In this document: in pieces, positions 1 through 64,000 of the stretch | Layout: each line of letters opens with the position of its first letter | How positions within the stretch are numbered: position 1 is the stretch's first letter | From: Halorussus gelatinilyticus | Lineage (GTDB): Archaea; Halobacteriota; Halobacteria; Halobacteriales; Haladaptataceae | NCBI RefSeq assembly: GCF_023238445.1 | Contig: NZ_CP096658.1 | Span: forward strand, 3,286,001 to 3,350,000 | DNA: 64,000 nucleotides | Direction of reading: 5' to 3' | Program-made: the position numbers and the translations under genes | Notes under the pieces: model-generated | The model's database searches: none | Told to the model about the DNA's origin: nothing | Seen by the model: only the letters and a program-made list of their open reading frames with translations

Positions 1-71
1 GGCGGAGCGCCGCGAGCGGTGGCGTCGGCCGGGCCGCCGAGTTATTGTGCGCCGGCGTGGAACTCCCCGCG

Positions 72-893
72 ATGCGAGGCGTCGGGGAGTACGGGAAAAT
101 CGGTAAAGCGGTTCTGGCGGTCGCCCGCGAGGAACACCTCTCGGTCACGGCGGCGGGGCTGGCCTACTACATGTTCCTCTCGGCGATTCCGCTGTTGCTG
201 TTCGGGTTCATCGGTCTCTCGACGCTCGACGGAATCGGGTCGCTCGTCCTCGCAGTCGAACTCGCCACCGACGACTCCGTGGCGCGCTTCTTCGAGCGGT
301 CCATCAGGGACGACGCGAGTCGGACCCGAGCGGCGGTCATCGCCGCGGTCCTCGTGGCGTGGTCGGCGCTCCGGATGTTCGAGACGCTGCGGCGCATCTT
401 CGCCGACCTCTACAGCGTGCGCAAACAGAAGTCGGTGTTCGACCGCGCGATGACGGTCGGACTCGGGTTCGGCGTCGTGACGCTGGCGCTGGTCCTGCTC
501 GTCGCGTTGGGGGTCGCCCGGTCGATAGTCTTCACGTCCGCCGCGTGGACAGTTCTGGGGCCGCTGTTGCTGTTCGTCGGACTCTCGGTCGTGTTCTTCC
601 CGCTGTACTACGTCTTCCCGTCGGAGACGAGTCCGCGCGAGGCGCTTCCGGGAACCGCGTTCGCGGCCGCCTCGTGGACGGTTTCGAGCGGGGTATTCCG
701 GTGGTACGCCGGACTCTCGGAGAGCGTTCGGTTGTACGGAATCGTCGGCGGGGTGCTGTTGCTGCTCGCGTGGCTCTACGTCGCCGCGTTGGTTGTACTG
801 CTCGGAATCGTGCTGAACGCCGTGCTGGACGGCCGAGTGACCCCGGACTACGACTGGCTCCCCTCGGCGCTGTCGGACGCGAGGGCCGACTGA
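72..893 (+). CDS. YihY/BrkB-family inner membrane protein
   Basis: A 273-residue integral membrane protein with about six hydrophobic segments: an LAYYMFLSAIPLLLFG helix near residue 35, others near 90, 145 and 170, and a long pair at the C-terminus. The LAYYxxLSxxPLLL signature followed by further helices is typical of the YihY/BrkB (once called RNase BN) family, whose function is unsettled. I chose the ATG at 72, not the TTG at 45, because a TATA-like GTTATTG lies about 28 nt before it, matching the leaderless promoters elsewhere here. It is convergent with the PAP2 gene downstream. Confidence 0.85.
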   Translation: MRGVGEYGKIGKAVLAVAREEHLSVTAAGLAYYMFLSAIPLLLFGFIGLSTLDGIGSLVLAVELATDDSVARFFERSIRDDASRTRAAVIAAVLVAWSALRMFETLRRIFADLYSVRKQKSVFDRAMTVGLGFGVVTLALVLLVALGVARSIVFTSAAWTVLGPLLLFVGLSVVFFPLYYVFPSETSPREALPGTAFAAASWTVSSGVFRWYAGLSESVRLYGIVGGVLLLLAWLYVAALVVLLGIVLNAVLDGRVTPDYDWLPSALSDARAD

Positions 894-912
894 GCCGAGG
901 AGTCCGAGTCCG

Positions 913-1734
913 CTACAGCGGCGTCCGCCGCCGGACTCCCGACACGAACTCGCGGGAGACGACCGACCAGTGGGGTTCGCTGACCCGCTGGGAGAGCCGG
1001 TAGGCGACCCAGACCAGCAGGATGGCGAACGCGGCGTCGGTCACCCAGTGGACGCCGAGGTAGAGCGTCGAGAAGACGATGGCCCCCGCGAGGAGCGCGG
1101 CGGTGTAGGCGTAGCGCGTGTCGGCCTTCCGAGCGTAGAGCGCCGCCAGCACCGACAGCCCGGTGTGGAGGCTCGGGAACGCCTTGACCAGCGTGTCAGT
1201 GCTGTAGATGCCGTGCTGGATGGCCGGCGTCAACTCGTACATCAGCGGTTCGACCGTCGAGAGATAGAGTCCCGACACCTTCACCGGGAACAGGAGGAAG
1301 AACGGCACCGCGCAGACGACGACGATGACGTACGCCAGCGCGTAGCGGTGGGCCTCCTCCTCGTCGTGGGCCTTCAGTTTGAAGTACGTGAACAGCACGA
1401 TGAAGGGGAATCCCACGAGGTAGACGCCGGTCGCCAACACGGTGAGGGGCATGCTCGCGAACGCCTGGAACGCCGCGACGGTCGCGCCCTCGATGGCGTA
1501 GATGGCCCCGGTGAACGTCCGGGCGACGTGGAAGTTCAGCGCGAGTTTGTTGACGATCTCGGTGACGACCCACGCGACCCCGAGGTACTTCCAGTCGGTC
1601 CGGAGGAACTCGACCAACAGGGTCCGGAAGCGCTCGTCGGGGAGGAACAGGCGCTTGCCGACGAGCATGGCCGCGATGCTCGGAATCGCGACGAGGAGGG
1701 TAAACTGCGTACCGAGCGGGAGGGAGGCAAACAT
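913..1734 (-). CDS. PAP2-superfamily membrane phosphatase/transferase (Aur1/Ipt1-like)
   Basis: A 273-residue polytopic membrane protein with the two C-terminal PAP2 motifs: KAFPSLHTGL (motif 2) and STLYLGVHWVTDAA (motif 3, with the catalytic His and Asp). These sit in the last third, as in inositol-phosphotransferase-like PAP2 proteins; a clear motif 1 (KxxxxxxRP) is not evident. Known members dephosphorylate or transfer lipid phosphates in the membrane; the substrate here cannot be told. A TATA-like CTTTTATC lies about 30 nt upstream on the minus strand. The gene converges with the BrkB-like gene, 19 bp apart. Confidence 0.85.
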   Translation of the reverse strand: MFASLPLGTQFTLLVAIPSIAAMLVGKRLFLPDERFRTLLVEFLRTDWKYLGVAWVVTEIVNKLALNFHVARTFTGAIYAIEGATVAAFQAFASMPLTVLATGVYLVGFPFIVLFTYFKLKAHDEEEAHRYALAYVIVVVCAVPFFLLFPVKVSGLYLSTVEPLMYELTPAIQHGIYSTDTLVKAFPSLHTGLSVLAALYARKADTRYAYTAALLAGAIVFSTLYLGVHWVTDAAFAILLVWVAYRLSQRVSEPHWSVVSREFVSGVRRRTPL

Positions 1735-1896
1735 ACTCGTAGGTAGTTATCTGCTAGTCCGATAAAAGATTTGACTTTCTGACCCCGAGCGCGACCGAGA
1801 ACGTGTTACGAGACTGTGTAGCATCATTGGAACCCCCACGAACGACTCTGAAGACAGATATCGCCCGCGAGCCTGAAAACCGTTCGGGCAGAAGCC

Positions 1897-2721
1897 CTAT
1901 CGGTCGTCCGACGTCGCCGCTCTCTCCGGAGCGTCGTCTCCGCCTTCGACCCTATCGCCCTCGCTTTTAGCGCGGCCGTCCCCACGATTGGCGCGGTCGT
2001 CCCCGCCCCCGGCGTGATAGATAGCGCGCCGGAGCAGGCCGCGGAGCGTCTGGACCTCGCGGCCGGTCGGGTGTGCGCGCCCGAGGAGACGCCGGGCGAG
2101 TCGCACCGTCTTGTCGCGCTTCTCCGCGGGGTGGTCGATGGCGTCCAAGAACTCGGCGAAGTGGTCGTAGAACCCCTCGATTTCGGCCTCGTCGGCGCGC
2201 TCGCGCTCCACGTCCGGCAGTTGGGTCTCCTCGACGGTCAACTCCCGGAGTTCGTAGAGCGTGACGGTCGCGGCCTGTCCGAGGTTCAGCGACGAGTAGT
2301 CGGCGCTAGCGGGAATCGAACACACCTCGTCCACGCGGGCCATCTCGTCGTTCGTCAGGCCGTTGTCCTCCCGGCCGAATAGCAGGCAGGTGTCGGCGTC
2401 GACGCCGGCCAGACTGTCGGCCAGTTGGTCTACCGTCTCGAAGGGGAACCGGCGGTGCTTGCGGGCGTCCTCGTTGGTCGTCGCGGTCAGGCCGACGGTG
2501 TGGTAGTTCTCCACGAGGTGGTCGAACGTCACCTCGTCGTAGTTCGGGAGGATGTCCTCGCGGGCCTGCCCGGCGAAGCCGTAGGCCTCGCTGTCGCGGC
2601 CGAACTCCGGCGGGTCCACCAACTTCAAATCGTGCATGCCGAAGTTCTTCATCGCCCGCGCGATGGTGCCGATGTTGCCCGGCGTCTTCGGTTCCACGAC
2701 GGCGACGGCTGGCGGCTTCAT
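1897..2721 (-). CDS. trmJ: tRNA 2'-O-methyltransferase, TrmJ type (SPOUT)
   Basis: A 274-residue SpoU/TrmJ-class SPOUT methyltransferase. The N-terminus reads VVEPKTPGNIGTIARAMKNFG (the N-x-G-x-x-A-R-x-x-x-N-F-G SAM-fold signature). LLFGREDNGL and SIPASADYSSLNLGQA supply the other two knot motifs near residues 110 and 135. The TrmJ family 2'-O-methylates nucleotide 32 of tRNA; position specificity is inferred from the family. After residue 230 there is an acidic, low-complexity tail. The start ATG overlaps the stop of the upstream gene by 4 nt (ATGA), so the two are translationally coupled. Confidence 0.9.
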   Translation of the reverse strand: MKPPAVAVVEPKTPGNIGTIARAMKNFGMHDLKLVDPPEFGRDSEAYGFAGQAREDILPNYDEVTFDHLVENYHTVGLTATTNEDARKHRRFPFETVDQLADSLAGVDADTCLLFGREDNGLTNDEMARVDEVCSIPASADYSSLNLGQAATVTLYELRELTVEETQLPDVERERADEAEIEGFYDHFAEFLDAIDHPAEKRDKTVRLARRLLGRAHPTGREVQTLRGLLRRAIYHAGGGDDRANRGDGRAKSEGDRVEGGDDAPERAATSDDR

Positions 2722-3377
2722 GATGGATAATCGCGGCCCAAGTCGAGGTCGTCGGCCGGTTCCTCGGCGCTCTCGTCGGCGTCGGTTCCGTCGCCGTCGG
2801 CCGACTCTCCGCCGGCACTGGCCGACTCCGCGTCCGGGTCGGCCGTTTGCTCGTCGGCGTCCGCGCCGGTCGTGGTCTCCATGTCCCGGAGGTCGATGCG
2901 CTCGCGCTCCTCGTCGGGCATATCGACGTTCAGGTCCTCCATGTCGGGTTCCGGCGGTTCGGGGATATCCTCGGGGTCGGTCTCGACGTGTTCGACGCCG
3001 GCGTAGCCCTCCGGCGCGCGCCCGCCGTCGGCGAACCACTCGTGGAACTCGTCCTGTAGCTCTTGCTGGCCTTTGTACCGTCTCCCGTCCTCCTCGGCGA
3101 ACCAGTAGAGGAAGTCGGGTTCGTGGTCGGCACAGAGGACCACCTCGCCGAGCGGTTCGCCGTAGACGACTTCCGACTCGTTGCACTCGTGGACGTTCTC
3201 GTCGCCGTGAATCAGCCAACAGCCGTCGCACGGCGAGGCGACCAACGCCTGCAACCGGACCAGTCGCTTGCGCGAGTCCGTGGGGATGTCGTCCATCGGC
3301 TTGAACTCGCCGTCCTCGGTGAACACCTCGTCCTCGTCGAACCGCCAGCCGCGAAGCCCGATACTGACTTTGCCCAT
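2718..3377 (-). CDS. haloarchaeal conserved protein with Cys/His metal-site cluster, coupled to trmJ
   Basis: A 219-residue protein of unknown function. The N-terminal half is globular, with CDGCWLIHGDENVHEC near residues 48-63 and a further CADHEPDF near residue 80, a pattern that looks like a zinc site. From about residue 130 it becomes a very acidic, Ala/Asp/Ser-rich tail, probably disordered. Its stop overlaps the trmJ start by 4 nt, so it is the first gene of a two-gene operon. A tRNA-related role is guilt by association only. Confidence 0.75.
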   Translation of the reverse strand: MGKVSIGLRGWRFDEDEVFTEDGEFKPMDDIPTDSRKRLVRLQALVASPCDGCWLIHGDENVHECNESEVVYGEPLGEVVLCADHEPDFLYWFAEEDGRRYKGQQELQDEFHEWFADGGRAPEGYAGVEHVETDPEDIPEPPEPDMEDLNVDMPDEERERIDLRDMETTTGADADEQTADPDAESASAGGESADGDGTDADESAEEPADDLDLGRDYPS

Positions 3378-3491
3378 CTCGTCGGGGGTTCGGGTTCGGT
3401 AGTGAAAAAGAGCGCGCTCTGCGCTCCTACCGCACGCGTTCGGGTCGGAACGTGTGAGTTGGAGGCAGATTCTCGCGGTCGTTCGGGGTCG

Positions 3492-4616
3492 CTACTGTCG
3501 GACCGCGTTCGTCGCCTCTCGCATCACGTCGAGCGCCTTCTCTATCTGCTCCATGTCGGTCGCGTAGGAGATGCGTGCGTAGCCCTCGCCGTGGTCGCCG
3601 AACGCCTCGCCCGGCACGACGACGACGCCGCGGTCGAGCACCTCGTCGGTCCACCCCTCGGGGACCTTCGGCATCGCGTAGAACGCGCCCTGAGGCGTCG
3701 GACAGTCCAGCCCCATGTCGGCGAAGCCGTCGAGGAGAACGTCGCGGCGCTCCTCGAACGCGGCGACCATCTCGTCCACGCAGTCCTGCGGGCCGGAGAG
3801 GGCGGCCTCGGCCGCGAACTGTGCCGGAGCGCTGGCGCAGGCCTGCACGTACTGGTGGACCCGGAGCATGCGCTCGATGCGGCGCTCGCTCGCGGCGACC
3901 CAGCCGAGTCGCCATCCGGTCATCGAGTAGGTCTTCGAGCAGGCGTTGACCACGACCACGTTGTCCGACTCGGCGTAGCTCATCGGCGAGTGGTGGTCGC
4001 CCTCGAAGACGATGTGTTCGTACACCTCGTCGGAGATACAGAGGACGTCGTGTTCGTCCGCGATGCGGGCGAACTCCTTCATGTCCTCCTCGCTCTGGAC
4101 CGCGCCGGTCGGGTTCGCGGGGCTGTTGACGATGAAGGCCGCCGTCTCGTCCGTAATCGCTTCCTCGACCGCGGCGGGGTCGAGCGTGAGGTCCTCGCGG
4201 AGCGCGACCGGTTTCGGGTCGCCGCCGGCGATGCGGGTCAGCGCCTCGTAGGAGACGAAACCGGGGTCGGGATAGACGACCTCCTCGGCGAGGTCCACGT
4301 GCGCTTCGAGCGCGAGGTGGAGCGCCTCGCTCCCGCCCGCCGTCGCGATAAGGTTCTCCGGCGGGACCGAGAAGTCGTTGTCCCGGTCGTGCTTCGCGCT
4401 GATGGCCTCGCGGAGGTCGAGCGTCCCCTTGTTGGAGGTGTAGGCGTCGGCCTGCCCGTCCTCGATGGCCTCGACCGCGGCCTGCCGAGCGTGTTCCGGC
4501 GTCGGGAAGTCGGGTTGCCCGATGCCGAGGTTGATGGCGTCCTCGCCCGCCGCCTCGAACACTTCGCGGATGCCGCTGATGGAGACCTGTTCGACCCTGT
4601 CGGAGAAGTCCGTCAT
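3492..4616 (-). CDS. PLP-dependent class I/II aminotransferase
   Basis: A 374-residue fold-type I aminotransferase. It begins with the usual INLGIGQPDFPTPEH substrate loop, has NSPANPTGAV with the PLP-contacting Asn near residue 165, SDEVYEHI, and SKTYSMTGWRLGW, in which Lys228 should form the Schiff base. The Arg near the C-terminus (ARISYAT) should bind the substrate alpha-carboxylate. Length and motifs fit aspartate/aromatic aminotransferases of the archaeal AspC-like group; the amino-acid preference cannot be read from sequence. It is separated from the divergently oriented M23 gene by 285 bp. Confidence 0.9.
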   Translation of the reverse strand: MTDFSDRVEQVSISGIREVFEAAGEDAINLGIGQPDFPTPEHARQAAVEAIEDGQADAYTSNKGTLDLREAISAKHDRDNDFSVPPENLIATAGGSEALHLALEAHVDLAEEVVYPDPGFVSYEALTRIAGGDPKPVALREDLTLDPAAVEEAITDETAAFIVNSPANPTGAVQSEEDMKEFARIADEHDVLCISDEVYEHIVFEGDHHSPMSYAESDNVVVVNACSKTYSMTGWRLGWVAASERRIERMLRVHQYVQACASAPAQFAAEAALSGPQDCVDEMVAAFEERRDVLLDGFADMGLDCPTPQGAFYAMPKVPEGWTDEVLDRGVVVVPGEAFGDHGEGYARISYATDMEQIEKALDVMREATNAVRQ

Positions 4617-4868
4617 ACCGTCAACTCACGGAACCGGACCGGATAATTCTTAGTATGTGAACCGGAAACGAGCGACGCACTTCCGGACCGACGCGACGAC
4701 GCCGCGATGCCCGTTCTCCTCGGCGTCGCGGCGTCCCCGCGTCGTCGCCGGGTTCCCCTTCGTCGTTGAATCTTACTCGTCGCTGAATCTCTCCTCCGTC
4801 GCCGAGTTATCACGACGCGACGGCCACATCGTGTCAGGAATCTATTAAACTTAATTTTCAGAGAAAAA

Positions 4869-4877
4869 TTTAATATT
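4869..4877 (+). promoter_or_regulatory. TATA element of the M23 peptidase gene in an AT-rich island
   Basis: TTTAATATT is centred about 29 nt before the ATG at 4902, the spacing of a leaderless haloarchaeal promoter. It lies in an unusually AT-rich stretch (about 4845-4900). This stretch also holds an imperfect inverted repeat, TTAATTTTC / GAAAAATTTAA, just upstream of the TATA box, which could bind a regulator. Confidence 0.6.
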
Positions 4878-4901
4878 CTAAAGTATGTACTAAAAGTTGA
4901 A

Positions 4902-5663
4902 ATGCCGCAGAAATTCAATCGGCGTTCGGTCGTAAAGTCACTCGGAATCGCCGCGACGGGAATCACCGGAACCGCCGCACTCAGCGGGACCGTGAGCGCG
5001 TTCGCGGAGGGAGAACAGGTCGAAGCGACGACGAACCTGAACACGCGCAAGCGACCCGGAACGGAGTCGTCGGTCGTCGCCACCGTCTCGCCCGGCGAGG
5101 TCGGCGAAATCGTCAACGGTCCGACCAACGAAGACGGCTACACGTGGTGGGGCATCCACTGGCTCAACCGCGACGTGTGGGGCTGGTCCGTCGAACGATA
5201 CCTGACCTCCTCCGGCGGTAGCGCGGGCACCGACATCGTCTGGCCGATGAACGGCGTCATCTCGTCGGACTACGGCTGGCGAACCATCAACGGACAGGAC
5301 GAATTCCACGGCGGCGTGGACATCGACAACAACAACATCGGCGTCGGCACGCCCATCTACGCCGCGCGCGCCGGGACCGCCTACACCGCCTACGACTCGG
5401 GCGGCTACGGTAACTACGTCTACATCGACCACGGCAACGGCTACGAGACCGAATACGGCCACCTCAACAGCTTCGCGGTCTCGGACGGACAGCAGGTCAG
5501 CCGCGGCGACAAGATCGGTGGCATGGGCAACTCCGGCAACTCGACCGGACCGCACCTCCACTTCGGCATCGAGCAGAACAACGACCCGAAGCCCATCCCG
5601 AGCGACAACTACCAGAACGTCAGCGCGCTCGGTGCGATAAACAAAGACTACAGCGGCCTGTAG
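4902..5663 (+). CDS. secreted SH3b-M23 (LytM-type) peptidase with Tat signal
   Basis: A 253-residue exported protein. The N-terminus NRRSVVKSLGIAATG is a twin-arginine signal ending near SAFA (residue 35). Residues 38-105 look like a bacterial-type SH3 domain (LNTRKRPGTESSVVATV). Residues 110-235 are a peptidase M23 domain with the complete zinc/catalytic set: His136 and Asp140 (HGGVD), His187 (YGHL), and His218/His220 (HLHFG). M23 enzymes cut glycine-rich or peptide cross-links of bacterial murein, which haloarchaea lack, so the target is probably other cells or a non-murein protein. The gene stands alone and ends at a T-tract terminator. Confidence 0.9.
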   Translation: MPQKFNRRSVVKSLGIAATGITGTAALSGTVSAFAEGEQVEATTNLNTRKRPGTESSVVATVSPGEVGEIVNGPTNEDGYTWWGIHWLNRDVWGWSVERYLTSSGGSAGTDIVWPMNGVISSDYGWRTINGQDEFHGGVDIDNNNIGVGTPIYAARAGTAYTAYDSGGYGNYVYIDHGNGYETEYGHLNSFAVSDGQQVSRGDKIGGMGNSGNSTGPHLHFGIEQNNDPKPIPSDNYQNVSALGAINKDYSGL

Positions 5664-5676
5664 TTCGGCAGTCTCG

Positions 5677-5690
5677 ACGGCGGCTTTTTT
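5677..5690 (+). terminator. T-tract terminator after the M23 gene
   Basis: GACGGCGGC is followed by six T residues at 5685-5690, 22 nt after the M23 stop. A U-run after a GC-rich stretch is a typical archaeal terminator. The following gene is convergent. Confidence 0.55.
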
Positions 5691-5705
5691 CGGCGGAAGC
5701 GGGCG

Positions 5706-6245
5706 TTAGGAGAGTCGCGCCGCGATGTCGGCCTCGGTGATGATGCCGACAGTGCTGCCGCGCTCGGTCACGATGACAGCCTTGTTGTGCCCGAGGTCGG
5801 TACTCAACTCGTCCAACGTGGCGTTCCGGCCCTTGGTGGGGAAGCTCTCGCCCATGAACTCCGAGACCGGTCTGTCGCGCGACTCCTCGCCGACGCTCAT
5901 CAGGTCCTCGAAGCTGATGGAGCCGACCGGCACGCCGTCCTCGATGACCGGCAGTTGCGAGAACCCCGCTTCCTGCATCTTCGTGACCGCCTGACTCACC
6001 GAGTCGTCGGGACCGACGCTGACCACGTCCTCGTGCATCAGGTCGCCCGCGCGAACGATGTCGCCCTCCGACTCGTCCAAGGCGTCCACGATGTGCCGGA
6101 GCGTCGAGAGCCGCGGGTCCACGTCGCCGCCTTCGATGCGGGCGATGAGCGGCTGCGAGACGCCCGCGCGGTCGGCCAGTTCGCTCTGCGTGAGGCCGAG
6201 TTCGGTCCGGCGCTCCCGGATGTCTTGGGGCGTCGGTAGTTCCAT
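5706..6245 (-). CDS. HTH (Xre-type) regulator with paired CBS domains
   Basis: A 179-residue protein. Residues 1-55 form a lambda-repressor-like HTH (RRTELGLTQSELADRAGVSQ, then IARIEGG). Residues 65-120 and 125-179 are two CBS motifs (DLMHEDVVSVGPDDSVSQAV and VIVTERGSTVGIITEADI). Paired CBS domains usually bind adenosyl ligands (AMP, ATP, SAM), so this is likely a ligand-sensing DNA-binding regulator. Proteins of this architecture are widespread in archaea; the regulated genes are unknown. The start codon follows an AT-rich TTATAAATAAAGG stretch on the plus strand that serves as the minus-strand promoter. Confidence 0.88.
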   Translation of the reverse strand: MELPTPQDIRERRTELGLTQSELADRAGVSQPLIARIEGGDVDPRLSTLRHIVDALDESEGDIVRAGDLMHEDVVSVGPDDSVSQAVTKMQEAGFSQLPVIEDGVPVGSISFEDLMSVGEESRDRPVSEFMGESFPTKGRNATLDELSTDLGHNKAVIVTERGSTVGIITEADIAARLS

Positions 6246-6353
6246 GCCCTCGCATAACTAACGGTTATAAATAAAGGTTCGGTTCTGCGCGCCGAGACCG
6301 GCGGTCTCGGCACGCCCGCGGTGCGGTCGGTCAGGGTTCGGCCGCGGACCGAC

Positions 6354-6731
6354 TCACTCGTCGCTACCGAGTTCGATGTCCTCGTCTTCCTCGTACTCGA
6401 TGGTCTCGACCACTTCGAGGGGCACGTCGCGGAGCGCGCCGCCGATTTCGCTCTTGCCGATGCGCTGGGCGTGTTCCTCGCTGTCGGCGTTGAACACCTT
6501 CATCTCCAGCAGGAGACCAACGAGCGCGGTTCCGGCCGCGATGAACGCCGAGTCGAACGGTTCGCCGCAGGCCGGACAGGGCGTCGCGCCGACTTCGACC
6601 TCCACGTAGTCCATCTCCTTGTCGTTGAGTCGCTTTCCGGCCTCGCTGACCGCGACGCCGATGGCGTCGTCGATGTCCTCTACGTCACGTACCAACCATG
6701 CCGCCTCCATCGCAACGAGGTAGTTGCTCAT
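6354..6731 (-). CDS. DUF555/UPF0212-family protein
   Basis: A 125-residue protein starting MSNYLVAMEAAW; an upstream in-frame start would add 25 unconserved-looking residues and is not preferred. The composition and the CPACGEPFDSAFI motif in the middle match the archaeal UPF0212 (DUF555) family, of unknown function. One CxxC pair is present, so metal binding would need a dimer or partner. The acidic tail ends EDEDIELGSDE. It is monocistronic, followed by the HTH-CBS gene about 110 bp away in the same direction. Confidence 0.8.
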   Translation of the reverse strand: MSNYLVAMEAAWLVRDVEDIDDAIGVAVSEAGKRLNDKEMDYVEVEVGATPCPACGEPFDSAFIAAGTALVGLLLEMKVFNADSEEHAQRIGKSEIGGALRDVPLEVVETIEYEEDEDIELGSDE

Positions 6732-7055
6732 ATCGAGGGGTCGTTCCGCGGTGGTTCGTGTCTTTCGGTTTTGAGGCGGCTCGCGTGGCCCGTGCGCACG
6801 GCGCACACGGACTCACGGAGGTCCATCGAGGTCACACCCCGTGGAGGCCCGCCGAAGTCTCACTCCACGAAGGTCCGTCGGGAGTGCCCCGGACGCGCGC
6901 GAGGTGCGGACGAGAGCGGTATGATTCTCATAAGTTATGCCTACGCCGAGCGTCGCCAAGTCGATGCCTACGTCCGCGCGGCCCGGAACTCGTCTCTCGT
7001 TGGACCGAACCAAAGCTCGCTTGAACCGCAAGACTGCGCCGACCCAGAATCATAG

Positions 7056-7076
7056 AATAGTTCATTATGAATTATT
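7056..7076. promoter_or_regulatory. 21-bp near-perfect palindrome upstream of the small membrane gene
   Basis: Arms AATAGTTCAT and ATGAATTATT flank a single central T; the arms pair with one mismatch. It ends 14 bp before the TATA box at 7091, the position expected for an activator site or an operator that blocks TFB. It stands out from the GC-rich surroundings. No regulator is assigned. Confidence 0.55.
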
Positions 7077-7090
7077 TCTTTCAACAATGC

Positions 7091-7098
7091 TTTTATAC
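7091..7098 (+). promoter_or_regulatory. TATA box of small membrane gene
   Basis: TTTTATAC lies 37-44 nt before the ATG at 7135. This predicts transcription starting roughly 12-18 nt before the start codon, a short leader rather than a strictly leaderless mRNA. Confidence 0.6.
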
Positions 7099-7134
7099 TC
7101 CCTCGGCCGACCCTCGCTCGAGGTACGAACCCAG

Positions 7135-7302
7135 ATGTCCACACGGATTCACCGTGCAATCGTGTTCGCCCTGTACCAGACGACCGTCGCAGCCAGCATC
7201 TTGCTGTTGCCGCTGGCCGTCCTGACCAGACAACTCGGCGTCACGCTCCCGGCGCACAAAATCGTACAGCGGTTGGAGCAGGCTTACGACGCGACGGTCT
7301 GA
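7135..7302 (+). CDS. small haloarchaeal membrane protein (55 aa)
   Basis: A 55-residue protein, MSTRIHRAIVFALYQTT..., with one transmembrane segment (residues 8-30, VFALYQTTVAASILLLPLAVL) and an amphipathic, basic C-terminal half. I chose the ATG at 7135 because the TATA box and palindrome lie just upstream; longer in-frame starts would overlap the promoter. The function is unknown. The dedicated regulatory region argues that it is a real gene despite its size. Confidence 0.65.
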   Translation: MSTRIHRAIVFALYQTTVAASILLLPLAVLTRQLGVTLPAHKIVQRLEQAYDATV

Positions 7303-7400
7303 TTTCCCCCGACGAACGGCGCGGCGACTTCTCGACCGACCAGTCCCGGAGTGGCGACTCCGGCAAAGACGACCGAGACCCCGGTCGTCCGAAGAGTTGG

Positions 7401-7408
7401 TTTTATCA
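7401..7408 (+). promoter_or_regulatory. TATA box of psmB
   Basis: TTTTATCA is centred 28 nt before the psmB ATG, giving a leaderless transcript. Confidence 0.65.
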
Positions 7409-7432
7409 GTGCCGGCGGACTAGGGACGTGTA

Positions 7433-8161
7433 ATGCGTAGCCCAATGCACGGTTCCGAATTCTCTCAGAACGTCTCGCGTTTCGCAGCCGACAACACGAA
7501 CCCTCACGAGCCGGAACTCGGTTCGCTTCCGAACCGCTCGGTGGACACCGAGGACATCCAAGAGCTGAAGACCGGTACCACGACCATCGGTCTGACGACG
7601 ACCGACGGCGTCGTGATGGTCACCGACCAGCGTGCGAGCCTCGGTAACATGGTCTCCTCGAAGACCGCCCAGAAGGTCGAGCAGGTCCACCCGACCGGCG
7701 CGCTCACCATCTCCGGGTCGGTCTCGGCCGCCCAGTCGCTCATCCGCACGCTCCAAGTCGAGGGCAACCTCTACGACTCCCGGCGCGGCGAGGAGATGAG
7801 CATGACGGCGCTCTCGACGCTGACGAGCAACCTCCTGCGCTCGGGCGGCTTCCTCATCACGGTGCCCGTTCTGGGCGGCGTGGACGAGGAGGGCGGACAC
7901 ATCTACTCCTACGACGCGCTCGGCGGCGTGACCGAGGAGACCTACAGCGTCTCCGGGTCCGGGTCGCAGTTCGCGCTCGGTGTCCTCGAACAGGACTACC
8001 ACGAGGACCTGAGCCAGGACGAGGCTCGCGAAGTCGCCATCCGTGCGCTCAAGAGCGCGGTCGAACGCGACACCGCCTCCGGTAACGGCATGTGGCTCGC
8101 CGAGATCGACGAGGAAGGCGTCGAAATCTCCGAGTACGAAGACTACGACGAAGCGCTGTAG
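7433..8161 (+). CDS. psmB: 20S proteasome beta subunit
   Basis: A 242-residue Ntn-hydrolase subunit of the cytoplasmic 20S proteasome. A propeptide of about 48 residues ends at LKTG, and autocleavage would expose Thr49 (TTTIGL) as the catalytic nucleophile. The family residues follow: TDQRASLGNMVSSKTAQKV (Asp, Lys) and SGSGSQFALGVLE with SAVERDTASGNG (Ser/Asp of the active site). It assembles as beta rings with PsmA rings and is fed by PAN-type ATPases in haloarchaea. The gene is monocistronic with its own TATA box. Some haloarchaea carry two beta paralogues, and this could be either. Confidence 0.95.
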   Translation: MRSPMHGSEFSQNVSRFAADNTNPHEPELGSLPNRSVDTEDIQELKTGTTTIGLTTTDGVVMVTDQRASLGNMVSSKTAQKVEQVHPTGALTISGSVSAAQSLIRTLQVEGNLYDSRRGEEMSMTALSTLTSNLLRSGGFLITVPVLGGVDEEGGHIYSYDALGGVTEETYSVSGSGSQFALGVLEQDYHEDLSQDEAREVAIRALKSAVERDTASGNGMWLAEIDEEGVEISEYEDYDEAL

Positions 8162-8303
8162 AACGCCGAATCCGCTTTTGGGGCGTCACGCCCGACCCCG
8201 CTATTTTCACCCGGTAGCGCGAGCTATCCGCATCGAGGCAGGGGCGGTCGCTCCGCGTCGGAGAGTCGTCCGACGAAGACGGGTTCGACGACGACGGGCG
8301 TCG

Positions 8304-9215
8304 CTACGCGGCGCGGGTCCGCTCCGCGAAGACGACCGTCGCGACGGCGTGAATCGGCGCGACGAGCGCGGTACTCGCCGCGGGACCGACGACGGGGACG
8401 CTCCCCAGTAGCCACGCGCCGAGGCCGAACAGGACGACGAGGCCGAAGACGGTCGCGCCCTCGCCGACGGCGCGCCAGCGACTCCGACGCATCGCCCCGC
8501 GGACCCCCGACCCGCCGACCACCAGCGCGGGCGCGGCGAACAGGCGGACCGCGGCCACGGCGTAGACGACGAGACCGACGACCGCGAGCCAACCGAGTCC
8601 GTCGAGGAGTCCGAACAGGCCGACGAGGACGTGCGCGACGACGACGAATCCGAGGTAGGGACCAAGACGGGCGGAATCGAATGGGGCGGAACTGAACCGA
8701 GTGGAATCGAATCCGACGGAATCGAACCGAGCGGAACCCGACCGGTCGCCCGAAGTCGAGTGACCCCCGGACTCGCCGGCGTCCATCGCAAGCGAGAGGG
8801 TGAGCCACCCGGCGATTCCCACCGCGAGGAACGCCGCGAGTTCGAGACCGAGAGTCCACGCCAGATACCCGGTTTCGAGGTCCACCAGCGCCGCGGGTCG
8901 AGTCCCGGCCGCGCGGAGTCCCGTCGGATAGAACCGATACGCCACGCCGACGGTCACGTCGCCGACGAGTTCGGGCGCGGTCGTCGGCACCGGGTCGTGC
9001 ACCCGGAGCCAATCGACGCCGGTCAGGACGACCCCCGCGACGAGGAATGGGACCGCGAGCCACGGGTCGGCGACGATGCGACCGACGGACTCCCGGAGGA
9101 CCCCCGAGACCGACGTACTGGGCAGGCGGTCGCGGTCCACGTTCTCCGCGGGCGCGACGCCCCGTCCGTCTCCGGGCGGGTCGTCCGGATTCCCGGTCGG
9201 TGCGTCGGCGCTCAT
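8304..9215 (-). CDS. haloarchaeal multi-pass membrane protein with degenerate FDSxx repeat
   Basis: A 303-residue protein with a hydrophilic N-terminus and about six transmembrane segments: WLAVPFLVAGVVL near residue 50, YLAWTLGLELAAFLAVGIAGWLTL near 125, and four after residue 190. It resembles haloarchaeal proteins with a repeated membrane domain of unknown function. Residues 158-178 contain a five-residue pseudo-repeat (FDSVG, FDSTR, FSSAP, FDSAR), reflected in the DNA as 15-nt degenerate repeats. Its ATG overlaps the stop of the upstream beta-propeller gene by 4 nt, so it is co-translated with a secreted propeller protein. Confidence 0.8.
   Translation of the reverse strand: MSADAPTGNPDDPPGDGRGVAPAENVDRDRLPSTSVSGVLRESVGRIVADPWLAVPFLVAGVVLTGVDWLRVHDPVPTTAPELVGDVTVGVAYRFYPTGLRAAGTRPAALVDLETGYLAWTLGLELAAFLAVGIAGWLTLSLAMDAGESGGHSTSGDRSGSARFDSVGFDSTRFSSAPFDSARLGPYLGFVVVAHVLVGLFGLLDGLGWLAVVGLVVYAVAAVRLFAAPALVVGGSGVRGAMRRSRWRAVGEGATVFGLVVLFGLGAWLLGSVPVVGPAASTALVAPIHAVATVVFAERTRAA
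8670..8745. repeat. degenerate 15-nt tandem repeats inside the membrane-protein gene
   Basis: Variants of GGAATCGAAC/T-CGA-G recur about every 15 nt over roughly five units. They encode the FDSxx pseudo-repeat in the loop after the second transmembrane region of the membrane protein (8304-9215). The copies are imperfect, so the expansion is not recent. Confidence 0.55.
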
Positions 9216-10477
9216 CGGTCCTCCTCCAGCGCGAGGAGTCGGTCGTGGGCCACGAGGTAGATTGTCCCGTCGCCGACCGCCGGCGTCGAGAGCGGCACGC
9301 GCGACTCGTAGCGCCACCGGACAGACCCGTCGGCGGCGTCGAGCGCCACGAGTTCGTCGTAGTTGCGACCGTAGACCACGCCGTCGGCGACCACCGGAGT
9401 CCCCTCGCTGAAATCCGGCGCGGACCACAACTGTTCGCCCGTCTCGAGGTCCAGCGCGTGAAGCCGGCCGCCGGTCGCCGACTGGACGTACACCGTGCCT
9501 TCCGCCACCGCGGCCGCGCCCTCGGTCGCGTTGCCGCCGTGGTCCGCGCGCCAGCGGACCGACCCGTCGTCTGCGTCGAGGAGCGTGACGCCGGTTCGGT
9601 CCGGGACGACGACGCCCTCGCGGGTCGCGGTCGGCGCGAGGACCATCTGTTCGCCGAGGTCGGTCCGCCACAGTCGCTCGCCGGTCGCGGCGTCGTAGGC
9701 CGTCGCGCGCGAGGGCCAGTTGACCGCGAAGACCCGGCCGTCTCGGACCGCTGGCCGCCGGAGTTCGTCGCCGGGCGAGGCGCGCCACAGTTCCCGGCCG
9801 CTGCTCGCGTCGAGCGCCGCGACGTGTTTCGTCCCGGGGACCGCCGCGTAGACCGTGCCCCCGACCGCGACCGGCGGGACCACCGTCGGCGGGCCGAAGA
9901 CGCTGAACCCCGGTTCGCGGCCCGGACCGTGCCACCGCTCGACGCCGAACTGGCGGCCGAACAGTCGGAGTCCGCCGCCCGCGTTCAGACCGTAGACGCC
10001 CCGCGGTGCGGCCGTAGCCAGCGTCTCGGTGTCGTAGGCCTCGGCCGCGCTCCCCGCCGGACTCGACCGATACGACCCCTCGTGGGCGAAGCGCGTCTCG
10101 CCGGTCGCGGCGTCGAGCGCGAGGAGGACCCGCCCGGTCGCGTAGAGCGTTCCGCCGAGGAGAATCGGCGACGAGGTGCCGCCGGAGAACCGGTCCGGTT
10201 CGCGTCGCCACTTCACTTTCGCGCCGTCTTTCGGCCCGGTGGCGTCGGGGTCGTAGCCGGTGCCCGCGGCGTCGTAGCGCGCCATCGGCCAGTCGAGCGT
10301 CGGGTCGGAACCGGCGTTCGACCGGGCGGCGGCGTTCGATTCGCTGGCGGCGCTCGAATCGCTGGCGCGGAGCGCGCCCAGTCCGACCAGTCCGGAGCCG
10401 AGTCCGGCGAGGGCGGACCGTCGAGAGAGCGTCGAGGGTCGAGAGGGCGACGACTGCCGAGAGGAGTCGGAGACCAT
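9212..10477 (-). CDS. Tat-exported PQQ-type beta-propeller protein
   Basis: A 421-residue secreted protein. The N-terminus has TLSRRSALAGLGSGLVGLGAL, a twin-arginine signal without an obvious lipobox Cys. The rest is built of about seven to eight blades of the PQQ/BamB type, each with a GG-x-V/L-YA...G and ALDAATGExxW signature (for example ALDAATGETRF, ALDASSGRELW, ALDLETGEQLW, ALDAADGSVRW). The quinone-binding residues of true PQQ dehydrogenases are not recognisable, so a scaffold or binding role outside the cell is more likely than enzymatic activity. The last codons overlap the membrane-protein gene downstream. Confidence 0.88.
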   Translation of the reverse strand: MVSDSSRQSSPSRPSTLSRRSALAGLGSGLVGLGALRASDSSAASESNAAARSNAGSDPTLDWPMARYDAAGTGYDPDATGPKDGAKVKWRREPDRFSGGTSSPILLGGTLYATGRVLLALDAATGETRFAHEGSYRSSPAGSAAEAYDTETLATAAPRGVYGLNAGGGLRLFGRQFGVERWHGPGREPGFSVFGPPTVVPPVAVGGTVYAAVPGTKHVAALDASSGRELWRASPGDELRRPAVRDGRVFAVNWPSRATAYDAATGERLWRTDLGEQMVLAPTATREGVVVPDRTGVTLLDADDGSVRWRADHGGNATEGAAAVAEGTVYVQSATGGRLHALDLETGEQLWSAPDFSEGTPVVADGVVYGRNYDELVALDAADGSVRWRYESRVPLSTPAVGDGTIYLVAHDRLLALEEDR

Positions 10478-10521
10478 ACCGGATGGTGGTATCTACCCAA
10501 CAAGAAACTCCTGATTGGGCG

Positions 10522-12108
10522 TCAGTCCTCGCGTTCCAGTTCGGTGTCGCCCCGGCCTACCCAGTCGGCGAACGTCCCGTCGATGAGCGTCTCGGCCTGT
10601 CGCTCGACGTACTGGCTCTGCATCGCGTACACCGCGTCCGAGAAGTCCGCGCCGTCGTCCAACTGCTCGCGGACGCGCTCGCGCTTCCAACTCGCGGGAG
10701 TCAGGCAGTGGCGTGCGCGCTGGCGGAGCGGATACAGGTACTTGGCGGCCTCTTGGTCGCTCAGCCCGCGCATCTGGAGACCGTCCTTGGCGTGGGCGAA
10801 GATGTCCTCGTAGACCGCCTCGTGGTCGGTCGTCTCCTCGCCGCCGTTGGTGATCCAGTAGAGGTCGGCGTCGAGTCCGTCTTCCATCGCGTCGTAGAAG
10901 TTGTCCTTGGCGACCACCCAGTCGAGGTGCCGGACCGGGTGTTCGCGCCGGTAGGTCGATTCCAGCAGGCCCGCGAACGCGGCCTGAAACGCGATGGAGT
11001 CCCTGACGGTCGGTTGGGCCGCGATGGGCCGGAACTCGATACGGGCGTTGGCGGCCGACCGGGTGGCCCCGCCGAACACCGGGCGAACCCACCGCCAGTA
11101 GGTCCCGTGCTTGTGCCGGAAGTGGGCGAACTCGTCGTCGAACCGGTCGGTGGTCTCGACCGGCATCGGGACGATGGTCCGGTCGTCGGCGATGCGCTCG
11201 ACGGCCTCCTCGACGCTCTCGAAGTCCCGCGGGAATCGCACTTTGTCGGACTCGTCCACCGAGCGATTGAGGACCGTCTCGAAGACGCCGATGCGATGCT
11301 CGTCGTACCCGTCGGCCAGAATCTCGTCGGCGGTGGCGTCGTCGTAGAGGTCCGGCGGGAAGAACGGGGAGTTGACCCCGAGCGCGAGCAGGGGTCCCGC
11401 GATGCGAATCGCGTACTGAAAGTAGGTCGGCAGGTCCCGCGCGTGAGGGACCTGATAGTGGGGCTGGATGGAGGTGATGAGGCTCTCGGGCATCACGGTG
11501 TCGGCCGACAGCGAGACGTGCGGGGCGTCGAGACACATCCCGGCCTCGCCGTCGGAGTTGGCCATCGCGTGGTAGCGCACCGAGTCGCTCATGTTCGAGG
11601 CGATACGGACCCCGCGGTCCGAGACGCTATTGGTCAGGTACTGGCGGGCCGTCTCGCCCTCTGGCGGGACGGTCCACATCGCGTCGCTGACCAACCGCAT
11701 CCCCTCGGCTCCGGTGCGGTCCTCGGCGGCCGAGAGGCGGGCCTTCACTTCGGCCTCCTGTGACGCCAGCCCGTGGGTGTTCAGCGGTTGCGGGCTGGTG
11801 GACATCTCGGCGTTGTGAAGCCCCAGTTCCTTCTCGAAGCCGATGAGGTCGAGGAGTCGCCGCGGGACCCGCCGGAGCGCGCCGCCCTCGGCGTCCACGG
11901 CGTAGAACTCGTACTCGAAGCCGATGATGGCCTGCGGGTTGTCGAACGTCCCGGCGTCCACCTCCTCGACGATGACCTCGGCGTCCGCTTCGACCTCCGC
12001 TTGGAACTCGTCGGGAGCGACCGAAAGCACGTCTTCGACCTGCCCGGCGAGGTCGGACTCAGGCATACCCGGTACGTCTCGCGGGACTGCCTTGAATCCA
12101 CGGGCCAT
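10522..12108 (-). CDS. glutamate-cysteine ligase family enzyme (GCS2-like)
   Basis: A 528-residue cytoplasmic protein. GFEYEFYAVDAEG near residue 63 is the acidic glutamate/metal-binding strand of the glutamine-synthetase-like fold. Later segments (YFQYAIRIAGPLLALGVNSPFFPP, IEFRPIAAQPTVRDSIAFQ with the arginine) fit carboxylate-amine ligases. Haloarchaea use gamma-glutamylcysteine as their main low-molecular-weight thiol, so a GshA role is plausible. This protein is longer than the classical haloarchaeal GshA, so another gamma-glutamyl ligase is possible. It is the fourth gene of a minus-strand run; its start is 4 nt after the stop of the membrane-protein gene (12113-12727). Confidence 0.75.
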   Translation of the reverse strand: MARGFKAVPRDVPGMPESDLAGQVEDVLSVAPDEFQAEVEADAEVIVEEVDAGTFDNPQAIIGFEYEFYAVDAEGGALRRVPRRLLDLIGFEKELGLHNAEMSTSPQPLNTHGLASQEAEVKARLSAAEDRTGAEGMRLVSDAMWTVPPEGETARQYLTNSVSDRGVRIASNMSDSVRYHAMANSDGEAGMCLDAPHVSLSADTVMPESLITSIQPHYQVPHARDLPTYFQYAIRIAGPLLALGVNSPFFPPDLYDDATADEILADGYDEHRIGVFETVLNRSVDESDKVRFPRDFESVEEAVERIADDRTIVPMPVETTDRFDDEFAHFRHKHGTYWRWVRPVFGGATRSAANARIEFRPIAAQPTVRDSIAFQAAFAGLLESTYRREHPVRHLDWVVAKDNFYDAMEDGLDADLYWITNGGEETTDHEAVYEDIFAHAKDGLQMRGLSDQEAAKYLYPLRQRARHCLTPASWKRERVREQLDDGADFSDAVYAMQSQYVERQAETLIDGTFADWVGRGDTELERED

Positions 12109-12112
12109 CGTC

Positions 12113-12727
12113 TCAGACCGTCTCGTCGGGCTCAGACGCCTCGTCGGGTTCAGGCGTCTCGCCGGGTTCAGACGTCCCGGCTGGCTCCCGGCGCTCTCGC
12201 TCGGCGTCGGCGACGAGCGACCCGGCGACTCGGAACGCCGCGAGGTCGAGCGCCGCGAACAGCAGGCCGACTATCGCGCCGACGACGAACGCCAGCAGCG
12301 ACGCGACGCCCGCGATGGCGAGGAAGTAGAAGACTCCCCTGAGGTCAACCGACTCGACCGACACCGTCGAAGCGGCGAAGACGCCGACGAGCACCCAGAG
12401 GAACAGCACGCCGTCGACTCCGGCCCACTTCCCAGCGGTCCCGAGGACGACCGAGCGCGAGACCGGGCCGTCGCGCCCCGCCGCGCCAATCGCGGCGAAC
12501 GCCCGGCGAGTCGTCCACCACGTCGTCGCCCAGAGCCCCAGATAGAGTCCGAGACCGAGCAGCGTGTCGAGACCCGACAGCAGGTCGCCGAGCGCGCCCG
12601 ACAGGTAGATTGCGCCGACGAGGACCGCGGTCAGCGCCGCGGTGTGGAACGACGCCAGCGCCCAGACGACCAGCGGGTCGTCGGCGACGCGATGGACCGC
12701 GAGCGGCGACGCCGACTCCTCAGCCAT
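12113..12727 (-). CDS. haloarchaeal membrane protein of unknown function
   Basis: A 204-residue protein starting MAEESASPLAVHRVADDPLV. It has about five transmembrane helices between residues 18 and 170 and an acidic Glu/Pro/Ser-rich C-terminal tail with an imperfect SEPGETPEPDEASEPDE repeat. I chose the ATG at 12727 because it overlaps the end of the CopD-like gene by 8 nt, consistent with coupling. No catalytic motif is visible. It sits between the CopD-like protein and the glutamate-cysteine ligase-like gene in the same transcript. Confidence 0.75.
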   Translation of the reverse strand: MAEESASPLAVHRVADDPLVVWALASFHTAALTAVLVGAIYLSGALGDLLSGLDTLLGLGLYLGLWATTWWTTRRAFAAIGAAGRDGPVSRSVVLGTAGKWAGVDGVLFLWVLVGVFAASTVSVESVDLRGVFYFLAIAGVASLLAFVVGAIVGLLFAALDLAAFRVAGSLVADAERERREPAGTSEPGETPEPDEASEPDETV

Positions 12728-13193
12728 GTGCCAGCACCTCCGCGAGCGCGACGAGGACGGCCAGCGAGAGCGCGGTCGCGCCGTAGCCGAGACGGAGCGT
12801 CCGCGCGCCGACGTTCGACGCGCCGGTCGAGGTCGTGCCGCCTGCACGGCGCGACCGCACGACGAGGAGCGTCCGGACCACCGAGAGCGCCAGCACCGCC
12901 ACGACGAGCGCGAGTTTCGCGGCGAAGACGGTGCCCCACTGCGTCTCCGCGCCGGGGACGTAGGGCGCGAGACTCCCGAGGTTGCCGACCCCGGTCATCA
13001 CGAGGACGCCGAGCGCGGCCCAGAAGCCCCGCTCGTAGGCGGCCGCGACCGAGACCGCGGTCTCGGTCGCCGGCGACGCCGCGGAGTCGGCGTCCCCGCC
13101 TGCCTCGACCTGCCGGAACAGCCACCACGTCAGGGTCGCGCCGCCGAGGACCAGCGCCATGGCGAGGACGTGGAGCGCGCGAACCGCCAGCAT
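12720..13193 (-). CDS. CopD-like four-helix membrane protein
   Basis: A 157-residue protein with four predicted transmembrane helices. The first helix has the pattern RALHVLAMALVLGGATLTWWL, with a His inside the membrane as in CopD/YebZ-type proteins. The last helix is followed by an EVLAHG terminus. CopD relatives are linked to copper tolerance or cytochrome assembly; metal or haem binding here is inferred only from the His placement. The start codon abuts the upstream stop exactly (TGA followed by ATG), so it is coupled to the gene at 13194-14300. Confidence 0.65.
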   Translation of the reverse strand: MLAVRALHVLAMALVLGGATLTWWLFRQVEAGGDADSAASPATETAVSVAAAYERGFWAALGVLVMTGVGNLGSLAPYVPGAETQWGTVFAAKLALVVAVLALSVVRTLLVVRSRRAGGTTSTGASNVGARTLRLGYGATALSLAVLVALAEVLAHG

Positions 13194-14300
13194 TCAGCGT
13201 CCTCCCTCGTCTTCGGTGTCGTCGGGGGTCCTCGGGTCGTCGGCGTTCGTCCACTCGTCGGAACTCCTGCGGTCGTCACCCTCCGCTTCCCCTTCTTTCC
13301 GGCGGTCCCAGAAGTCCCCCGGCGGTTCGTCGTCCGGGCCGTCGCCGGTTAGGTCGTCGGTCAGGTCGTCGCTGGCCGGGTCGTCGTCCGTCGGGTCGAA
13401 TCGGTCGGTGGCGGTGTCGAACTCGTCTGCTGGTTCGAAACGGTCGTGACCGCCTCGGCCACCGCCGCCGACTCCGCCGTCGTCACCGCCGAATCCGCCC
13501 GATTCCCCGCGCTCTCGGGCGTCCAAGTCCGCGACGAACTCGGTCGTGGCGAACGTCAGCGCGAGCGCGACCGGGGCAGTCGCCACCGCACCGACGACGA
13601 CGCCGAGGACGCCGAGGTTGACGACGACGGCGGAGGTCACGACCGAGAGGAGGGCGGCGAACAGCAGGAAGCCCGCGGCGTAGGAGAAGTACGGCCCGCC
13701 GGCGGTCGCCCACCGATAGCTCCGGGCGAGCGCGTCGCCCAGCGATTCGTCGGCCACGACGACGAGGTACGCCGTCGCGTAGAAGAGATACTTCAGGACG
13801 AGCAGGACGGGGAGGAGGAAGACGAGGAGCAACGGCGAGACCACCGTGAAGACGACCGTCGAGAGCGTGACGAGATGGACGAGCGCGACGTAGCCGAGCA
13901 TCGGGGCGAAGTACCGGCGGGCCGCGTCCGCGAAGTCGTAGCGACCGGTCCGGAGGAGCGCGCCGACGCTCCCGAGGAGTCCGGCGACGAGGACGGCTTC
14001 GACCAGAATCCGGACCGGGAGGAACGCGAGACCGGGCGAGACGTGGACGCCGGGGCCGCCGCTCGGCACGTTCACGAACGTCCAGAGGTCGGTGAGCGCG
14101 GGCGGGAACGGGAACGTTATCCCGAAGTTCACTCCCTCGGCGGCGCGAACGCGCCGGATATTGTCGGCCGCGAGCAGACTCGACACGAGCGGTACGACCG
14201 CGAGCGGGAGGTCGTCCATCGCGCGCTCCCATCCGTTGGCGAGTCGGGTGCCGAACGACTCGCCGTCGGGCGGCGTCTCCGGGGCGTCAGTGGAGGGCAT
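13194..14300 (-). CDS. haloarchaeal multi-pass membrane protein with long acidic tail
   Basis: A 368-residue protein. Residues 20-250 contain about six transmembrane segments (LPLAVVPLVSSLLAA, LPVRILVEAVLVAGLLGSVGALL, a very hydrophobic VSPLLLVFLLPVLLVLKYLF, and two pairs after residue 190). From about residue 265 there is a Gly-rich linker and a long, very acidic, Asp/Pro-rich tail, presumably cytoplasmic and disordered. The start ATG at 14300 is preferred to an upstream in-frame start that would reach into the divergent promoter. It is the first gene of a coupled four-gene run (this, CopD-like, membrane, ligase). Confidence 0.78.
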   Translation of the reverse strand: MPSTDAPETPPDGESFGTRLANGWERAMDDLPLAVVPLVSSLLAADNIRRVRAAEGVNFGITFPFPPALTDLWTFVNVPSGGPGVHVSPGLAFLPVRILVEAVLVAGLLGSVGALLRTGRYDFADAARRYFAPMLGYVALVHLVTLSTVVFTVVSPLLLVFLLPVLLVLKYLFYATAYLVVVADESLGDALARSYRWATAGGPYFSYAAGFLLFAALLSVVTSAVVVNLGVLGVVVGAVATAPVALALTFATTEFVADLDARERGESGGFGGDDGGVGGGGRGGHDRFEPADEFDTATDRFDPTDDDPASDDLTDDLTGDGPDDEPPGDFWDRRKEGEAEGDDRRSSDEWTNADDPRTPDDTEDEGGR

Positions 14301-14394
14301 CGTCCGAAACTGCCTCACTCCGAGACGAAAAACCTTGGTATCGTATCAGGTCCGCGGTCGGAGCGTGCGACTCGCGAGTTCGGTTCGCCTGAGA

Positions 14395-14401
14395 TTTTAT
14401 G
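14395..14401 (+). promoter_or_regulatory. TATA box of the UbiA gene
   Basis: TTTTATG is centred 29 nt before the ATG at 14427, giving a leaderless transcript. Confidence 0.6.
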
Positions 14402-14426
14402 CGTCTCGCTTCCGTCTAGGTGGAGT

Positions 14427-15278
14427 ATGCCCATCGCTCGCCGGGAGTCCGGCGTCGCCTCCGCGGTCCGCGCGCTCGTCTCGCAGGTCCACCCGGTGTT
14501 CATGACGCCGCCAGTCGCCTCGTCGCTGTTCGGCGGCGTCCTCACGGGGCACTTCGACCTCGCGGCGGGGCTGGTCCACGCGACGGCCATCTTCGCGGCG
14601 GTGTACACCGCCCACGTCAAGGACGGCTACGTGGACTTCTACGTCCGCGACGAGGACGACGACCACCCGCTCTCCGAGCGCGGGTGCAAGGCGGCGCTCG
14701 CCGGGTCGAGCGCGCTGTTCGCCGGGTGCCTGCTGGCGCTCTGGCCGCTCGCAGGCGGTCTCACCGTCGCCCTGACGCTCCCGACGTGGTTGATCGCGTA
14801 CCACCACGCGCCGCAACTCGACACCAACCCCGTGACCGCGACGACGGGCTATCCGCTCGGCATCGCGCTGGCGATTCTGGGCGGGTTCGCCGCGCAGGTC
14901 GGGACGCTCGCGCCCATCGCCGTCGCGTTCGCCGCGGTCTTCCTCGTTTTGCTCTCGGGCGTGAAGGTCATCGACGACGCCCAGGACTTCGACTACGACC
15001 GCTCCATCCAGAAGCGAACCGTCGCCGTGACGCTCGGTCCGAAGCGCGCCAGAACCGCGGCCTACGCGCTGATGACCACCGCGCTCGTCCTCGTGGTCGC
15101 GCTCGCCGCGCTCGCCGTCTTTCCGCCGAGCAGCGTCGCCGCGGCCGCCGGGTTCGCCGCGATTGCCGGAATCGCGCGCCGGGCCGACGCCGAACTGGCG
15201 ACGATGTTGCTGGTCCGCGGGTCGTACGTCTTTCTGGCGCTCCTGCTCGCGGCGGTCTGGTTCCGACCGTTCGGCTGA
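14427..15278 (+). CDS. UbiA-family prenyltransferase
   Basis: A 283-residue membrane enzyme with about eight hydrophobic helices. Two aspartate-rich motifs are recognisable: HVKDGYVDFYVRDEDD near residue 70 (a variant of the first NDxxDxxxD motif) and KVIDDAQDFDYDR near residue 185 (second DxxxD). UbiA enzymes attach isoprenoid chains to acceptors such as quinone precursors or archaeal lipid headgroup precursors. The first motif departs from the DGGGP-synthase and MenA consensus, so the acceptor is uncertain. It is transcribed alone, divergent from the membrane operon. Confidence 0.82.
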   Translation: MPIARRESGVASAVRALVSQVHPVFMTPPVASSLFGGVLTGHFDLAAGLVHATAIFAAVYTAHVKDGYVDFYVRDEDDDHPLSERGCKAALAGSSALFAGCLLALWPLAGGLTVALTLPTWLIAYHHAPQLDTNPVTATTGYPLGIALAILGGFAAQVGTLAPIAVAFAAVFLVLLSGVKVIDDAQDFDYDRSIQKRTVAVTLGPKRARTAAYALMTTALVLVVALAALAVFPPSSVAAAAGFAAIAGIARRADAELATMLLVRGSYVFLALLLAAVWFRPFG

Positions 15279-15349
15279 GTCGCGGAACGGAACGCTTCGC
15301 TCGCGCGGGAAGCGCAACCCTCGTAGTCCCGCGGCCGGATTGCTCTCGC

Positions 15350-15643
15350 ATGACCAAATGGCTCCAGAGCGGCCGACGCCGGGACCTCTGCGTCCTACTG
15401 TACAACGCCGAGACGTTGCGCGGGCAGAGTCTGAAGACCAGACTCGAAGCCCACTACGACACCCACATCGACTCCCAATCGTTCTACGCTGCCCTGCGGT
15501 CGCTCGAAGAGAAGGGGTTCGTGGAGAAGCGCACCGAGGGTATCCACGAGGCCTACGCGTTGACCGACGCGGGCGAGCGACGGGTGGAAGAACACTTCGA
15601 ATGGATGCGCGAGAAGATAGAGCGCGAGTCGTCACCGGAATAG
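15350..15643 (+). CDS. PadR-like winged-helix regulator
   Basis: A 97-residue DNA-binding protein. Residues 8-80 give a winged helix with the PadR-like SFYAALRSLEEKGFVEKR recognition and wing region, and a C-terminal helix (RRVEEHFEWMREKIERE) suited to dimerisation. The N-terminal MTKWLQSGRRRDLCVLLYNAETLRGQSL segment is typical of small haloarchaeal PadR proteins. Target genes are unknown. Its 3' end overlaps the convergent small membrane gene by 12 nt. Confidence 0.82.
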   Translation: MTKWLQSGRRRDLCVLLYNAETLRGQSLKTRLEAHYDTHIDSQSFYAALRSLEEKGFVEKRTEGIHEAYALTDAGERRVEEHFEWMREKIERESSPE

Positions 15644-15823
15644 CAGAACCACCAGACCGACCGCCAACACCGCGACCACCGTCAGCAGACCAGCGACGAC
15701 GATACCCCATCCGCCACCGATTGGAAGCCACTCGATGCCGACCAGCACCGCGGCGAACAACAGTCCGACCGCGGGAAGCCAGAGGAACCGAACCCGAAGA
15801 AGCGACCGCAGAAATCCGTTCAC
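15632..15823 (-). CDS. small two-helix membrane protein
   Basis: A 63-residue protein from a GTG start, VNGFLRSLLRVRFLWLPAVG, with two transmembrane helices (LPAVGLLFAAVLVGIEWL and GIVVAGLLTVVAVLAVGLVVLLF) and nothing else. A start further upstream would overlap the acyl-CoA dehydrogenase stop. It lies 10 nt downstream of that dehydrogenase in the same direction, so it may be co-transcribed. Function unknown. Confidence 0.55.
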   Translation of the reverse strand: MNGFLRSLLRVRFLWLPAVGLLFAAVLVGIEWLPIGGGWGIVVAGLLTVVAVLAVGLVVLLFR

Positions 15824-15833
15824 TGCTGTCGAA

Positions 15834-16982
15834 TCAGTCCAGCAGTTCGTTCGCAATCGTGTTCCGCAGGACCTCGCTGGTCCCCTCGTAGATTTCGTTC
15901 AGCTTCGAGTCCCGATAGTACCGCTCGGCGGGGAAGTCCTTCGTGTAGCCGTAGCCGCCGTGAATCTGGATGCCCTCGTTGGCGACCTCTCGGGAGACCT
16001 CCGAGGCGTAGAGTTTGGCCTGCGCGGCCTGCTTGATGTAGTCCTCGCCGCGAATCTTCCGGTCGGCCGCACGGTGCATCAGCATCTTGGCGGCCTGTAC
16101 CTTCGTATCCATGTCGGCCAGTTTGTGCTGGATGGTCTGGAACTCCGAGATGGGCTGGTCGAACTGCTCGCGGTCCTGCGAGTATTCGAGGGCGTCTTCG
16201 AGGGCGGCGCGCGCGATGCCGATGGACCGGGCCGCGATGGTGATACGCCCGCCGTTGAGCGTCTTGAGCGCGTGGACGAACCCGCGGCCCTCCTCGCCCA
16301 GCAGGCGGTCCTCGGGGATGCGCATGCCGTCGAACCGGAGCTCGGCGGTCGGACAGCCCTTGTCGCCGAGTTTGTCCTCGGTGCCCTCGACGTGGAAACC
16401 GTCGTCCTCCTCGGGCCGGACGACGAACGACGAGATGCCTTTGTTGCCCGCCTCGGGGTCGGTCTTGGCGAAGAGGGTAACGGTGTCCGCGACCGAGCCG
16501 TTGGAAATCCAGAGCTTGCTGCCGTCGACGACGTACTCGCCGGCATCGGCGTCGTACTCCGCGGTGGTGTCCATCGCGGGCACGTCGGACCCCGCGCCGG
16601 CCTCCGAGAGCGCGAACGCGCCGACGTCCTCGCCGCGGTTGAGCGGCGTCAGATACTCCTGTTTCTGGTCCTCGTCGCCGAACTCGTAGAGCATGTTGCC
16701 CGCGAGACTGGTGTGGGCCGCGACGACGGTGCCGAGGCCGCCCGAACCGCGCGAAATCTCCTCCAGTCCGATGGCGTAGGAGTGGTAGTCGAGGCCCGCC
16801 CCGCCGTACTCCTCGGGGAACGGCATCCCCATCAGACCCAACTCGGCCATCTCGTCCACGAGGTCCTGCGGGAACTCGTCGGTCTCGTCTATCTCGTCGG
16901 CGCGGGGCTTTATCTCCTCGTCTGTGAACTCTGCGACCATGTCGCGTATCTGCTTCTGCTCGGCGGAGAGGCTGAAGTCCAT
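15834..16982 (-). CDS. acyl-CoA dehydrogenase (copy 1)
   Basis: A 382-residue FAD enzyme of fatty-acid or branched-acyl beta-oxidation that introduces the alpha,beta double bond. It has the N-terminal helical MDFSLSAEQKQIRDMVAEF, the FAD/substrate strand FALSEAGAGSDVPAM near residue 125, and the C-terminal IYEGTSEVLRN with the catalytic-base Glu. Chain-length preference is not readable. The ATG at 16982 is preferred to a TTG two codons upstream. It abuts a perfect GCGCAA-ATG-TTGCGC inverted repeat, and a GCTAAAGG TATA-like element lies about 30 nt upstream. An ArsR-like gene lies 76 bp upstream in the same direction. Confidence 0.93.
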   Translation of the reverse strand: MDFSLSAEQKQIRDMVAEFTDEEIKPRADEIDETDEFPQDLVDEMAELGLMGMPFPEEYGGAGLDYHSYAIGLEEISRGSGGLGTVVAAHTSLAGNMLYEFGDEDQKQEYLTPLNRGEDVGAFALSEAGAGSDVPAMDTTAEYDADAGEYVVDGSKLWISNGSVADTVTLFAKTDPEAGNKGISSFVVRPEEDDGFHVEGTEDKLGDKGCPTAELRFDGMRIPEDRLLGEEGRGFVHALKTLNGGRITIAARSIGIARAALEDALEYSQDREQFDQPISEFQTIQHKLADMDTKVQAAKMLMHRAADRKIRGEDYIKQAAQAKLYASEVSREVANEGIQIHGGYGYTKDFPAERYYRDSKLNEIYEGTSEVLRNTIANELLD

Positions 16983-16997
16983 GCGCAAATGTTGCGC
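16983..16997. promoter_or_regulatory. GCAA-N3-TTGC inverted repeat at the acyl-CoA dehydrogenase 1 start
   Basis: GCGCAA-ATG-TTGCGC is a perfect 6-3-6 inverted repeat directly before the start codon (16982). It lies downstream of the TATA-like element near 17008, over the predicted transcription start: a repressor position. The same core occurs at 22004 and 43800. Confidence 0.65.
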
Positions 16998-17058
16998 CCA
17001 CGCCGTCCTTTAGCTTTCCCTTTGGCGGGCACTCAGGGCGTTCCGCTCCCGACTGCCC

Positions 17059-17427
17059 CTACCGCCACGGCGGTTCGAGGTGGACGTGAAACAGTTTCTC
17101 GCAGTCCGCTTCGCCGCAGACCGGGCAGCTCTCGGCGTCCGGTTCCCGGCCCTCCGACTCCGCGGTTCCGGCGCGCGGGTCGGCGGCCGCGATCACCCGC
17201 GACCCGGCGTGGCCGAGTTCGTAGCCGCCGTCGGCCTCCCGGACGAAGTACGAGCAGAGCTTCGTCAGGTGGTAGTTGAACTTCCCGGTGTCCCGAATCC
17301 CCGCGCGCTTCCGGAGTTCGGTGAACGACAGCGGGCCGTCGGCTTCCGCGAGTTCGCGCAGGATGGAGACTCGAATCTCGTTGCCGAGGACGTCGAGCGC
17401 GTCGGTCACGTCTCCCGAGTTCGCCAT
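17059..17427 (-). CDS. ArsR-like winged-helix regulator with C-terminal Cys motif
   Basis: A 122-residue protein. Residues 5-80 form an ArsR/HTH_20-type winged helix (DVTDALDVLGNEIRVSILRELAEADGPLSFTELRKRAG, then GKFNYHLTKL). The C-terminus carries CPVCGEADCEKLFHVHLEPPW, a likely zinc-binding tail. I chose the ATG at 17427; a TTG nine codons upstream is the alternative. A TTATAC element near 17473 on the minus strand could be its promoter. It precedes acyl-CoA dehydrogenase 1, but whether it regulates that gene is unknown. Confidence 0.8.
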   Translation of the reverse strand: MANSGDVTDALDVLGNEIRVSILRELAEADGPLSFTELRKRAGIRDTGKFNYHLTKLCSYFVREADGGYELGHAGSRVIAAADPRAGTAESEGREPDAESCPVCGEADCEKLFHVHLEPPWR

Positions 17428-17525
17428 GCGAGTCAGTTGCTCGCGCCAGCCCAATCAATCCCACGAAGAAGTATAATCACGTCTACAGAACTCCGGTTCG
17501 CCGAACGCTGAAGCCGTCGCCGGTC

Positions 17526-18815
17526 GTGGCTCCCGACGTGACTGGATTCGAGTTCTCCGAGTCGGTCCGGCGTCGGGTCGCCGTCTTCCGGAACCGGGCG
17601 TTTCGTCGCCTCTTGGCGGGTCGAACCCTGAGCGTCCTCGGTGACGGGTTCTACGCCGTCGCCGCGATGTGGTTGGTCTACGACCTCTCCGGTTCGACCG
17701 CGTACACCGGTCTCGCCGGATTTTTGACTCGCGTACCCGGCGTCCTGAAGGCGTTCGTCGGGCCGCTCGTGGACCGCTTTCCGCTCGGGCGAACTATCAC
17801 GCTGTCGGAGGTCGCACAGGGACTGCTCGTGCTCGTCGTGCCGGTCGCGGCGGCGACAGGCCACCTGTCGGTCTGGGTCGTGTTAGTCGCCATGCCCCTG
17901 CTCTCGCTGGCGAACCTGTTCGCGGGACCCGCCCAGAACGCGGCGGTGCCCCACCTCGTCGCCGACGAGGAGATGGTCCGGGCCAACTCCGCCGCCAAAG
18001 TCGTCGGGAAGACGGTGGACGCCGCGGCCCGCGGCGTGGCGGGCGCGGTCGTGGCCGCGACGAGCGCCGTCGCGCTCTACGTCGTGGACGCCGCGACGTT
18101 CGTCCTCGCCGGAACCGTCTTCGCCTCGCTGTCGATTCCGTCTCGTGGGGGCGACCCGGACGCGAGCCTCGACTTCGAGCGCTATCTCACCGACCTCCGG
18201 GAGGGCGTCGGCGTCGTCTCCGGGTCCGTCGTCGGGTCGATGCTCGCCGGGAGTTTGCTGGCGAACTTCCTGACGGGGGTCGCGCTCGCCGTCCTTCCCG
18301 CGTTCGCAGACGCTGTGGGTGGGGCCGAGACCTACGGACTGCTACTCGCCGGGATGACCGTCGGAAGCGTCGTCGGGGCGATGCTGGCGGCCGCGGTGGA
18401 CGGAATCCCACTCGGTCGAACGGTCGTGGTCGGCTTCGTCCTCTCGGGACTGGCGTGGGTCGGTGCGGTCGCGCTCCCCGGCGAACTCCTCACGGTCGCG
18501 CTGTTCGCGGCCTCGCGGGTGCCCGTCGGCGTCTACAACGTATCGGCGTCGGCGACGCTCCAGACCGGCGTCCCCGACGGCCTCCTCGGTCGCGTGACGG
18601 CGCTCGTCGGGAGCGCGTCGAGCCTCGTGCTACCGGGCGGGATGCTACTCGGCGGCTTTCTTGGCTCCCGATTCGGCAGTCGAGCGGTGATGCTCGCCGG
18701 CGGGGTCGGTTCGGTCCTGTTGGCGGCGTACTGGTCGCTCGTCCCCTCGCTTCGGACCTTCGGGCCACCGGCCTCGGTGTCGTCGGGCGAGTTCGGCGGG
18801 TCGGACCTCGGTTAG
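17526..18815 (+). CDS. MFS transporter
   Basis: A 429-residue polytopic membrane protein with about 12 transmembrane segments. The N-terminal FRNRAFRRLLAGRTLSVLGDGFYAVAAMWLVYDL and the DRFPLGRTI loop after helix 2 are typical of MFS exporters of the enterobactin-exporter/DHA3 type. The interior has GPAQNAAVPHLV near residue 140. The substrate is unknown; drug or metabolite efflux is the family default. The start is GTG. The gene runs divergently from the ArsR-like regulator, and their stop and start regions share a short promoter with an imperfect GTTCGCCGAAC repeat. Confidence 0.85.
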   Translation: MAPDVTGFEFSESVRRRVAVFRNRAFRRLLAGRTLSVLGDGFYAVAAMWLVYDLSGSTAYTGLAGFLTRVPGVLKAFVGPLVDRFPLGRTITLSEVAQGLLVLVVPVAAATGHLSVWVVLVAMPLLSLANLFAGPAQNAAVPHLVADEEMVRANSAAKVVGKTVDAAARGVAGAVVAATSAVALYVVDAATFVLAGTVFASLSIPSRGGDPDASLDFERYLTDLREGVGVVSGSVVGSMLAGSLLANFLTGVALAVLPAFADAVGGAETYGLLLAGMTVGSVVGAMLAAAVDGIPLGRTVVVGFVLSGLAWVGAVALPGELLTVALFAASRVPVGVYNVSASATLQTGVPDGLLGRVTALVGSASSLVLPGGMLLGGFLGSRFGSRAVMLAGGVGSVLLAAYWSLVPSLRTFGPPASVSSGEFGGSDLG

Positions 18816-19132
18816 AACAGCTTCTTGCGAACGTCGTTGGCGGTGACAGCGCCCTGCACCAGCCACGACGCGGCGGGGTGTTTCGGCGCGACGCTGGCCG
18901 CACCGAGCAGGAGGAAGGCCCGCTTTGGCTTCCCGTTCCGGAGCGCGAGCGCGGCCTGCACGACGAAGGACGCGACGTTGAGTCTGTCTTTCCGGACGTT
19001 GAGCGGTTTGCCGACCAGTACCTTCGCGGCGTCTTTCGGCGTCGGAATCACGTTCGTCACGACGCCGTGCGCGAGAATAAGCGTTGGGCCGGTCGTCGCC
19101 CGGCGAGTTCGGTCGGAACGTCGCCGGTCCAT
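18812..19132 (-). CDS. small basic haloarchaeal protein of unknown function
   Basis: A 106-residue basic protein from the ATG at 19132 (a GTG three codons upstream is possible). Two amphipathic stretches, LNVASFVVQAALALRNGKPKRAFLLLGAASVAPKHPAASWLVQGAVTAND, look helical, and the terminus is VRKKLF. The high positive charge is unusual in an acidic haloarchaeal proteome and suggests nucleic-acid or membrane contact. The stop overlaps the MFS stop on the other strand. I do not recognise the family. Confidence 0.5.
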   Translation of the reverse strand: MDRRRSDRTRRATTGPTLILAHGVVTNVIPTPKDAAKVLVGKPLNVRKDRLNVASFVVQAALALRNGKPKRAFLLLGAASVAPKHPAASWLVQGAVTANDVRKKLF

Positions 19133-19178
19133 TCGCGCCACGGGGAGACCCTCGGGTCGCTCGCCTCCAAGCGGCGGT

Positions 19179-19194
19179 AAATGCTACTGCATTT
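19179..19194. promoter_or_regulatory. perfect 16-bp inverted repeat upstream of squalene synthase
   Basis: AAATGC-TACT-GCATTT, arms of six with a 4-nt centre. It sits just upstream of the TATA-like AGTTTTTCAA (about 19200-19209), which serves the ATG at 19237. This is the place of an upstream activator site or an operator shared with the divergent small gene. Confidence 0.45.
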
Positions 19195-19236
19195 GCTCAA
19201 GTTTTTCAATCTCGCGTCCTTAGGACCCAAAAGTCC

Positions 19237-20322
19237 ATGGACACGGAGCCGCCCACCGAGCGCCCTGTTGACGCCGACATCGACTGGTGTTTCGACGCCG
19301 TCCAGGGCGTTTCGCGAACGTTCGCCATCACTATCGACGTGCTGGAGGAACCGATGGCCTCCTACATCTGCGTCGGCTATCTGCTCTGTCGCGTCGCCGA
19401 CACGGTCGAGGACGCCGGTCACATCCCGCCCGACGAGCAGTCGCGTCTCCTCTCGCTCTACGACGACGCGCTCGACCCGGAGGACGAGACCGACATCGAG
19501 GAGTTCCAGCGCGCAGTCGAACCGTGGCTCCCCGCGAACGCCGAGGGCGTGGACGCCGACGAAGTGGGCGACGAGGCCGACTGGAACGTCGTCGCCGAGT
19601 CGCCCCGCGTCGTCGCCACCTTCCGGTCGCTCGGCGAGGACGCCCAGTCGGCCATCTACCCGCCCGTCAGCGAACTCGTCACCGGGATGGCCGAGTTCGT
19701 GGACCGATACGCCGACGACGGCGGTCTCCGTATCCACACCATCGACGAGTTAGAGGAGTACTGCTGGTACGCCGCCGGGACGGTCGGCGAACTCATCACG
19801 AACCTGCTCGCCCAAGACGTGGACGACCGCCGGGCCGAAATCATGCGCGCCAACGCCCGCGGCTTCGCGCTCCTGCTCCAACTGGTCAACGTCGCCAAGG
19901 ACGTGTCCGACGACTTCCGCGAGGAGAACAACGTCTACCTCCCGGCCGCGTGGCTCCGGGAGTACGGCGTCAGTCCCGCGAACGTCACTCACCCGGAGAA
20001 CCACACCGCGGTCGCGGGGGTCATCCAGCGCGTGACCCGCCACGCGCGGGGCTACATGGACGACGCCCAACGTTACCTCGAAGCCCTTCCCGAGTCGCGG
20101 GGCAACACCGTCGAAGCGTGGGCCATCCCCTTCCTGCTCGCTGTCGGCACCAGCCGTGAACTGCTGGAGCGCCCCGAGGATGTCGTGGAAGAGGGCGGCG
20201 TGAAGGTCTCGCGCGCCGAGGTCGTGGGCCTGATTCAGTTGTTCAAGTCCGGCAACGTCGAGCGCGAGCGAATCGGAGAACTGCGGTCCCAACTGGAAGA
20301 CGAACCGTTCTCGCCGTCGTGA
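19237..20322 (+). CDS. squalene/phytoene synthase family protein (squalene synthase-like)
   Basis: A 361-residue isoprenoid synthase that condenses two prenyl diphosphates head to head. It has the VSRTFAITIDVLEEPM segment, the first Asp motif CRVADTVEDAG near residue 55 and the second, NVAKDVSDDFREENNVYLP, near residue 225. The VSRTFA start and the spacing resemble squalene synthases more than CrtB, so squalene is my preferred product; phytoene remains possible. The ATG at 19237 is chosen because the TATA-like element is about 30 nt upstream. A longer in-frame start would lie within the promoter. Confidence 0.88.
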   Translation: MDTEPPTERPVDADIDWCFDAVQGVSRTFAITIDVLEEPMASYICVGYLLCRVADTVEDAGHIPPDEQSRLLSLYDDALDPEDETDIEEFQRAVEPWLPANAEGVDADEVGDEADWNVVAESPRVVATFRSLGEDAQSAIYPPVSELVTGMAEFVDRYADDGGLRIHTIDELEEYCWYAAGTVGELITNLLAQDVDDRRAEIMRANARGFALLLQLVNVAKDVSDDFREENNVYLPAAWLREYGVSPANVTHPENHTAVAGVIQRVTRHARGYMDDAQRYLEALPESRGNTVEAWAIPFLLAVGTSRELLERPEDVVEEGGVKVSRAEVVGLIQLFKSGNVERERIGELRSQLEDEPFSPS

Positions 20323-20323
20323 G

Positions 20324-21103
20324 CTACCCGTCGAGGACCTCGACGAGTCGCGCGACTCGTTCTCGAATCACCGCCGAGTCGTCGCTATCGACCGCCTGCC
20401 GAAGCGCCGCGGTCGCTTCGACCGCGGTCTCGAACTCGGCGAGCGCGTCGTCCGCGCGGTCGGGCAGGTCTCCAAGTCGGTCGGTCCGGTCGGCGAGGGT
20501 CGGAGCCAGCGCCCTCGTCGGGTCCGTGTTCGCCTCCCGAAGGTTCCGGTAGTAGACGAACTCCTCCTTGAGGTTCCGGAATCGCTCGCGCTGGTCGGCG
20601 TCGAGGTCGTCTACGTCGGGCATCCCGTCGTCCGCCGTCATGTCCCGAATCTCCGCGGCGATGGTCTCGATTTTCTCGTCTATCTCCTCCTCGCGGTTGG
20701 CCCCGTCGTCGTCCAGTGCCTCGGCGTCGAGGCGCTCGATTTCCGCCGCGAGAGCGTCGGCGGCGACGCGCCATCGCTCGCTCGTCAGTTCGCGGTCGGC
20801 CTCGGGGTCGAACAGCACCGCCACCGAGTCGCCGTCGCACTCGACCGCGCCCGCGGCGTCGAGCGACGAGAGGCGTTCTTCGGCGCGTTCGGCGTCCGGC
20901 AGGTCGTCGTCCGACGACTCCCCGTTCGACGGTTCGGGGTTCCCCAGACCCGCGAGGGCGTTGGCCCGCGGGACGGTCGCCGCGCCGTCGGCGACCGAGA
21001 GACAGTTCGGGAGGCAGGCGTCGAGAATAGCTCGGTAGGCGTCCTGCCAGTCAGCGTCGGTGTTCGTGCCGGTGTCCGTCTCGAACGCCGGGGAATCGTC
21101 CAT
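20324..21103 (-). CDS. acidic, helix-rich haloarchaeal protein
   Basis: A 259-residue protein, very acidic, with long predicted helices: residues 100-170 (ERWRVAADALAAEIERLDAEALDDDG and REEEIDEKIETIAAEIRDM) could form a coiled coil. CLPNCLSVADG near residue 30 contains a CxxxC pair. No membrane segment or enzyme motif is seen. It is convergent with the squalene synthase (one base between stop codons) and co-oriented with the hydroxyacyl-CoA dehydrogenase. Function unknown. Confidence 0.65.
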   Translation of the reverse strand: MDDSPAFETDTGTNTDADWQDAYRAILDACLPNCLSVADGAATVPRANALAGLGNPEPSNGESSDDDLPDAERAEERLSSLDAAGAVECDGDSVAVLFDPEADRELTSERWRVAADALAAEIERLDAEALDDDGANREEEIDEKIETIAAEIRDMTADDGMPDVDDLDADQRERFRNLKEEFVYYRNLREANTDPTRALAPTLADRTDRLGDLPDRADDALAEFETAVEATAALRQAVDSDDSAVIRERVARLVEVLDG

Positions 21104-21137
21104 ACGACCGACTCGAACGTCGGACCCTTAGTCGTTG

Positions 21138-21998
21138 TCAGTACTCGTAGAATCCTGCCCCGGTCTTCTTCCCGAGGTCGCCGGCATCGACCTTGCGCTT
21201 GAGGAGGTAGGCCGGTTTGTAGCGGTCGCCCAACTCCTCGTGGAGCGTCTCGCTGGCGTCAAGACAGATGTCGAGTCCGATGTGGTCGGCGAGTTCGAGC
21301 GGTCCCATCGGGACGTTCGTGCCGAGTTTCATCCCCGTGTCGATGTCCTCCTTGGTGGCGACGCCCTCGTCGTAGGCCCGGATGCCCTCGTTTATCCACG
21401 GCATCAGGATGCGGTTGGTGACGAACCCCGGCTTGTCGTCGGACTCCCACGTCTCCTTGCCGAGGTCCTCGGCCAGCGCGTGAGCGAACTCGACCACGTC
21501 CCCGTCGGTCTTCTCGCCGACGACGACCTCGACGCCCGTCATCACCGGCACGGGGTTCATGAAGTGCAGACCGACGATCTGCTCCTCGCGGTCGGTCACC
21601 GAGGCGATGGTCGTGATGGAGAGCGTCGAGGTGTTGGTGGCCAGAATCACGTCCTCCGGAATCGCGTCGTCCAAGTCCGCGAAGATGTCCTGCTTGATGT
21701 CCATGTTCTCGACGGCGGCCTCCACCACGAAGTCGCAGTCCGCGAGGTCTGCGAGGTCGGTGGTGCCCGCGATGCGGTCGAGGGTCGCCTCGGCCTCGTC
21801 CTCCGAGATTTTGTCCTTGCTCACGAACCGGTCGAGGCTGTCCTCGATGGAGTCGAAGCCGTTCTGCACGAACTCCTCCTCGACGTCGCGCATCACCACG
21901 TCGTAGCCCGACTGGGCCGTGACCTGCGCGATGCCGCTGCCCATCGTGCCCGCGCCGACGACGCCGATACTCTCTACGCTATCGAGCGTGCGTACCAT
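21138..21998 (-). CDS. 3-hydroxyacyl-CoA dehydrogenase
   Basis: A 286-residue NAD-dependent enzyme of beta-oxidation. The Rossmann fingerprint is VGAGTMGSGIAQVTAQSGYDV at residues 13-33; EAAVENMDIKQDIF and NTSTLSIT follow. GLHFMNPVPVM carries the catalytic His, and the C-terminal KPGFVTNRILMPWINEG domain completes the fold. It is full length for a stand-alone (not hydratase-fused) enzyme. The start region holds GCAA-TTC-TTGC 5 nt upstream, matching both acyl-CoA dehydrogenase genes here. It is divergent from the histidine kinase. Confidence 0.93.
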   Translation of the reverse strand: MVRTLDSVESIGVVGAGTMGSGIAQVTAQSGYDVVMRDVEEEFVQNGFDSIEDSLDRFVSKDKISEDEAEATLDRIAGTTDLADLADCDFVVEAAVENMDIKQDIFADLDDAIPEDVILATNTSTLSITTIASVTDREEQIVGLHFMNPVPVMTGVEVVVGEKTDGDVVEFAHALAEDLGKETWESDDKPGFVTNRILMPWINEGIRAYDEGVATKEDIDTGMKLGTNVPMGPLELADHIGLDICLDASETLHEELGDRYKPAYLLKRKVDAGDLGKKTGAGFYEY

Positions 21999-22003
21999 GC
22001 TCG

Positions 22004-22014
22004 GCAATTCTTGC
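22004..22014. promoter_or_regulatory. GCAA-N3-TTGC inverted repeat at the hydroxyacyl-CoA dehydrogenase start
   Basis: GCAA-TTC-TTGC lies 5 nt upstream of the start codon at 21998. A CTTACG TATA-like element follows about 30 nt upstream of the start on the minus strand, so the repeat covers the predicted transcription start. Third member of the motif set with 16983 and 43799. Confidence 0.6.
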
Positions 22015-22113
22015 GGTCGGGCCGTAAGCCTACCGAAGTCGGCGGTCCGTTTCGGACACCGGCCGATACGTTCGCCGCGTGAGCATTTAGTGGCCCGGCG
22101 TCGTAAGGCAAGT

Positions 22114-24108
22114 ATGGGCACGTCGGGAGAGCCGAGCGTCACGCTGGAGGACGTCGAGCGGGTGTTCGAGGAGTCCGACCACGGGACCCCGCTGACGGTC
22201 CGCGAAGTCGCGGCCGAACTCGACTGTCCGCACCGGAGCGCCGAGCGGAACCTGACCGAACTCGCCACGCGCGGGGAACTCGAAACCAAGCGCATCGGCG
22301 ACGAGCGCATCTGGTGGCGGGCCGCGGAACCCGACCCGACCGACGGCGGTGACGGTGCCGGCCCCGACGACGGCACCGAGTACGACGACGCCGACCGCTG
22401 GGACGCGGTCGTCGAGCGCATCACCGACGCCTTCTACGCGCTCGACGACGAGTGGCGGTTCACCCACCTCAACGAGCGGGCCGAGGAGATTCTCCAGCGC
22501 TCGGAAGACGAACTGCTCGGCGAGCGCATCTGGGACGAGTTCCCGGAGTCCGCCGACGGCTTCGTCTGGGAGAAGTACCACGAGGCGATGGAGAACCAGT
22601 CGCCCGTCGATTTCGACCTCTACTACGAACCGCTCGACGTGTGGGCCGAAATCAACGCCTACCCCTCCGAGACGGGGCTGTCGGTGTACTTCGTGGACAT
22701 CTCCGAGCGCGTCGAGACCGAGCGGGAACTCAGTCGCTACCGGCGCATCATCGAGACGGTCAACGACGGCGTGTACACCGTGAACCCGGAGGGCAACTTC
22801 ACGATGGTCAACGAGGCGTACGCCGAGATGGTCGGCTACGACCGCGAGGACCTCCTCGGCGAACCGGTCTCGACGGTCGTCGCCGACGACGTGGCCGCGA
22901 CCGCGCGCGAAATCGAGGCCGACCAACTGGCGGGCGAGTGCGACACCCCGACCCTCGAAGCCGAACTCCGGACCGCCGAGGGCGACACCATCGTCGCCGA
23001 AGCGACGTTCGCCCTGCTATCGCTCGAAGACGACGAGTACGAGCGCATCGCCGTCGTCCGCGACGTGACCGAACGCAGGGAGTACGAGCGGAAAATCGAG
23101 GAGCAACGCGAACGCTACCGGAGGCTGGTGGAGGCCGCGCCCGTGGCGATTCTGACCTGCGACGCGGACGGGCGCATCGCGCTGGCCAACGAGGCCGCGG
23201 CCGCGCTGTTCGAGACCGAGGGGGAACTGGTCGGCACCTCGTTGCTGGACTTCGTCCACGACGACGACAGGGCCGGGGCCGCCGACCGACTCCACTCGGT
23301 CCTCGAAAGCCGAGAGGCCGTCCCCTCGACCGAGACGAAACTCCGGACCGCCGGCGGTGCGGTCCGCCACGCCATCACCACGAGCGTCCCCATCACTCGC
23401 GACTGCGAACCCGCGGTGCAGGTCGTGCTGACCGACATCACCGAGCGGAAGCGATACGAGGAGCGACTCAACGAGACGGTCGCGGAGTTAGAGCGGTCGA
23501 ACGAGCGCCTCGACAGGTTCGCCAGCATGTTGGCCCACGAGCTCCGCAACCCACTGAACGTCGCCGAGATATACGCCGACCAGATATCGTCCGCGGACTC
23601 CGAGGCGCTACGGCAGGTCACCGACGCGCTCGACCGCATCGAGGAGATGATAGCCGTGCTGTTGGTGCTGGCGAAGGGCAGCGACGTCGCCGAGTGCCAG
23701 CAGGCGGTCCCGCTCGACGGGGTGGCGACGGAGGCGTGGAGCAGACTCGACACCGACGGGGCGACCCTCGACGTGGACGCGCGTCGGACGATTAGCGGGG
23801 ACCACAACCCCGTCCACCACCTCTTCGAGAACCTCTTTCGTAACGCGCTGAAACACGCCGGCGAGGGCGTCACGGTCCGCGTCGGCGACCTCGACGCGGG
23901 ATTCTACGTCGAAGACGACGGGGACGGCATCCCCGACGCGGAGCGCGAGGCCGTCTTCGAGGCGGGCCACTCCTCCGACGACGGGTTAGGTCTCGGTCTG
24001 ACCTACGTCGCGCGACTCGCCGAGGCCTACGACTGGACGGTAGAAATCACCGAGAGCGAGGCGGGCGGCGCGCGCTTCGAGTTCACCGGCATCGAGTTCG
24101 CCGAGTAG
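22114..24108 (+). CDS. PAS-domain sensor histidine kinase with N-terminal winged helix
   Basis: A 664-residue soluble sensor kinase. Residues 5-70 form a winged-helix domain (PLTVREVAAELDCPHRSAERNLTELATRGELETK). Three PAS-like domains follow (about 90-205, 210-325, 335-445). The HisKA box is MLAHELRNPLNVAEIY with phospho-acceptor His475, and the HATPase domain has NLFRNALKHA, DDGDGIPD and GLGLGLTYV. No transmembrane segment is present, so it senses a cytoplasmic signal. No response regulator is adjacent. The N-terminal HTH fused to a kinase is a haloarchaeal (HTR/HK-like) theme and could allow direct DNA contact. Confidence 0.9.
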   Translation: MGTSGEPSVTLEDVERVFEESDHGTPLTVREVAAELDCPHRSAERNLTELATRGELETKRIGDERIWWRAAEPDPTDGGDGAGPDDGTEYDDADRWDAVVERITDAFYALDDEWRFTHLNERAEEILQRSEDELLGERIWDEFPESADGFVWEKYHEAMENQSPVDFDLYYEPLDVWAEINAYPSETGLSVYFVDISERVETERELSRYRRIIETVNDGVYTVNPEGNFTMVNEAYAEMVGYDREDLLGEPVSTVVADDVAATAREIEADQLAGECDTPTLEAELRTAEGDTIVAEATFALLSLEDDEYERIAVVRDVTERREYERKIEEQRERYRRLVEAAPVAILTCDADGRIALANEAAAALFETEGELVGTSLLDFVHDDDRAGAADRLHSVLESREAVPSTETKLRTAGGAVRHAITTSVPITRDCEPAVQVVLTDITERKRYEERLNETVAELERSNERLDRFASMLAHELRNPLNVAEIYADQISSADSEALRQVTDALDRIEEMIAVLLVLAKGSDVAECQQAVPLDGVATEAWSRLDTDGATLDVDARRTISGDHNPVHHLFENLFRNALKHAGEGVTVRVGDLDAGFYVEDDGDGIPDAEREAVFEAGHSSDDGLGLGLTYVARLAEAYDWTVEITESEAGGARFEFTGIEFAE

Positions 24109-24109
24109 G

Positions 24110-24122
24110 TCGGCTTCGCCGA
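24110..24122 (+). terminator. hairpin after the histidine kinase gene
   Basis: TCGGC-TTC-GCCGA starts one base after the stop codon at 24108. Two further small hairpins follow: GGCCG-GTCTT-CGGCC at 24178-24192 and GTAGC-TTCA-GCTAC at 24201-24214. None has a T-run, so termination is only suggested. Confidence 0.35.
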
Positions 24123-24272
24123 GGAGTGAGTCAGTCGTCGGCGATTCGTCGTCGAGACCGCCCGCGTTCGGCGGTCCGGCCGGTCTTCGGCCGTATCTGT
24201 GTAGCTTCAGCTACGCTAGTCAAAACATTCAAGCCCCGGCAGTGTGAGTCCGAAACAAATCGGTGACGCCCC

Positions 24273-24941
24273 GTGAGCAACGAAGACGCCCCCGACGACG
24301 TAGACCCGCACGCGGTCGAACGACTGACCGACATTCACTTCGTCGGCCCGGCGACTGCGGAGGTGTTGGCCCGCGCGGAGTTCGACGCCACCGGCATCCC
24401 CGAGAAGACGGTCTCCTACGAGATGCTGCAGGACGCGGGCGTGAACCCCGGCGTCGCCACCCGACTCCGCAAGAAACACTCCCTCCACTGGTCGTTCGGC
24501 GGCGAGGAAGAGGACGACGACTCGCTCGAACGGCGCTCCGAGAAGGTCCGCGGATTGCAGGACGGCGAGCGCGCGTGGGTCGCCGCCAGTAGCGGCGACT
24601 GGGAGGACGAAGACCCCGAACCGACCGCCGAGGCGACGACCGGCGGCGACTGGAGTCCGAGCGACGCAGAGTCGCCCGCGAGCGGCGAGCCCGCCGAGGC
24701 GACGACCGACGGGAGCGGCGCGGCCGAGGCCGCCGAAGCGGCGTGGCGCGAGCGGAGCAGACCCGACCCCGTGACCGACGTGCCGGGCGTGGACGACCGC
24801 ATCGCCGAGATTCTGGCGAACGGCGGCATCACCTCGGTCCGGAGCCTCGCCACCGCCGACCCGGAACACGTCGCCGACTCGCTGGAACTCGACAGCGAAC
24901 TCGTCACCGAGTGGCGCGACGCCGCCCGGGACCTCGCCTGA
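24273..24941 (+). CDS. protein with N- and C-terminal helix-hairpin-helix-like domains
   Basis: A 222-residue acidic protein starting at GTG. Residues 15-60 (VERLTDIHFVGPATAEVLARAEFDATGI) and residues 165-222 (VTDVPGVDDRIAEILANGGITSVRSLATADPEHVADSLELDSELVTEWRDAA) both fit the helix-hairpin-helix pattern seen in RuvA-, RadA- and ligase-type DNA binders. The middle is a Glu/Ala/Thr-rich linker of about 80 residues, probably disordered. A DNA-binding or protein-docking role is likely; no catalytic domain is present. It ends at a short T-run (24943-24947). Confidence 0.75.
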   Translation: MSNEDAPDDVDPHAVERLTDIHFVGPATAEVLARAEFDATGIPEKTVSYEMLQDAGVNPGVATRLRKKHSLHWSFGGEEEDDDSLERRSEKVRGLQDGERAWVAASSGDWEDEDPEPTAEATTGGDWSPSDAESPASGEPAEATTDGSGAAEAAEAAWRERSRPDPVTDVPGVDDRIAEILANGGITSVRSLATADPEHVADSLELDSELVTEWRDAARDLA

Positions 24942-24942
24942 G

Positions 24943-24970
24943 TTTTTACTATCTGAGTAGTAAGTATACT
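24943..24970 (+). promoter_or_regulatory. T-run terminator and palindromic cluster upstream of the aldolase operon
   Basis: TTTTT at 24943-24947 ends the previous gene. Immediately after it lie TACTA-TCTGAG-TAGTA (24947-24962) and the 8-bp palindrome AGTATACT (24963-24970). The TACT/GAGTA words resemble TrmB half-sites but with a 4-nt spacer instead of 7-8. Confidence 0.4.
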
Positions 24971-25013
24971 CGCTGTCGAATCGCTCCCACGGCGCTTCTC
25001 GCGGTCGAAACGA

Positions 25014-25030
25014 TACTCTGGGAGCGAGTG
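25014..25030 (+). promoter_or_regulatory. TrmB-like box upstream of the aldolase-FBPase operon
   Basis: TACT-CTGGGAGC-GAGTG matches the published haloarchaeal TrmB motif TACT-N7/8-GAGTA except for the last base. It ends 26 bp upstream of the TATA-like ACTTATGC (25056-25063). TrmB is known to control sugar and gluconeogenesis genes in Halobacterium; that this copy is bound is an inference. Confidence 0.5.
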
Positions 25031-25055
25031 GCAGAGGCTTCGCTGACCAGTAGAC

Positions 25056-25063
25056 ACTTATGC
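25056..25063 (+). promoter_or_regulatory. TATA-like element of the aldolase-FBPase operon
   Basis: ACTTATGC is centred 27 nt before the ATG at 25087, predicting a leaderless mRNA. It supports that ATG over the in-frame start nine codons upstream, which lies inside this element. Confidence 0.5.
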
Positions 25064-25086
25064 GATGTTACCGCAGTTCGAAACGG

Positions 25087-25881
25087 ATGATACCACTCGA
25101 AGACTCCCCGGTAACGCGCGACGGCAAGGCGCTCATCCTCGCTTACGACCACGGTCTCGAACACGGTCCCTCCGCCGACTTCGGTTCGGTTCCGGAGACG
25201 CTCGACCCCGAGCAGATTTTCGAAATCGGCACCCACGACGCGGTCACGTCGCTGGCGGTCCAGAAGGGCGTCGCCGAGACGTACTACCCCTCCTACGACG
25301 ACTCGGTGAACCTGCTGGCGAAGCTCAACGGCACCAGCAACCTCTGGACCGGCGAACCCTACTCGCCCCAGAACTGGACGGTCGAGTACGCCGCCGAAAT
25401 CGGTGCCGACGCGGTGGGGTACACCGTCTACTCCGGGTCGAACCACGAGACGGAGATGTACGAGGACTTCCGGAAGGTGCAGGAGGAGGCCCACAGCGAG
25501 TACGACCTGCCGGTCGTCATGTGGTCGTACCCGCGCGGACAGGGACTCAAGAACGACACCAAAGAGAGCGTCATCGCCTACGCTACCCGCATCGCGCTCG
25601 AAATCGGCGCGGACATGGCGAAGGTCAAGTATCCCGGTTCGCGGGAGTCGATGGAGTGGGCGGTCCAGTCCGCCGGCGAGATGCCGGTCGTGATGTCCGG
25701 CGGGTCGAAGGTCAGTGACTACGAGTTCCTCTCCAGCGTCGAAGCCGTGATGGACGCCGGCGGGTCGGGTCTCGCGGTCGGTCGCAACGTCTGGCAGCGC
25801 GACGACCCCGAGGCCATCCTCGACGCGCTCGAACAGGTCATCTTCGAGGACGCCACCGCCGACGAAGCGCTCGACGAATGA
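25087..25881 (+). CDS. archaeal class I fructose-1,6-bisphosphate aldolase (DhnA/FbaB type)
   Basis: A 264-residue TIM-barrel Schiff-base aldolase. Markers are LILAYDHGLEHGP at residues 15-27 (phosphate and substrate strand), VVMWSYPRGQG, and MAKVKYPGS with Lys181 as the probable Schiff-base lysine. The barrel closes at MSGGSK and the GLAVGRNVWQRDDP phosphate loop. The fold is shared with 2-amino-3,7-dideoxyheptulosonate synthase; adjacency to FBPase favours the glycolytic/gluconeogenic aldolase. The fbp start overlaps its stop by 4 nt, so the two enzymes of consecutive steps are coupled. Confidence 0.9.
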   Translation: MIPLEDSPVTRDGKALILAYDHGLEHGPSADFGSVPETLDPEQIFEIGTHDAVTSLAVQKGVAETYYPSYDDSVNLLAKLNGTSNLWTGEPYSPQNWTVEYAAEIGADAVGYTVYSGSNHETEMYEDFRKVQEEAHSEYDLPVVMWSYPRGQGLKNDTKESVIAYATRIALEIGADMAKVKYPGSRESMEWAVQSAGEMPVVMSGGSKVSDYEFLSSVEAVMDAGGSGLAVGRNVWQRDDPEAILDALEQVIFEDATADEALDE

Positions 25882-26753
25882 GCGACGCCGAACCGCCGAC
25901 GGCGGAGTCCGACGACGCTGTCGCGGCGGCCTTCGAGGTCGTCGCCCGCTCGGCCCCCCAGATTCGGGGCGGACTCGCGGGCCGCCGCGGGAAGACCGAC
26001 GGCCGGAACGCGTCGGGCGAGACGCAACTGGCCGCCGACGTCTGGGCCGACGACCTGCTGGAAGAGCGACTGACCGCCATCGAGGGCGTCGGCCAGTTCG
26101 CCAGCGAGGAGCGCGACGACGTCGTGGACGCGGGCGACGGCGAGTACGCCGCCACCGTGGACCCCCTCGACGGCTCCTCGAACCTCCAGTCGAACAACTC
26201 GATGGGGACGATTCTGGGAGTCTACGACGCCGACCTCCCTGCGCCGGGGAACCGCCTCGTCGCCGCGGCGTACGTCCTCTACGGTCCCATCACGACGATG
26301 GTGACCGCCCGCGAGGGCGAGGTGACCGAGTACGTGGTAGAAAACGACGGTTCTCGCCGCGCGGTCCGCGAGGACGTGACGCTCCCGGAGGACCCGACCG
26401 TCTACGGGTTCGGCGGGCGCGTCCCGGACTGGACCGACCGGTTCGCCGACTACGCCCGCGAGATAGAGGACGAACTCAAACTCCGGTACGGCGGGGCGAT
26501 GATCGGCGACGTGAACCAGGTGCTGACCTACGGCGGCGTGTTCGCCTACCCCGAACTCCAATCGCGGCCCGAGGGGAAACTCCGCCTCCAGTTCGAGGGC
26601 AACCCCATCGGCTACATCGTCGAGTCGGCGGGCGGCGGGTCCTCGGACGGCGAGACGTCGCTACTGGACGCCGAGGTCGAGGAACTCCACCAGCGCACGC
26701 CGGTCTACCTCGGCAACGAGGCCCTCGTCGAGCGACTCGAAGCCAGGTTCTGA
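25878..26753 (+). CDS. fbp: class I-type fructose-1,6-bisphosphatase
   Basis: A 291-residue sugar phosphatase of the FBPase/inositol-monophosphatase superfamily that makes fructose 6-phosphate in gluconeogenesis. It has EERDDVV near residue 76 and the metal-binding DPLDGSSNLQSNNSMGTILGVY at residues 94-115. RYGGAMIGDVNQVLTYGGVFAYP and LRLQFEGNPIGYIVESAGG complete the substrate and metal site. It starts within the aldolase stop (ATGA). No regulatory AMP site is evident at the N-terminus. Confidence 0.93.
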   Translation: MSDAEPPTAESDDAVAAAFEVVARSAPQIRGGLAGRRGKTDGRNASGETQLAADVWADDLLEERLTAIEGVGQFASEERDDVVDAGDGEYAATVDPLDGSSNLQSNNSMGTILGVYDADLPAPGNRLVAAAYVLYGPITTMVTAREGEVTEYVVENDGSRRAVREDVTLPEDPTVYGFGGRVPDWTDRFADYAREIEDELKLRYGGAMIGDVNQVLTYGGVFAYPELQSRPEGKLRLQFEGNPIGYIVESAGGGSSDGETSLLDAEVEELHQRTPVYLGNEALVERLEARF

Positions 26754-26816
26754 GACCTCGGTATCTCGGTCGCCGTCTCCTTCACTTCTATATCGCGTCC
26801 GAGAGTAGAGCGTCGC

Positions 26817-27452
26817 GTGACCGACGACACCGACCAGTCCGACGACGCCGAATCGACCGACGAGAATCACTTCGTCGGCAAGATAACGCAGAAGGCGATA
26901 CTGTTCGGTCCCGACGGCGACGTTCTGGTGACGCGCGTCGGCGACCACTGGGAACCGCCGGGCGGGAGGTTCGACGTCGGCGAGACGCTCGTGGGTGGTC
27001 TCCGGCGCGAACTCCGCGAGGAGGTCGGCCTCGACGCGCGGGTCGGCCCGCCGGTCGCGGCGGTCTACGGCGGGTGGCTCGACGGCGAGACGGCGAACCC
27101 GATGGTGACGCTGATCTACCGGTGTGAGACCGACGAGCGCGGCGCGTCGCTCAACCACGAACACGACGACTACGAGTGGGTCCCGCCGGAGACCGCGGCC
27201 GACCGACTGGCGGAGAGTCTCGGTGAGCGGGTCGTCCGCGCCGTCGAGCGGGCGGCCGCGCTCGGCGAAGCCGACGGGTTCGCGGACGGCGACTCGGACG
27301 GCACCCCCGCAGACGACTCGGCGACGGCGACCGACCCGTTCGCCGCGGTCGCGGACCCCTACGCCGACGTCGCGGACGCGACCACTGAGGAGATGCTGGC
27401 CGAACTCGCGGCGGCGCGGGCCGCCGACGGCCCCGAGGACCTCGACCCGTAG
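26817..27452 (+). CDS. NUDIX hydrolase
   Basis: A 211-residue protein from a GTG start, 30 nt after a TTCTATATC TATA-like element. The NUDIX box is complete: a Gly, then E-T-L, then RELREEVGL (residues 57-79), which binds the metals that hydrolyse X-linked nucleoside diphosphates. After residue 150 an acidic, Ala/Asp-rich tail follows with a possible second helix at the C-terminus. The substrate is not predictable. It lies downstream of fbp but 63 bp away with its own promoter. Confidence 0.88.
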   Translation: MTDDTDQSDDAESTDENHFVGKITQKAILFGPDGDVLVTRVGDHWEPPGGRFDVGETLVGGLRRELREEVGLDARVGPPVAAVYGGWLDGETANPMVTLIYRCETDERGASLNHEHDDYEWVPPETAADRLAESLGERVVRAVERAAALGEADGFADGDSDGTPADDSATATDPFAAVADPYADVADATTEEMLAELAAARAADGPEDLDP

Positions 27453-27506
27453 CGCGGCGCGGCGTTCCGAAAGATTGGAGTCCTCCCACTGGTCACGGTC
27501 GCTCGG

Positions 27507-27932
27507 ATGCACAGCCTCGTCCACCTGCTCTCGGTCGCTCTCGTCCTCCTCGTCACCGTCGCCGTCGGCGTCTGCGTCCACGAACTCCTCCACGTCGTGC
27601 CGCTGTCGTTCACCGACGCCGAGTACGCCGTCACCGTCTTCCCGTCGGACGGCGAGTCGGCGTTCCAGAGCGCGCTGACAGGCAGTCTCGTCCGCGTCGA
27701 GGTCACGAACCTGCCCGACGCGACGCCCGACTCGGTGCTTCGCGGGGCCGCACTCGCCCCGCTGGCGCTGGCGCTCCCGCTCGCGCTGGTCGCGGCGGGC
27801 GTCCTGCCGAACCCCGTCGCGACTGGCGACCACTTCGGCACCGTCGCGCTGCTGGCGCTGACGGGGTGCGGCCTGCCGAGTCCCGCCGACTGGTCGGTGG
27901 CGTGGCACGGTTCGGAGCTGGCCGACAACTAA
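27507..27932 (+). CDS. membrane-embedded HELLH putative metalloprotease
   Basis: A 141-residue membrane protein. The first helix (residues 5-30) ends in VGVCVHELLHVVPL, a HExxH zinc signature at the membrane, as in the DUF3267/M50-like families. Two more hydrophobic segments follow after residue 75. GLPSPADWSVAWHG near residue 127 could supply the third ligand Asp, as in site-2 proteases. Proteolytic activity is unproven and the protein is short for the family. It is convergent with the next gene through a CGTTT-AG-AAACG hairpin. Confidence 0.65.
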   Translation: MHSLVHLLSVALVLLVTVAVGVCVHELLHVVPLSFTDAEYAVTVFPSDGESAFQSALTGSLVRVEVTNLPDATPDSVLRGAALAPLALALPLALVAAGVLPNPVATGDHFGTVALLALTGCGLPSPADWSVAWHGSELADN

Positions 27933-27962
27933 CTGTAGCTGTTTCAGAAGTGTATCTTCCTT

Positions 27963-27974
27963 CGTTTAGAAACG
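27963..27974. terminator. bidirectional hairpin between convergent genes
   Basis: CGTTT-AG-AAACG is a perfect inverted repeat (5-2-5) in the 54-bp gap between the HELLH gene and the convergent membrane gene, with T-rich DNA on one side and A/T-mixed DNA on the other. Confidence 0.4.
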
Positions 27975-27986
27975 GTAGAGGTTTCT

Positions 27987-28430
27987 TCAGCGTCGAGCGT
28001 TCGCCGGCCCGCGAAAGTGCGCGACGGCGGCCCCGGCCAGCGCGTAGAGACCGACGGAGACCGATTTCGTGACCGCGTTGTAGCCGAGTCCGAAGACGAC
28101 GGTGGCCCAGATTCCGTCCATCGAAATCGGGACGGTGGCGAGGACGGCCATTCCGCCGACGACGAACCCGACGCCGCCGGCGACGCCGACCGTCACGGCG
28201 AAGCGAGCGAACTGCTCGGGCATGGCGACGTGACGGTTCGCCCAGTAGCCCAGACCCGCGACGGCGACGGTCGAGAGCAGGAAGGTGACGGTGCCGAACA
28301 GGAAGACGACGGCGCTGGGCGGTCCGGGTGCGGGGTCCGGCACGAGCGCGGGCGCGACGGAAGCCAATCGCGTGACTGCGCCGAGGAGGACGCCCAGAAC
28401 GGCGAACGCGGCGGGGACGGCTCGGTTCAC
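27987..28430 (-). CDS. small multi-pass membrane protein
   Basis: A 147-residue protein with about four transmembrane helices: residues 5-20, 42-62, 78-100 and 108-135. Sequence such as GYWANRHVAMPEQFARFAVTVG is conserved-looking but matches no family I can name. No metal or catalytic motif. The C-terminus is basic (HFRGPANARR). Function unknown. Confidence 0.65.
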   Translation of the reverse strand: MNRAVPAAFAVLGVLLGAVTRLASVAPALVPDPAPGPPSAVVFLFGTVTFLLSTVAVAGLGYWANRHVAMPEQFARFAVTVGVAGGVGFVVGGMAVLATVPISMDGIWATVVFGLGYNAVTKSVSVGLYALAGAAVAHFRGPANARR

Positions 28431-28520
28431 GGACGAGGGAAGGTCGTCGTAGCGTGGTAAAAGTGTGGGATTTTCTATCTGTGTTCGGGTCGTGAGTTGG
28501 ATTCGTTTTTCTCGTGAGAA

Positions 28521-28574
28521 CGAACACCGCGAACACCGCGAACACCGCGAACACCGCGAACACCGCGAACACCG
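28521..28574. repeat. six perfect 9-nt tandem repeats (CGAACACCG)
   Basis: The unit CGAACACCG occurs six times without interruption. There are no spacers. It does not lie in a supported gene, so it is a short microsatellite-like array, perhaps variable between strains. Confidence 0.85.
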
Positions 28575-28588
28575 CCTCGAAAGCCCCC

Positions 28589-28695
28589 GCCCGCTCGCGG
28601 TCGCTCAGCGACATATCGGCGGCGGGCATCTTCGCTCCGCTCGATGCCCTTGCCGATAGTGGTCGCTGAGACGACTGAACGGCACGCGAGCGGGC
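28589..28695. repeat. extended imperfect inverted repeat
   Basis: Outer arms GCCCGCTCGCG (28589-28599) and CGCGAGCGGGC (28685-28695) are exact complements. Inside, CTCAGCGAC pairs with GTCGCTGAG, then TATCGGC with GCCGATA and GGGCATC with GATGCCC, around a loop of about 12 nt. Small bulges separate the blocks. It could be a structured RNA, a MITE-like remnant or a transcription terminator. Confidence 0.6.
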
Positions 28696-28804
28696 GGCCC
28701 CTTTCAGTCCACCCAGACCTCGGTCCGCGTCACCGGGCGCGTCCGCGTGGATTGCGTCACCGAGCGCGCGACGCCGGCCGCCGCCGGCGAGCGTCCCCGG
28801 CGTC

Positions 28805-29923
28805 CTACGTCTCGGCGTCGCCGATCTCGACGCGCCGGCCCGTCTCGGCCGACTCGTAGATGGCTTCGACCGCTTCCATGTCGGCCACGCTGTCGCGGCC
28901 GTCGGGGTCCGGCCGGGCGTCCGTCAGGATACAGTGGGCGAAGTAGTCGAACTCCTCGGCGACCTCGTTGACGTACGGGCCGGTGTACGCGACGCGCTCG
29001 TCGCCGACTTCCAGCGTGAGTTCGGGCCGAATCTCCGAGTCGAACGCCGGATTCAGGGCGGCCTGCCCCTCCGTGCCGACGATTCGCAGGCGGTCGTCGG
29101 CCTGCGCGCGGTAACTCGCGGTGCAGGAGGCGGTCGCGCCCTCGGGGAACTCCAACTGGAAGGCGACGTGTTCGTCCACGCCCTCGAACTCGGCGTCCGG
29201 CGCGCTGGTCGTTGCCTGCGCCGCCACGGGGTCCGCGTCGAGCAGGAACCGGACCGCGTTGAGCGGGTAGACGCCCACGTCCATCAGTGCGCCGCCGCCC
29301 GCGAGGTCCGGGTCGAGTCGCCACTGGTCCGGCCCGGCCCCGTCGAGGATGTGGCCCGTGAACCAGCCGTGGAAGGCCACGGGGTCGCCCAGCACGCCGT
29401 CCCGAATCAGGTCCCGAAGACGCCGCATCGCGGGTTCGACCTGCGGCCGATAGCCGACCATCAGCGTCACGCCGGCGTCCTCGCAGGCCCGGACCATCTC
29501 GCGCGCTCGCTCGGCGCTCGTCTCGATGGGCTTCTCGCAGAGGACGTGCTTGCCGAGTCGCGCGGCGGTCCGAGCGTGGTCGAGGTGGAGCGCGTTCGGC
29601 CCGGCGACGTAGACGGCGTCGAAGCTATCGACGCCTTCGCCCGCCTCGAACTCCTCGTAGGAGAGCGTCCGGCCGACGTCGTAGCGGTCGGCGACCGACT
29701 CGGCTTTCTCGGGCGACCCGCTGACGAGCGCGGTGATATCGCAGAACGACGTGCGGTCGGTCGGAGCGTCGCTCCCGGTCCCCTCGGCCTCGCCGGCCAG
29801 CGCGGGCAGAACGTGGTCGCGCGAGAACTCGCCGAGACCGACGAGCGCGACCCGGACTGTGCCCTCGTCGGCGGTCTGCCAGTCGCGGGCCGCGAACGAC
29901 TCGAAGTGAGCGTCGAGGTCCAT
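28805..29923 (-). CDS. Gfo/Idh/MocA-family NAD(P)-dependent sugar dehydrogenase-like
   Basis: A 372-residue oxidoreductase. A Rossmann domain starts VRVALVGLGEFSRDHVLPAL near residue 23. GKHVLCEKPIETS near residue 128 carries the conserved EKP Lys. GGALMDVGVYPLNAVRFL near residue 210 is the substrate-binding helix. The family oxidises sugars or sugar acids; the haloarchaeal xylose dehydrogenase belongs here, but the substrate is not certain for this copy. The first 20 residues are an N-terminal extension. No operon partner. Confidence 0.88.
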   Translation of the reverse strand: MDLDAHFESFAARDWQTADEGTVRVALVGLGEFSRDHVLPALAGEAEGTGSDAPTDRTSFCDITALVSGSPEKAESVADRYDVGRTLSYEEFEAGEGVDSFDAVYVAGPNALHLDHARTAARLGKHVLCEKPIETSAERAREMVRACEDAGVTLMVGYRPQVEPAMRRLRDLIRDGVLGDPVAFHGWFTGHILDGAGPDQWRLDPDLAGGGALMDVGVYPLNAVRFLLDADPVAAQATTSAPDAEFEGVDEHVAFQLEFPEGATASCTASYRAQADDRLRIVGTEGQAALNPAFDSEIRPELTLEVGDERVAYTGPYVNEVAEEFDYFAHCILTDARPDPDGRDSVADMEAVEAIYESAETGRRVEIGDAET

Positions 29924-29974
29924 GCCCGACCCCTCGGGACCGAGGGCGGAAAGGATGGCGGCCCGGCGAGACGG

Positions 29975-31027
29975 CTATCGGAGCTTCCAGAACGTCTTGT
30001 CGCCGTCGGTCCACAGCGAGTACTCGAAGGCCCAGTAGAGCGGGCTGACACCCTTCGGGACCTCGTAGGCGACCTTCCCGCGGCGCTTCTCGCCGTCTGC
30101 CAGCGGCGAGGCCTCGTCGTAGGACCGGTCCAGCGACGCCGCCGCGCTGATGCTCATCGGGTAGGTCCGCCCCCGGCCGTCCTTGGCGAGCATCTGGAGC
30201 GCCGTCGAGATGCTCTGGGAGCTACCGGTCTCGTTCGTCGTCGTGATGTCCACGATGGCGTACTCCTTACCGTCGCCCGCCGCGGTGAACTCGCCGAGTT
30301 TCTTGGCGAACTTCACGCCGTTGACCGCCACCGTCACGCCGCCGTTCTCGACCGACTCGCCCGTATCGCGCACGTCCACCCGGAGGCTCTGTTCGAGGTC
30401 GGCCGCGGAGTTCGCTTTCGATTCGAGGTCCACGGTCACGCGGTCCACCGTCAGGAACGAGACGGTGCCGAAGTCGAACTGGAGCGTGAGGTCCGAGGCG
30501 TCCTTCGGCACTTCGTACACGAGGTCGCCGCGAGCGACCTCGCCGGGCACCAACTGTCCGCCGGTGAACGTCTGCCCGCTCGCGGTGATGGTCTGCTCGT
30601 AGGTGTAGCCCGACCCGTCTTTCAACAGCGTCTGGAGGAAACCGCTGAAGTTGAGATACGTGTCCTTCGTCGTGTTCTTGACCGCGAGTCGCACCACGAC
30701 GAAGGTGTTGCCGCTCGCCGCCTTCGAGAACTCGCCGAGCTTCTCGGTCTTCTCCACGCCGCGGACGACCATGCTCATCCGGTCGTCGTCCACGCGGTCG
30801 CCCACCTGAATCGACTTCGCGCTCGTCCCGTCGGTCGTGGTCTCGTCTTCGGTCGTCCCGTCGTCGGACGTGGTCGAGTCGGCGTCGGTCGTCGCGGTCG
30901 TAGTCTGGGTATCGGTCGTCAACGCGCGCTTCGTCGTCTCGTCTGTGGTCGGAGTCGTCGATTCGGAGCCGGTACAGCCGGCGAACAGTCCGGCACCGAG
31001 GGCCGCGATCAGCTTTCGGCGGTGCAT
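29975..31027 (-). CDS. lipoprotein with tandem DUF4352-type domains
   Basis: A 350-residue secreted lipoprotein. The N-terminus MHRRKLIAALGAGLFAGCTG has a lipobox ending at Cys18. A Thr/Asp-rich linker of about 50 residues follows, as in many haloarchaeal surface proteins. Two similar immunoglobulin-like domains then run (residues 72-200 and 205-345), each with a GxxxKxEKLGEF or VKFAKKLGEF and a YxVPKxxxxLxxxFxF pattern typical of DUF4352. This family binds or scaffolds at the cell surface; no enzyme activity is known. The start overlaps AAGGAGGT, immediately before the ATG and too close for normal Shine-Dalgarno use. Confidence 0.82.
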   Translation of the reverse strand: MHRRKLIAALGAGLFAGCTGSESTTPTTDETTKRALTTDTQTTTATTDADSTTSDDGTTEDETTTDGTSAKSIQVGDRVDDDRMSMVVRGVEKTEKLGEFSKAASGNTFVVVRLAVKNTTKDTYLNFSGFLQTLLKDGSGYTYEQTITASGQTFTGGQLVPGEVARGDLVYEVPKDASDLTLQFDFGTVSFLTVDRVTVDLESKANSAADLEQSLRVDVRDTGESVENGGVTVAVNGVKFAKKLGEFTAAGDGKEYAIVDITTTNETGSSQSISTALQMLAKDGRGRTYPMSISAAASLDRSYDEASPLADGEKRRGKVAYEVPKGVSPLYWAFEYSLWTDGDKTFWKLR

Positions 31028-31141
31028 ACCTCCTTATGTATCGGGGATTGGATAGTTATGCGGGAGCAGAAAACGGTCGCACTATCGAAGATTCGTCTCA
31101 GGCGGTAATTACTCTGGATTGACCTGACTGTCTGCGGGACG

Positions 31142-32107
31142 GTGACGCTCACGGACACCTCCGACCGCGAGCCCGCCGATACTGTTGCCTCGGCCGGACG
31201 TTACTTCCCGGCGCACCGAGAAGGGCGCGACGTGGTAGGCACCGGCATCTGGTACGCGACGATTTCGGCGCTGCTGTGGGGCGGCTACCTCTTCGCCCTC
31301 AAACGTTACTTCTCGGAGTTCCCGCCCGCGGTGGTCATCGTCGCGGCGAACGCTGCCGCGCTCGCGTGGTACCTCCCGGTCGTCATGTTCGCGCCCGCCG
31401 ACGGCCCGGCGGCGGGCGAACTAACCCCCGCCGCGCTCGCGCTGGTGGCCGCGGTCCTGCTGGCCAGCGCCGTGGCGTATCTGGCGCTCCTCCACGCGCT
31501 CTCGGCGGGCGACGTGTCCTACGTCGCGCCGCTCGGGAAACTGGTTCCGGCGTTCACGCTCCCGCTGGAGGTCCTCCTCGTCGACGAGTCGCTCGCCGCC
31601 GCGCAGGTCGTCGGCGTCGGCTTCGCCACGCTCGCGGTCTACCTCGCCAACTACGAGTTCACCGGCCTGCTCGCGCCGATTCGCCGGGCAGCGACCCACC
31701 GCCCCGCCCAACTCGCGCTCGGGAGCGCGGCGCTCTACGGCGCGGTGGACGTCGGGACTCGCGTGCTGTTGCAGGGCGTCGGCATCCGCTCGGACGTGTG
31801 GGCGCTCGCCTACACCGGCGGTGTCGCCGTCGTCCTCCTTCCCGTCGCGGCCCGCCAGTGGCCAGACGAGTTCGCGCCCGCCGTCCCGAAGTTCCTCGTC
31901 TTGGGCGGGGTCGTCGCGGCGGCGACACACACGATGATGCGGGCGTTCGCGGTCCTCCCGGCGAGCGTCGTCTCGCCCGTCCTCAACACGCAGGCCATCG
32001 TCGCGGTCGTTCTGGGCGGTCTCCTGCTGGGCGAGGACCGCTTCGCGCTCCGACTCGTCGCCGGGGCGGTCGCTATCGTCGGTATCTCGCTCATCGCGTT
32101 CGGGTAG
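31142..32107 (+). CDS. EamA/DMT-superfamily permease
   Basis: A 321-residue transporter with ten predicted transmembrane segments in two EamA repeats (residues 35-165 and 185-320). The first helix is WYATISALLWGGYLFALKRYF, and a second repeat ends SVVSPVLNTQAIVAVVLGGLLLGEDRF. DMT permeases export metabolites or amino acids; the substrate is unknown. The start shown is GTG at 31142 with a 33-residue soluble N-terminus; a GTG at 31232 just before the first helix is the alternative. Directly after the stop is a strong hairpin. Confidence 0.82.
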   Translation: MTLTDTSDREPADTVASAGRYFPAHREGRDVVGTGIWYATISALLWGGYLFALKRYFSEFPPAVVIVAANAAALAWYLPVVMFAPADGPAAGELTPAALALVAAVLLASAVAYLALLHALSAGDVSYVAPLGKLVPAFTLPLEVLLVDESLAAAQVVGVGFATLAVYLANYEFTGLLAPIRRAATHRPAQLALGSAALYGAVDVGTRVLLQGVGIRSDVWALAYTGGVAVVLLPVAARQWPDEFAPAVPKFLVLGGVVAAATHTMMRAFAVLPASVVSPVLNTQAIVAVVLGGLLLGEDRFALRLVAGAVAIVGISLIAFG

Positions 32108-32130
32108 GGGTCCGCGAGGCGTAGCGCAGG

Positions 32131-32164
32131 GCGTGGCGGGGCGACGATGAGCGCCCCTCCACGC
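32131..32164 (+). terminator. strong stem-loop between permease and acyl-CoA carboxylase
   Basis: GCGTGG-C-GGGGCG, loop ACGATGAG, then CGCCCC-T-CCACGC: 12 base pairs broken only by a C/T mismatch. It begins 24 nt after the permease stop and 67 nt before the carboxylase start. No T-run follows, so it may be a 3' stability element or a leader structure of the carboxylase gene. Confidence 0.5.
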
Positions 32165-32230
32165 TCCGCGGCAAGATTCCGGCGAACCCAAAGGGAAAAC
32201 TGTTTGAAATCGCTGGCCGGATTCCACTGT

Positions 32231-34009
32231 ATGAAAGTCCGCGTCAGCGACGGTGCGACCGACGAGGAGGCGTCCGCCATCGCGGAAGCGCTCGCCCAGC
32301 ACGTCCGGGACGAAGTGGAAGTGTTCGTGGGCGACGCCGACGCCCCCGCGGTGGTCCGCGAGGCACCCGCCGGTCCCCCGAACGCGGGGGCCGAGGCCGC
32401 CGCCGAAGCCATCGCCGAGTCCGACGACCTCGGGCCGACCGAGCGCGAAGAGCGCCTGTGGGACGAGATAGAGGACATCGAGTTGGGCGGTCCCGAGAAG
32501 TACAAACAGCGCCTCGAAGAGCAGGGCAAACTGTTCGTCCGCGACCGACTCGACCTCTGGTTCGGCGACGACGGACTCCTCTTCGAGGACGGCAAGTTCG
32601 CCAACTTCGACGCGTGGCACCCCGACAGCCCCGAGGTCGAGGAGGGCAACGACGACCGACTGCCGGGCGACGGCCTGCTCACCGGCGCGGCCGAGTTCGA
32701 GGGCCGCGAGCTGCACTTCATGGCCAACGACTTCACCGTGAAGGCCGGGTCGATGGCCGAGAAGGGCGTCGAGAAGTTCCTCCGGATGCAACAGCGCGCA
32801 CTCAAGAACGGAAAGCCGGTCCTCTACCTGATGGACTCGTCGGGCGGCCGCATCGACCAGCAGACCGGCTTCTTCGCCAACCGCGAGGGCATCGGGAAGT
32901 ACTACTACAACCACTCGATGCTCTCGGGCGCGGTCCCGCAAATCTGCGTGCTCTACGGCCCCTGCATCGCCGGCGCGGCCTACACCCCGGTCTTCGCCGA
33001 CTTCACCATCATGGTCCGGGACATGTCCGCGATGGCCATCGCCTCCCCGCGGATGGTCCAGATGGTCACGGGCGAGGACATCGAACTCGAAGAGCTGGGC
33101 GGTCCCGACGTCCACGCCAAGAAGTCCGGGAGCGCCGACCTCGTGGCCGACGACGAGGAACACGCACGCGAACTCGTCGCCGACCTCGTGAGCTACCTGC
33201 CCGACAGCGCCGACGAGAAGCCGCCCGAAACCGAGGGCAAACCGCCCGTCAAGTCGCCCGCGGGCATCGACTCGGTGGTTCCCCAAGAGCCGAACAAGGG
33301 CTACGACATGACCGACGTCATCGACCGTGTGGTGGACGAGGGCTCCTACTTCGAACTCAAGCCCGAGTACGGCAAGGAGATACTCACCGCGTTCGCCCGC
33401 ATCGACGGTCGGCCGGTCGGTATCGTCGCCAACCAACCGGCACAGCGCGCGGGGGCCATCTTCCCCGACGCCGCCGAGAAGGCCGCGGAGTTCATCTGGA
33501 CCTGCGACGCCTACGAGATTCCCCTGCTGTACCTGTGTGACACCCCTGGATTCATGGCCGGGTCGCAGGTCGAGGAGGACGCGATTCTGGAGAAGGGCAA
33601 GAAGTTCATCTACGCCACCTCGTCGGCGACGGTCCCCAAGCAGACTGTCGTGGTCCGGAAGGCCTACGGCGCGGGCATCTACGCGATGGGCGGCCCGGCT
33701 TACGACCCCGAGAGCGTCATCGGGCTTCCCTCCGGCGAAATCGCCATCATGGGACCGGAGGCGGCCATCAACGCGGTCTACGCCCGCAAGCTCTCGGAGA
33801 TCGACGACGAGGAGGAACGCGCGAAGAAAGAACAGGAACTCCGCGAGGAGTACCGCGAGGACATCGACGTGCATCGGATGGCCAGCGAGGTAGTCATCGA
33901 CGACATCGTACCGCCCAGCACCCTCCGGACGGAACTGAAAAACCGGTTCGCGTTCTACGAGGGCATCGAGAAGGACGTACCGGACAAGAAGCACGGCACG
34001 ATTCTGTAG
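32231..34009 (+). CDS. pccB: acyl-CoA carboxylase carboxyltransferase (beta) subunit
   Basis: A 592-residue crotonase-fold carboxyltransferase. It transfers carboxyl from biotin to an acyl-CoA, probably propionyl-CoA (or methylcrotonyl/glutaconyl-CoA). The core carries FTVKAGSMAEKGVEKFLRMQQ, DSSGGRIDQQ with the oxyanion Gly-Gly, and CDTPGFMAGSQVE in the second half. The first 75 residues form an extra acidic domain not in the usual 510-520-residue subunit. The biotin carboxylase subunit is not nearby. In haloarchaea this enzyme feeds odd-chain and methylaspartate-cycle carbon into methylmalonyl-CoA. Confidence 0.85.
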   Translation: MKVRVSDGATDEEASAIAEALAQHVRDEVEVFVGDADAPAVVREAPAGPPNAGAEAAAEAIAESDDLGPTEREERLWDEIEDIELGGPEKYKQRLEEQGKLFVRDRLDLWFGDDGLLFEDGKFANFDAWHPDSPEVEEGNDDRLPGDGLLTGAAEFEGRELHFMANDFTVKAGSMAEKGVEKFLRMQQRALKNGKPVLYLMDSSGGRIDQQTGFFANREGIGKYYYNHSMLSGAVPQICVLYGPCIAGAAYTPVFADFTIMVRDMSAMAIASPRMVQMVTGEDIELEELGGPDVHAKKSGSADLVADDEEHARELVADLVSYLPDSADEKPPETEGKPPVKSPAGIDSVVPQEPNKGYDMTDVIDRVVDEGSYFELKPEYGKEILTAFARIDGRPVGIVANQPAQRAGAIFPDAAEKAAEFIWTCDAYEIPLLYLCDTPGFMAGSQVEEDAILEKGKKFIYATSSATVPKQTVVVRKAYGAGIYAMGGPAYDPESVIGLPSGEIAIMGPEAAINAVYARKLSEIDDEEERAKKEQELREEYREDIDVHRMASEVVIDDIVPPSTLRTELKNRFAFYEGIEKDVPDKKHGTIL

Positions 34010-34036
34010 GCCGGCAGTCGTCTCTCGGCCTCGTTC

Positions 34037-34477
34037 TCACCCCGCCTCGCTCTCCCGAACCGCGTCCGCGAACACCGCGAGCGCCAGCGCCGCCAGACCG
34101 ATATCTCGCGCGATTACGTCGCCGAACCGGCCGGTCGTGACCCAGACGACCAGTAGGTACAGAATCGTCGCCGAGAGGGAGACTGCGGCCACGGCCGCCG
34201 AGAACGCGACGTAGCGGTCCGCGAGCAGTGCGAGTCCGAACCCGATTTCGAGCCACCCGTTTATCAGCATGAAGACGACCGGCGAGACGACCAGCAGGGG
34301 CGCGAGCCAGTCGGTGACGTAGACCGCCCACGCCGCCGGGTCCAGCAGTTTGTGGACGCCCGCCGCGACCAGCATCGCGCCGAGACCCGCCCGCGTCAGG
34401 ACGGCCGAGGACGGAAGCCACGAGGTAACTCGGCCGAACGCCGACTCGACGGTCCGGCGCGCACCACTTCGGGACAC
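34037..34477 (-). CDS. DoxX-family membrane protein
   Basis: A 146-residue protein with four transmembrane helices. LTRAGLGAMLVAAGVHKLLDPAAW near residue 27 is the DoxX signature, followed by GWLEIGFGLALLADRYVAF. DoxX relatives are subunits of thiosulfate:quinone oxidoreductase in Acidianus or membrane redox proteins; the function here is open. The first 20 residues are basic and probably cytoplasmic. It converges with pccB, 27 bp apart. Confidence 0.8.
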   Translation of the reverse strand: MSRSGARRTVESAFGRVTSWLPSSAVLTRAGLGAMLVAAGVHKLLDPAAWAVYVTDWLAPLLVVSPVVFMLINGWLEIGFGLALLADRYVAFSAAVAAVSLSATILYLLVVWVTTGRFGDVIARDIGLAALALAVFADAVRESEAG

Positions 34478-34830
34478 GACCGGGCGTAGGGACCCGGCCG
34501 CCGAAAATCCTCGCGTTCGCGTCGGCCTCCCTCGACCTCCCCCTTCGCTCCGCCCCCGACCTCTTCTTCGCTCCGTCCTCGACCTCCCATCCCTGACCCT
34601 GCGCTCGCCCGGCAGTAGCGTCCGACTGCCGTGCCGTATCGACCCCGTAACTCCGCATTTCCTGCGCCTCTGGGTCTCAAGCGTTCACTTTCGCGCTCGG
34701 CCGTGGTTTCGGGTCCCGGCGCCGTTAGCCGGGTTAATCAGGCGTATCAGCGACTAAGGAGGCCTATAACAATTGGCCCGTCCGTCGTTCGTTCGGTCGT
34801 GACGAGGCGCACTCCGCGCCGGATTTCATC
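34478..34830. other. 353-bp intergenic region
   Basis: No gene seen. The left third holds two copies of a Pyr-rich word (CGACCTC...CTTCGCTCCG, near 34545 and 34565). The right end has CCTATAACAATTGG (34763-34776), whose TATAAC could be the promoter of the DUF5658 gene. A related CCCATAACAAAGG stands before the beta-propeller gene at 36008. Confidence 0.4.
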
Positions 34831-35208
34831 ATGAGTTCGGACCGACTTCACTGGCCGTCGGCTATCCGCGAGGACCCGCGACGCCTGACCGCACCGCTGG
34901 CCGGAATCGACGGCTGGGAGCGGACGCTCTGGATTCTCGTCGGCGTCGCGCTCGTCGGCGACCTGCTCACGACCTACTACGGGTTGCAACTCGGTCTCAC
35001 CGAGTCGAACCCGGTCGCTCGGGCCGCGCTCGACCGATTCGGCTTCGCGGCGATGGTCGGACTGAAGCTGTTCGCGCTCGCGGTCGGAGTCGGCTGTCGG
35101 CGACTGCTCCCCGACGAACACGGCCTGCTCGTGCCCGCCGGACTGGCGGTGCCGTGGATGGGTGCGGTGGTCGTCAACCTCTCGCTGTACGCGATAGTCC
35201 TCGGATAG
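34831..35208 (+). CDS. DUF5658-like small membrane protein
   Basis: A 125-residue protein with three transmembrane helices. A soluble 30-residue start is followed by WILVGVALVGDLLTTYYGLQLGLTESNPVARAAL; the DxxTTYxGLxxG...E-x-NP pattern is the DUF5658 hallmark. Further helices lie at residues 70-88 and 98-122. Function unknown; the invariant Asp, Tyr and Glu-Asn suggest ligand or ion binding in the membrane. It is monocistronic with a TATA-like element about 60 nt upstream. Confidence 0.8.
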   Translation: MSSDRLHWPSAIREDPRRLTAPLAGIDGWERTLWILVGVALVGDLLTTYYGLQLGLTESNPVARAALDRFGFAAMVGLKLFALAVGVGCRRLLPDEHGLLVPAGLAVPWMGAVVVNLSLYAIVLG

Positions 35209-35364
35209 GGCTCCGCGAGAGCGCGAAAACGTGGCACGGCCGGGCAGCGCAAGAAGTCGGTCGACAGTCGTCGCGGTGAGACCACCGGTTCGGTCAGGAG
35301 TCGACCTGACGCTGCGCGCGACAGTGGTCGTCCTACTCGACCGACTGCTCGTCGTCCGCGATAG

Positions 35365-35847
35365 CTACTGATTCTCCCGCTTCAGCGACAGCACCGTCCG
35401 GTCGAACTCGCAGACCAACGTCTCGCCGTCGCCCTCGCTCCCCTCGTCGTCGCGGTTGACCGCGAACGCCTCGACGTGCATCGTGACGACGCCGCGCTCG
35501 CCGTCACTGGTCTCGCGCTTGTCGGTCACGGTCGATTGGGCGCGAATCGTGTCGCCGTGGAACACCGGATTGGGATGCTCCACGTCGTCGTACGAGAGGT
35601 TGGCGACGATGGTGCCGTCGGTGGTGTCCGGGATGGAGAGACCGACCGCGAGGCTCATCGTATAGAGTCCGTTGACCAACCGCTCGCCGAACTGGGTGTC
35701 CTCGGCGAACTCCGCGTCGAGGTGGAGCGGTTGCTGGTTCATCGTCGTGTCGCAGAACTGCTGGTTGTCCGACTCGCTGACGGTCCGCCGCTTCTCGTGT
35801 TCGATGGTCTGGCCGACCTCGAACTCCTCGTAGTAGAGACCCGACAT
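35365..35847 (-). CDS. MaoC-type hot-dog hydratase
   Basis: A 160-residue hot-dog-fold protein. Core motif: EVGQTIEHEKRRTVSESDNQQFCDTTMNQQPLHLD, with the Asp and His of MaoC hydratases (SExD... PLHxD), then GxRLVNGLYTMSLAVG. The family hydrates enoyl-CoA or mesaconyl-CoA. Genes for a CitE-type lyase and two glutamate dehydrogenases follow within 4 kb, so mesaconyl-CoA hydratase of the methylaspartate cycle is a possibility, although that enzyme is usually larger. The ATG at 35847 is preferred over an in-frame start 27 nt upstream. Confidence 0.82.
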   Translation of the reverse strand: MSGLYYEEFEVGQTIEHEKRRTVSESDNQQFCDTTMNQQPLHLDAEFAEDTQFGERLVNGLYTMSLAVGLSIPDTTDGTIVANLSYDDVEHPNPVFHGDTIRAQSTVTDKRETSDGERGVVTMHVEAFAVNRDDEGSEGDGETLVCEFDRTVLSLKRENQ

Positions 35848-36007
35848 GCGTGAGCGGTCGGCGCGACCCGGCAAAAATCCCGCCGATTCGGGCCGACCGA
35901 ACGGTTGCAGAACGTTTCAGGCACGGCCTGTCGGTCGGTAATCGGCCCATAACAAAGGCTAAGTCCCGACTAAATCGGGTCGCAGTCAGTCACAGTCGAG
36001 GCTTACC
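35848..36007. promoter_or_regulatory. divergent promoter region between the MaoC and beta-propeller genes
   Basis: Contains CCGACCGA (35893-35900) and its complement TCGGTCGG (35931-35938), 30 nt apart. It also contains CATAACAAAGG (about 35948), which resembles a TATA box, and CCCGA-CTAAA-TCGGG (35965-35979), a 5-5-5 inverted repeat between that element and the start at 36008. Confidence 0.4.
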
Positions 36008-37222
36008 ATGTCCGAAGAAGCCAGTCGGTTCGAGTGGGTACGACCGCGAACAGGGGACGGTAACCGAGTCGGTTCGACACCCGGACGCGAAGCGGCGCGA
36101 GGGACGCCGCGGGGCGCGACGCCCTCGGCCGGTGGGTCGGACGCACGCGAGTCGCCCGCAGTGCGACCGCGTTCGCGCCCGACGACCGCCGACTCGGGCG
36201 AGCGTGTGACGGACGCCACCGACCGACGGCTGACGTCGGACGACTCGCGGGTTCGCTTCCGGTTTCGGGCCAGCGGTCCGGCCCGGACCGCACCCGCGGT
36301 CGGCGACGGGACGGTGTATCTCGCCTGTGCAAACGGCTGCACGCACGCATTCGATGCTGACGACGGCACCGAGCGATGGTCGCGGTGGGTCGATGGCCGA
36401 CCCACCGCACCGACGGTCTCCGGAGACGTCGTGTACGGCGGTAGCGACCGCGGGACCGCCGACCGCGGTTCGGTCGTCGCGCTCGACGCCGCGACGGGCG
36501 ACAGCCGGTGGGAGTTCGAGACCGAGGGCGGCGTGCAAGCGTCGCCGACGGTCGCGAACGGCGAAATCTTCGTCGCGGCCGACGACGGCCGAATCACGGC
36601 TCTCCACGAGGCGGACGGCTCTCGCCGCCGGACGTTCCGGAACGCGGCGCGAGCGCTCTGCGGGCTCGCACACGACGGGAGACGGCTCCTGCTCGCCAGT
36701 CTCGACGGCGGCGCGTACGCCCGCAACCCGACCGACGGCCGCGAGCGCTGGCGGTTCGCGTCGGCCGTCGCGGTCGGCGGTGCGCCCGCGATGGCCGACG
36801 ACACCGCGTACGTCGGCACCGTAGACGACGGTCGCGTGTCCGCGATTTCGGCGACGACGGGCAGGGAACGCTGGCGCGCAGCGACCGGCGGCGCGGTGTG
36901 GGCGTCGCCGACGGTCGCGGACGACACCGTCTTCGTGGGAAGCAGAGACGGCTTCGTCTACGCCTTCGACGCGGAGGACGGTTCGGTGGGTTGGCGGACC
37001 GACCTCGGGGCGCGCATCTGGTCCTCGCCGACGGTCGCGGACGACGCCCTCCTCGTGGCGACCGACGCCGGGGACGTGTGGGCGTTGAATCGGGAGGACG
37101 GGACGGTACTGTGGTGGTGCCGGGCGACGGACGCAGTCGTGGCCTCGGTCGTCGTCGCGGACGCGACGGCCTACGTGGCCGACTGCGGTGGGACCGTCAC
37201 TGCGCTTTCGCTCTCGGATTGA
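36008..37222 (+). CDS. cytoplasmic PQQ-type beta-propeller protein without signal peptide
   Basis: A 404-residue protein of repeated PQQ/BamB blades after an 80-residue hydrophilic, Arg/Ser/Pro-rich N-terminus. Blades read ADDGRITALHEADGSRRR, DDGRVSAISATTGRERWRA, SRDGFVYAFDAEDGSVGWRT and DAGDVWALNREDGTVLWW, about seven units. No Tat, Sec or lipobox signal is visible, unlike the other propellers in this window, so a cytoplasmic scaffold role is likely. The arginine-rich N-terminus is a disordered tail and odd for a haloarchaeal protein. Confidence 0.8.
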   Translation: MSEEASRFEWVRPRTGDGNRVGSTPGREAARGTPRGATPSAGGSDARESPAVRPRSRPTTADSGERVTDATDRRLTSDDSRVRFRFRASGPARTAPAVGDGTVYLACANGCTHAFDADDGTERWSRWVDGRPTAPTVSGDVVYGGSDRGTADRGSVVALDAATGDSRWEFETEGGVQASPTVANGEIFVAADDGRITALHEADGSRRRTFRNAARALCGLAHDGRRLLLASLDGGAYARNPTDGRERWRFASAVAVGGAPAMADDTAYVGTVDDGRVSAISATTGRERWRAATGGAVWASPTVADDTVFVGSRDGFVYAFDAEDGSVGWRTDLGARIWSSPTVADDALLVATDAGDVWALNREDGTVLWWCRATDAVVASVVVADATAYVADCGGTVTALSLSD

Positions 37223-37309
37223 CGCCGACCGCGCGTTCGCCCGCCGACTGATTCTCGGGTGGCTCTCCGTTTCGGAATAATTGATACGCCGGAGCACGTC
37301 GATTCGGAC

Positions 37310-38209
37310 ATGCCACGACGAAGCGTCATGTTCACGCCGGGCGACCGTCCGGCGATGATGCGGAAAGCGCCGAGCGCAGGGGCCGACGTAATCGTCTTCG
37401 ACTTGGAGGACGCGGTGGCTCCCGACGCCAAGGACGAGGCGCGCACGGCGGTCCGCGAGGTGTTGACCGACCCCGACTTCGACCCCGACTGCGAGGTCTG
37501 CGTCCGGGTGAATCAGACGGGCATCGCCGCGGACGACGACCTGCGAGGAATCCTCGGACGGGAGGACGCGACGAGCGACGAGTCGAGCGATTTCGCGGCG
37601 TCGCGCGCCGTGGAAACGCTCGATTCGGTGATGCTCCCGAAGACCGAGGACGCGGACGACGCCGAGACGCTGGCCGACCTGCTCGACGAGCGCGACGCCG
37701 ACGTGCCGATTCTCGCGCTGGTCGAGACCGCGGCCGGAATCCTGTCGGCCGAGTCCATCGCGACCGTGCCCGAAGTCGATGCGCTCGCCTTCGGCGCGGA
37801 GGACCTCGCGGCCGACGTCGGCGCGACCCGGACCGACGAGGGCACCGAAGTCCTCCACGCCCGCGAACACGTCGTCCTCGCGGCGAGTGCGGCCGACGCG
37901 GACGCCATCGACACGGTGTACACCGACATCGAGGACACCGAAGGCCTGCGCGAGGAGACCGAGTTCGCCATCGAATTGGGGTACGACGGCAAGATGGCCA
38001 TCCACCCCGCGCAGGTCGCGCCCGTCAACGAGGCGTTCACGCCCGACCCCGAGCGCGTCGAGTGGGCCGAGAAGCTGTTGGCGGCGAAAGAAGAGGCCGA
38101 CGCCGATGGCCGGGGCGTCTTCCGGGTGGACGGCGAGATGATAGACGCGCCGCTGGTCGCACAGGCCGAGCGCGTGCTGGCGTACGCCGAGGCCGCCGAC
38201 GAGACGTGA
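37310..38209 (+). CDS. CitE/HpcH-HpaI family lyase (malyl-CoA lyase-like)
   Basis: A 299-residue TIM-barrel lyase. It starts MPRRSVMFTPGDRPAMMRKAP, then ADVIVFDLEDAVAPDAKDEAR (Asp/Glu that bind Mg2+), VRVNQTG (Arg) and LALVETAAGILSAESIA with the catalytic Glu. The C-terminal GKMAIHPAQVAPVNEAF is the family's IHP motif. In haloarchaea this protein is assigned to cleave (beta-methyl)malyl-CoA to glyoxylate and acyl-CoA in the methylaspartate cycle. The exact substrate here is inferred. It is separated from glutamate dehydrogenase by 26 bp, convergently. Confidence 0.88.
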   Translation: MPRRSVMFTPGDRPAMMRKAPSAGADVIVFDLEDAVAPDAKDEARTAVREVLTDPDFDPDCEVCVRVNQTGIAADDDLRGILGREDATSDESSDFAASRAVETLDSVMLPKTEDADDAETLADLLDERDADVPILALVETAAGILSAESIATVPEVDALAFGAEDLAADVGATRTDEGTEVLHAREHVVLAASAADADAIDTVYTDIEDTEGLREETEFAIELGYDGKMAIHPAQVAPVNEAFTPDPERVEWAEKLLAAKEEADADGRGVFRVDGEMIDAPLVAQAERVLAYAEAADET

Positions 38210-38235
38210 GGAAAAGCGGAAACTACGTCAGCGGT

Positions 38236-39537
38236 TCAGGGCCAGAGACCGCGGGTGCTCTTCGCCTCGGCGATGCGCGAGAGCGCGACGACGTAGGCGG
38301 CGTCGCGCCAACTCACGTCGCGGGCCTCGACTTCGGTCCGCACGTCGTTCCACGCCGAGAGCATGTGTTTCTCCAGTTCGTCGTTGACGCGTTCGAGCGA
38401 CCACTGACGCCGGTTGATGTCCTGCAACCACTCGAAGTACGAGACGGTGACCCCGCCCGCGTTGGCGAGGATGTCGGGAATGACCTCGACGCCGTTCTCT
38501 TCCAGGATGGCGTCGGCGGCGAACGTCGTCGGGCCGTTCGCACCCTCGACCACGACGTCGGCCTGCACGTCGTTGGCGTTGTCCGCGGTGATGACGTTCC
38601 CGACCGCGGCCGGAACGAGGACGTCCACGTCGAGTTCGAGAATCTTCTCGTTCGAGAGCTTCTCGGGCGCGTCGTGGGTCATGACGGCCTCGGGTTCCTC
38701 CTCGTGGGAGGGCACCGCGTGGGTGTCCAGTCCGTCCGGGTCGTAGATGGCACCGTTCACGTCGCTGACCGCGACGATGTTCGCGCCCCAGTCGTCGAGC
38801 AGACGGGCCGCGTTCGCGCCGACCGAGCCGAATCCCTGCACGGCGATGGTCGTCTCTTCGAGGTCGTAGTCGTAGTAGTCGGCGGCCTCACGGGCAATGA
38901 TGGCGACGGAGCGACCGGGCGCTTCCTGTCGTCCCTCGCTCCCGCCGACGACGGGCGGTTTTCCGGTGACGACGCCGGGAATGGTCTCGCCCTCCTGCAT
39001 CGAGTAGGCGTCCATGAACCACGCCATCGTCTGGGCGTCGGTGCCCATGTCGGGCGCGGGGATGTCCTTCTTCGGACCGACGAACTTGCGGAGTTCCTCG
39101 GCGAAGCGCCGGGTCAGGCGCTCCTTCTCGTCGGTCGTCAGGTCCTTGGGGTCCACGACGATGCCGCCCTTCCCACCGCCGAACGGCAGGTCCATCACGG
39201 CGCACTTCCACGTCATCCACATCGACAGCCCGACGCACTCCTGTTCGCTGACGTGGGGGTGGAAGCGCAGGCCGCCCTTGTACGGGCCGCGCACGTCGTC
39301 GTGTTGGGCGCGGTAGCCGGTGAACACCTCGACCTCGCCGTTCTCGCGTTTCAGCGGTACCGCGACGCGATGGACTTTGGTCGGATGCTTCAGTCGCTCG
39401 ATGACGCCCTCGTCCACGTCGAGGTGGGCCGCGGCGTGTTCCAGTTGACGGCGCGCGGTTTCGAGCGCGGACTCCGGCTCTTCGGTCTCCTCGTCACTAC
39501 CCTTCTGTTCGGTTGCTTCGACAGTTTCTGGAGGCAT
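38236..39537 (-). CDS. Glu/Leu/Phe/Val dehydrogenase (glutamate dehydrogenase), copy 1
   Basis: A 433-residue NAD(P)-dependent amino-acid dehydrogenase. [17 protein letters not shown], then [24 protein letters not shown] with the substrate and catalytic Lys, and [16 protein letters not shown] with the catalytic Asp, are the N-terminal signature. [15 protein letters not shown] is the dinucleotide fold. The ATG at 39537 is chosen; an in-frame ATG 12 codons upstream is possible. A short N-terminal Glu-rich extension (residues 1-25) is present. It is divergent from copy 2, so the pair shares a 266-bp control region. Confidence 0.92.
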
Positions 39538-39734
39538 GATTGGTTCGGCACGTCGTCTGCGACTCGGCCTCACCGGGGCGAGTCGTCTTAGCGACGCATC
39601 GTAGGCGTAGGTTCCCGTAGGCGTACAAAATATTAATGCTATAGAGTTGTCTTAGGTCCTTATACACACACTTACGCCAGCGGTCGGCTTTGGATGCGGT
39701 TAGTCGAAATCGCCGGCATACGGCCCGACGCGCG

Positions 39735-39752
39735 GTTTCCGATTTCGGAAAC
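39735..39752. promoter_or_regulatory. perfect 8-2-8 palindrome in the glutamate dehydrogenase control region
   Basis: GTTTCCGA-TT-TCGGAAAC, exact arms, 51 bp before the ATG of copy 2 (39804). TGTATGAG follows directly and could be a TATA variant at 39753-39760. The site is a strong candidate operator of one or both divergent dehydrogenases. Confidence 0.6.
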
Positions 39753-39803
39753 TGTATGAGTGCCAATCGAGACGTTGTAACTTGACGCCAGAAATTACCA
39801 CCC

Positions 39804-41060
39804 ATGTCCGAGCAAGCAAATCCCTTCGAAAGCCTGCAGGAACAGATCGACGACGCGTCGGAGTACATGGACGTCGGCGAGGACGTGCTGAAACGCCTCA
39901 AACACCCCGAGCGCGTGCTCGAAACCAATCTCTCCGTCGAGTTGGACGACGACGACGTCGAGGTGTTCAAAGCGTTCCGCTCGGAGTTCAACGGCGACCG
40001 CGGTCCGTACAAGGGCGGTATTCGCTACCATCCCGGCGTCACCCGCGACGAGGTCAAGGCGCTCTCGGGGTGGATGGTCTACAAGTGCGCCATCGTGGAC
40101 ATTCCCTACGGCGGCGGGAAGGGCGGCATCGTCATCGACCCGGACGACTACAGCGAGGACGAACTCGAACGAATCACGCGGTCGTTCGCCAAGGAACTGC
40201 GCCCGTTTATCGGCGTGGACAAGGACATCCCTGCGCCCGACGTGAACACGGGCCAGCGCGAGATGAACTGGATCAAGGACACCTACGAGACGCTGGAGAA
40301 CACGACCGCGCCCGGCGTCATCACGGGTAAGTCCCCCGACAGCGGCGGGAGCGCGGGCCGCGTCGAGGCGACCGGTCGCTCGACCATGCTCACCGCACGC
40401 GAGGCGTTCGACTACCTCGACCGTGACATCGAGGGCGCGTCCGTCGCGGTGCAGGGCTACGGGAACGCCGGGTGGATAGCCGCGAAACTCATCGACGAAC
40501 TCGGTGCGAACGTCGTCTCCGTCTCCGACTCCAGCGGTGCTATCTACAACGAGGACGGCTTCGACCCAGTGGACGTCAAGAGCCACAAGAACGAGACCGG
40601 CAGCGTCTCGGGCTACTCCGAAGCCGACGAGGAGTTCTCCAACGAGGACCTGCTCACGCTCGACGTGGACCTGCTGGTCCCCGCCGCGCTGGAAAACGCC
40701 ATCGACGGCGACCTCGCCGAGGACGTGCAGGCCGACGTCGTCGTGGAGGCCGCCAACGGGCCGCTCACGCCCGACGCCGACGACGTGCTCGCCGACTCGG
40801 ACACCTACGTCTTCCCCGACATCCTCGCCAACGCGGGCGGGGTCACCGTCTCGTACTTCGAGTGGGTCCAGAACCGCCAGCGGTTCCACTGGACCGAGGA
40901 GCGCGTCAACGACGAACTCGAACGCATCATCACGGACGCCTTCGACAACCTCGTCGAGACCTACGAGGAGACCGGCGCGCCGAACATGCGCACCGCCGCG
41001 TACGTCGTCGCCATCCAGCGCGTCGTGGACGCCTACGAGGAGAGCGGCAACTGGCCCTGA
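39804..41060 (+). CDS. Glu/Leu/Phe/Val dehydrogenase (glutamate dehydrogenase), copy 2
   Basis: A 418-residue paralogue of copy 1 with the same signatures: [56 protein letters not shown] and the fold motif [15 protein letters not shown]. It lacks the longer N-terminal extension of copy 1. One copy may be anabolic (NADP) and the other catabolic (NAD), the usual haloarchaeal arrangement, but I cannot assign them by sequence. A T-rich stretch, CGTTTTCTTTCG (41086-41097), follows the stop and may terminate it. Confidence 0.93.
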
Positions 41061-41216
41061 GATTTAGATAAACGGACAGTCACGTTCGTTTTCTTTCGAG
41101 GTAACGTATATCATAAGGTGGGGATTTAGAATAGGGCTGAACTGCCGCTAGAGGCGCTTAGAATCCTTTTTAATCCGTACTTCGTCCTGTTTTCATTCCT
41201 GATAACCGTATCGGGG

Positions 41217-41223
41217 TTTTATG
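41217..41223 (+). promoter_or_regulatory. TATA box of the archaellin gene
   Basis: TTTTATG is 36-42 nt before the ATG at 41259, predicting a leader of about 10-15 nt. A second TTTTTAA (41167-41173) is farther upstream and is a less likely alternative. Confidence 0.5.
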
Positions 41224-41258
41224 TCCTAGGTGTGAGAATAGCTGTTCAGAAGAGAACC

Positions 41259-41852
41259 ATGTTCGACACCGACAACTGGCGGCCCGACCGGGCACAGGTG
41301 GGTATCGGTACACTCATCGTGTTCATCGCTATGGTGCTGGTCGCCGCCATCGCAGCGGGCGTACTCATCAACACCGCAGGCTTCCTGCAGACGAAGTCCG
41401 AGCAGACGGGCACGGAAGCCACCGGGCAAGTGACCAATCGGGTGAATGTCGTCAGCACCGTCGGCATCGTAGGTAACGACCAGTCCATTCACATGGTGAA
41501 CCTCACCGTGATGAAGAGTTCCGGGTCGGGTGACGTGAACCTCTCGACGGCCACCGTCGAGTGGCTCGGTCCCGACAGCGGGAAGATTCTGACCAGAGCC
41601 GACGACGGCGTCGCCAACGACACGCGGTTCAACGTCAGCACCATCAAGGACATTCAGAACACGTATCCGGTCCTCGTGGACCAAGGCGACCGGTTCCGCA
41701 TCTCGCTGAACACCGCGGAACTGACCGAGAACTCCCACGGTCTCCGCGAAAGCGAGGAGTTCACCATCAAAATCGTCACGTCGGCGGGCGCGGTTACCTA
41801 CCACCACAGCGTGCCCCAGACGCTGACCAGCCAAAAAGCGGTCTCGCTGTAA
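41259..41852 (+). CDS. archaellin/archaeal flagellin-type pilin
   Basis: A 197-residue class III signal protein. The pre-pilin sequence is [35 protein letters not shown]: cleavage by the PibD/FlaK peptidase after Gln13 would leave VGIGTLIVF, the hydrophobic archaellin N-terminus that assembles the filament core. The usual RGQ is RAQ here. The rest is a beta-rich, Asn/Thr-rich domain with N-x-S/T sequons (NLT, NLS, NDT, NVS) typical of N-glycosylated archaellins. No other archaellum gene is nearby. The ATG at 41259 is preferred to an earlier in-frame start. Confidence 0.88.
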
Positions 41853-41860
41853 CCGGTCTA

Positions 41861-41872
41861 CCCGCCGTTTTT
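41861..41872 (+). terminator. T-tract after the archaellin gene
   Basis: CCCGCCG followed by five T residues (41868-41872), then a pyrimidine-rich CTCTTTCTCTC, starting 9 nt after the stop. Confidence 0.5.
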
Positions 41873-41918
41873 CTCTTTCTCTCGCACTCCGCGATTCGAG
41901 CGACAGCGCTGGCTTGGG

Positions 41919-42575
41919 TTACAACTCGTAGACCCGGAGCGTCGCTTCGACCGGCGACTCGCCCGTTTGATTCGGATGCCGACCCGCCGTCGTGACGACG
42001 AGGTGGCTCGAAGCCGCGACGGGACCGCGGATTCGGGTCGCGGCCGTCGAGACGTGCCATCGCACATCGCCAGTATCGGCGTCGAGACCGTGGACGCTCA
42101 CCTCACTTCCGTCCGACTGGGGCACGATGAGCGTACCGTCGAGTAGAATCGGCGAGGTCTCTTGGGTCCACTCACCGTCGCCTACCTCCGTTTGCCACAA
42201 TCGCTCTCCGGACGCCAGCGCGTACGCTTCGAGGGTCGCCTCGGGGCCGTCGGTTCCCGGCGCGCCACGAGTGACGAAGACGGTATCGCCGACCACGGTG
42301 GGTGTGGTCAACGACCCGCTTACGGTCGTCTCCGCCGACGCGGACGGTTCGTCGTCGGCGGCGAGCGCGGGCACGTACCCGTTGTGTGTCTCGGTCCGAC
42401 CGATTTGCGGCCAGTCGCGTGTGTTTCCGGCGGACTGCTCGGACGTGGTCTCGTCGTTCGTCGTCGTGGCCGTGCTTCCGGACGCCGAGAGGGGTCCGGA
42501 ACAGCCAGCGACGGCGGTCGTACCCGTAGCGGCAAGGAAGGCTCTGCGAGTGGTGGAGGGTTCGTCGGGCGACAT
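41919..42575 (-). CDS. short Tat lipoprotein with few PQQ-type blades
   Basis: A 218-residue lipoprotein. STTRRAFLAATGTTAVAGCSG is a Tat motif plus lipobox with Cys25. After a Thr/Ser-rich linker, about three propeller blades are visible (SLTTPTVVGDTVFVTRG..., AYALASGERLWQTEVGDG, and VHGLDADTGDVRWHVST). This is too few for a closed propeller, so the protein either oligomerises or is a shortened relative of the propeller at 43890. The stop is clean (LRVYEL) with no sign of a frameshift. Confidence 0.75.
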   Translation of the reverse strand: MSPDEPSTTRRAFLAATGTTAVAGCSGPLSASGSTATTTNDETTSEQSAGNTRDWPQIGRTETHNGYVPALAADDEPSASAETTVSGSLTTPTVVGDTVFVTRGAPGTDGPEATLEAYALASGERLWQTEVGDGEWTQETSPILLDGTLIVPQSDGSEVSVHGLDADTGDVRWHVSTAATRIRGPVAASSHLVVTTAGRHPNQTGESPVEATLRVYEL

Positions 42576-42654
42576 ACTCGGGCAGTCTCACGACCCGGTG
42601 TTAAAATTTCTGAGACTCGCGGTCGGCTGGAGAGGGGTTTCGCTCGGGCGGACG

Positions 42655-43797
42655 TTAGAGACCCAGTTCCCGGCCGATGACGAGGTGCTGAATCTCGCTG
42701 GTCCCCTCACCGATCTCCATCAGTTTCGCGTCGCGGAAGAACCGCTGAGGCGCGAAGTCCTCGGTGTAGCCGTAGCCGCCGAGCGTCTGCACTGCGTCCT
42801 CGGCGACTTCGCGGGCGGCCTCGCTGGCGTCGAGTTTGGCGAGCGCGCTCTCGTGAGAGACCGAGTTCCCTTGGTCGTACTTCCACGCCGCCTTGTGGGT
42901 CAGCAGGCGAGCGCGCTCGACCTTCCGGTCCATCGAGACGACCTTGTTCCGGATGGCGTCGAACTTCGAGATGGGCTGGCCGAACTGCTCGCGCTCGGTG
43001 CTGTACTCCTTGGCGGCCTCGAAAGCGCCCTGCGCGAGACCGGTCGAGAGCGCCGCGATGGAGATGCGACCGCCGTCCAGCGTCTTCTTCGTCTGGTCCC
43101 AGCCGTCGCCCTCCTCGCCGAGCAGACGGTCCTCGGGGAGTCGCACGTCGTCGAGTTGGATTTCGCAGGTCGGCGAGGCGTTCAGGCCCATCTTGTCCCA
43201 GACGGTCGTGACCTCGAAGCCGTCGTCCTGCTCGGGGTCAACGATGAACGTGGAGATACCGTCGTAGCCCGCGCCGGGGTCCGTGACCGCCTTGACGAGG
43301 ACCGACCCGGCGACGTTGGCGTTGGTGATGAACTGCTTGGTGCCGTTCAGGACCCACTCGTCGCCCTCTTTTTCCGCCATCGTGTCCATGTCGCTGGCGT
43401 CCGACCCGCTACCGGGTTCGGTCAGCGCCCACGAGCCGAGGTACTCGCCCTCCGCGAGCGGACGAAGCCAGCGTTCCTTCTGCTCTTCGGTGCCGAACAG
43501 TTCGATGGGCTTGGAGGCCAGCGAGACGTGCGCGGCGTACGAGAGACCGATGGACCCGGAGACTCGACCCAACTCCTCGGTCACGAGCGCGTACATCAAT
43601 TGGTCGCCGCCCAGACCGCCCCATTCCTCGCTGACGGGCACGCCCATCATGTCGAGGTCCGCGAGTTGGGAGAATATCTCCTCCGGGAAGCGGTGTTCGT
43701 CCTCGATGTCCTGCGCGATGGGTTCGATCTCCTCGTCGCAGAACCGACGCACCTCGTCCCGAATCATCTGATGCTCGTCGGGAAGGCTGAAATCCAT
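42655..43797 (-). CDS. acyl-CoA dehydrogenase (copy 2)
   Basis: A 380-residue acyl-CoA dehydrogenase, full length. Motifs: MDFSLPDEHQMIRDEVRRFCDEE, SWALTEPGSGSDASDMD near residue 130, and MEIGEGTSEIQHLVIGRELGL at the end, with the catalytic-base Glu before GTSE. It is a paralogue of copy 1 at 15834. The TATA CTTTATAC (43821-43828, minus strand) lies about 28 nt upstream, and CGCAA-TTT-TTGCG sits between it and the start codon. Acyl-chain specificity is not readable. Confidence 0.93.
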   Translation of the reverse strand: MDFSLPDEHQMIRDEVRRFCDEEIEPIAQDIEDEHRFPEEIFSQLADLDMMGVPVSEEWGGLGGDQLMYALVTEELGRVSGSIGLSYAAHVSLASKPIELFGTEEQKERWLRPLAEGEYLGSWALTEPGSGSDASDMDTMAEKEGDEWVLNGTKQFITNANVAGSVLVKAVTDPGAGYDGISTFIVDPEQDDGFEVTTVWDKMGLNASPTCEIQLDDVRLPEDRLLGEEGDGWDQTKKTLDGGRISIAALSTGLAQGAFEAAKEYSTEREQFGQPISKFDAIRNKVVSMDRKVERARLLTHKAAWKYDQGNSVSHESALAKLDASEAAREVAEDAVQTLGGYGYTEDFAPQRFFRDAKLMEIGEGTSEIQHLVIGRELGL

Positions 43798-43798
43798 A

Positions 43799-43811
43799 CG
43801 CAATTTTTGCG
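43799..43811. promoter_or_regulatory. GCAA-N3-TTGC inverted repeat at the acyl-CoA dehydrogenase 2 start
   Basis: CGCAA-TTT-TTGCG (5-3-5, perfect) lies 1-14 nt upstream of the start codon at 43797 and downstream of the TATA box, so it overlaps the transcription start of a leaderless mRNA. The ten bases from 43801 to 43810 recur identically at 48161-48170 before the aldehyde dehydrogenase. Confidence 0.65.
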
Positions 43812-43820
43812 CGAGTGGTA

Positions 43821-43828
43821 GTATAAAG
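43821..43828 (-). promoter_or_regulatory. TATA box of acyl-CoA dehydrogenase 2
   Basis: CTTTATAC on the minus strand, centred 28 nt before the ATG at 43797; leaderless. Confidence 0.65.
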
Positions 43829-43889
43829 ACAGCGAACCAGCGTCGGGGGTTCCGGAAGACACTTGCCACGGTAGCCTGACGCGTCTGCC

Positions 43890-45209
43890 ATGGCCTCGCC
43901 CTCCCGCCGCGACCTCCTCCGGGCGACCGGGCTCGGTCTCGCCGCCATCGCCGGTTGCGCCGGTCGAGAAGCCCCTCCGAACGACACGACCATGCATACC
44001 GCGACCGAGACGCGGCACACCGAAACGACGACCCAGACGACGACCGACACGATGAGCGAAACCGCCACGAGCGCGCCCCGAGACTGCGTTCCGGAGTCGA
44101 TTCCCGAAAACGGCTGGCCGCTCCCCGACCGCGGCCCGACGGGAGCGAACTACGCACCGGCGGCGACCGGACCGACCGAGAAACCGACCGTCCGCTGGAA
44201 GCGGACCGTCGAGGAACCCGAAACGGAGGGCTACCTCGACGTGGCCCTCACCAGTCCGGTGGTCACGGCGGACCGAATCTTCGTCGGCAAGGCGCTCTAT
44301 CCGGGCACCGAAAACGAGATGCCCGACGAGAACGCCGTCCACGCCTACGACCGCGAGACCGGCGAACTGGATTGGTCGCATCCGACGAAAGCTACGGTCC
44401 CAGAGTCGGTCGCGGTGATGGGCGAGGCGGTCTACGTCGTCACGGCGGGGTCGGTCCGCGCGGTCGAGAGACGCGGAGGAGTCGAACGCTGGCGGTTCGA
44501 CCCGGAGCGGGGAGTTCAGGCGGCGACGCCGACCGACGGTCGAATCTACGTGAGTACCGATTCGGGGTCGGTGGTCGCGCTCCGGACCGACGGGTCGGTC
44601 GCGTGGACCGCGTCGGTCGGCGACTGGGTGGGGACTCGCCCGGCGGTCCACGACGGGACCGTCTTCGTGGGAACCGGCGACAGCAGGCTGACGGCGCTCC
44701 GTACCGACGACGGAGGCGAGCGCTGGTCGGTGCAGTTAGTGACCTCCGAGTCGAACGCCCGCGAAGTCCCCGGCGACGTCGCCGTGACCGACTGTGGCGT
44801 GTTCGCCACGCCTCACGGCGGCGTCGTCGCGCTCGATTTCGACGGGAGGGTTCGGTGGCGGGCGACCGGCGGACAGTACGTCCTCTCGACCGACGGAGAG
44901 ACCGTCTATACGGGAACCGAATCCGGTCGCCTAATCGCGCTCTCGGCGGCCGACGGAGCGGTCCGGTGGCGGACGCTGCTCGGGGAGGGCAGCGACCAAA
45001 AGGTGGAAGACGTCTCCAGCGACCCGGTCGTCGCCGACGGCACCCTCTACTGTTCGACCCGGCCGGGCAGTCTCCACTCGCTCGACGCGGACACCCGGAC
45101 CGAGAACTGGAACCTCGAGTTCGACTCGTCGTCAGAACCCGAGAAGCCCGCCGCGGTGGACGACGAACTGTTCGTGTCGGTCGGTCCATCGCTGGTCGCG
45201 CTGGAGTAA
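43890..45209 (+). CDS. Tat lipoprotein with PQQ-type beta-propeller
   Basis: A 439-residue exported lipoprotein. SRRDLLRATGLGLAAIAGCAG gives a twin-arginine signal and lipobox ending at Cys25. A Thr-rich linker of about 40 residues precedes roughly seven blades: AYDRETGELDWSHPT, SDSGSVVALRTDGSVAWTA-like and ALSAADGAVRWRTLL, with a last strand TRPGSLHSLDADTRTENW. The His/Asp of PQQ quinoprotein dehydrogenases is not recognisable. The arylsulfotransferase-like gene is 60 bp downstream in the same direction. Confidence 0.88.
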   Translation: MASPSRRDLLRATGLGLAAIAGCAGREAPPNDTTMHTATETRHTETTTQTTTDTMSETATSAPRDCVPESIPENGWPLPDRGPTGANYAPAATGPTEKPTVRWKRTVEEPETEGYLDVALTSPVVTADRIFVGKALYPGTENEMPDENAVHAYDRETGELDWSHPTKATVPESVAVMGEAVYVVTAGSVRAVERRGGVERWRFDPERGVQAATPTDGRIYVSTDSGSVVALRTDGSVAWTASVGDWVGTRPAVHDGTVFVGTGDSRLTALRTDDGGERWSVQLVTSESNAREVPGDVAVTDCGVFATPHGGVVALDFDGRVRWRATGGQYVLSTDGETVYTGTESGRLIALSAADGAVRWRTLLGEGSDQKVEDVSSDPVVADGTLYCSTRPGSLHSLDADTRTENWNLEFDSSSEPEKPAAVDDELFVSVGPSLVALE

Positions 45210-45269
45210 TCGAATCGCTCATCGATACCGCCAAAACGCTGTTATCGTCCTTCGTCGTATTCCGCCCTC

Positions 45270-46718
45270 GTGAACGGTCGCACGCCGCCCAGAGTCCTCC
45301 TCGCAGTCGTCGTCCTCGGACTGGTCCTCTCGCTCGCCGTCGGATTCGTGACCGCCGGGCCGTCGCCCAACCAGCGATACGACCGGTCCGCCGACATCGC
45401 GACCGGCGACCGCCAACAGATGGTCGAAACCCGGCGCGGCGTCACCGTCGTCACGGCCCAGAAGGGAGGCATGCGCGGCCTCTCGGGCGAACTCGTCGCC
45501 TTCCGGCCGAACGGGACCGTCCTCTACCACACCGACCGACACAGTTCCTACTGGGACGTGGACCCGAGCATCCGGGGGAAGCGGACCGTCACCTACGTCG
45601 CAACGAAGTGGCTCAACGAGTCGGTCTGTGGCGGTGGCCCGCTGTTGGCCGACCGAGGGGACTGCCGTCGGAACGTTGTCGAACGCCTGAACCTGACCAC
45701 CGGCGAACGAACCCGACTCTACGCCCACCGGATGGAAGGCGGTCGGTGGCACGACGTGGACGTAATCAACGACACTCACATCCTCGTCGGCGACATCGGC
45801 AACGAGGCCGTCTTCGTGGTCAACACGACGTCGGGCATCCGGGAGTGGACGTGGACCGCCGAGAGCGAACTCCCGATAACCGGCGGCGGGAGCTACGACA
45901 AGGACTGGGTCCACATCAACGACGTGGAACTGCTGGACGACGGCCGCATCATGGTGGACTTGCGGAATCAGGACCAAATCGCCTTCCTGAACCGAAGCCG
46001 CGGCATCGAGGCCAACTGGACCCTCGGGAGCGAGAACGAGTACGACACCCTGCGCGAACAGCACAATCCGGACTACATTCCCGAAGAGCGAGGCGGCCCG
46101 GCCGTCGTCGTCGCCGACTCCGAGAACGACCGCGTCGTGGAGTACCAGCGCGAGAACGGGAGTTGGAACCGGTCGTGGGTCTGGACCGACGACGCGATGC
46201 AGTGGCCCCGCGACGCCGACCGCCTGCCCAACGGCAACACCCTCGTCACCGACACCATCGGCGACCGGGTGTTCGAGGTGAACGAGACCGGCGCTATCGT
46301 CTGGAAGATACCCGTCGAACGGGCCTACGAGGCCGAACGCCTCGGCACGGGCGGCGAGAGTGCGGGCGGGCCGAGTGCCGCGGCGGCCGGCCTCCAGTCG
46401 CGGCGCGCACAGCCGCCGTCGGGACTCGCCGAGCAGTTCGAAGAGGCGGTCCGCGACGCGGTACCCGTCCAAGTCCAGAACGGACTGCTCGGATACTTCT
46501 TCCCGTGGTGGATGGGGTTCTACGACGTGCTGGCGACGTTCGCGCTGGTCGCCGTCCTCGCGGTCTGGGGCGGACTCGAACTGTGGTGGTCGTCGCTCTC
46601 GCTCCCGACCCGACTACCGTCGAGTCTCGACTCCCTATCCTCGGTCCGGTTGCTCCTCCTGTTGACCGGACTGGCGGCCGTCGGCTACGTCGCCTCGGTG
46701 GTCGCGTCGCTGATTTGA
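45270..46718 (+). CDS. membrane-anchored arylsulfotransferase (ASST)-like beta-propeller
   Basis: A 482-residue protein. The start is GTG; a hydrophobic signal-anchor (VLLAVVVLGLVLSLAVGFVTAG) precedes an extracellular domain with WHDVDVINDTHILVGDIGNEAVFVVN, HINDVELLDDGRIMVDLRNQD and WPRDADRLPNGNTLVTDTIGDRVFEVNETG, the strands and loops of the ASST six-bladed fold. C-terminal helices (residues 410-430, 452-470) anchor it in the membrane. The catalytic His/Arg of bacterial ASST cannot be placed with certainty, so sulfate transfer is uncertain. A T7 run (46776-46782) terminates it. Confidence 0.78.
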   Translation: MNGRTPPRVLLAVVVLGLVLSLAVGFVTAGPSPNQRYDRSADIATGDRQQMVETRRGVTVVTAQKGGMRGLSGELVAFRPNGTVLYHTDRHSSYWDVDPSIRGKRTVTYVATKWLNESVCGGGPLLADRGDCRRNVVERLNLTTGERTRLYAHRMEGGRWHDVDVINDTHILVGDIGNEAVFVVNTTSGIREWTWTAESELPITGGGSYDKDWVHINDVELLDDGRIMVDLRNQDQIAFLNRSRGIEANWTLGSENEYDTLREQHNPDYIPEERGGPAVVVADSENDRVVEYQRENGSWNRSWVWTDDAMQWPRDADRLPNGNTLVTDTIGDRVFEVNETGAIVWKIPVERAYEAERLGTGGESAGGPSAAAAGLQSRRAQPPSGLAEQFEEAVRDAVPVQVQNGLLGYFFPWWMGFYDVLATFALVAVLAVWGGLELWWSSLSLPTRLPSSLDSLSSVRLLLLLTGLAAVGYVASVVASLI

Positions 46719-46775
46719 CGTGAACCGGGGCTTCGCGGGGGACTCATAAACGTCGTGACTACTGGGCCAACGGGC

Positions 46776-46782
46776 TTTTTTT
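46776..46782 (+). terminator. T7 terminator after the ASST-like gene
   Basis: Seven T residues follow GGGCCAACGGGC, 58 nt after the stop codon of the ASST-like gene. Confidence 0.55.
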
Positions 46783-46808
46783 CGTGACGCGAGTATCGAC
46801 GCTATCGA

Positions 46809-47126
46809 ATGACGGAGAGTCGGCTCGACCCGATTCTCGGGGCTTTGGCACATTCCCGACGACGCGCAGTAGTACGCTGTCTGAACAGAGAGTATCTGCC
46901 GATTCCGGTCCCGTCCTTTTCGACCTACCTGGCGCTGTCGCTGTTTCCCGACGCGGACACCGACGACTTCGAGGCGTTCTGAGCCGAGATTCAGAGCAGC
47001 CTCTACCACGTCCACCTGCCGAAACTGGCCGACGCCGGCATCGTGACCTACGACCGGGACCTCGCCGACGGCGTCATCGACGAGGGACCCGAGTTCGAGA
47101 CCGCGGTGGCGTTTCTGGAGATCTAA
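46809..47126 (+). pseudogene. DUF7344-type winged-helix regulator interrupted by an in-frame TGA
   Basis: Reading from ATG 46809 gives LDPILGALAHSRRRAVVRCL, then after an in-frame TGA at 46980-46982 the same frame continues SLYHVHLPKLADAGIVTYD and closes at TAA 47124-47126. Together this is a complete DUF7344-like winged helix of about 105 residues, like the regulator at 50216. Only one codon is wrong, so decay is recent or the base is a sequencing error. Haloarchaea have no selenocysteine system, so recoding is unlikely. It lies between the ASST-like gene and the RIO-like kinase. Confidence 0.7.
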
Positions 47127-47179
47127 TGTCGGAGCCTGGGCAAGTGGCTTTTTGAGGGCCGGACGCTTAGTCGCCTCCG

Positions 47180-47989
47180 ATGAGTATCCGGCGGCTGGTG
47201 CGTGGCACCATCGAGTGGGAGCGACTCGAAGCGGTCTTCGTGGAGATGGCTCGGCGCTACGACCGGCCGGAGTTACGCGTCGAGTTTCTGGACGCCGACA
47301 ACTGGCTCTCGACGCCCTGCGTGGTGGACGAACGATGGTTCGTCAAGATAATCACGCGCCAGAACTCGATAGTCCACGCGCTGTTCACCGGCGCGCGCAA
47401 CCTCGGGGCCTTCTCGTCGGGCACCGAGGGGTTCTTCGAACACTCCGCCGGGCCGGTCGAGATGGCCGAACAGGAGTTGGAGGCCACCGAGCGGATGCGC
47501 GAAATCGGGCTGAACGCGCCCGCTCCGATCGAGGTCTTCGAGGTGGAGGACATGGCCGTCCTCGTGATGGAGTACCTGCCCGACTTCCGGACGTTCGAGG
47601 AGATGGACGCCGAGGAGGTCGAACACCTCGCGCCCGAGGTGTTCGAGTCGCTGGCCGCGATGCACGACAACCGCCTCGCCCACGGCGACCTGCGCGGCGA
47701 GAACGTCCTCGTCCAGCACGGCGAGGTGTACTTCATCGACGCGACGACGGTTCGGGAAGACGCCATCGAGGAGGCCCGGTCGTACGACCTCGCGTGCGCG
47801 CTCGCCGCGCTCGAACCCCGAATCGGCGCGCGAGCCGCAGTCGCGGCCGCCGCAAAACACTACTCGCCCGACGAGTTGCTCGCGGCGCGAGACTTTCTGG
47901 ACTTCGTGAACATCCGGCCGGACCACGACTTCGACGCCGTGAGCGTCAAGGGCGAGATAGAGAAGTTGGCGGACGCGAATGGGGAGTGA
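47180..47989 (+). CDS. RIO-like/lipopolysaccharide-kinase-fold protein kinase
   Basis: A 269-residue atypical kinase. WFVKIITRQN near residue 52 carries the ATP-binding Lys, AEQELEATERMREIG is helix alphaC, and LAHGDLRGENVLV with YFIDATTV are the catalytic loop (Asp, Asn) and the metal-binding Asp. This arrangement is the RIO/Kdo-kinase group. Substrate unknown; canonical Rio1/Rio2 acts on ribosome assembly but this is a shorter, divergent version. It follows the pseudogene by about 50 bp. Confidence 0.8.
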   Translation: MSIRRLVRGTIEWERLEAVFVEMARRYDRPELRVEFLDADNWLSTPCVVDERWFVKIITRQNSIVHALFTGARNLGAFSSGTEGFFEHSAGPVEMAEQELEATERMREIGLNAPAPIEVFEVEDMAVLVMEYLPDFRTFEEMDAEEVEHLAPEVFESLAAMHDNRLAHGDLRGENVLVQHGEVYFIDATTVREDAIEEARSYDLACALAALEPRIGARAAVAAAAKHYSPDELLAARDFLDFVNIRPDHDFDAVSVKGEIEKLADANGE

Positions 47990-48141
47990 CCTCGGACGTT
48001 GAGTGACCCCGGACCCCGAACGGCGAACGACCACGAACGGCGAGTAACGGCCACGCGACACGTCGTCACACGTCCGATTTCGGATGTCTACGGGCGCGCC
48101 AACCCGTCGAGCGTTGGGTCAACTGGCCGAAATTGGGAGAC

Positions 48142-48149
48142 TTTTTATC
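48142..48149 (+). promoter_or_regulatory. TATA box of the aldehyde dehydrogenase gene
   Basis: TTTTTATC is centred 31 nt before the ATG at 48177. Confidence 0.6.
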
Positions 48150-48159
48150 CGTGCCGGTC

Positions 48160-48170
48160 CCAATTTTTGC
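48160..48170 (+). promoter_or_regulatory. GCAA-N3-TTGC-like repeat at the aldehyde dehydrogenase start
   Basis: CCAA-TTT-TTGC, one mismatch from the core, 7 nt before the ATG. Ten of its bases are identical to the acyl-CoA dehydrogenase 2 site, with the same placement relative to TATA and start. Confidence 0.5.
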
Positions 48171-48176
48171 CAGAGT

Positions 48177-49715
48177 ATGAGTCAACAGGCAAGCGAGGAG
48201 ACTTACCAGCACTACATCGGCGGCGAGTGGACCGAGGGACGCGGCGACGAGACCTTCGAGAGCGTCGATCCGTCCAATCAGGAAGTACTCGGCGAGTTCC
48301 ACCGCGGCACCGAGGAAGACGTAGACGCCGCGCTCGCGGCCGCCAAGGAGGCCGAAGACGAGTGGGCCGACCTCTCGTACATCGACCGCGCGGAGTACCT
48401 CTGGGACGTCTACCACGAACTGAAGGACCGCACGGACGAACTCGGTGAAATCGTTACCAAAGAGTGCGGCAAGGAGATTTCGGAAGGCAAGGCCGACGTG
48501 GTCGAAGCCGCTCACATGGTCGAGTGGGCCGCGGGCAACGCCCGCCACCCCCACGGCGACGTGGTGCCCTCCGAAATCGGCAGCAAGGACGCCTACATGC
48601 GCCGCAAGCCCCGCGGCGTCATCGGCTGTATCACGCCGTGGAACTTCCCGGTCGCCATCCCGTTCTGGCACATGGCCTTGGCGCTGGTCGAGGGCAACAC
48701 GGTCGTCTGGAAGCCCGCCGAGCAGACGCCGTGGTGCGGCCAGATCATCGCCGAGATGATGGTGGATGCCGGCATCCCCGAGGGCGTCTTCAACATGGTG
48801 CAGGGCTTCGGCGACGCCGGAAACGCCATCGTCGAGGACGACCGCGTGGACACCGTGCTGTTCACCGGCAGCAGCGAGGTCGGCCACAAGATCGCCGGCA
48901 AGGTCGGCGGCGAACCCGGCAAGCTCGCGGCCTGCGAGATGGGCGGCAAGAACGGCATCGTCGTCACCGAGAACGCGGACCTCGACATCGCGGTCCACTC
49001 CGCGGTGATGTCCTCGTTCAAGACCACGGGGCAGCGCTGCGTCTCCAGCGAGCGCCTCATCGTCCACGAGGACGTCTACGACGAGTTCAAGGAGCGCTAC
49101 GTCGAACTCGCGCAGAGCGTCTCGGTCGGCGACCCCCTCGACGAGGACACCTTCATGGGTCCGATGGTCAACGAAGAGCAGGTCGAGAAGTTCGGTAAGT
49201 ACAACGACCTCGCCCGCGAGGAGGGCGCGAACGTACTGGTGGACCGCGAAGAACTCGACGCCGACGAGATTCCCGAAGGCCATGAGGACGGCTACTGGGT
49301 CGGCCCGTTCGTCTACGAGATCGACTACGACACCGACCTCCGGTGCCTCCAAGAGGAAGTCTTCGGTCCGCACGTCGCGCTGGTGAAGTACAGCGGCGAC
49401 ATGGACCGCGCCATGGAGATTCACAACGACACGCCGTACGGACTCGCCGGCGCGGTCATCTCCGAGGACTACCGCCAAGTCAACCAGTTCCGCGACGAGG
49501 CGGAACTCGGACTGGCCTACGGCAACCTCCCGTGCATCGGCGCGGAGGTCCAACTGCCGTTCGGCGGCGTCAAGAAGTCCGGCAACGGCTACCCGAGCGC
49601 CCGCGAGGCCATCGAGGCCGTCACCGAGCGCACGGCGTGGACAGTGAACAACAGCAAGGACATCGAGATGGCGCAGGGTCTCAGCGCGGACATCAAGACC
49701 GAGAGCGACGACTGA
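48177..49715 (+). CDS. NAD(P)-dependent aldehyde dehydrogenase
   Basis: A 512-residue ALDH-superfamily enzyme. ITPWNFPVAIPFWHMALALVEGN is the cofactor loop, LFTGSSEVGHKIA the Rossmann strand, CEMGGKNGIVV contains the general-base Glu254, and TTGQRCVSSERLI holds the nucleophile Cys288. C-terminal EEVFGPHVALVKY and the LPFGGVKKSGNGY tail are complete. Substrates of this broad group include semialdehydes and aliphatic aldehydes; the specificity is unknown. A shared promoter element with acyl-CoA dehydrogenase 2 suggests a link to fatty-acid or aldehyde catabolism. Confidence 0.93.
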   Translation: MSQQASEETYQHYIGGEWTEGRGDETFESVDPSNQEVLGEFHRGTEEDVDAALAAAKEAEDEWADLSYIDRAEYLWDVYHELKDRTDELGEIVTKECGKEISEGKADVVEAAHMVEWAAGNARHPHGDVVPSEIGSKDAYMRRKPRGVIGCITPWNFPVAIPFWHMALALVEGNTVVWKPAEQTPWCGQIIAEMMVDAGIPEGVFNMVQGFGDAGNAIVEDDRVDTVLFTGSSEVGHKIAGKVGGEPGKLAACEMGGKNGIVVTENADLDIAVHSAVMSSFKTTGQRCVSSERLIVHEDVYDEFKERYVELAQSVSVGDPLDEDTFMGPMVNEEQVEKFGKYNDLAREEGANVLVDREELDADEIPEGHEDGYWVGPFVYEIDYDTDLRCLQEEVFGPHVALVKYSGDMDRAMEIHNDTPYGLAGAVISEDYRQVNQFRDEAELGLAYGNLPCIGAEVQLPFGGVKKSGNGYPSAREAIEAVTERTAWTVNNSKDIEMAQGLSADIKTESDD

Positions 49716-49750
49716 AGCGAAGAAATCGCTTACAGCGATTTCGGAGCTTC
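49714..49750 (+). terminator. two-part stem-loop at the aldehyde dehydrogenase 3' end
   Basis: GAAGC, then GAAATCGC, loop TTACA, GCGATTTC, then GCTTC: an 8-bp perfect hairpin (49722-49742) with a 5-bp outer stem separated by 3-nt internal loops. It starts inside the stop codon. No T-run follows, so it may be a 3' processing or stability element. Confidence 0.5.
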
Positions 49751-50215
49751 GGTCTCACTCTCGCAGATTCCGACGACTGAACGGCGAGGCCCTCGTGGCC
49801 GAGCACTTTCGGTCCCGGATTCGTAGAGAGCGACGACCGAGCAGACCACCGACGAGTTACTTCGATTTTTCACCCCGGCGCGTGGGGGCGTCTGCGCGAG
49901 CGGATGCGAGCGCATGGCTCGTCGGACGCGGTTTGTCCGACGGCACGGCGCTCGTGAGCGCCGCGATCACCGCTCGAGGGACGACCGAAGGGAGAAGGTT
50001 GGGAAGACGAGGTGCTGTGCCGTGCGGAGCGGTGCAGTAGACTCCTGTGTTCAAGCCTGAAGCTATCCTCTCTCACCTCTGTCAACTCGTTCGCTCCGAT
50101 TCGAACCACCGAGACTCACCCACCCCGACTCGAACCACCGAAGAACAGTCTAGCTACCGACCGAAACGACCGACCGAGCAACCGACCGAAAATCCGCGAA
50201 AAACGAATCCCGAAT
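49716..50215. other. 500-bp gene-poor region
   Basis: After the 3' stem-loop I find no supported gene. The right part (about 50100-50200) is made of degenerate CCGACCGA/GAACCACCGA words, low-complexity and asymmetric between strands. No promoter-like AT-rich island or tRNA-like structure was seen. The reading frames present translate to compositionally biased, unconserved-looking peptides. Confidence 0.45.
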
Positions 50216-50797
50216 TCAGTCCCCGAATCGCAGGAGCTTCGGCCCCTCGACGGCCATCACGAACGAGATACTGAGCATCATAAACGCGACCGTGAGCAGT
50301 CCGTAGAGGCTCTCGGTCGTCACGTGCGTCGTCGGCGCGGTGCCGAGCCAGTTGCCCGCGATGACCGCACTTCCGACGACCGCAGTCCAGAGGAAGTACC
50401 GACTCCACTGGTGCGAGAACCGGCCGCGTTCGGGGGATTCGACTTCGAGAAATCGTCTGAGTCGTTCGGGGTCGGCGGTCAGCGTGACGAGTCGGTCCTC
50501 CGAGTCGTACTCGACCAATCCGTGTTCGCTCAGGCGCGGGATGTGAGTCTGATAGAGCGACGAGTACACCTGCTTTCGCTGGCGCGAGGTCAAGTCGGTG
50601 ATGGGAGTGTCGTTCTCCCACGCCGCGATGCGCGCGCTCAGGTCGGTCAGCGTAATATGGCGGTCGTCCAACAGGTGTCGGAGGACTCGCCGCCGACGGG
50701 AGTTGCCCAGCAGGTCGAACATCGCCTCTCGGGAAGGACCCTGCGCGGCCGTCCCACCCCTGTTCGACGCACTCAACGTAGTTGTCGCTTCGGCCAT
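50216..50797 (-). CDS. DUF7344-type winged-helix regulator with two C-terminal transmembrane helices
   Basis: A 193-residue protein. Residues 20-95 are a winged helix (SREAMFDLLGNSRRRRVLRHL, then RQRKQVYSSLYQTHIPRLSEHGLVEYD), the DUF7344 pattern. The C-terminal part holds two transmembrane helices (YFLWTAVVGSAVIAGNWL and YGLLTVAFMMLSISFVMAV), so the DNA-binding head is tethered to the membrane. The ATG at 50797 is preferred to a start ten codons upstream. An AT-rich promoter (GAATATTAATTAC, about 50830-50842) lies upstream. The interrupted gene at 46809 is a paralogue. Confidence 0.8.
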   Translation of the reverse strand: MAEATTTLSASNRGGTAAQGPSREAMFDLLGNSRRRRVLRHLLDDRHITLTDLSARIAAWENDTPITDLTSRQRKQVYSSLYQTHIPRLSEHGLVEYDSEDRLVTLTADPERLRRFLEVESPERGRFSHQWSRYFLWTAVVGSAVIAGNWLGTAPTTHVTTESLYGLLTVAFMMLSISFVMAVEGPKLLRFGD

Positions 50798-50882
50798 CTG
50801 TCTATTATTGTATACTCTCATCTACTCCGTAATTAATATTCGGGTTTTTAGCCTTGTGGCCGTCAGACGTCTGGCCGACGTG

Positions 50883-51686
50883 TCAGCGTCGCCGGTCGCG
50901 CCACGCCGGGAACTCCTCGCGAACCGACTCGACGCGAGTCGGGTCCACGTCGGCCACGACGAGGTCCGGGTCGTCGTTCGTGCCGGCCAGCGTCGTGCCC
51001 CACGGGTCGTACACCGCCGAACGTCCGAGCAGGGAGGCGTCCTCGAAGTCGCCCGACCCGTTGATGGTCGCCACGAAGAACTGGTTCTCGACGGCGCGAG
51101 CCCGCGGCAGGAGCTGCCAGTGTTCGACGCGAGGGTACGGCCACGCGCTCGGCACCAACACGAGGTCAGCGCCCGCCTCGGCGATGTCGCGGTACAGTTC
51201 CGGGAACCGGAGGTCGTAGCAGGTCGTCATCCCGACCGTGGCACCCTCGAACTCGGCGATTCCCAACGCTTCGCCCGGTACGAGCATCTGGGCTTCCGCC
51301 GACTCGTAGCCGAAGAGGTGGTGCTTGCGGTAGACCGCGAGGCGCGTCCCCTCGCGGTCGAACAGGACCGAGGTGTTCGCCAGTCCCTCGTCGGCGGGCG
51401 TCTCGACGCTCTCGGTCTCGGCGAGGTCCTCCACGATGCTCCCCGCGAGGACGCCGATTCCGTGTTCGCGGGCCGCGTTCGCGATGCGTCCGAGCGTCGG
51501 TCCCTCGACCGGTTCGGCGGCGCGCTGGTAGGCGTCGAACGCGAAGTAGCCGACGTTGAAGATTTCGGGAAGCGCCACGAGGTCCGCGCCGCGCTCGGCG
51601 GCCTCGACGATGGCGTCCTCGGCGCGCTCGCGGTTGGCTTCGACGGCCCCGCCCTCGATCTCGAGCTGCGCGAGTGCGACTCTCAC
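50883..51686 (-). CDS. carbon-nitrogen hydrolase (nitrilase superfamily)
   Basis: A 267-residue enzyme with a complete Glu-Lys-Cys set: Glu41 in ALPEIFN, Lys in VYRKHHLF near residue 121, and Cys in GMTTCYDLRFPELYR near residue 150. The Cys attacks amide or nitrile bonds. It is typical of the omega-amidase/Nit branch, and the substrate is unknown. The start codon overlaps the stop of the SRPBCC gene upstream by 4 nt (51683-51686), so they form a coupled pair. Confidence 0.92.
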   Translation of the reverse strand: MRVALAQLEIEGGAVEANRERAEDAIVEAAERGADLVALPEIFNVGYFAFDAYQRAAEPVEGPTLGRIANAAREHGIGVLAGSIVEDLAETESVETPADEGLANTSVLFDREGTRLAVYRKHHLFGYESAEAQMLVPGEALGIAEFEGATVGMTTCYDLRFPELYRDIAEAGADLVLVPSAWPYPRVEHWQLLPRARAVENQFFVATINGSGDFEDASLLGRSAVYDPWGTTLAGTNDDPDLVVADVDPTRVESVREEFPAWRDRRR

Positions 51687-52105
51687 GCCGTCGCCTCCTC
51701 CCGAAGCGCGGCTTCGAGGTTGTCGAGTTCGTTGTCCAGATTCTTCTTGAAGAAGCGCTCGACGCCGGGCACCTTCCCCTCGACCGTGAACCGGTTAATC
51801 AGTTTGCTCCCGGTCTCGGTCTCCTGAATCTCGTGTTCGCCGGTCACGCGGAGCGCCGACGACCGGCCGACGAACTTCACGTAGCGCGGCGGGTCGCGCT
51901 CCACGTCCTCGGTCCGAACCGGGACGGTCGTGTCGAGAAACGGAATCGGGAGCTTGATGTGCCAGATAGACGACGTCTCCCCGGTTCGCTCGTAGTCGGC
52001 GACGACGCTGATAGCGCTCGCTCGTTTCTCCGGGTCCGCGATGAACTCCCACACGTTCTCCGGCGAAACCCCGAGGTCGAAGGTCCGCTCTACCCGGACA
52101 GTCAT
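51683..52105 (-). CDS. SRPBCC (START/CoxG-like) protein
   Basis: A 140-residue helix-grip protein. Beginning MTVRVERTFDLGVSPENVWEFIADPEKRASAI and ending with a long helix (RFFKKNLDNELDNLEAALREEA), it matches the SRPBCC/CoxG-like fold, which binds hydrophobic ligands in a central cavity. Coupled by a 4-nt overlap to the nitrilase downstream; a shared ligand or pathway is possible but not shown. Confidence 0.83.
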   Translation of the reverse strand: MTVRVERTFDLGVSPENVWEFIADPEKRASAISVVADYERTGETSSIWHIKLPIPFLDTTVPVRTEDVERDPPRYVKFVGRSSALRVTGEHEIQETETGSKLINRFTVEGKVPGVERFFKKNLDNELDNLEAALREEATA

Positions 52106-52195
52106 ATCGGGACTTCGGGCCGGGTCGTCAAAAACCCGCCGGACCTCTCGCGACGTGCGCGAGTGCGGTCGGTCTCGGCCGTCGTCCCCGGCGGC

Positions 52196-52420
52196 TCAGC
52201 CCAGCGTTACCTTCCACGTCGTGGACTTCGCGCGTCCCCACTTCTCGATATCGACCTCTTCGCTCTTCTCGGCGAGTTCCGGCAGTCGCACGCCCACCTG
52301 CTTCGAGGAGAGACCCAGGTGCTCGGCGATGTTCTTCGACCGGAAGTAACGCTCGCCTTTCGAGACGCTCTCGCGGAGGTACGCGAGGATGCGCCGTTCC
52401 TCGTCGCTGTAGTCAGTCAT
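52196..52420 (-). CDS. small DUF7123-like winged-helix protein
   Basis: A 74-residue protein, MTDYSDEERRILAYLRESVSKGERYFRSKNIAEHLGLSSKQVGVRLPELAEKSEEVDIEKWGRAKSTTWKVTLG in outline: a winged-helix fold with a helix-turn-helix around SKNIAEHLGLSSKQVGVRLPEL and a short C-terminal wing. Small haloarchaeal DNA-binding regulators of this kind are common. An AACGATT-N10-AATCGTT inverted repeat lies 32 nt upstream. Targets unknown. Confidence 0.75.
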   Translation of the reverse strand: MTDYSDEERRILAYLRESVSKGERYFRSKNIAEHLGLSSKQVGVRLPELAEKSEEVDIEKWGRAKSTTWKVTLG

Positions 52421-52451
52421 CCTTACACGCTACTAGGGCGCTCGGAACCTT

Positions 52452-52475
52452 AACGATTTCCCGCCGGTAATCGTT
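52452..52475. promoter_or_regulatory. 7-10-7 inverted repeat upstream of the DUF7123-like gene
   Basis: AACGATT (52452-52458) and AATCGTT (52469-52475) are exact complements, 10 nt apart, overlapping a TTAAGG-like TATA element. The small regulator itself may be the ligand of this site. Confidence 0.45.
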
Positions 52476-52582
52476 CAGTTCGGCGACCCGTCCCCGCCGA
52501 GACCGGTCGAATCACGTTCGATTCACCGGGCAATCGGCGCGAGCGCCGGTTTACGGAGGAGTTACCCCGACGACGCAGTGGA

Positions 52583-52768
52583 CTACCAGTAGAGGTGGAC
52601 CGCGGCGACGGCGAGGACCCCGGCGACGACGGCACCCGCGAAGCCCCACGCGGCGAGTTCGCTACCCGGTTCCAGGAACATCGCTACCGTCGATCCGACC
52701 GCCAGCAGGGTGAACAGCGTGGCGAGTCCGATACCTTTGTCGCTGGCGACAGTCTCGTGTTCGGCCAT
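52583..52768 (-). CDS. small two-helix membrane protein
   Basis: A 61-residue protein: soluble N-terminus MAEHETVASDKG, then two transmembrane helices (GLATLFTLLAVGSTVAMFLEPG and WGFAGAVVAGVLAVAAVHLYW). Conserved-looking small haloarchaeal membrane proteins of this layout exist; I do not assign a function. Confidence 0.65.
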   Translation of the reverse strand: MAEHETVASDKGIGLATLFTLLAVGSTVAMFLEPGSELAAWGFAGAVVAGVLAVAAVHLYW

Positions 52769-52949
52769 GTCCGGCGTTTCCGTCGGGCGGAACTTAGTTC
52801 ATTCTACTCGTCGGCCTCGTTCGCAGTCATCGTCGCTGATTCACGACTCTCATCGCCGGTCCGCAGTCCTCCTCGGTCGTCCGTGGTTTCTCGGGGCCGT
52901 CCGTGAATTCCCGTCAATCGCCTATGAGTTTTCGTCGCCTGCCGGTAGG

Positions 52950-52955
52950 TTTTAC
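52950..52955 (+). promoter_or_regulatory. TATA box of the LEA-type gene
   Basis: TTTTAC is centred 27 nt before the ATG at 52980. Confidence 0.5.
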
Positions 52956-52979
52956 GGCGTGGGGTGTGGGCTACGAGAT

Positions 52980-54167
52980 ATGCTCGGGACGGTCAAGTCG
53001 GCGTTACTCGGGAGTAAGATTCGTGTACTGGTCACGCTACTGTTGGCGCTCGGGGTCGTCGTCGGTGGCGGACTCTCGCTCGGCGTCCTCGGCGCGCCGA
53101 GCGTCGTCGGCGTCCACAACAGTTTCGGCGACGTGACCGAGGAGACGACCGAAATTCGGACCGAACTCGTCGTCCGGAACCCGAACCCCGTTGGTATCAA
53201 TCTCGGCGGCGTGTCGGTGTCCTACGACGTGACGATGAACGACGTGGCCATGGCTAACGGGACGAAGGAGGGCGTCTCGGTCGGCACGGGCAACAGCACC
53301 GTGAACGTCAGCACGCGGATGGACAACGAGAGGATTCCCGCGTGGTGGGTCAGCCACGTCCGGAACGGCGAGGAGACGGCGCTCCGGGTGGACGCGACGG
53401 TTCGGTCCTCGACGCTCGGCCGGAGTTTTCAGGCCCCGCCGGTCGAACGTCAAATCTCGACCGACGTCATCTCGCAGTTCAACTCCACCGAACCGCGGCC
53501 CATCGACGCCGACCAACCGCTGGTCTCGGACCCCGTGGGCTACGTCAACGAGACCAGCGCGCGGTGGGGCGAGGTGACGGCCTCCGAGACGCCCATCGAC
53601 ATGCGGTTCACAGTCTACAACGCCAAGTCGCTCCCGATGGCTGTCACCGAAATCGGATACACCATCACGATGAACAACATCACGGTCGGCAACGGGTCGA
53701 GCGAGACGGGCCACGTCATCGAAGGCCACAGTACGGAAACCATCGAGACCCGGACGGCCATCCGGAACGGGAAACTCGACCAGTGGTGGGTCTCGCACCT
53801 CGAAAACGACCAAGTGACCGACCTCCGCATCGACTTCTACGCCGAGTTGGAACTCGGCGGCGAGACGTTCCGCGTGCCGCTGGAGGACCTAACCTACCGG
53901 AAGACCATCGAAACCGACATCTTCGGGAACAAAGCCGAGTCCAGCGGATCGACCACCGGCAGTGAAGCCAGAACTGCCGACGACTCGAAGTCGGGCGGAG
54001 AGACGACCGCGGGCGACGGTTCGGAAACAACCGCAAACGACGACTCGGCGACGACGACAGACGGTGACACCGCCACCACTACCACCGCGAACGACGGCGC
54101 GACCGGCGGCGAGACCACGACCACCGACGACGGTCTCCTCTCGCTTTCTGTGTCCGGACTCCGATAG
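52980..54167 (+). CDS. membrane-anchored LEA14-type (WHy domain) protein
   Basis: A 395-residue protein. An N-terminal helix (SKIRVLVTLLLALGVVVGGGLSLGVL, residues 12-37) anchors it. Two copies of an LEA type 2/WHy domain follow: residues 45-165 with ELVVRNPNPVGINLGGVSVSYDVTMNDVAMANG, and residues 195-305 with RFTVYNAKSLPMAVTEIGYTITMNNITVGNG. Each ends ...WWVSHLxN. A Thr/Asp/Ser-rich tail of about 80 residues ends in a short hydrophobic SLSVSG. LEA14 domains are linked to desiccation or salt stress. The two domains are internal duplicates. Confidence 0.8.
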   Translation: MLGTVKSALLGSKIRVLVTLLLALGVVVGGGLSLGVLGAPSVVGVHNSFGDVTEETTEIRTELVVRNPNPVGINLGGVSVSYDVTMNDVAMANGTKEGVSVGTGNSTVNVSTRMDNERIPAWWVSHVRNGEETALRVDATVRSSTLGRSFQAPPVERQISTDVISQFNSTEPRPIDADQPLVSDPVGYVNETSARWGEVTASETPIDMRFTVYNAKSLPMAVTEIGYTITMNNITVGNGSSETGHVIEGHSTETIETRTAIRNGKLDQWWVSHLENDQVTDLRIDFYAELELGGETFRVPLEDLTYRKTIETDIFGNKAESSGSTTGSEARTADDSKSGGETTAGDGSETTANDDSATTTDGDTATTTTANDGATGGETTTTDDGLLSLSVSGLR

Positions 54168-54310
54168 CGCGGCGACGAAACGTTTCGCGCTCGAACGCTC
54201 GCCAGCGGTGGAGCTTCACGGCTATCCGGAATCCACATCTCCGGGAAAACGGCGCAGATATTTCCGGTCGCCGGTAGAGTTTTAACCTCGGGTGAGAGAG
54301 CTACCAACGC

Positions 54311-54818
54311 ATGACACGGAGTGTAGACGCTCCTGATCGAGTTCTTCTCGTGCGATGAGAGTGACGTTTCGATACGGAGCGACGGCGAGTCGATAGTACT
54401 GGCGGTAGACGGTGACGACTACCAACTGTCCAGAGGCGAGGCCGCGGACCTGCAGGACGCGGTCGGCGACGCGCTGACCCAGCGCCGGGAGTTCTTCCGG
54501 ACCGCTGGCGTCCACCGCGAGGACGGCACCTACGAGGTCGTCCGGCGCGGGGCCGACTCGGCGGGCAACTCGAAGGTGTTCGAGGATTTCCGCGAACTGC
54601 GCCGGCTGTTCGACCGACTGCCCGACGAGTTCTCGGCCGACGACGTGGGCCGGACGGGTATCACGGGGTCGCGTCGCCACATGCTGGTGCGCCACTTCGC
54701 GGAGCATCCCAGCTTCGACTGCACGATAACCCGGCGCAACCCGCTGACCGCCGAAAAGACCGCGGAATCGGCCTCCGAGCGACCTGCCGGCGAGAGCGAG
54801 GTGGTCAGCGCGGACTGA
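54311..54818 (+). pseudogene. haloarchaeal conserved protein with an N-terminal frameshift
   Basis: The start ATG 54311 reads MTRSVDAPDRVLLVR and hits TGA at once. Shifting by one base at about 54345-54353 gives a long open frame: CDESDVSIRSDGESIVLAVDGDDYQLSRGEAADLQDAV, then FFRTAGVHREDGTYEVVRRGADSAG and ELRRLFDRLPDEFSADDVGRTGITGSRRHMLVRHFAEHPSFDCTITRRNP. This looks like one protein of about 168 residues. No ATG, GTG or TTG in the second frame precedes the conserved part, so a frameshift (or a sequencing error) is the simplest reading. A TTTTAA element lies about 30 nt upstream. Confidence 0.6.
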
Positions 54819-54921
54819 CGCGGAGGCAGTTCGGCCGACCCGATTTCTCCGACAGTCGAACCGACCGATAGACGTCAGTGTCGCCGCCCGCGATACCGAC
54901 GTTTCCTAGCAGTGTGGCTGG

Positions 54922-55095
54922 CTACGTGTCCGGACGCAAGTCGAACCCCTCGACTTCCTTGACGGCTTCCGACCCGCAGTTCGGACAGCGGTCCAGGGGT
55001 TCGTCGAATCGTTCGCCGCACTCGGTACACTCCAGCGCGACGCCGGGTTCGGTGTCGGGCACGAGCATGTCCCTGAGAGTCTCGACGATGCCCAT
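54922..55095 (-). CDS. 57-residue zinc-ribbon protein
   Basis: A short reading frame of 57 residues: start MGIVETLRDM, then CTECGERF (CxxC) and CPNCGSEA (CxxC) 15 residues apart, ending FDLRPDT. The two CxxC knuckles make a treble-clef or zinc-ribbon domain. The function is unknown; small zinc fingers of this type in haloarchaea can act in regulation and growth. The opposite strand has no supported gene here. Confidence 0.75.
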   Translation of the reverse strand: MGIVETLRDMLVPDTEPGVALECTECGERFDEPLDRCPNCGSEAVKEVEGFDLRPDT

Positions 55096-55212
55096 ACACC
55101 GAGTAACGTCCGACGACGGAAGGAAATTGTTGCCAAACGACAGACCGTCAGGGTTCGGGAAGAAGACGAGATTCGAATAGAGGACGCGTGCCGACCGAAT
55201 CGGCGTCCGGCG

Positions 55213-56241
55213 TCAGTTGATGGTCGTGTGTTCGCTCTCCTCGTTGAGCGCGAGGTTCGCCGCGATTTCGGCGTTCCGCATGGCGTACTGGGCGGTCTGC
55301 TGGAGGCTGACCAGCACCTCGCGGACCGCCAGCAGCGAGTCGTTGTCCATCTCGGGCAGGTCCGACAGAATCTCGCTCTCGCGGTCGCCGATTTCGTGGA
55401 ACAGCGCGCGGACCTCCAGCGTCTTGTCGTAGTCGCGCTCGACGGCGGCCTGCACCGCCTTCGCAGTTATCTCGTCCACTTGGTCGGTGAACTCCCGGAT
55501 GCGGCGCATCGTCTGGCCGTCCACGTCGAGCGTGTGACCCTCGGCTTCGAGGGTGATTTCGGCGATGTCCTCGGCGTTGTCCGCGATAAGTTCGAGGTTC
55601 TTGGCGATGGAGCGGTAGCCGATGAGCGGAAAGCCGGAGTCCAAATCGACCGCGCGGGCGAGCGTCGGGTTCTGGTAGGCGGTGAAGATGAGTCGAAGCA
55701 GGAGGACGAATATCTTGTTCGCCTGTCGCTCGCGGTTCAGGGCGCGCTGTGCAAGGTCGGGGTTGCCGTGCGCCAAGGCCTTGACCGCCTCGCCGCGCAT
55801 CGTCGAACCCGTGTTCTCCAGTCGTTCGAGCAGGTTGTCGAGGCTGAAGTCCTCGGGGTCCACCGAACACCGGATGGCGATGCTGTCGGGCGTCTCCTCG
55901 ACCACGCCCAACCCCATCAGCTGCGTCTCGGCCTTGTAGACCGCGTTGATGTGGGCGCTGTCGAGGGTCTCCTCGCTCTCGACGTGGATGACCCGGCGAC
56001 CGAGGACGTACTGGGCGACGATGGCGCGCTCGACGGCGTCGGCGTCCAGATTCTTCGCGTGGATGACCGCCTCGGACTCCTCGGTGTGGGCCGACTCCGG
56101 CAGGACCGTCAGCGTCCCCTTCCCGCCCATCCGCAACGAGACCTCGTCTCCCTTCTCGACGTTGTTCTCCTTGGCCCACTCCGCCGGCAGGGTCATCGCC
56201 AGCGTCGAGGGGCCCAGTCGCTGCACCTTGCGAGTTTCCAT
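55213..56241 (-). CDS. AbrB-type plus PhoU-domain regulator
   Basis: A 342-residue protein. Residues 1-50 are a swapped-hairpin AbrB-like domain (METRKVQRLGPSTLAMTLPAEWAKENNVEKGDEVSL). The rest consists of PhoU-type helical repeats (NPTLARAVDLDSG..., YRSIAKNLELIADNAEDIAEIT; LFHEIGDRESEILSDL). PhoU proteins modulate phosphate transport and signalling; fusion to AbrB makes this a probable phosphate-linked DNA-binding regulator found in haloarchaea. The start ATG 56241 lies 30 nt after a CTTAAG TATA-like element. An ACAAT-T-ATTGT palindrome lies 46 nt upstream of the start. Confidence 0.88.
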   Translation of the reverse strand: METRKVQRLGPSTLAMTLPAEWAKENNVEKGDEVSLRMGGKGTLTVLPESAHTEESEAVIHAKNLDADAVERAIVAQYVLGRRVIHVESEETLDSAHINAVYKAETQLMGLGVVEETPDSIAIRCSVDPEDFSLDNLLERLENTGSTMRGEAVKALAHGNPDLAQRALNRERQANKIFVLLLRLIFTAYQNPTLARAVDLDSGFPLIGYRSIAKNLELIADNAEDIAEITLEAEGHTLDVDGQTMRRIREFTDQVDEITAKAVQAAVERDYDKTLEVRALFHEIGDRESEILSDLPEMDNDSLLAVREVLVSLQQTAQYAMRNAEIAANLALNEESEHTTIN

Positions 56242-56286
56242 GTACGTGTTGTTACTGCACCCGACGACCTTAAGCTTCACTAGGGG

Positions 56287-56297
56287 ACAATTATTGT
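56287..56297. promoter_or_regulatory. ACAAT-T-ATTGT palindrome upstream of the AbrB-PhoU gene
   Basis: Perfect 5-1-5 palindrome, 16 bp upstream of the TATA-like CTTAAG (56269-56274), in an AT-rich island. A possible autoregulatory or phosphate-response site. Confidence 0.4.
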
Positions 56298-56340
56298 GCC
56301 TTAAATTGCCTTCACAACCGAGCGGGTACCGGCTCTCGTC

Positions 56341-57426
56341 TCAGACTACCTTCATCATCCGGCGCTCGAACCGGCCGACGCGGACCTTCCGCCAGCCTCG
56401 CAAGTCGTCGTCCACCTCGTCGTCGCCCGTATCGACCCGGAGGACGCCCACGCCGTCCAATTTGTCCTTGGAAGCGACGACCTCGACCTCCGAGCGGTGG
56501 ATCACCTCGGGCGAAATCTGGTCGTTGCCCCGACCGAAGACGAACCCCTGCCCGCCGATGGGCGAGACCACGACGACGTTCCGGTCGCCCAGCAGTTCCA
56601 GAATCTCGTCGGCGCTCGCGTCTTCGGCCAGCACCTCGCCGTCCCGCCACACGTCCACGCCGAGGGGCGACCCCTCGAAGCCCAACTCCGCCTTCACCGC
56701 CCCGACCGTGCTTCCCGGCCCGAGGACGTAGGTTGTCCCCTCGTCGCTCCGGGCGTCCGCGGCGACCCCGGCCGCGAGGCTCTCGACGGTGCCGCCCCCG
56801 ACCTGCTTGCTCGACTGGAGGTCCTCGGCGACGGGCACCGAAGCGACGGCCTTCAACTCGGCGCGGACCTCTCCCTCGCGGTAGGCCGCCTCGTCGATGT
56901 CGTTGACCTCGCGGCGCTCGGTCCGGTCGAAGTCGGCGGCGACCCGGCCCGCCGCCTCGGGCGTCACCGCGAAGACGGCCGAGTAGACCTTGACGCCCGC
57001 GGGGACGCCGAGAATCGGAACGTCGGCGTCCGCCTCGTCCAGCGTCTCGGCCACGTCCACCGCGGTCCCGTCGCCGCCGACGAACAGAATCAAGTCGGCC
57101 TCCTCCGCGACGAACCGCCGGACCGCCTCGCGGGTGTCGGCGGCGGCGGTCTCCTCGCCCGACGGTTCGCCCACGACCCGCGGGTCGAGTCCGGCCTCGC
57201 GGGCCTCGTGCTCGCCCATCTCGCCGCCGTAGGTCAGTATCTCGACTTCCGAGTCCGTGGCGCGAGCGCGCTCGGCGAGCGCGCGCAGGGCCGCGACCGC
57301 CCGGTCGGGTGCCCGCGGGGCCGCGCCGCGCTCGCGGGCCTCCGCTACCTTCCCGTCGGTGCCTTTCAGCCCTACTCGACCGCCCATCCCCGCGATGGGG
57401 TTGACCACGACGCCGATGGTTCGCAT
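56341..57426 (-). CDS. ATP-NAD kinase/diacylglycerol-kinase-fold protein
   Basis: A 361-residue protein. IGVVVNPIAGMGGRVGLKGTDG at the start and LILFVGGDGTAVDVAETL near residue 115 (GGDGT) are the ATP-binding motifs of the ATP-NAD kinase (AcoX-like) family. Later, VLGPGSTVGAVKAELGF and VVVVSPIGGQGFVFGRGNDQIS complete the fold. The family phosphorylates NAD, sugars or lipids; canonical PpnK is shorter, so this is a related member of unknown substrate. Start chosen at ATG 57426; a longer N-terminus upstream is low-complexity. Confidence 0.82.
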   Translation of the reverse strand: MRTIGVVVNPIAGMGGRVGLKGTDGKVAEARERGAAPRAPDRAVAALRALAERARATDSEVEILTYGGEMGEHEAREAGLDPRVVGEPSGEETAAADTREAVRRFVAEEADLILFVGGDGTAVDVAETLDEADADVPILGVPAGVKVYSAVFAVTPEAAGRVAADFDRTERREVNDIDEAAYREGEVRAELKAVASVPVAEDLQSSKQVGGGTVESLAAGVAADARSDEGTTYVLGPGSTVGAVKAELGFEGSPLGVDVWRDGEVLAEDASADEILELLGDRNVVVVSPIGGQGFVFGRGNDQISPEVIHRSEVEVVASKDKLDGVGVLRVDTGDDEVDDDLRGWRKVRVGRFERRMMKVV

Positions 57427-57575
57427 GGGCGTGGCTACGCGCGTCGAGCGCAAAAGCGGTCCGATGCCGACCGCTTGGACCGCCCGAGCCGAGGGCTCGG
57501 GGGGAAGCGAACTACGGAAAAACGGCACCGCGAAAGCGGACTGCTACCGGCGCAACCGTCGGATACGCTCGGTTC

Positions 57576-58394
57576 TCAGTACGACTGGGAACCTTGGAAC
57601 GACTGACCCTGTGGCTGCTGGCTCATCTCTCCCTGCGGCTGTTGGCCCATTTGGCCCTGCGGCTGTTGGCCCATTTGGCCCTGCGGCTGTTGGCCCATTT
57701 GGCCCTGCGGCTGTTGGCCCATTTGGCCCTGCGGCTGCTGGCTCATCTGATCCATCTGGCCCATTCCGCCGGACTGCTGGCCCATCCCGCCGGACTGCTG
57801 TTGGACCTGTTCGCGGATGCCCGTCGTCGGACTCTGCTGGCCGCCGCTGATGGAGTCCAACAGCTTGGTCGTCGCGTCCAGCGCCTGCTGGACCGCCTGA
57901 TACGTCTCCTGCACGTGGGGCGACTGCTGGTGCTGCTGGAGAATCGGGAGGCCCTGCTGGGCGACGCGCACGAACGCCTCGGCGACTTCCGGACCGTTGA
58001 TGGAGTCGCGCGCGATGAGCTTCTCGTTCAGCGACGCGAGGTCCGAGAGGTCCTCACAGAGGCGAGCGCACTCGGCCATCTGCGGGCCGCTCTCGATGCA
58101 CTTGTCGGCGCACCACTCGGCGATCTCGACCACGCGGTCGAAGGATTCGAGCGCCTGATTCAGCTCGTTCGTCATCTCAGACTCGAACTGATGGCCGACG
58201 TTCTCGTGGGTCATCTGGTGGCTCTGGCCGGACTGCTGGGTTCCCATCTGGCCCGGCTGACCCGTCTGGCCCATTTGGCCTGTCTGCTGTTCGATGCCCC
58301 GAGACTGCATCGACTGGCCCGTCTGCTGGCCGGTCGGCCCGCCGTACGTCTGTTGACCCGTGCTTCCCGTGGACTGTTGATACTGTTCTGACAT
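57576..58394 (-). CDS. Q/M/G-rich repeat protein with a Cys-containing four-helix core
   Basis: A 272-residue protein with three parts. Residues 1-60 are Gln/Gly/Thr-rich and disordered. Residues 65-185 are a helical bundle with EWCADKCIESGPQMAECARLCEDLSDLASL, four Cys in CxxxC arrangements like those in DUF326/copper-storage-type bundles. Residues 190-270 are a tandem repeat of MGQQPQGQ plus M-rich variants. Met and Gln-rich sequence with a possible copper-thiol core suggests metal binding or phase-separating behaviour. No signal peptide. A CATTATG TATA-like box lies 32 nt before the start. Confidence 0.75.
   Translation of the reverse strand: MSEQYQQSTGSTGQQTYGGPTGQQTGQSMQSRGIEQQTGQMGQTGQPGQMGTQQSGQSHQMTHENVGHQFESEMTNELNQALESFDRVVEIAEWCADKCIESGPQMAECARLCEDLSDLASLNEKLIARDSINGPEVAEAFVRVAQQGLPILQQHQQSPHVQETYQAVQQALDATTKLLDSISGGQQSPTTGIREQVQQQSGGMGQQSGGMGQMDQMSQQPQGQMGQQPQGQMGQQPQGQMGQQPQGQMGQQPQGEMSQQPQGQSFQGSQSY
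57607..57750. repeat. 24-nt tandem repeat encoding MGQQPQGQ-type units
   Basis: Six 24-nt units, starting at 57607, 57631, 57655, 57679, 57703 and 57727. The four central units are identical; the first and last are variants (both end ...GCTGGCTCATCT...). Identical copies imply recent expansion or gene conversion, and the number is likely to vary between strains. Confidence 0.9.
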
Positions 58395-58422
58395 GGTTGG
58401 TGACTTCCCTGCGTAGGCGTCT

Positions 58423-58429
58423 CATAATG
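58423..58429 (-). promoter_or_regulatory. TATA-like box of the Q/M/G repeat gene
   Basis: CATTATG on the minus strand, centred 32 nt before the ATG at 58394. Confidence 0.45.
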
Positions 58430-58661
58430 GCGAGATGCCGCGCCGCAGGCGAACGAGGCTTCGCCGGATTCGCAGATAAACCGGCGCGACCGTTAGCGAT
58501 TGTTCAACCGGACAACGGTGTATTTCCCGCCGTACGAGGTCGAAAAAACCGATTATCGCGGAGAAAGAAACATCCGGTTACGCCGACGTTTCGAGACCGT
58601 TTCCCGATTCAACGCCGGGTTTCGACGGGTGAATCCGGAGACCTCGCCGTGCTTGACAAGG

Positions 58662-58667
58662 ATTAAG
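58662..58667 (+). promoter_or_regulatory. TATA-like box of the 36-aa membrane gene
   Basis: ATTAAG, centred 28 nt before the ATG at 58692, as in the leaderless genes around it. Confidence 0.45.
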
Positions 58668-58691
58668 GGACCGCCCGCGGAACTCGGGAGT

Positions 58692-58802
58692 ATGTTCGTA
58701 CTCGCAGAATCGGCGTCGATTCCGGCCAACGCCGCAGGTATCGTCACTGGCGTCCTCGGACTCCTCATCACCGCCGCGTGGCTCGCGTACTTCTACCGCT
58801 GA
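58692..58802 (+). CDS. 36-residue single-helix membrane protein
   Basis: MFVLAESASIPANAAGIVTG begins a 36-residue protein whose second half, VLGLLITAAWLAYFYR, is one transmembrane helix. A TATA-like element at the leaderless distance and a clean stop support it. Such small hydrophobic proteins can be subunits of respiratory or transport complexes; nothing here identifies the partner. Its end overlaps the convergent MoaB-type gene by 10 nt. Confidence 0.65.
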   Translation: MFVLAESASIPANAAGIVTGVLGLLITAAWLAYFYR

Positions 58803-59485
58803 ACGCCCTCGACGCGTTCGCGGAGCCACGTCGCCGCGCGGTCGAGTTCCTCCTCGTCGGTACTCTGTAGCTTGACGCGTACGTGGTCGCCGGGGTAACT
58901 CCCGACGGTCACGTCGAACTTCTCGCGTAGCTCTGCGAACCGCTCGACCAGCGCGCTCTCGGGTTCGTCGGCCTCCACGACGACGGCGTGGCGCGTCTCG
59001 CCCGCGAACTCGTCGGCGACCGACTCGAACATCGCCTTCATCTCCTCGGGGACGCCCGGCAGGACGTAGATGCCCTCGACGACGCAACCGGGCGCGACGC
59101 CCGCCTCGTTCGGGAGCATCCGCGAACCCTTCGGGAGGTGGGTCGTCCCCTCCACGAGGTCGGCGCGCTCGTAGTCGGTGTGGTCGGTAATCCACGCCAC
59201 GGCGTCGGGATGTTCCTCGACGGGAACGCCGACGGCGGCCGCGACGCCCTCTATCGTCAGGTCGTCGTGGGTCGGCCCGAGACCGCCCGTGACGACGACG
59301 GCGTCGTAGTCGGCGCGCAACTCGTTGACGACGCGCGCGATGTCGGCCACCCGGTCGGGGACCACGACCACGCGTTCGACGCTCGCGCCGCGTTCGGCGA
59401 GTCGCTCGCCGAGCCACGCGGCGTTGGTGTTCACGGTGTCGCCCGCCAGCAGTTCGTCGCCGACGGTGACGAGGGCTACCTGCAT
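58793..59485 (-). CDS. CinA/MoaB-type competence/damage-inducible protein A domain
   Basis: A 230-residue MoCF/MoaB fold protein. VALVTVGDELLAGDTVNTNAAWLGERLAERG opens with the molybdopterin-binding glycine loop, and VVTGGLGPTHDDLTIEG supplies the catalytic GGxGP-T-D. It matches the N-terminal domain of CinA, which in other organisms processes nucleotides or pyridine nucleotides; the C-terminal PncC deamidase is absent. The length (230) fits stand-alone archaeal versions. No operon partner. Confidence 0.88.
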   Translation of the reverse strand: MQVALVTVGDELLAGDTVNTNAAWLGERLAERGASVERVVVVPDRVADIARVVNELRADYDAVVVTGGLGPTHDDLTIEGVAAAVGVPVEEHPDAVAWITDHTDYERADLVEGTTHLPKGSRMLPNEAGVAPGCVVEGIYVLPGVPEEMKAMFESVADEFAGETRHAVVVEADEPESALVERFAELREKFDVTVGSYPGDHVRVKLQSTDEEELDRAATWLRERVEGVQR

Positions 59486-59576
59486 GGCGATTCCTTGGCA
59501 TTGCGCGAGTAAAAACCAGACGCTCTGGAAAGCGATTCACGAGACGAAGCGTGCAGAATCCGAAATCGGAACGCCG

Positions 59577-60347
59577 CTACCCCATCCCCGGCGGCGGCCC
59601 TTGGTCGAACTCGTCGCCGTCGGTATCGACGTTCAGGCCCATCTCCTCGCGCTGGCGCTCGAGTTGGCGAATCTGGAGTCGGAAGTAGGCCAACCCCAAC
59701 AACGCGATGACGACGCCCGCGCCGATGATGCCGCCGAAGATGAGCAGGTCACGCGCCAGATAGTACCGGACGGTGACGTTGTTCGACGTCACTTCGGCCC
59801 AGTGGAGGTGGACGCGCCCGGCGACCTGGTCTTTCGTGTCGGCGTTCGGCCTGACCTGACTCAGAATCGGCGTGCCGACGCGCATCCCCGCGGGCAGGAC
59901 GACCTCGTAGGAGCCTTCGACGTAGGTCGGCGTGCTGAACGACTTGCCGCGGTGGGGCGCGGTGTAGGCGAGTTTGCCCTCGCGGGAGGGGAGCACGAAG
60001 ACGGTCCGGGAGTCGGTGCGTCGGACCTGTGACTGGTTCAGCGTGACGACGGTGCCGTTCGGGTAACGGAACCGGACGGTCTTGACCCGCACCGGGGCCT
60101 CCTCGCCCAACGACTCGCGCTGGTATATCTTGAGTTGCGACCGGTTCGAGAAGTCGTAGATGGCCCGATACTGCCCGCTGGTGACGTTGAGCGTCACGTC
60201 AGCGGTGGTGTTCCACTCGTAGGTCGCGTTGGCGTCGCCCGAGAGGCGCTTCTCGCTGAACTGGTCGGTGCCGAAGACGCCGGCGCACCCGGCGGTCGCC
60301 GCGAGGAGCGCCAGCGTCGCGGCCGCGAGTAGCAGTCGCCGATTCAT
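59577..60347 (-). CDS. DUF5803-family membrane lipoprotein
   Basis: A 256-residue protein. MNRRLLLAAATLALLAATAGCAG has a Sec signal and lipobox ending at Cys21. The extracellular part carries several N-x-S/T sequons (NTT, NVT, NRS, NGT, NQS) and is followed by one transmembrane helix (DLLIFGGIIGAGVVIALLGLAYF, residues 200-222) and a cytoplasmic Gln/Glu-rich tail. It matches the haloarchaeal DUF5803 family. It is the third gene in the tfe operon, 4 nt after the DUF2110 gene. Confidence 0.82.
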   Translation of the reverse strand: MNRRLLLAAATLALLAATAGCAGVFGTDQFSEKRLSGDANATYEWNTTADVTLNVTSGQYRAIYDFSNRSQLKIYQRESLGEEAPVRVKTVRFRYPNGTVVTLNQSQVRRTDSRTVFVLPSREGKLAYTAPHRGKSFSTPTYVEGSYEVVLPAGMRVGTPILSQVRPNADTKDQVAGRVHLHWAEVTSNNVTVRYYLARDLLIFGGIIGAGVVIALLGLAYFRLQIRQLERQREEMGLNVDTDGDEFDQGPPPGMG

Positions 60348-60351
60348 GCTG

Positions 60352-61071
60352 TCAGGGAATGACGCAGCGAATCTCCGCGGGAAGATAGCTCCCGATGGCC
60401 GCCAGTAGCCCCGGCGGGTCGGTCTCGTCTTTACAGACGATGCTCTGTTCCAGCAGACCGAGGCGTTCGACGGTGACGATGTCGCGGGCGTGGCCCGCCC
60501 GGTTGACCGTCGCGCGGACCTCACCGCGGGTCGCGCTGTTGACGTTGACCCGGCCGGCACCGCGCGTCCAGTCGTAGAGGCGGTCACGCTCCTCGTCGGC
60601 GAGGCGGTGAGCGTTCGTCTCGCCGTCGGTGTCCGACTCCGAATCGTCTCCGTCGCCGCCCGCGTCGCCCCCGTAGACGAACTTCATGGGCGTGTGCTGG
60701 ACGAGACCGAACCGCTCGACGATCTGGACCGGCGACCCCTGCCCGAGTCCGAGTTCGTCGGCGGGCACGCGAACCTCTTCGCCGGCGTCGAGGACGAACC
60801 CCTCGTCGTCCCACCCTTCGAGCGTGCCGACGTAGGTCTCGCCCGGCTCGAAGTCCGGCGTGACCTCGCCGTAGGCCTCCCGGAGGAGGTTTCGCGCGAC
60901 CACTTCGTCGTCGCCCTCGATGGTGACGACCGCGAAGTCGTCGTGGCGCACGCCCACGGTGTACTCCACGTCCAAGTCCTCGATTTCGTTGGCGACCAGC
61001 GACCGGAGCGCGTCGAGCGAGCGCTCGCGGGCGTCGCCCTCGACGTACACCTTGGTGGCGAGTACGACCAT
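60352..61071 (-). CDS. DUF2110-family protein, coupled to tfe
   Basis: A 239-residue protein. ATKVYVEGDARERSLDALRSLVANEIEDLDVEYTVGVRHDDFAVVTIEGDDEVVARNLLREAYGE matches the archaeal DUF2110 family, whose genes recur next to tfe. A GTYVGTLEGWDDEGFVLDAGEEVRV-like strand pair at residues 75-100 looks like an S1/PRC-type barrel. The start abuts the tfe stop (no gap), implying coupled translation. Function is unknown, but the neighbour suggests a transcription-related role. Confidence 0.83.
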   Translation of the reverse strand: MVVLATKVYVEGDARERSLDALRSLVANEIEDLDVEYTVGVRHDDFAVVTIEGDDEVVARNLLREAYGEVTPDFEPGETYVGTLEGWDDEGFVLDAGEEVRVPADELGLGQGSPVQIVERFGLVQHTPMKFVYGGDAGGDGDDSESDTDGETNAHRLADEERDRLYDWTRGAGRVNVNSATRGEVRATVNRAGHARDIVTVERLGLLEQSIVCKDETDPPGLLAAIGSYLPAEIRCVIP

Positions 61072-61608
61072 CTATGCCTCGGCCTCTTCGAGTTTCTCGA
61101 CGTTGAGTTCCTGGCGGAGGTCCTCGATTCGCTGCTCCATCGCGTCGATGAGGCGGCTGTTCTCCATCGATTCGAGCGGCGAGCCGCACTCGGGACACTC
61201 GAAGCCGAAGTCCATCGCCTCGCCGAACTCGAAGCGAATCGAACAGACCTCACAGAGGTAGAACTCGTGTTGGTGTTCGTACTCCTTGCGCTGGTCGAGC
61301 GCGTCGAGCAGGCGGTGCATCTCCTCTTCGAGGTTGTCCGGGATGTTCTCGTACTGGAACGTCCAGAGGTAGGTCAGCCACCCCGAGTCCTCGTCGCGCA
61401 GGCGGCGGTACGTGGCGAGGTCGGTCTCGTAGAGGATGAACAGCGCGCGCCGAACGTCGTTGAGTTCCAAGTCCAACTCCTCGGCCAACTCCTCGTCGGT
61501 GACCTCGCCGTCAGGCGGGGCCGCGGCGACGGGCATCCCCTTCGGACCGACCAATTCGTGAAGATATTTCTGAATTACTGGGTCCTCCAGTAAGTCCTCA
61601 AAAGCCAT
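61072..61608 (-). CDS. tfe: transcription factor E alpha subunit (TFE/TFIIE-alpha)
   Basis: A 178-residue general transcription factor that helps RNA polymerase open promoters. The N-terminal winged helix is EDLLEDPVIQKYLHELVGPKG...EVTDEELAEELDLELNDVRRALFILYETDLATYRRLRDEDSGW. The zinc ribbon is YLCEVCSIRFEF...FECPECGSPLE, with four Cys. A TTTTAAA TATA box (61633-61640) lies about 29 nt upstream, giving a leaderless mRNA. The C-terminal helix (DAMEQRIEDLRQELNVEKLEE) is typical. Confidence 0.94.
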   Translation of the reverse strand: MAFEDLLEDPVIQKYLHELVGPKGMPVAAAPPDGEVTDEELAEELDLELNDVRRALFILYETDLATYRRLRDEDSGWLTYLWTFQYENIPDNLEEEMHRLLDALDQRKEYEHQHEFYLCEVCSIRFEFGEAMDFGFECPECGSPLESMENSRLIDAMEQRIEDLRQELNVEKLEEAEA

Positions 61609-61632
61609 TATCGTGTACTGGGGCGTTGGAGC

Positions 61633-61640
61633 GTTTAAAA
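61633..61640 (-). promoter_or_regulatory. TATA box of the tfe operon
   Basis: GGTTTTAAACGC on the minus strand, centred 29 nt before the tfe ATG at 61608. Confidence 0.65.
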
Positions 61641-61797
61641 CCATCGGAGAGGCCGCTGTCCCGGATTCGCGTCGCGGCGCGGTCGGCTAGCTCGGCGCTT
61701 CCGCCGCGAGAGCGTTCCGGCGCGCCGTCACCTCGCGCTCGATTCGTCGTCCCGGCCGAACTCGGTCGTCCGAGCGTCCGAGCCGTTCGGGCCTACC

Positions 61798-62343
61798 TCA
61801 CTCCTCGTCGTCCGGAACGACCTTCTTGCCTGTCTCCATCGGCACGACGGTCTGGTCGGCGTCGGTCCACTCCCGGTCCAACTCCCGACCCGCGAACAGG
61901 CGGTCCAGGAACACCGCCAGCCCTGCGACCTCCGAGTGGGGCTGGTTGGTCACGCCGACGTTCAAGTCGGCGGCCTCGTACACGTCGAACGACACCTTCT
62001 GGGACCCGACGACCGCGAGAATCGGGTCGCCGTCGGCGTGGCGCTCGCGGACGTCCGCCTCCACGTCTTGGACGCGCTCGCCGTACATCGTCAGGTGGAC
62101 GACCTGCCCCGGCCAGTCGCGGATGACCGCCTTCGGACTGTCGGTCAGTTCCACGTCGAACGGCCCGCCGAAGCGGTCGGTGATGTCCTCGACCGTGCCC
62201 TTCGACTTGCTCGCGTCGCCCGCCAGAATCGCGCGGTCGGCCCCCAGTGCCCGCGCGGTCAGGCCGACGTGAGTCGTCATGCGTTCGTCGCGGCCCGGCC
62301 GGTGGCCGAGTCGGAGGACCGCCACTTCGGGTTCGCCTTCCAT
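61798..62343 (-). CDS. tRNA (cytidine-56 2'-O)-methyltransferase, Trm56 type
   Basis: A 181-residue SPOUT-fold methyltransferase. VAVLRLGHRPGRDERMTTHVGLTARALGADRA is the characteristic Trm56 start, with GDASKS and later VVGSQKVSFDVYEAADLNVGVTNQPHSEVAGLAVFLD as the knot that binds S-adenosylmethionine. Trm56 makes Cm56 in archaeal tRNA, a modification almost unique to archaea. Monocistronic. Confidence 0.93.
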   Translation of the reverse strand: MEGEPEVAVLRLGHRPGRDERMTTHVGLTARALGADRAILAGDASKSKGTVEDITDRFGGPFDVELTDSPKAVIRDWPGQVVHLTMYGERVQDVEADVRERHADGDPILAVVGSQKVSFDVYEAADLNVGVTNQPHSEVAGLAVFLDRLFAGRELDREWTDADQTVVPMETGKKVVPDDEE

Positions 62344-62425
62344 GTCGAGGCGTCGGTGGTCGGCGGGTTAGGGGGTTTCGGAACGCGGCGGCGAGTCGGC
62401 GGGGCGGAACTGCGGACCGGAGGCT

Positions 62426-63259
62426 TCACTCCGGAGCGTACCGCAGTCCGAACTCAGATTCGAGCAGGCCGTACCACTCCTCCTCGCCGACTTCGCGTTC
62501 GGAATGCTCGCCCCGGTCCGACCGCGTCAGTTTCTCCGGTGAGAGTTTGCGGTGGCCGCGCTCGGTCGCTATCGAGACGGTCGGGTCGCCCGTGAACGAC
62601 GACTCGGGCGCGGTGGCGAGGTGGTCGCAGGTCGCCTCGAAGTAACTGAGTTTGCGAGGCGTCGCGTCGAAGACGTACCGGTCGCGCCACCCCTCGTCGC
62701 CCGGCGTTCGGTACTGGGTCAGATACTCGGCGTCCGGGCGCTCGCTCTCGACCACGCGCCACGCGACGCCCGCCGAGTCCTCCCGGACGCTCCCGTCGAG
62801 CGGGAGCGGTCGGCGCATCGTCGGCACGCCGCACCCCACGTCGACGACGTAGGTGCGGTCGAGCGACGCGAGGTGCGCGTGGTGGTTCGCCGGCGGCCTC
62901 GGGTCGCCGTCGTCGCTCAGCATCCGTGCGGCGATGCGGTCCGCGTCGAAGCCGAGTTCGGCGAGCAACCACCCGAACAGGCCGTTCAACTCGAAGCAGA
63001 ATCCGCCGCGCTCGCGGGCCACGACCTTCTTGTAGAGGTGGGGCAGGGTCAACGTCACGCCTTCACCGTCGCGGGGTCCGAAGGGGTCGCCCGTGACCGC
63101 GAGCGTCTCGAACGGAACGGTCGCGACGTGGGCCCGCTGAAGCGCCGCCAGCGTCTCCCGGTTCGCGGCGTCGGACGCGCGGACCGAGGCCGGATCGAGA
63201 CCGATTCGTTCGAGGTAGTCGTCGGGGTTCGGGGCGGTCGCGGTGTCGGAGTTCGACAT
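62426..63259 (-). CDS. arylamine N-acetyltransferase
   Basis: A 277-residue NAT enzyme. The Cys-His-Asp triad is intact: Cys88 in RGGFCFELNGLFGWLL, His129 in HHAHLASL and Asp140 in TYVVDVGCG. It also has the N-terminal DYLERIGLD and VPFETL helices. NATs transfer acetyl from acetyl-CoA to arylamines, hydrazines or, in some species, intermediates of xenobiotic or secondary metabolism; the native acceptor in haloarchaea is unknown. No neighbour in the same operon. Confidence 0.9.
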   Translation of the reverse strand: MSNSDTATAPNPDDYLERIGLDPASVRASDAANRETLAALQRAHVATVPFETLAVTGDPFGPRDGEGVTLTLPHLYKKVVARERGGFCFELNGLFGWLLAELGFDADRIAARMLSDDGDPRPPANHHAHLASLDRTYVVDVGCGVPTMRRPLPLDGSVREDSAGVAWRVVESERPDAEYLTQYRTPGDEGWRDRYVFDATPRKLSYFEATCDHLATAPESSFTGDPTVSIATERGHRKLSPEKLTRSDRGEHSEREVGEEEWYGLLESEFGLRYAPE

Positions 63260-63358
63260 GCGTTCTCGGGTCGAACTCTCGCCGCGAGCGACTTCAAGAC
63301 TCGCTGAAACGGATTTTGGTACGGAAGCTATCAGAAATCGGGCGGACTGCGGTTCGGC

Positions 63359-63691
63359 TCAGACCGAGAAACCGGTCCGTGCCTCGGCGTCGTCGCCCGT
63401 CGCGTTCAGCGCGGCGACCACGGTGTAGTCGCCGGGCGCGGGGTCGTCCCACTCCTCGGTGAACGTCCGGGAGGCGTCCGCGTCGAACGTCTCGGTCTGG
63501 ATCATCTGGGTGAACATCTGGCCGTCGCTGGCCCGCCAGACCTCGTCGTCGCCGTCGAGGACCGCGAAGTCGGCCAGTAGGGAGCTACGGAACTGTACGT
63601 CCTCGGGCGCGTCGCCGACGTTCTCGACGGTGTACTCGAAGACCACGCGGTCGGACTCGACGGTCACGTCCACGGAACTCTGGAGCGTCAT
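63359..63691 (-). CDS. BsuPI-type beta-sandwich protein
   Basis: A 110-residue immunoglobulin-like protein. VFEYTVENVGDAPEDVQFRSSLLADFAVLDGDDEVWRASDGQMFTQMIQTETFDADASRTFTEEW is the BsuPI (intracellular proteinase inhibitor) domain. The family inhibits intracellular serine proteases in Bacillus. The next gene upstream of it here is a subtilase, 57 bp away and in the same direction, so an inhibitor-protease pair is plausible but unproven. No signal peptide. Confidence 0.8.
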   Translation of the reverse strand: MTLQSSVDVTVESDRVVFEYTVENVGDAPEDVQFRSSLLADFAVLDGDDEVWRASDGQMFTQMIQTETFDADASRTFTEEWDDPAPGDYTVVAALNATGDDAEARTGFSV

Positions 63692-63748
63692 ACTTTCTAC
63701 TGCTCCTCGCGTCCCTGAAAACTTTTGGTACGGGGCGAGCGTGACCGC

Positions 63749-64000
63749 TCAGTCGTCGCTCGAGTCCACTCCGACCGCGGCCGCGGCGTCCACGAGGCCG
63801 TGGCCCTGCTGGTCGCTCGACAGGCCCAGGTCCTCGGCGGTGTTCCGGAGTCGGGTGCGAGCGCCGGAGTTGGTATACCCCTGCGCCATCACGAGCGCGG
63901 CGGCTCCGGAGGCGTGGGCCGTGGCGTACGACGTGCCCGAGAAGGTGGCACATCCGCCGTCGCTCCCGACCGTAGTGATGTCGGAACCGGGTGCGGCGAG
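63749..64000 (-). CDS. subtilisin-family (S8) serine peptidase, C-terminal end (partial)
   Basis: The last 83 codons of a subtilase run off the right edge. FSGTSYATAHASGAAALVMAQG holds the active-site Ser in the G-T-S-x-A box; the Asp and His lie outside. The sequence continues TRLRNTAEDLGLSSDQQGHGLVDAAAAVGV, the usual last helices. The full gene is expected to begin to the right of this window, with a Tat signal as in other haloarchaeal halolysins. Confidence 0.9.
   Translation of the reverse strand, partial: LAAPGSDITTVGSDGGCATFSGTSYATAHASGAAALVMAQGYTNSGARTRLRNTAEDLGLSSDQQGHGLVDAAAAVGVDSSDD

Follow-up and report, generated by a model that had tools for sequence, protein, structure and literature searches.

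A palindrome at the starts of acyl-CoA and amino-acid genes in haloarchaea, a putative operator of a feast-or-famine regulator

The haloarchaeal Lrp protein (NCBIfam NF041396; OE3923F or Trh4 in H. salinarum, HFX_RS01210 in Hfx. mediterranei) exerts global control over amino-acid metabolism in H. salinarum, where it activates glnA and peptide transport genes and induces korAB (PMC2894021). Archaeal Lrp dimers bind 13-17-bp inverted repeats with an AT-rich centre, FL11 of Pyrococcus horikoshii reading a 13-bp palindrome, and Lrp targets are reported to hold clusters of sites (PMC2995911). The DNA target of Lrp in haloarchaea has hitherto been hard to find; de novo motif discovery on ChIP-chip data gave no usable recognition sequences for eight Halobacterium Lrp-family proteins, and the ChIP-based motifs of these proteins in H. 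salinarum are AT-rich (PMC4177876). Published accounts of haloarchaeal Lrp, Hfx. mediterranei included, give in the sections available to us no recognition sequence of the GCAA-N3-TTGC kind, and our literature searches found no description of such an operator. Archaeal fatty-acid metabolism is regulated in Sulfolobus acidocaldarius by FadR, a TetR-family protein (PMC6449355).

In the 64-kb window, by which we mean the whole stretch of DNA that was analysed, the exact palindrome GCAA-N3-TTGC is present three times (16985-16995, 22004-22014 and 43800-43810), and each copy comes within 2-5 nt of a start codon. These starts belong to two acyl-CoA dehydrogenase genes and a 3-hydroxyacyl-CoA dehydrogenase gene, as an earlier note on this DNA had claimed, and the window holds no other exact copy, a count that the earlier note had left out. 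The features, together with those of an aldehyde dehydrogenase gene that has a degenerate copy, are as follows.

15834..16982, minus strand: acyl-CoA dehydrogenase 1 (ACAD1), Pfam Acyl-CoA_dh_N/M/1
16983..16997, no strand: putative operator 1, GCGCAAATGTTGCGC, core 16985-16995, exact match, immediately upstream of the ACAD1 ATG
17008..17014, minus strand: ACAD1 TATA-like box, by eye, ~27 nt upstream of the ATG
21138..21998, minus strand: 3-hydroxyacyl-CoA dehydrogenase (HAD), Pfam 3HCDH_N + 3HCDH
22004..22014, no strand: putative operator 2, GCAATTCTTGC, exact, core of a 13-bp S-GCAA-N3-TTGC-S, 5 nt upstream of the HAD ATG
22024..22030, minus strand: HAD TATA-like box, by eye; orthologues have a CTTA-type box
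42655..43797, minus strand: acyl-CoA dehydrogenase 2 (ACAD2), Pfam Acyl-CoA_dh_N/M/1
43799..43811, no strand: putative operator 3, C-GCAA-TTT-TTGC-G, exact, 2 nt upstream of the ACAD2 ATG
43820..43828, minus strand: ACAD2 TATA box, by eye
48142..48149, plus strand: ALDH TATA box, by eye
48160..48170, no strand: probable operator 4, CCAATTTTTGC, degenerate CCAA-TTT-TTGC, one mismatch, 6 nt upstream of the ALDH ATG
48177..49715, plus strand: aldehyde dehydrogenase (ALDH), Pfam Aldedh

Dinucleotide shuffles of the window gave an expectation of 0.20 exact copies, and none of 100 shuffles contained three (maximum 2); the earlier note's chance figure of one copy in 65 kb had ignored the G+C content of 67% and therefore understated the surprise. 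When up to one mismatch is allowed, the window holds 7 matches (3 of them exact) against 9.0 expected, and because this class is not enriched, one-mismatch sites were used solely with orthologue support. The whole genome (3.67 Mb) holds 22 exact sites, and the genome-wide scan that had been proposed placed 10 of them close to called starts, or 11 once HAD is added, since our gene caller, a crude codon-position script, misses some starts such as that of HAD. For the control palindrome CGAANNNTTCG, represented by the first 30 of its 305 sites, 1/30 lay near starts (10/22 vs 1/30, Fisher p = 3e-4). Within 1.08 Mb of orthology-chosen loci, 18 of the 32 distinct sites fell inside start zones, which make up 7.4% of the bases, and 8 further sites lay at orthologue-supported starts missed by the caller; for eight control palindromes in the same loci the figure was 16/242. 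The reversed pattern CGTTNNNAACG occurs 52 times per strand in the genome, compared with 22 for the motif, and is the commoner of the two in nearly all of 13 genomes. The signal of the motif is its position and its conservation; its raw number is not over-represented.

The flanking base is S (C or G) in 39/44 and 40/44 of the start-proximal exact sites, which extends the palindrome to 13 bp, S-GCAA-N3-TTGC-S. The spacer of these 44 sites has an A+T fraction of 0.58, as opposed to 0.35 in 37 ORF-internal sites, and AT-richer intergenic DNA may be part of that difference. Across ACAD2 and HAD orthologues the arms of the palindrome are constant and the spacer varies, and most promoters have one site in a tally of exact sites. 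TATA-like boxes can be seen by eye ~23-35 nt upstream in all four window promoters, in line with what had been noted before, and with this spacing the putative operators overlap the start of what appear to be leaderless transcripts. Such a position had suggested a repressor; it holds for the sites over the start, but several others lie upstream of the TATA box, the position expected for an activator, and some are found 42-66 nt upstream and not over the start.

Conservation was tallied over the best 30 loci per orthologue search. The ACAD2 operator is exact in 12/30 orthologues from four families, at -47 in 2 of the 12, and the HAD operator is exact in 6/30 from two families, with the own genome counted in both; the start codons of both genes are backed by orthologue conservation. 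Conservation is patchier at ALDH, acyl-CoA carboxylase (PccB) and methylmalonyl-CoA mutase (MCM) than at these two genes. The one-mismatch ALDH copy required other evidence because its class is not enriched, and the orthologues give it partial support, with 2 exact and 3 one-mismatch sites among the best 30 loci; the site is exact at the equivalent position in two genomes of family f6, and two of family f7 have the CCAA-N3-TTGC form. No site with <=1 mismatch is present in the ALDH promoters read from three other members of the genus and from G031; ALDH was not borne out as a target conserved within its own genus, and sequence support for its operator is patchy. Two ALDH loci cut by contig ends (L330, L334) also have no site with <=1 mismatch. 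NCBIfam assigns no substrate to this enzyme, all 25 matches listed being below cut-off. For MCM, whose promoters were read by eye, 1 exact and 8 one-mismatch sites stand at -14/-15 among 30, one of these loci (L438) counted by GCAACAATTAC at -15 and having a second site at -65; a mutase locus cut by a contig end (L457) has no site with <=1 mismatch. The window's PccB promoter has no operator, its best match carrying 3 mismatches. The exact operator is found in 0/36 named haloarchaeal ACAD1 orthologues, which rules out ACAD1 as a conserved target; one mismatch occurs in 3, 2 of these at -13, and evolutionary comparison supports the putative site at 16985 only weakly. The earlier note had accepted that random positions, or absence from relatives, would speak against its idea; ACAD2 and HAD withstand this, whereas the ACAD1 site is absent from relatives. 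The ArsR-like neighbour at 17059, a DUF7347 protein, had rightly been set aside as the regulator.

Acyl-CoA genes account for 7 of the 11 start-proximal sites of the own genome, namely three acyl-CoA dehydrogenases, HAD, two AMP-forming CoA ligases and MCM. In a survey of 13 genomes (60 fetched stretches plus 30 loci), sites were also present, among the matches listed, at propionyl-CoA carboxylase, methylmalonyl-CoA mutase and proline dehydrogenase (the last in at least 2 genomes), and at Cys/Met synthases, including O-acetylhomoserine sulfhydrylase (at least 5 genomes) and a cysteine synthase type (at least 4), as well as at a class-IV aminotransferase and glutamine synthetase (glnA) in other genomes. 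Amino-acid metabolism and transport, the expected territory of an Lrp/AsnC operator, are represented in this plain tally of targets. The earlier note's reading is partly supported. Its shared operator over starts, which marks a regulon and is enriched and conserved at ACAD2 and HAD, is supported, but "beta-oxidation regulon" names too little of it, since amino-acid catabolism, the synthesis of Cys/Met and the assimilation of nitrogen are also among the targets. The sites point to a regulon of the feast/famine type that covers the metabolism of amino acids and propionyl-CoA, and not beta-oxidation alone. Given its conservation over several haloarchaeal families, the putative operator is very probably bound by a feast-or-famine regulator, perhaps Lrp.

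With the 13-bp form of the site and a near-match in the gap from lrp to glnA, the Lrp encoded beside glnA is the best candidate, and we tentatively propose, just short of calling it probable, that S-GCAA-N3-TTGC-S is the operator of this dimeric helix-turn-helix protein. The glnA-linked protein of the own genome scores 273.8 bits on NF041396 (TranRegLrp_Halo, cut-off 190) and 77.2 bits against its homologue chain 1ri7, whose sequence is the same as 2e1c. The 13-bp inverted repeat falls within the 13-17 bp described for archaeal Lrp/AsnC operators (PMC2995911), and its AA-N3-TT core gives the AT-rich centre, a likeness partly confounded by AT-richer intergenic DNA. In the lrp-glnA gap, 14/30 genomes have a site with <=1 mismatch (1 exact, 13 one-mismatch; the 14 loci are related and not independent), G031 has a site 66 nt upstream of glnA, and two peptide-binding protein genes have sites 81 and 141 nt upstream. 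Counting against Lrp are the mostly single sites here, compared with the clustered sites described for Lrp targets (PMC2995911), the AT-rich ChIP-based motifs of the H. salinarum Lrp family, and the published H. salinarum target table, in which acyl-CoA dehydrogenase, HAD and mutase are all missing, the term "acyl-CoA" being absent from the main text of that paper (PMC2894021). The korAB promoter has the site in 0/5 genomes exactly and in 1/5 with one mismatch, and we dropped korAB as a confirming target.

An identical operator and an equally broad regulon could be read by another protein, either the korAB-linked Lrp/AsnC paralogue or a TetR/ArsR/MarR/TrmB-type factor encoded elsewhere, and we regard this as a serious possibility. 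Palindromes of 11-13 bp are read by many regulator families, the korAB-linked AsnC paralogue was found in the five genomes examined and in G046 is 4 kb away from ALDH, and within the window's genus the lrp-glnA element is degenerate, retaining at best the GCAA half. Against another binder, the site is present in 0/28 promoters read of other Lrp/AsnC-type genes, four genomes having yielded 36 such genes; these 28 come from the 30/40 matches with loci, minus L405 (no called gene) and L401 (Lrp itself), and one of them, L389, has a doubtful start. G005 has an AsnC gene close to a site (C16), which was left out of this count because by coordinates the site lies inside the coding stretch. The small winged-helix gene downstream of one own-genome site (L019) lost its support as regulator, since the motif is exact in only 2/20 family genomes, its own included. 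The L019 promoter has a separate conserved element of its own.

The dedicated beta-oxidation repressor of the earlier note draws on the acyl-CoA share of the own-genome sites, but we consider it unlikely, as the targets that recur elsewhere are amino-acid genes (O-acetylhomoserine sulfhydrylase, the cysteine synthase type, proline dehydrogenase) and in G044 and G052 the neighbours of ACAD2 include proline dehydrogenase and a set of ABC transporter genes which, judged by eye, encode an importer of branched-chain amino acids. Nor are the sites confined to fatty-acid activation and oxidation, as a FadR-like regulator would have them; amino-acid, sulfur and nitrogen genes carry them recurrently. 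The pattern could also be chance or a basal promoter element, since the haloarchaeal AA element lies at -11/-10 (PMC2894021), where the AA of a GCAA at -13 to -10 falls in ACAD2-type promoters, and the genome count is not high next to that of the reversed pattern. Yet both arms are constant around a variable spacer, sites also occur 42-66 nt upstream, and neither shuffles nor control palindromes reproduce the pattern, which makes this reading very improbable.

If Lrp is the reader, binding over leaderless starts (ACAD2, HAD, ALDH, the carboxylase, the mutase, proline dehydrogenase, the cysteine synthase type) would block initiation and repress, and binding upstream of the TATA box (O-acetylhomoserine sulfhydrylase, class-IV aminotransferase, glnA, and ACAD2 in one family) would activate. 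Together the targets would balance amino-acid and propionyl-CoA catabolism against nitrogen and sulfur assimilation according to nutrient state, and a shift of one site between -13 and -47, which ACAD2 shows, would turn repression into activation or the reverse. What is observed is the motif, where it lies, that it is enriched at starts and that it is conserved; we infer the identity of the regulator, repression or activation, and the effector. That the motif is the recognition code of a global haloarchaeal Lrp over several families, repressing catabolism at leaderless starts and activating assimilation upstream of TATA with a sign flipped by the -13/-47 shift, is conceivable and rather doubtful.

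A conserved 13-bp operator with a target list makes haloarchaeal Lrp recognition testable by gel shift, and the operator may add a layer of control over the catabolism of propionyl-CoA and branched-chain compounds in these archaea; titles and abstract openings of the literature found name no comparable haloarchaeal regulator of such pathways. E. coli Lrp is both repressor and activator of branched-chain, glycine-cleavage, peptide uptake and leucine transport genes, and similar gene classes appear here, a parallel that claims no operator orthology. The FL11 operator, TGAAA-N3-TTTCA, has arms that differ from those of GCAA-N3-TTGC. FL11 and the archaeal Lrp family are alike in the dimer-read 13-bp palindrome with its AT-rich centre and in the feast/famine logic of amino-acid catabolism (PMC2995911). 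FadR of S. acidocaldarius belongs to another protein family and phylum and is likened by role alone, not by operator. The haloarchaeal Lrp differs in its published target table, which is without acyl-CoA and propionyl-CoA genes (PMC2894021), and is alike in that the glnA-linked protein of the own genome belongs to its family.

We consider GCAA-N3-TTGC to be almost certainly a real, conserved operator, a prediction made from sequence, and how it would act is read from the position of its sites. The window is part of a single-contig haloarchaeal chromosome of 3.67 Mb (G000:C1:3286001-3350000; 67% G+C), and the closest named relative found for its acyl-CoA dehydrogenase ACAD1 is from Haladaptatus pallidirubidus (88% identity). 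Three exact copies of the motif, and no others, are present in the window versus 0.20 expected, and start codons of the minus-strand genes for ACAD1, 3-hydroxyacyl-CoA dehydrogenase (HAD), and a second acyl-CoA dehydrogenase (ACAD2) lie 2–5 nt downstream of them. The fourth site belongs to an aldehyde dehydrogenase (ALDH).

16985, gene on minus strand, ACAD1 site, exact match
22004, gene on minus strand, HAD site, exact match
43800, gene on minus strand, ACAD2 site, exact match
48160, ALDH site CCAATTTTTGC, copy with one mismatch, ALDH at 48177

The TATA-like boxes reported earlier upstream of these genes are indeed seen by eye, 23–35 nt 5′ of all four starts. The spacing fits leaderless haloarchaeal transcripts, and the sites of ACAD1, HAD, ACAD2, and ALDH would therefore cover the start region. 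A PAS-domain histidine kinase gene (22114–24108) is divergent from HAD with its start 116 nt away, and a motif search of the window found no exact site in the gap besides the HAD operator. Between ACAD2 and ALDH is a RIO/Bud32-like kinase gene (47180–47989); look-alikes by N-terminal sequence occur in the ACAD2–ALDH neighborhood of genomes from haloarchaeal families f1, f5, f6, and f7, and in one relative (G044) the kinase gene is divergent from ACAD2, with an operator common to both.

The raw number of sites is not high in the whole genome, where there are 22 exact sites and the pattern read backwards occurs 52 times per strand; position is the distinguishing signal. One gene caller was used throughout, and a site counted as start-proximal if it lay no more than 20 nt inside or 75 nt upstream of a start that it called. 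By this measure, 10 of the 22 sites are start-proximal (11 with HAD, whose start the caller misplaced) versus 1 of 30 for the control palindrome CGAANNNTTCG (the first 30 of its 305 sites in this genome; Fisher p = 3e-4 for 10 of 22), which, together with the count in the window, upholds the claim that the site exceeds chance. In 1.08 Mb of loci selected by orthology and not by motif, start zones make up 7.4% of the bases and hold 18 of 32 distinct exact sites, a share that is not an unbiased genome-wide rate because the loci were chosen for holding target genes. Eight further sites in this DNA are at ortholog-supported starts missed by the caller (L021, L045, L049, L050, L051, L341, L342, and L358). 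Eight control palindromes were scored on the identical target-gene DNA, so that selection is common to motif and controls, and gave 16 of 242 in start zones.

In a set of 44 distinct exact start-proximal sites, the base before the repeat is C or G in 39 and the base after it in 40, so the full site is a 13-bp S-GCAA-N3-TTGC-S. Their spacers have an A+T fraction of 0.58 versus 0.35 in 37 ORF-internal copies, a difference that may come partly from AT-richer intergenic DNA. Measured from the middle of the site, the ATG is 8–18 nt away in 26 of the 44, which lie on the start, and 42–66 nt away in 13, which lie 5′ of the TATA box; the other 5 are intermediate, in a set that includes a few spurious gene calls and is biased to the near class since part of it was fetched by an ATG-within-30-nt pattern. 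The placement of these two classes suggests repression and activation.

Conservation of the site in relatives held for ACAD2 and HAD but not for ACAD1. Among the 30 best orthologs of each, the exact site is found in 12 for ACAD2 (f1, f5, f6, and f7; at -47, 5′ of the TATA box, in two f6 genomes) and in 6 for HAD (f1 and f7). The ACAD2 sites differ in their spacers, of which there are nine. All these genomes are kin, so such counts are not independent trials. None of 36 named haloarchaeal orthologs of ACAD1 has an exact site and 3 have one with one mismatch, so the ACAD1 site is species-specific or recent. The ALDH copy is borne out in part: 2 of 30 orthologs are exact (both f6) and 3 have one mismatch in the same place (own genome, G035, and G049), with an additional G046 copy likewise CCAA-N3-TTGC, but it was not found in the three other genus members examined or in the relative G031. 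For acyl-CoA carboxylase (PccB), 3 of 30 are exact, all f6, and three f5 genomes more were found via the motif; PccB of the own genome is without the site. For methylmalonyl-CoA mutase, 1 of 30 is exact (own genome) and 8 have one mismatch at -14/-15, 7 of them GCAA-N3 followed by TTAC, TTTC, or TTGA.

By eye, many PccB promoters across the order have no normal TATA box but instead, ~20–40 nt 5′ of the start, a GGGAAAACNGTTTNAAA-like element that forms an inverted repeat (AAAACNGTTT; window copy 32193–32209, gene at 32231) and may be a second, different operator. On a contig labeled Halorubrum trapanicum DSM 12287 (L116), acyl-CoA dehydrogenase and ALDH genes both have exact operators, and the likeness of the ALDH N terminus to that of G044, an f5 genome, is a hint of transfer or mislabeling.

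A regulon survives from the earlier note, but its restriction to beta-oxidation is too narrow, as amino-acid, sulfur, and nitrogen gene targets recur. The survey covered 13 genomes and asked for a site followed within 30 nt by an ATG, which need not be where the gene itself starts; 30 returned loci and 60 further stretches were read among the sites listed. O-acetylhomoserine sulfhydrylase (NCBIfam above cut-off for the own-genome copy) has sites in five genomes including our own, 51–60 nt from site centre to start, and a cysteine synthase type (PALP in Pfam, NCBIfam below cut-off, one copy run) in four, at 13 nt. Sites also accompany proline dehydrogenase in two f6 genomes (one of the pair confirmed by Pfam), an acetate/propionate-CoA ligase type in the own genome and two f7 genomes (f7 by sequence likeness), and argininosuccinate synthase in two genomes (256–266 nt from the called start). 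Single-genome targets are pyruvate dehydrogenase E1 (204 nt, in the own genome), aconitase (86 nt), a class-IV aminotransferase that is likely the branched-chain enzyme, oligopeptidase F, the P protein of glycine cleavage, a periplasmic binding protein, and two peptide-binding proteins of family 5 (at 81 and 141 nt). A further target, the glutamine synthetase beside lrp, was named by sequence and the published glnA-lrp neighborhood. Many other sites are probably chance, as they fall inside coding regions or next to genes of unrelated function (NYN protein, SBP56, ABC ATPase). In the f5 genomes G044 and G052, the ACAD2–ALDH neighborhood also includes proline dehydrogenase, along with a set of ABC transporter genes that looks by eye like a branched-chain amino-acid importer. 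Given these targets and this neighborhood, a role in the catabolism of branched-chain amino acids and propionyl-CoA suits the acyl-CoA genes no less well than one in fatty-acid oxidation, and a broad feast/famine regulon, not beta-oxidation alone, is quite probable.

In the O-acetylhomoserine sulfhydrylase promoters of L161, L175, L186, L201, and L204, TTGCCGTAACT and a GTTATA box are kept between operator and start, possibly as a second regulatory site. Elsewhere in the genome, a 74-aa winged-helix gene (G000:C1:3605950-3606271; L019, L408–L427) has a promoter block like TTTCGACRATYGTTGTA then TTTATTATCGTCGAA, kept by eye in 19 of 20 family genomes, and this block is likely its autoregulatory operator.

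As regulator, we lean slightly toward a member of the Lrp/AsnC family, and the glnA-linked Lrp in particular is a candidate we hold at somewhat short of even. A search of the own genome for the Lrp/AsnC ligand domain gave 8 matches, and the glnA-linked member is the haloarchaeal Lrp (NF041396, 273.8 bits, cut-off 190), which 57 of 59 genomes in the order have. Its relatives of solved structure include 8q90 (260.6 bits) and FL11 (1ri7/2e1c, 77.2 bits). Allowing one mismatch, 14 of 30 genomes have a site in the lrp-glnA gap (exact in G031); the commonest form, in 8 of the 14, is GCAA-N3-TTCC near -73 relative to lrp, and at best the GCAA half is kept in the window's genus. No such site was found within 150 nt of 28 other Lrp/AsnC-type genes (28 of 36 found, four genomes). 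Against Lrp count the korAB promoters, with no exact site in five genomes, and a second Lrp/AsnC paralog 4 kb from ALDH in G046. By eye, most of 30 haloarchaeal loci (L288–L317) have a block like GGATATTCGTAAAATTCTAA over the TATA box region of lrp, and this block may be another autoregulatory site.

Literature searches by motif spelling found no paper on GCAA-N3-TTGC, and the portions available of papers on haloarchaeal fatty-acid, propionyl-CoA, and acyl-CoA gene regulators, Lrp, and regulons had no such operator; this absence is weak evidence because only open-licence PubMed Central papers were covered. In the excerpts available, de novo motif discovery for the H. salinarum Lrp family was unsuccessful (PMC4177876), and a companion paper gives AT-rich degenerate motifs (PMC4236453). 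Also against Lrp, the target table of H. salinarum Lrp, in the part available, is without acyl-CoA genes; the same source has this Lrp activating glnA, dpp, and korAB (PMC2894021). The inverted repeats recognized by archaeal Lrp dimers, according to the sections available, span 13-17 bp and are AT-rich in the middle (PMC2995911).

Follow-up and report, generated by a model that had tools for sequence, protein, structure and literature searches.

A haloarchaeal Csp3 homologue with a filled core, a retained mouth site, and glutamine-rich tails, and the small putative regulon marked by its promoter element

Copper storage proteins (Csps) of the Csp3 type are four-helix bundles defined by a Cys-lined core, and the characterised members hold 16–19 Cys residues (PMC10155185). 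At the mouth of the bundle lie MtCsp3 Cys54 and the α3–α4 His motif (BsCsp3 H84, H86, and H88), and position 42 in BsCsp3 numbering (MtCsp3 Asn58, SlCsp3 Asp61, RkCsp3 Met46) sits between the main copper core and the mouth (PMC10155185); by its spacing to Asn58, we equate MtCsp3 Cys54 with BsCsp3 position 38. The non-classical RkCsp3 has 16 Cys and binds about 17 Cu(I) (PMC10155185). Here we describe a relative of these proteins that is encoded by a Halorussus species at positions 57576–58394 (−) of the 64,000-nucleotide stretch of DNA that was analysed (hereafter, the window).

The reading frame starts with ATG, is open throughout, and specifies 272 residues that the original prediction had read as disordered Gln/Gly tails around a helical core, a description with which the frame, its composition, and AlphaFold2 (AF2) models agree. 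Orthologues are present in all 17 other Halorussus genomes that were searched, and comparison of the core with 14 of these 17 orthologues gave dN/dS values of 0.04–0.41, from which we conclude that the gene is real and that purifying selection acts on it. No further Gln-tailed proteins were found in the Halorussus genome, as the marginal matches proved not to be Gln-tailed on inspection. Gene order is fixed within Halorussus (TFE – DUF2110-like – membrane protein – CinA-like – gene – NAD-kinase-like – PhoU-like; neighbour names read from the sequences alone) and does not amount to a copper-gene context. Outside this genus, no neighbour was found to track the tailed family, so that the neighbourhood says little about function.

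The core (residues 70–186; 57837–58187 (−)) is genuinely homologous to Csps, as had been supposed when it was first described as a copper-storage-like bundle. From an alignment of fetched loci that included two canonical Csp3s, which possibly helped the model, AF2 builds a four-helix bundle with a pLDDT of about 98 in the helices. The leading PDB matches of this model (Foldseek, VIA) are all Csps or uncharacterised proteins with a Csp fold, for example 6q58_D with a VIA Z of 18.2 (rmsd 1.5 over 110 residues), and the first unrelated PDB chain follows at a Z of 12.7. Moreover, alignment of a profile of nine Halorussus orthologues with the canonical Csp3 of the same genome by hhalign (98.0 %, E 2.4e-13) provides a link between sequence profiles that stands by itself, independently of the fold model. 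Only with the canonical paralogue, with the wider profile, or through the fold does Csp homology become visible: no Pfam family matched the whole Gln-tailed protein, PF03860 (DUF326) was matched only at the canonical Csp3 gene and not at the Gln-tailed one, PDB searches with the single sequence or a Halorussus-only profile found nothing but designed helical proteins with marginal E-values, and an NCBIfam search gave a weak match to Csp1 (TIGR04401; E 0.0025, 18 bits, cut-off 100 bits). The canonical Csp3 (L002, 115 aa) matches PF03860 above the cut-off and the solved Csp3 structure 5fig with an E of 5.7e-17. A CopZ-like HMA gene and one for a DUF4396 membrane protein lie nearby (L002, 1486–1833 and 2459–2998).

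What the original prediction had called a CxxxC-rich core comes down to two CxxxC motifs, i. e., four Cys (C95, C99, C109, and C113; 58056–58112 (−)), which align with BsCsp3 C22, C26, C38, and D42 and are invariant in all 18 Halorussus orthologues. Position 42 is thus a Cys here and in haloarchaeal Csp3s, and an Asp in BsCsp3. H155 and H160 (57915–57932 (−)) are the counterparts of H84 and H88 in the mouth His motif; H160 is invariant in Halorussus, and H155 is exchanged for Tyr in three orthologues. From the 19 Cys positions of BsCsp3, only 22, 26, and 38 are kept, whereas 16 (8, 12, 15, 19, 45, 49, 67, 70, 74, 77, 81, 89, 92, 96, 99, and 103) are occupied by other residues, mostly small or hydrophobic ones (Ala, Phe, Val, Leu, Gly, Thr). 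The retained Cys, the equivalents of H84 and H88, and the 16 filled positions together indicate that the deep store was plugged and the mouth kept. Judged by these residues, the protein is not a copper store; since a core lined with Cys, the defining feature, was tested for and is absent, we do not class it among the copper storage proteins. The loss of 16 of 19 BsCsp3 Cys and the separate canonical Csp3 in the genome speak against the copper-storage role originally proposed, and bulk storage of copper by the Gln-tailed protein can practically be discounted.

Both tails are predicted to be disordered, with a pLDDT below 45 throughout in the AF2 model of the full-length protein. The N-terminal tail (residues 1–69; 58188–58394 (−); pLDDT about 35–45) is rich in Gln (29 %), Gly (20 %), Thr, and Ser, and the C-terminal tail (residues 187–272, about 90 aa; 57579–57836 (−); mostly disordered by prediction) contains 39 % Gln, 22 % Gly, and 10 % Met and ends in Tyr. 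An 80-residue segment from residue 193 holds 33 Gln and Asn and passes the classical prion-like threshold (at least 30 Gln+Asn in 80 residues), which is reached by 19 of 61 family members. Asp and Glu make up about 2.9 % of the tails as compared to 17–25 % of six neighbouring proteins. The first 60 residues contain no hydrophobic stretch (maximum KD mean −1.06), and therefore no Sec or Tat signal. Among relatives, the tails are conserved by composition and not by sequence: Gln/Gly richness, the lack of charge, and the C-terminal aromatic are kept (42 of 53 C-terminal tails end in Tyr, Phe, or Trp vs 3 % aromatic residues in the tail body; raw counts, related sequences), whereas Met is not conserved and varies from 0 to 9 per C-terminal tail across the Halorussus orthologues.

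Part of this composition is encoded in tandem repeats. A 24-nt unit (MGQQPQGQ) detected by TRF spans 57607–57746 (−) in 5.8 copies, and the four identical units noted originally are indeed found at 57642–57737 (−) (57642–57665, 57666–57689, 57690–57713, and 57714–57737), with none expected in shuffled sequence. A repeat search also revealed a 21-nt unit (QQSGGMG) in 2.1 copies at 57756–57800 (−). Other Halorussus orthologues carry about six copies of a 21-nt unit (L004), 3.7 copies of a 24-nt unit (L008), or a unit reading MGQQSGGQ (L013). Since the units vary in this way between species, repeat expansion appears to recur with the composition being retained; the additional claim that the repeat is expanding now is supported only as far as this variation goes. 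Elsewhere in the window, a perfect 9-nt tandem repeat, CGAACACCG, is present in 6.1 copies (28521–28575).

Searches of haloarchaeal genomes together with the fetched loci yielded a family of 61 distinct proteins (three canonical Csp3s excluded), whose members in a plasmid collection are annotated as "hypothetical protein". Nearly all carry Gln/Gly-rich tails, some with a short C-terminal tail or none, and tail composition and terminal aromatic are alike across several haloarchaeal families. In a tree that was built without the ligand columns and has few columns and several weak internal forks, the 61 proteins form one clade split from the canonical Csp3s with 100/100 support. The number of bundle Cys falls in a series, from 13–15 in the canonical proteins to 9, 5–6, 4, and finally 0–1 in tailed relatives. 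The mouth block {C22, C or M26, C38, C42, H88} is complete in 46 of the 61 and lacks H88 alone in three (whole or nearly so in 49); it is wholly absent in seven, reduced to C42 in four, and to two of its five residues in one (absent or broken in 12). Parsimony gives three losses, i. e., the mouth site was lost at least three times. Conservation of the core Cys, put forward with the original prediction as its test, thus holds within Halorussus (18 of 18) and breaks down in the wider tailed family. In a Halostella-type clade, C26 is replaced by Met and C89 is kept, and this residue set still looks like a plausible one for Cu(I). The all-or-none behaviour of the block implies that the site, where kept, works in some way as a unit, and its repeated loss from proteins that keep their tails suggests that the tails, or the bundle displaying them, have the more basic function. 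Site-less members have 39 % Gln in their tails (32 % in site-keeping ones) and 5.8 % Met (7.3 %, p 0.11), which argues against Met tails in the service of copper. The idea of a Met-rich copper-binding tail was consequently rejected, Met being neither conserved between orthologues nor significantly reduced where the Cys site is gone.

Upstream of the gene lies the sequence AACRGTS-N6-GTTTA (58477–58494 (−)) with a TATA-like GTTTAT at its 3' end, and alignment of upstream regions revealed a weaker second copy of the upstream half-site (AACAATCGCT; 58495–58504 (−)) about one helical turn away. Such a second half-site is found 9–10 bp upstream at many element sites, including those of other genes. 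The element precedes all Halorussus orthologues and many relatives in other genera, and it is absent at the canonical Csp3s. It occurs seven times in the 3.67-Mb genome (at the tailed gene and about six others) vs zero for the reversed pattern, 126 vs 3 times in 17 Halorussus genomes, and 60 vs 3 times in nine genomes of a sister genus (g3); genomes of a further genus (g10) hold 0–2 copies each, in most of them at the tailed gene. Within the tailed family, it is present at 35 of the 49 members that keep the site and at none of the 12 that lack it (raw counts, related sequences). The genes downstream recur between species. We take AACRGTS-N6-GTTTA to be a new haloarchaeal promoter element marking a small putative regulon, with membership defined by this one motif; a halolysin promoter paper contained no match to it.

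The element loci (58477–58494 of the window, L115–L121, and L150–L219) point to putative regulon members such as a secreted DUF7282 protein (PF23951, E 1.3e-40), a DUF7344 winged-helix regulator that has membrane helices (PF24035, E 5.1e-28), two N-x-T-rich proteins that are likewise secreted, and, in g3, a polysaccharide deacetylase (PF01522), where "secreted" and "winged-helix with membrane helices" are readings of the sequences. No copper genes were found in the regulon sample. Also among the putative members are disordered proteins (MATDD...; L116, L156, L167, L174, L185, and L192) that are rich in Arg, Gly, and Pro and carry RYG or YG motifs, and their C-terminus is conserved near RQRDFQRDKSGxxYRRR; they are possibly partners of the Gln-tailed protein. 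In four sampled Halorussus species, moreover, a stretch of about 250 nt right behind the element is strongly conserved and predicted to be highly structured (L121, about 1515–1790, i. e., G000:C1 near 3499433–3499700; also L150, L159, and L183). It contains no convincing reading frame, has no Rfam match, and is a candidate non-coding RNA of the regulon.

The tailed gene itself has a 5' leader of about 60 nt in Halorussus, in which a hairpin of two nested stems (58405–58453 (−)) is predicted directly upstream of the ribosome-binding region. The fold z is −2.1 in the window and as low as −5.1 in orthologues. A 17-sequence alignment contains 14 double-sided changes that keep pairing as compared to 5.0 ± 2.1 after shuffling (0 of 500 shuffles reach 14), and sliding the pairing partner lowers leader pairing from 84 % to 40–57 %. 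From a plain MAFFT alignment, RNAalifold recovered only the outer stem; for the covariation analysis, the inner stem was specified explicitly. There is no Rfam match at the leader, and the leaders of relatives from other genera form different hairpins at this position. The hairpin may stabilise the mRNA or set its translation.

The all-or-none site and its repeated loss with the tails kept lead us to rank first a Csp3-derived cytosolic protein remodelled into a self-associating scaffold, for and against which we see the balance as even, and second a low-capacity metal or redox protein. Probably, a former metal store now serves as a sticky scaffold, turned on along with genes for the cell surface. 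By analogy with the tetrameric Csps, the bundle would oligomerise and thus present about eight sticky tails per particle, and these uncharged, aromatic-ended tails could associate in molar KCl to give gel-like or condensate assemblies, tail composition being by itself no proof of condensation. Within the scaffold reading, the mouth is best seen as a vestigial or switch-like thiol/metal site, which might hold a single small cluster of Cu(I) or Zn(II), or form disulfides; we incline slightly towards the view that it still binds metal. Its metal or disulfide state could then tune tail assembly, or the site could pass metal on. A fully elaborated version seems rather unlikely as a whole. Here, the Csp mouth site would gate a condensate scaffold by metal or redox state and so switch the self-association of the Gln/Gly tails at molar salt concentrations, and the regulon would be a dedicated one to which secreted surface proteins, a disordered partner rich in Arg and Gly, and a structured RNA also belong. 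For the second-ranked reading, the mouth would be a working Cu(I) relay, sensor, or thiol switch, and the tails would only solubilise or localise it. The four Cys and the His retained as a block, the still plausible Cu(I) ligand set of the Halostella-type clade (Met at position 26, C89), and the preference of the promoter element for site-keeping members (raw counts from related sequences) speak for such a role; nevertheless, tails have outlasted the site at least three times and the regulon sample is devoid of copper genes, and we consider it conceivable but doubtful.

Other readings seem less probable. If the bundle were to hold many Cu(I) with Met tails adding ligands, the Csp fold and homology, the four Cys, and the 10 % Met of the C-terminal tail would be explained, but not the presence of 4 Cys where characterised Csp3s have 16–19 (PMC10155185), the filling of the lost positions, the fluctuating Met content of orthologues, the canonical Csp3 elsewhere in the genome with a CopZ-like gene nearby, or the absence of a copper context, and such a store is scarcely credible. 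Very improbable, too, is a drifting relic, i. e., a decaying Csp paralogue with tails as by-products of replication slippage: the tandem units are recent and differ between species, as slippage would have it, yet the core is under purifying selection, promoter element and leader hairpin are conserved, and composition and terminal aromatic are common to several haloarchaeal families. Finally, the protein could leave the cell by a non-classical route and join the extracellular matrix with the co-regulated secreted proteins. The DUF7282 and N-x-T-rich members of the regulon and the polysaccharide deacetylase of the sister genus are compatible with this, whereas the N-terminus, with neither a hydrophobic stretch nor, hence, a Sec or Tat signal, is not, making a matrix component unlikely.

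The family thus offers an evolutionary series on one fold, in which a metal site shrinks and is then lost, and disordered tails are gained and mostly kept. On this series, the path from a metal store to a structural protein can be put to the test. The same holds for the question of whether condensates can be built from neutral Gln/Gly tails at near-saturating salt, a setting in which proteins are mostly strongly acidic. The element, in turn, would define a small regulon conserved across at least two haloarchaeal genera, with a wider range at the tailed gene. Descriptions of the tailed family, the mouth-only site, or the promoter element and its regulon were not found in the open-licence papers searched, and searches for work on archaeal prions and condensates and on Gln-rich coat proteins yielded nothing on the tailed family.

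The Csp fold is already known, and what seems to be new is the tailed, core-plugged subfamily with its mouth-only site and its regulon. With Csp3 (BsCsp3/YhjQ, MtCsp3, SlCsp3, and the haloarchaeal L002), the Gln-tailed protein shares the four-helix bundle (VIA Z up to 18.2), the aligned ligands C22, C26, C38, H84, and H88, and a WCADxC...CxRLC motif; it differs in having 4 Cys instead of 16–19, a filled core, and two disordered tails, as well as in its regulation and gene neighbourhood. Csp1 (TIGR04401) has the same fold and gives a weak profile match, but the Gln-tailed protein stays far below the 100-bit cut-off, carries no Tat signal, and has few Cys. The likeness to prion-like and other Gln-rich low-complexity domains (33 Gln+Asn in 80 residues, no charge, Gly, Ser, and Tyr present) is one of composition, and unlike these domains the tails are almost without Asn and Tyr is rare. 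RkCsp3, a Csp3 in which the mouth ligands are likewise altered (PMC10155185), is perhaps the most instructive counterpart: it loses mouth ligands and keeps the store, whereas the Gln-tailed protein does the reverse.
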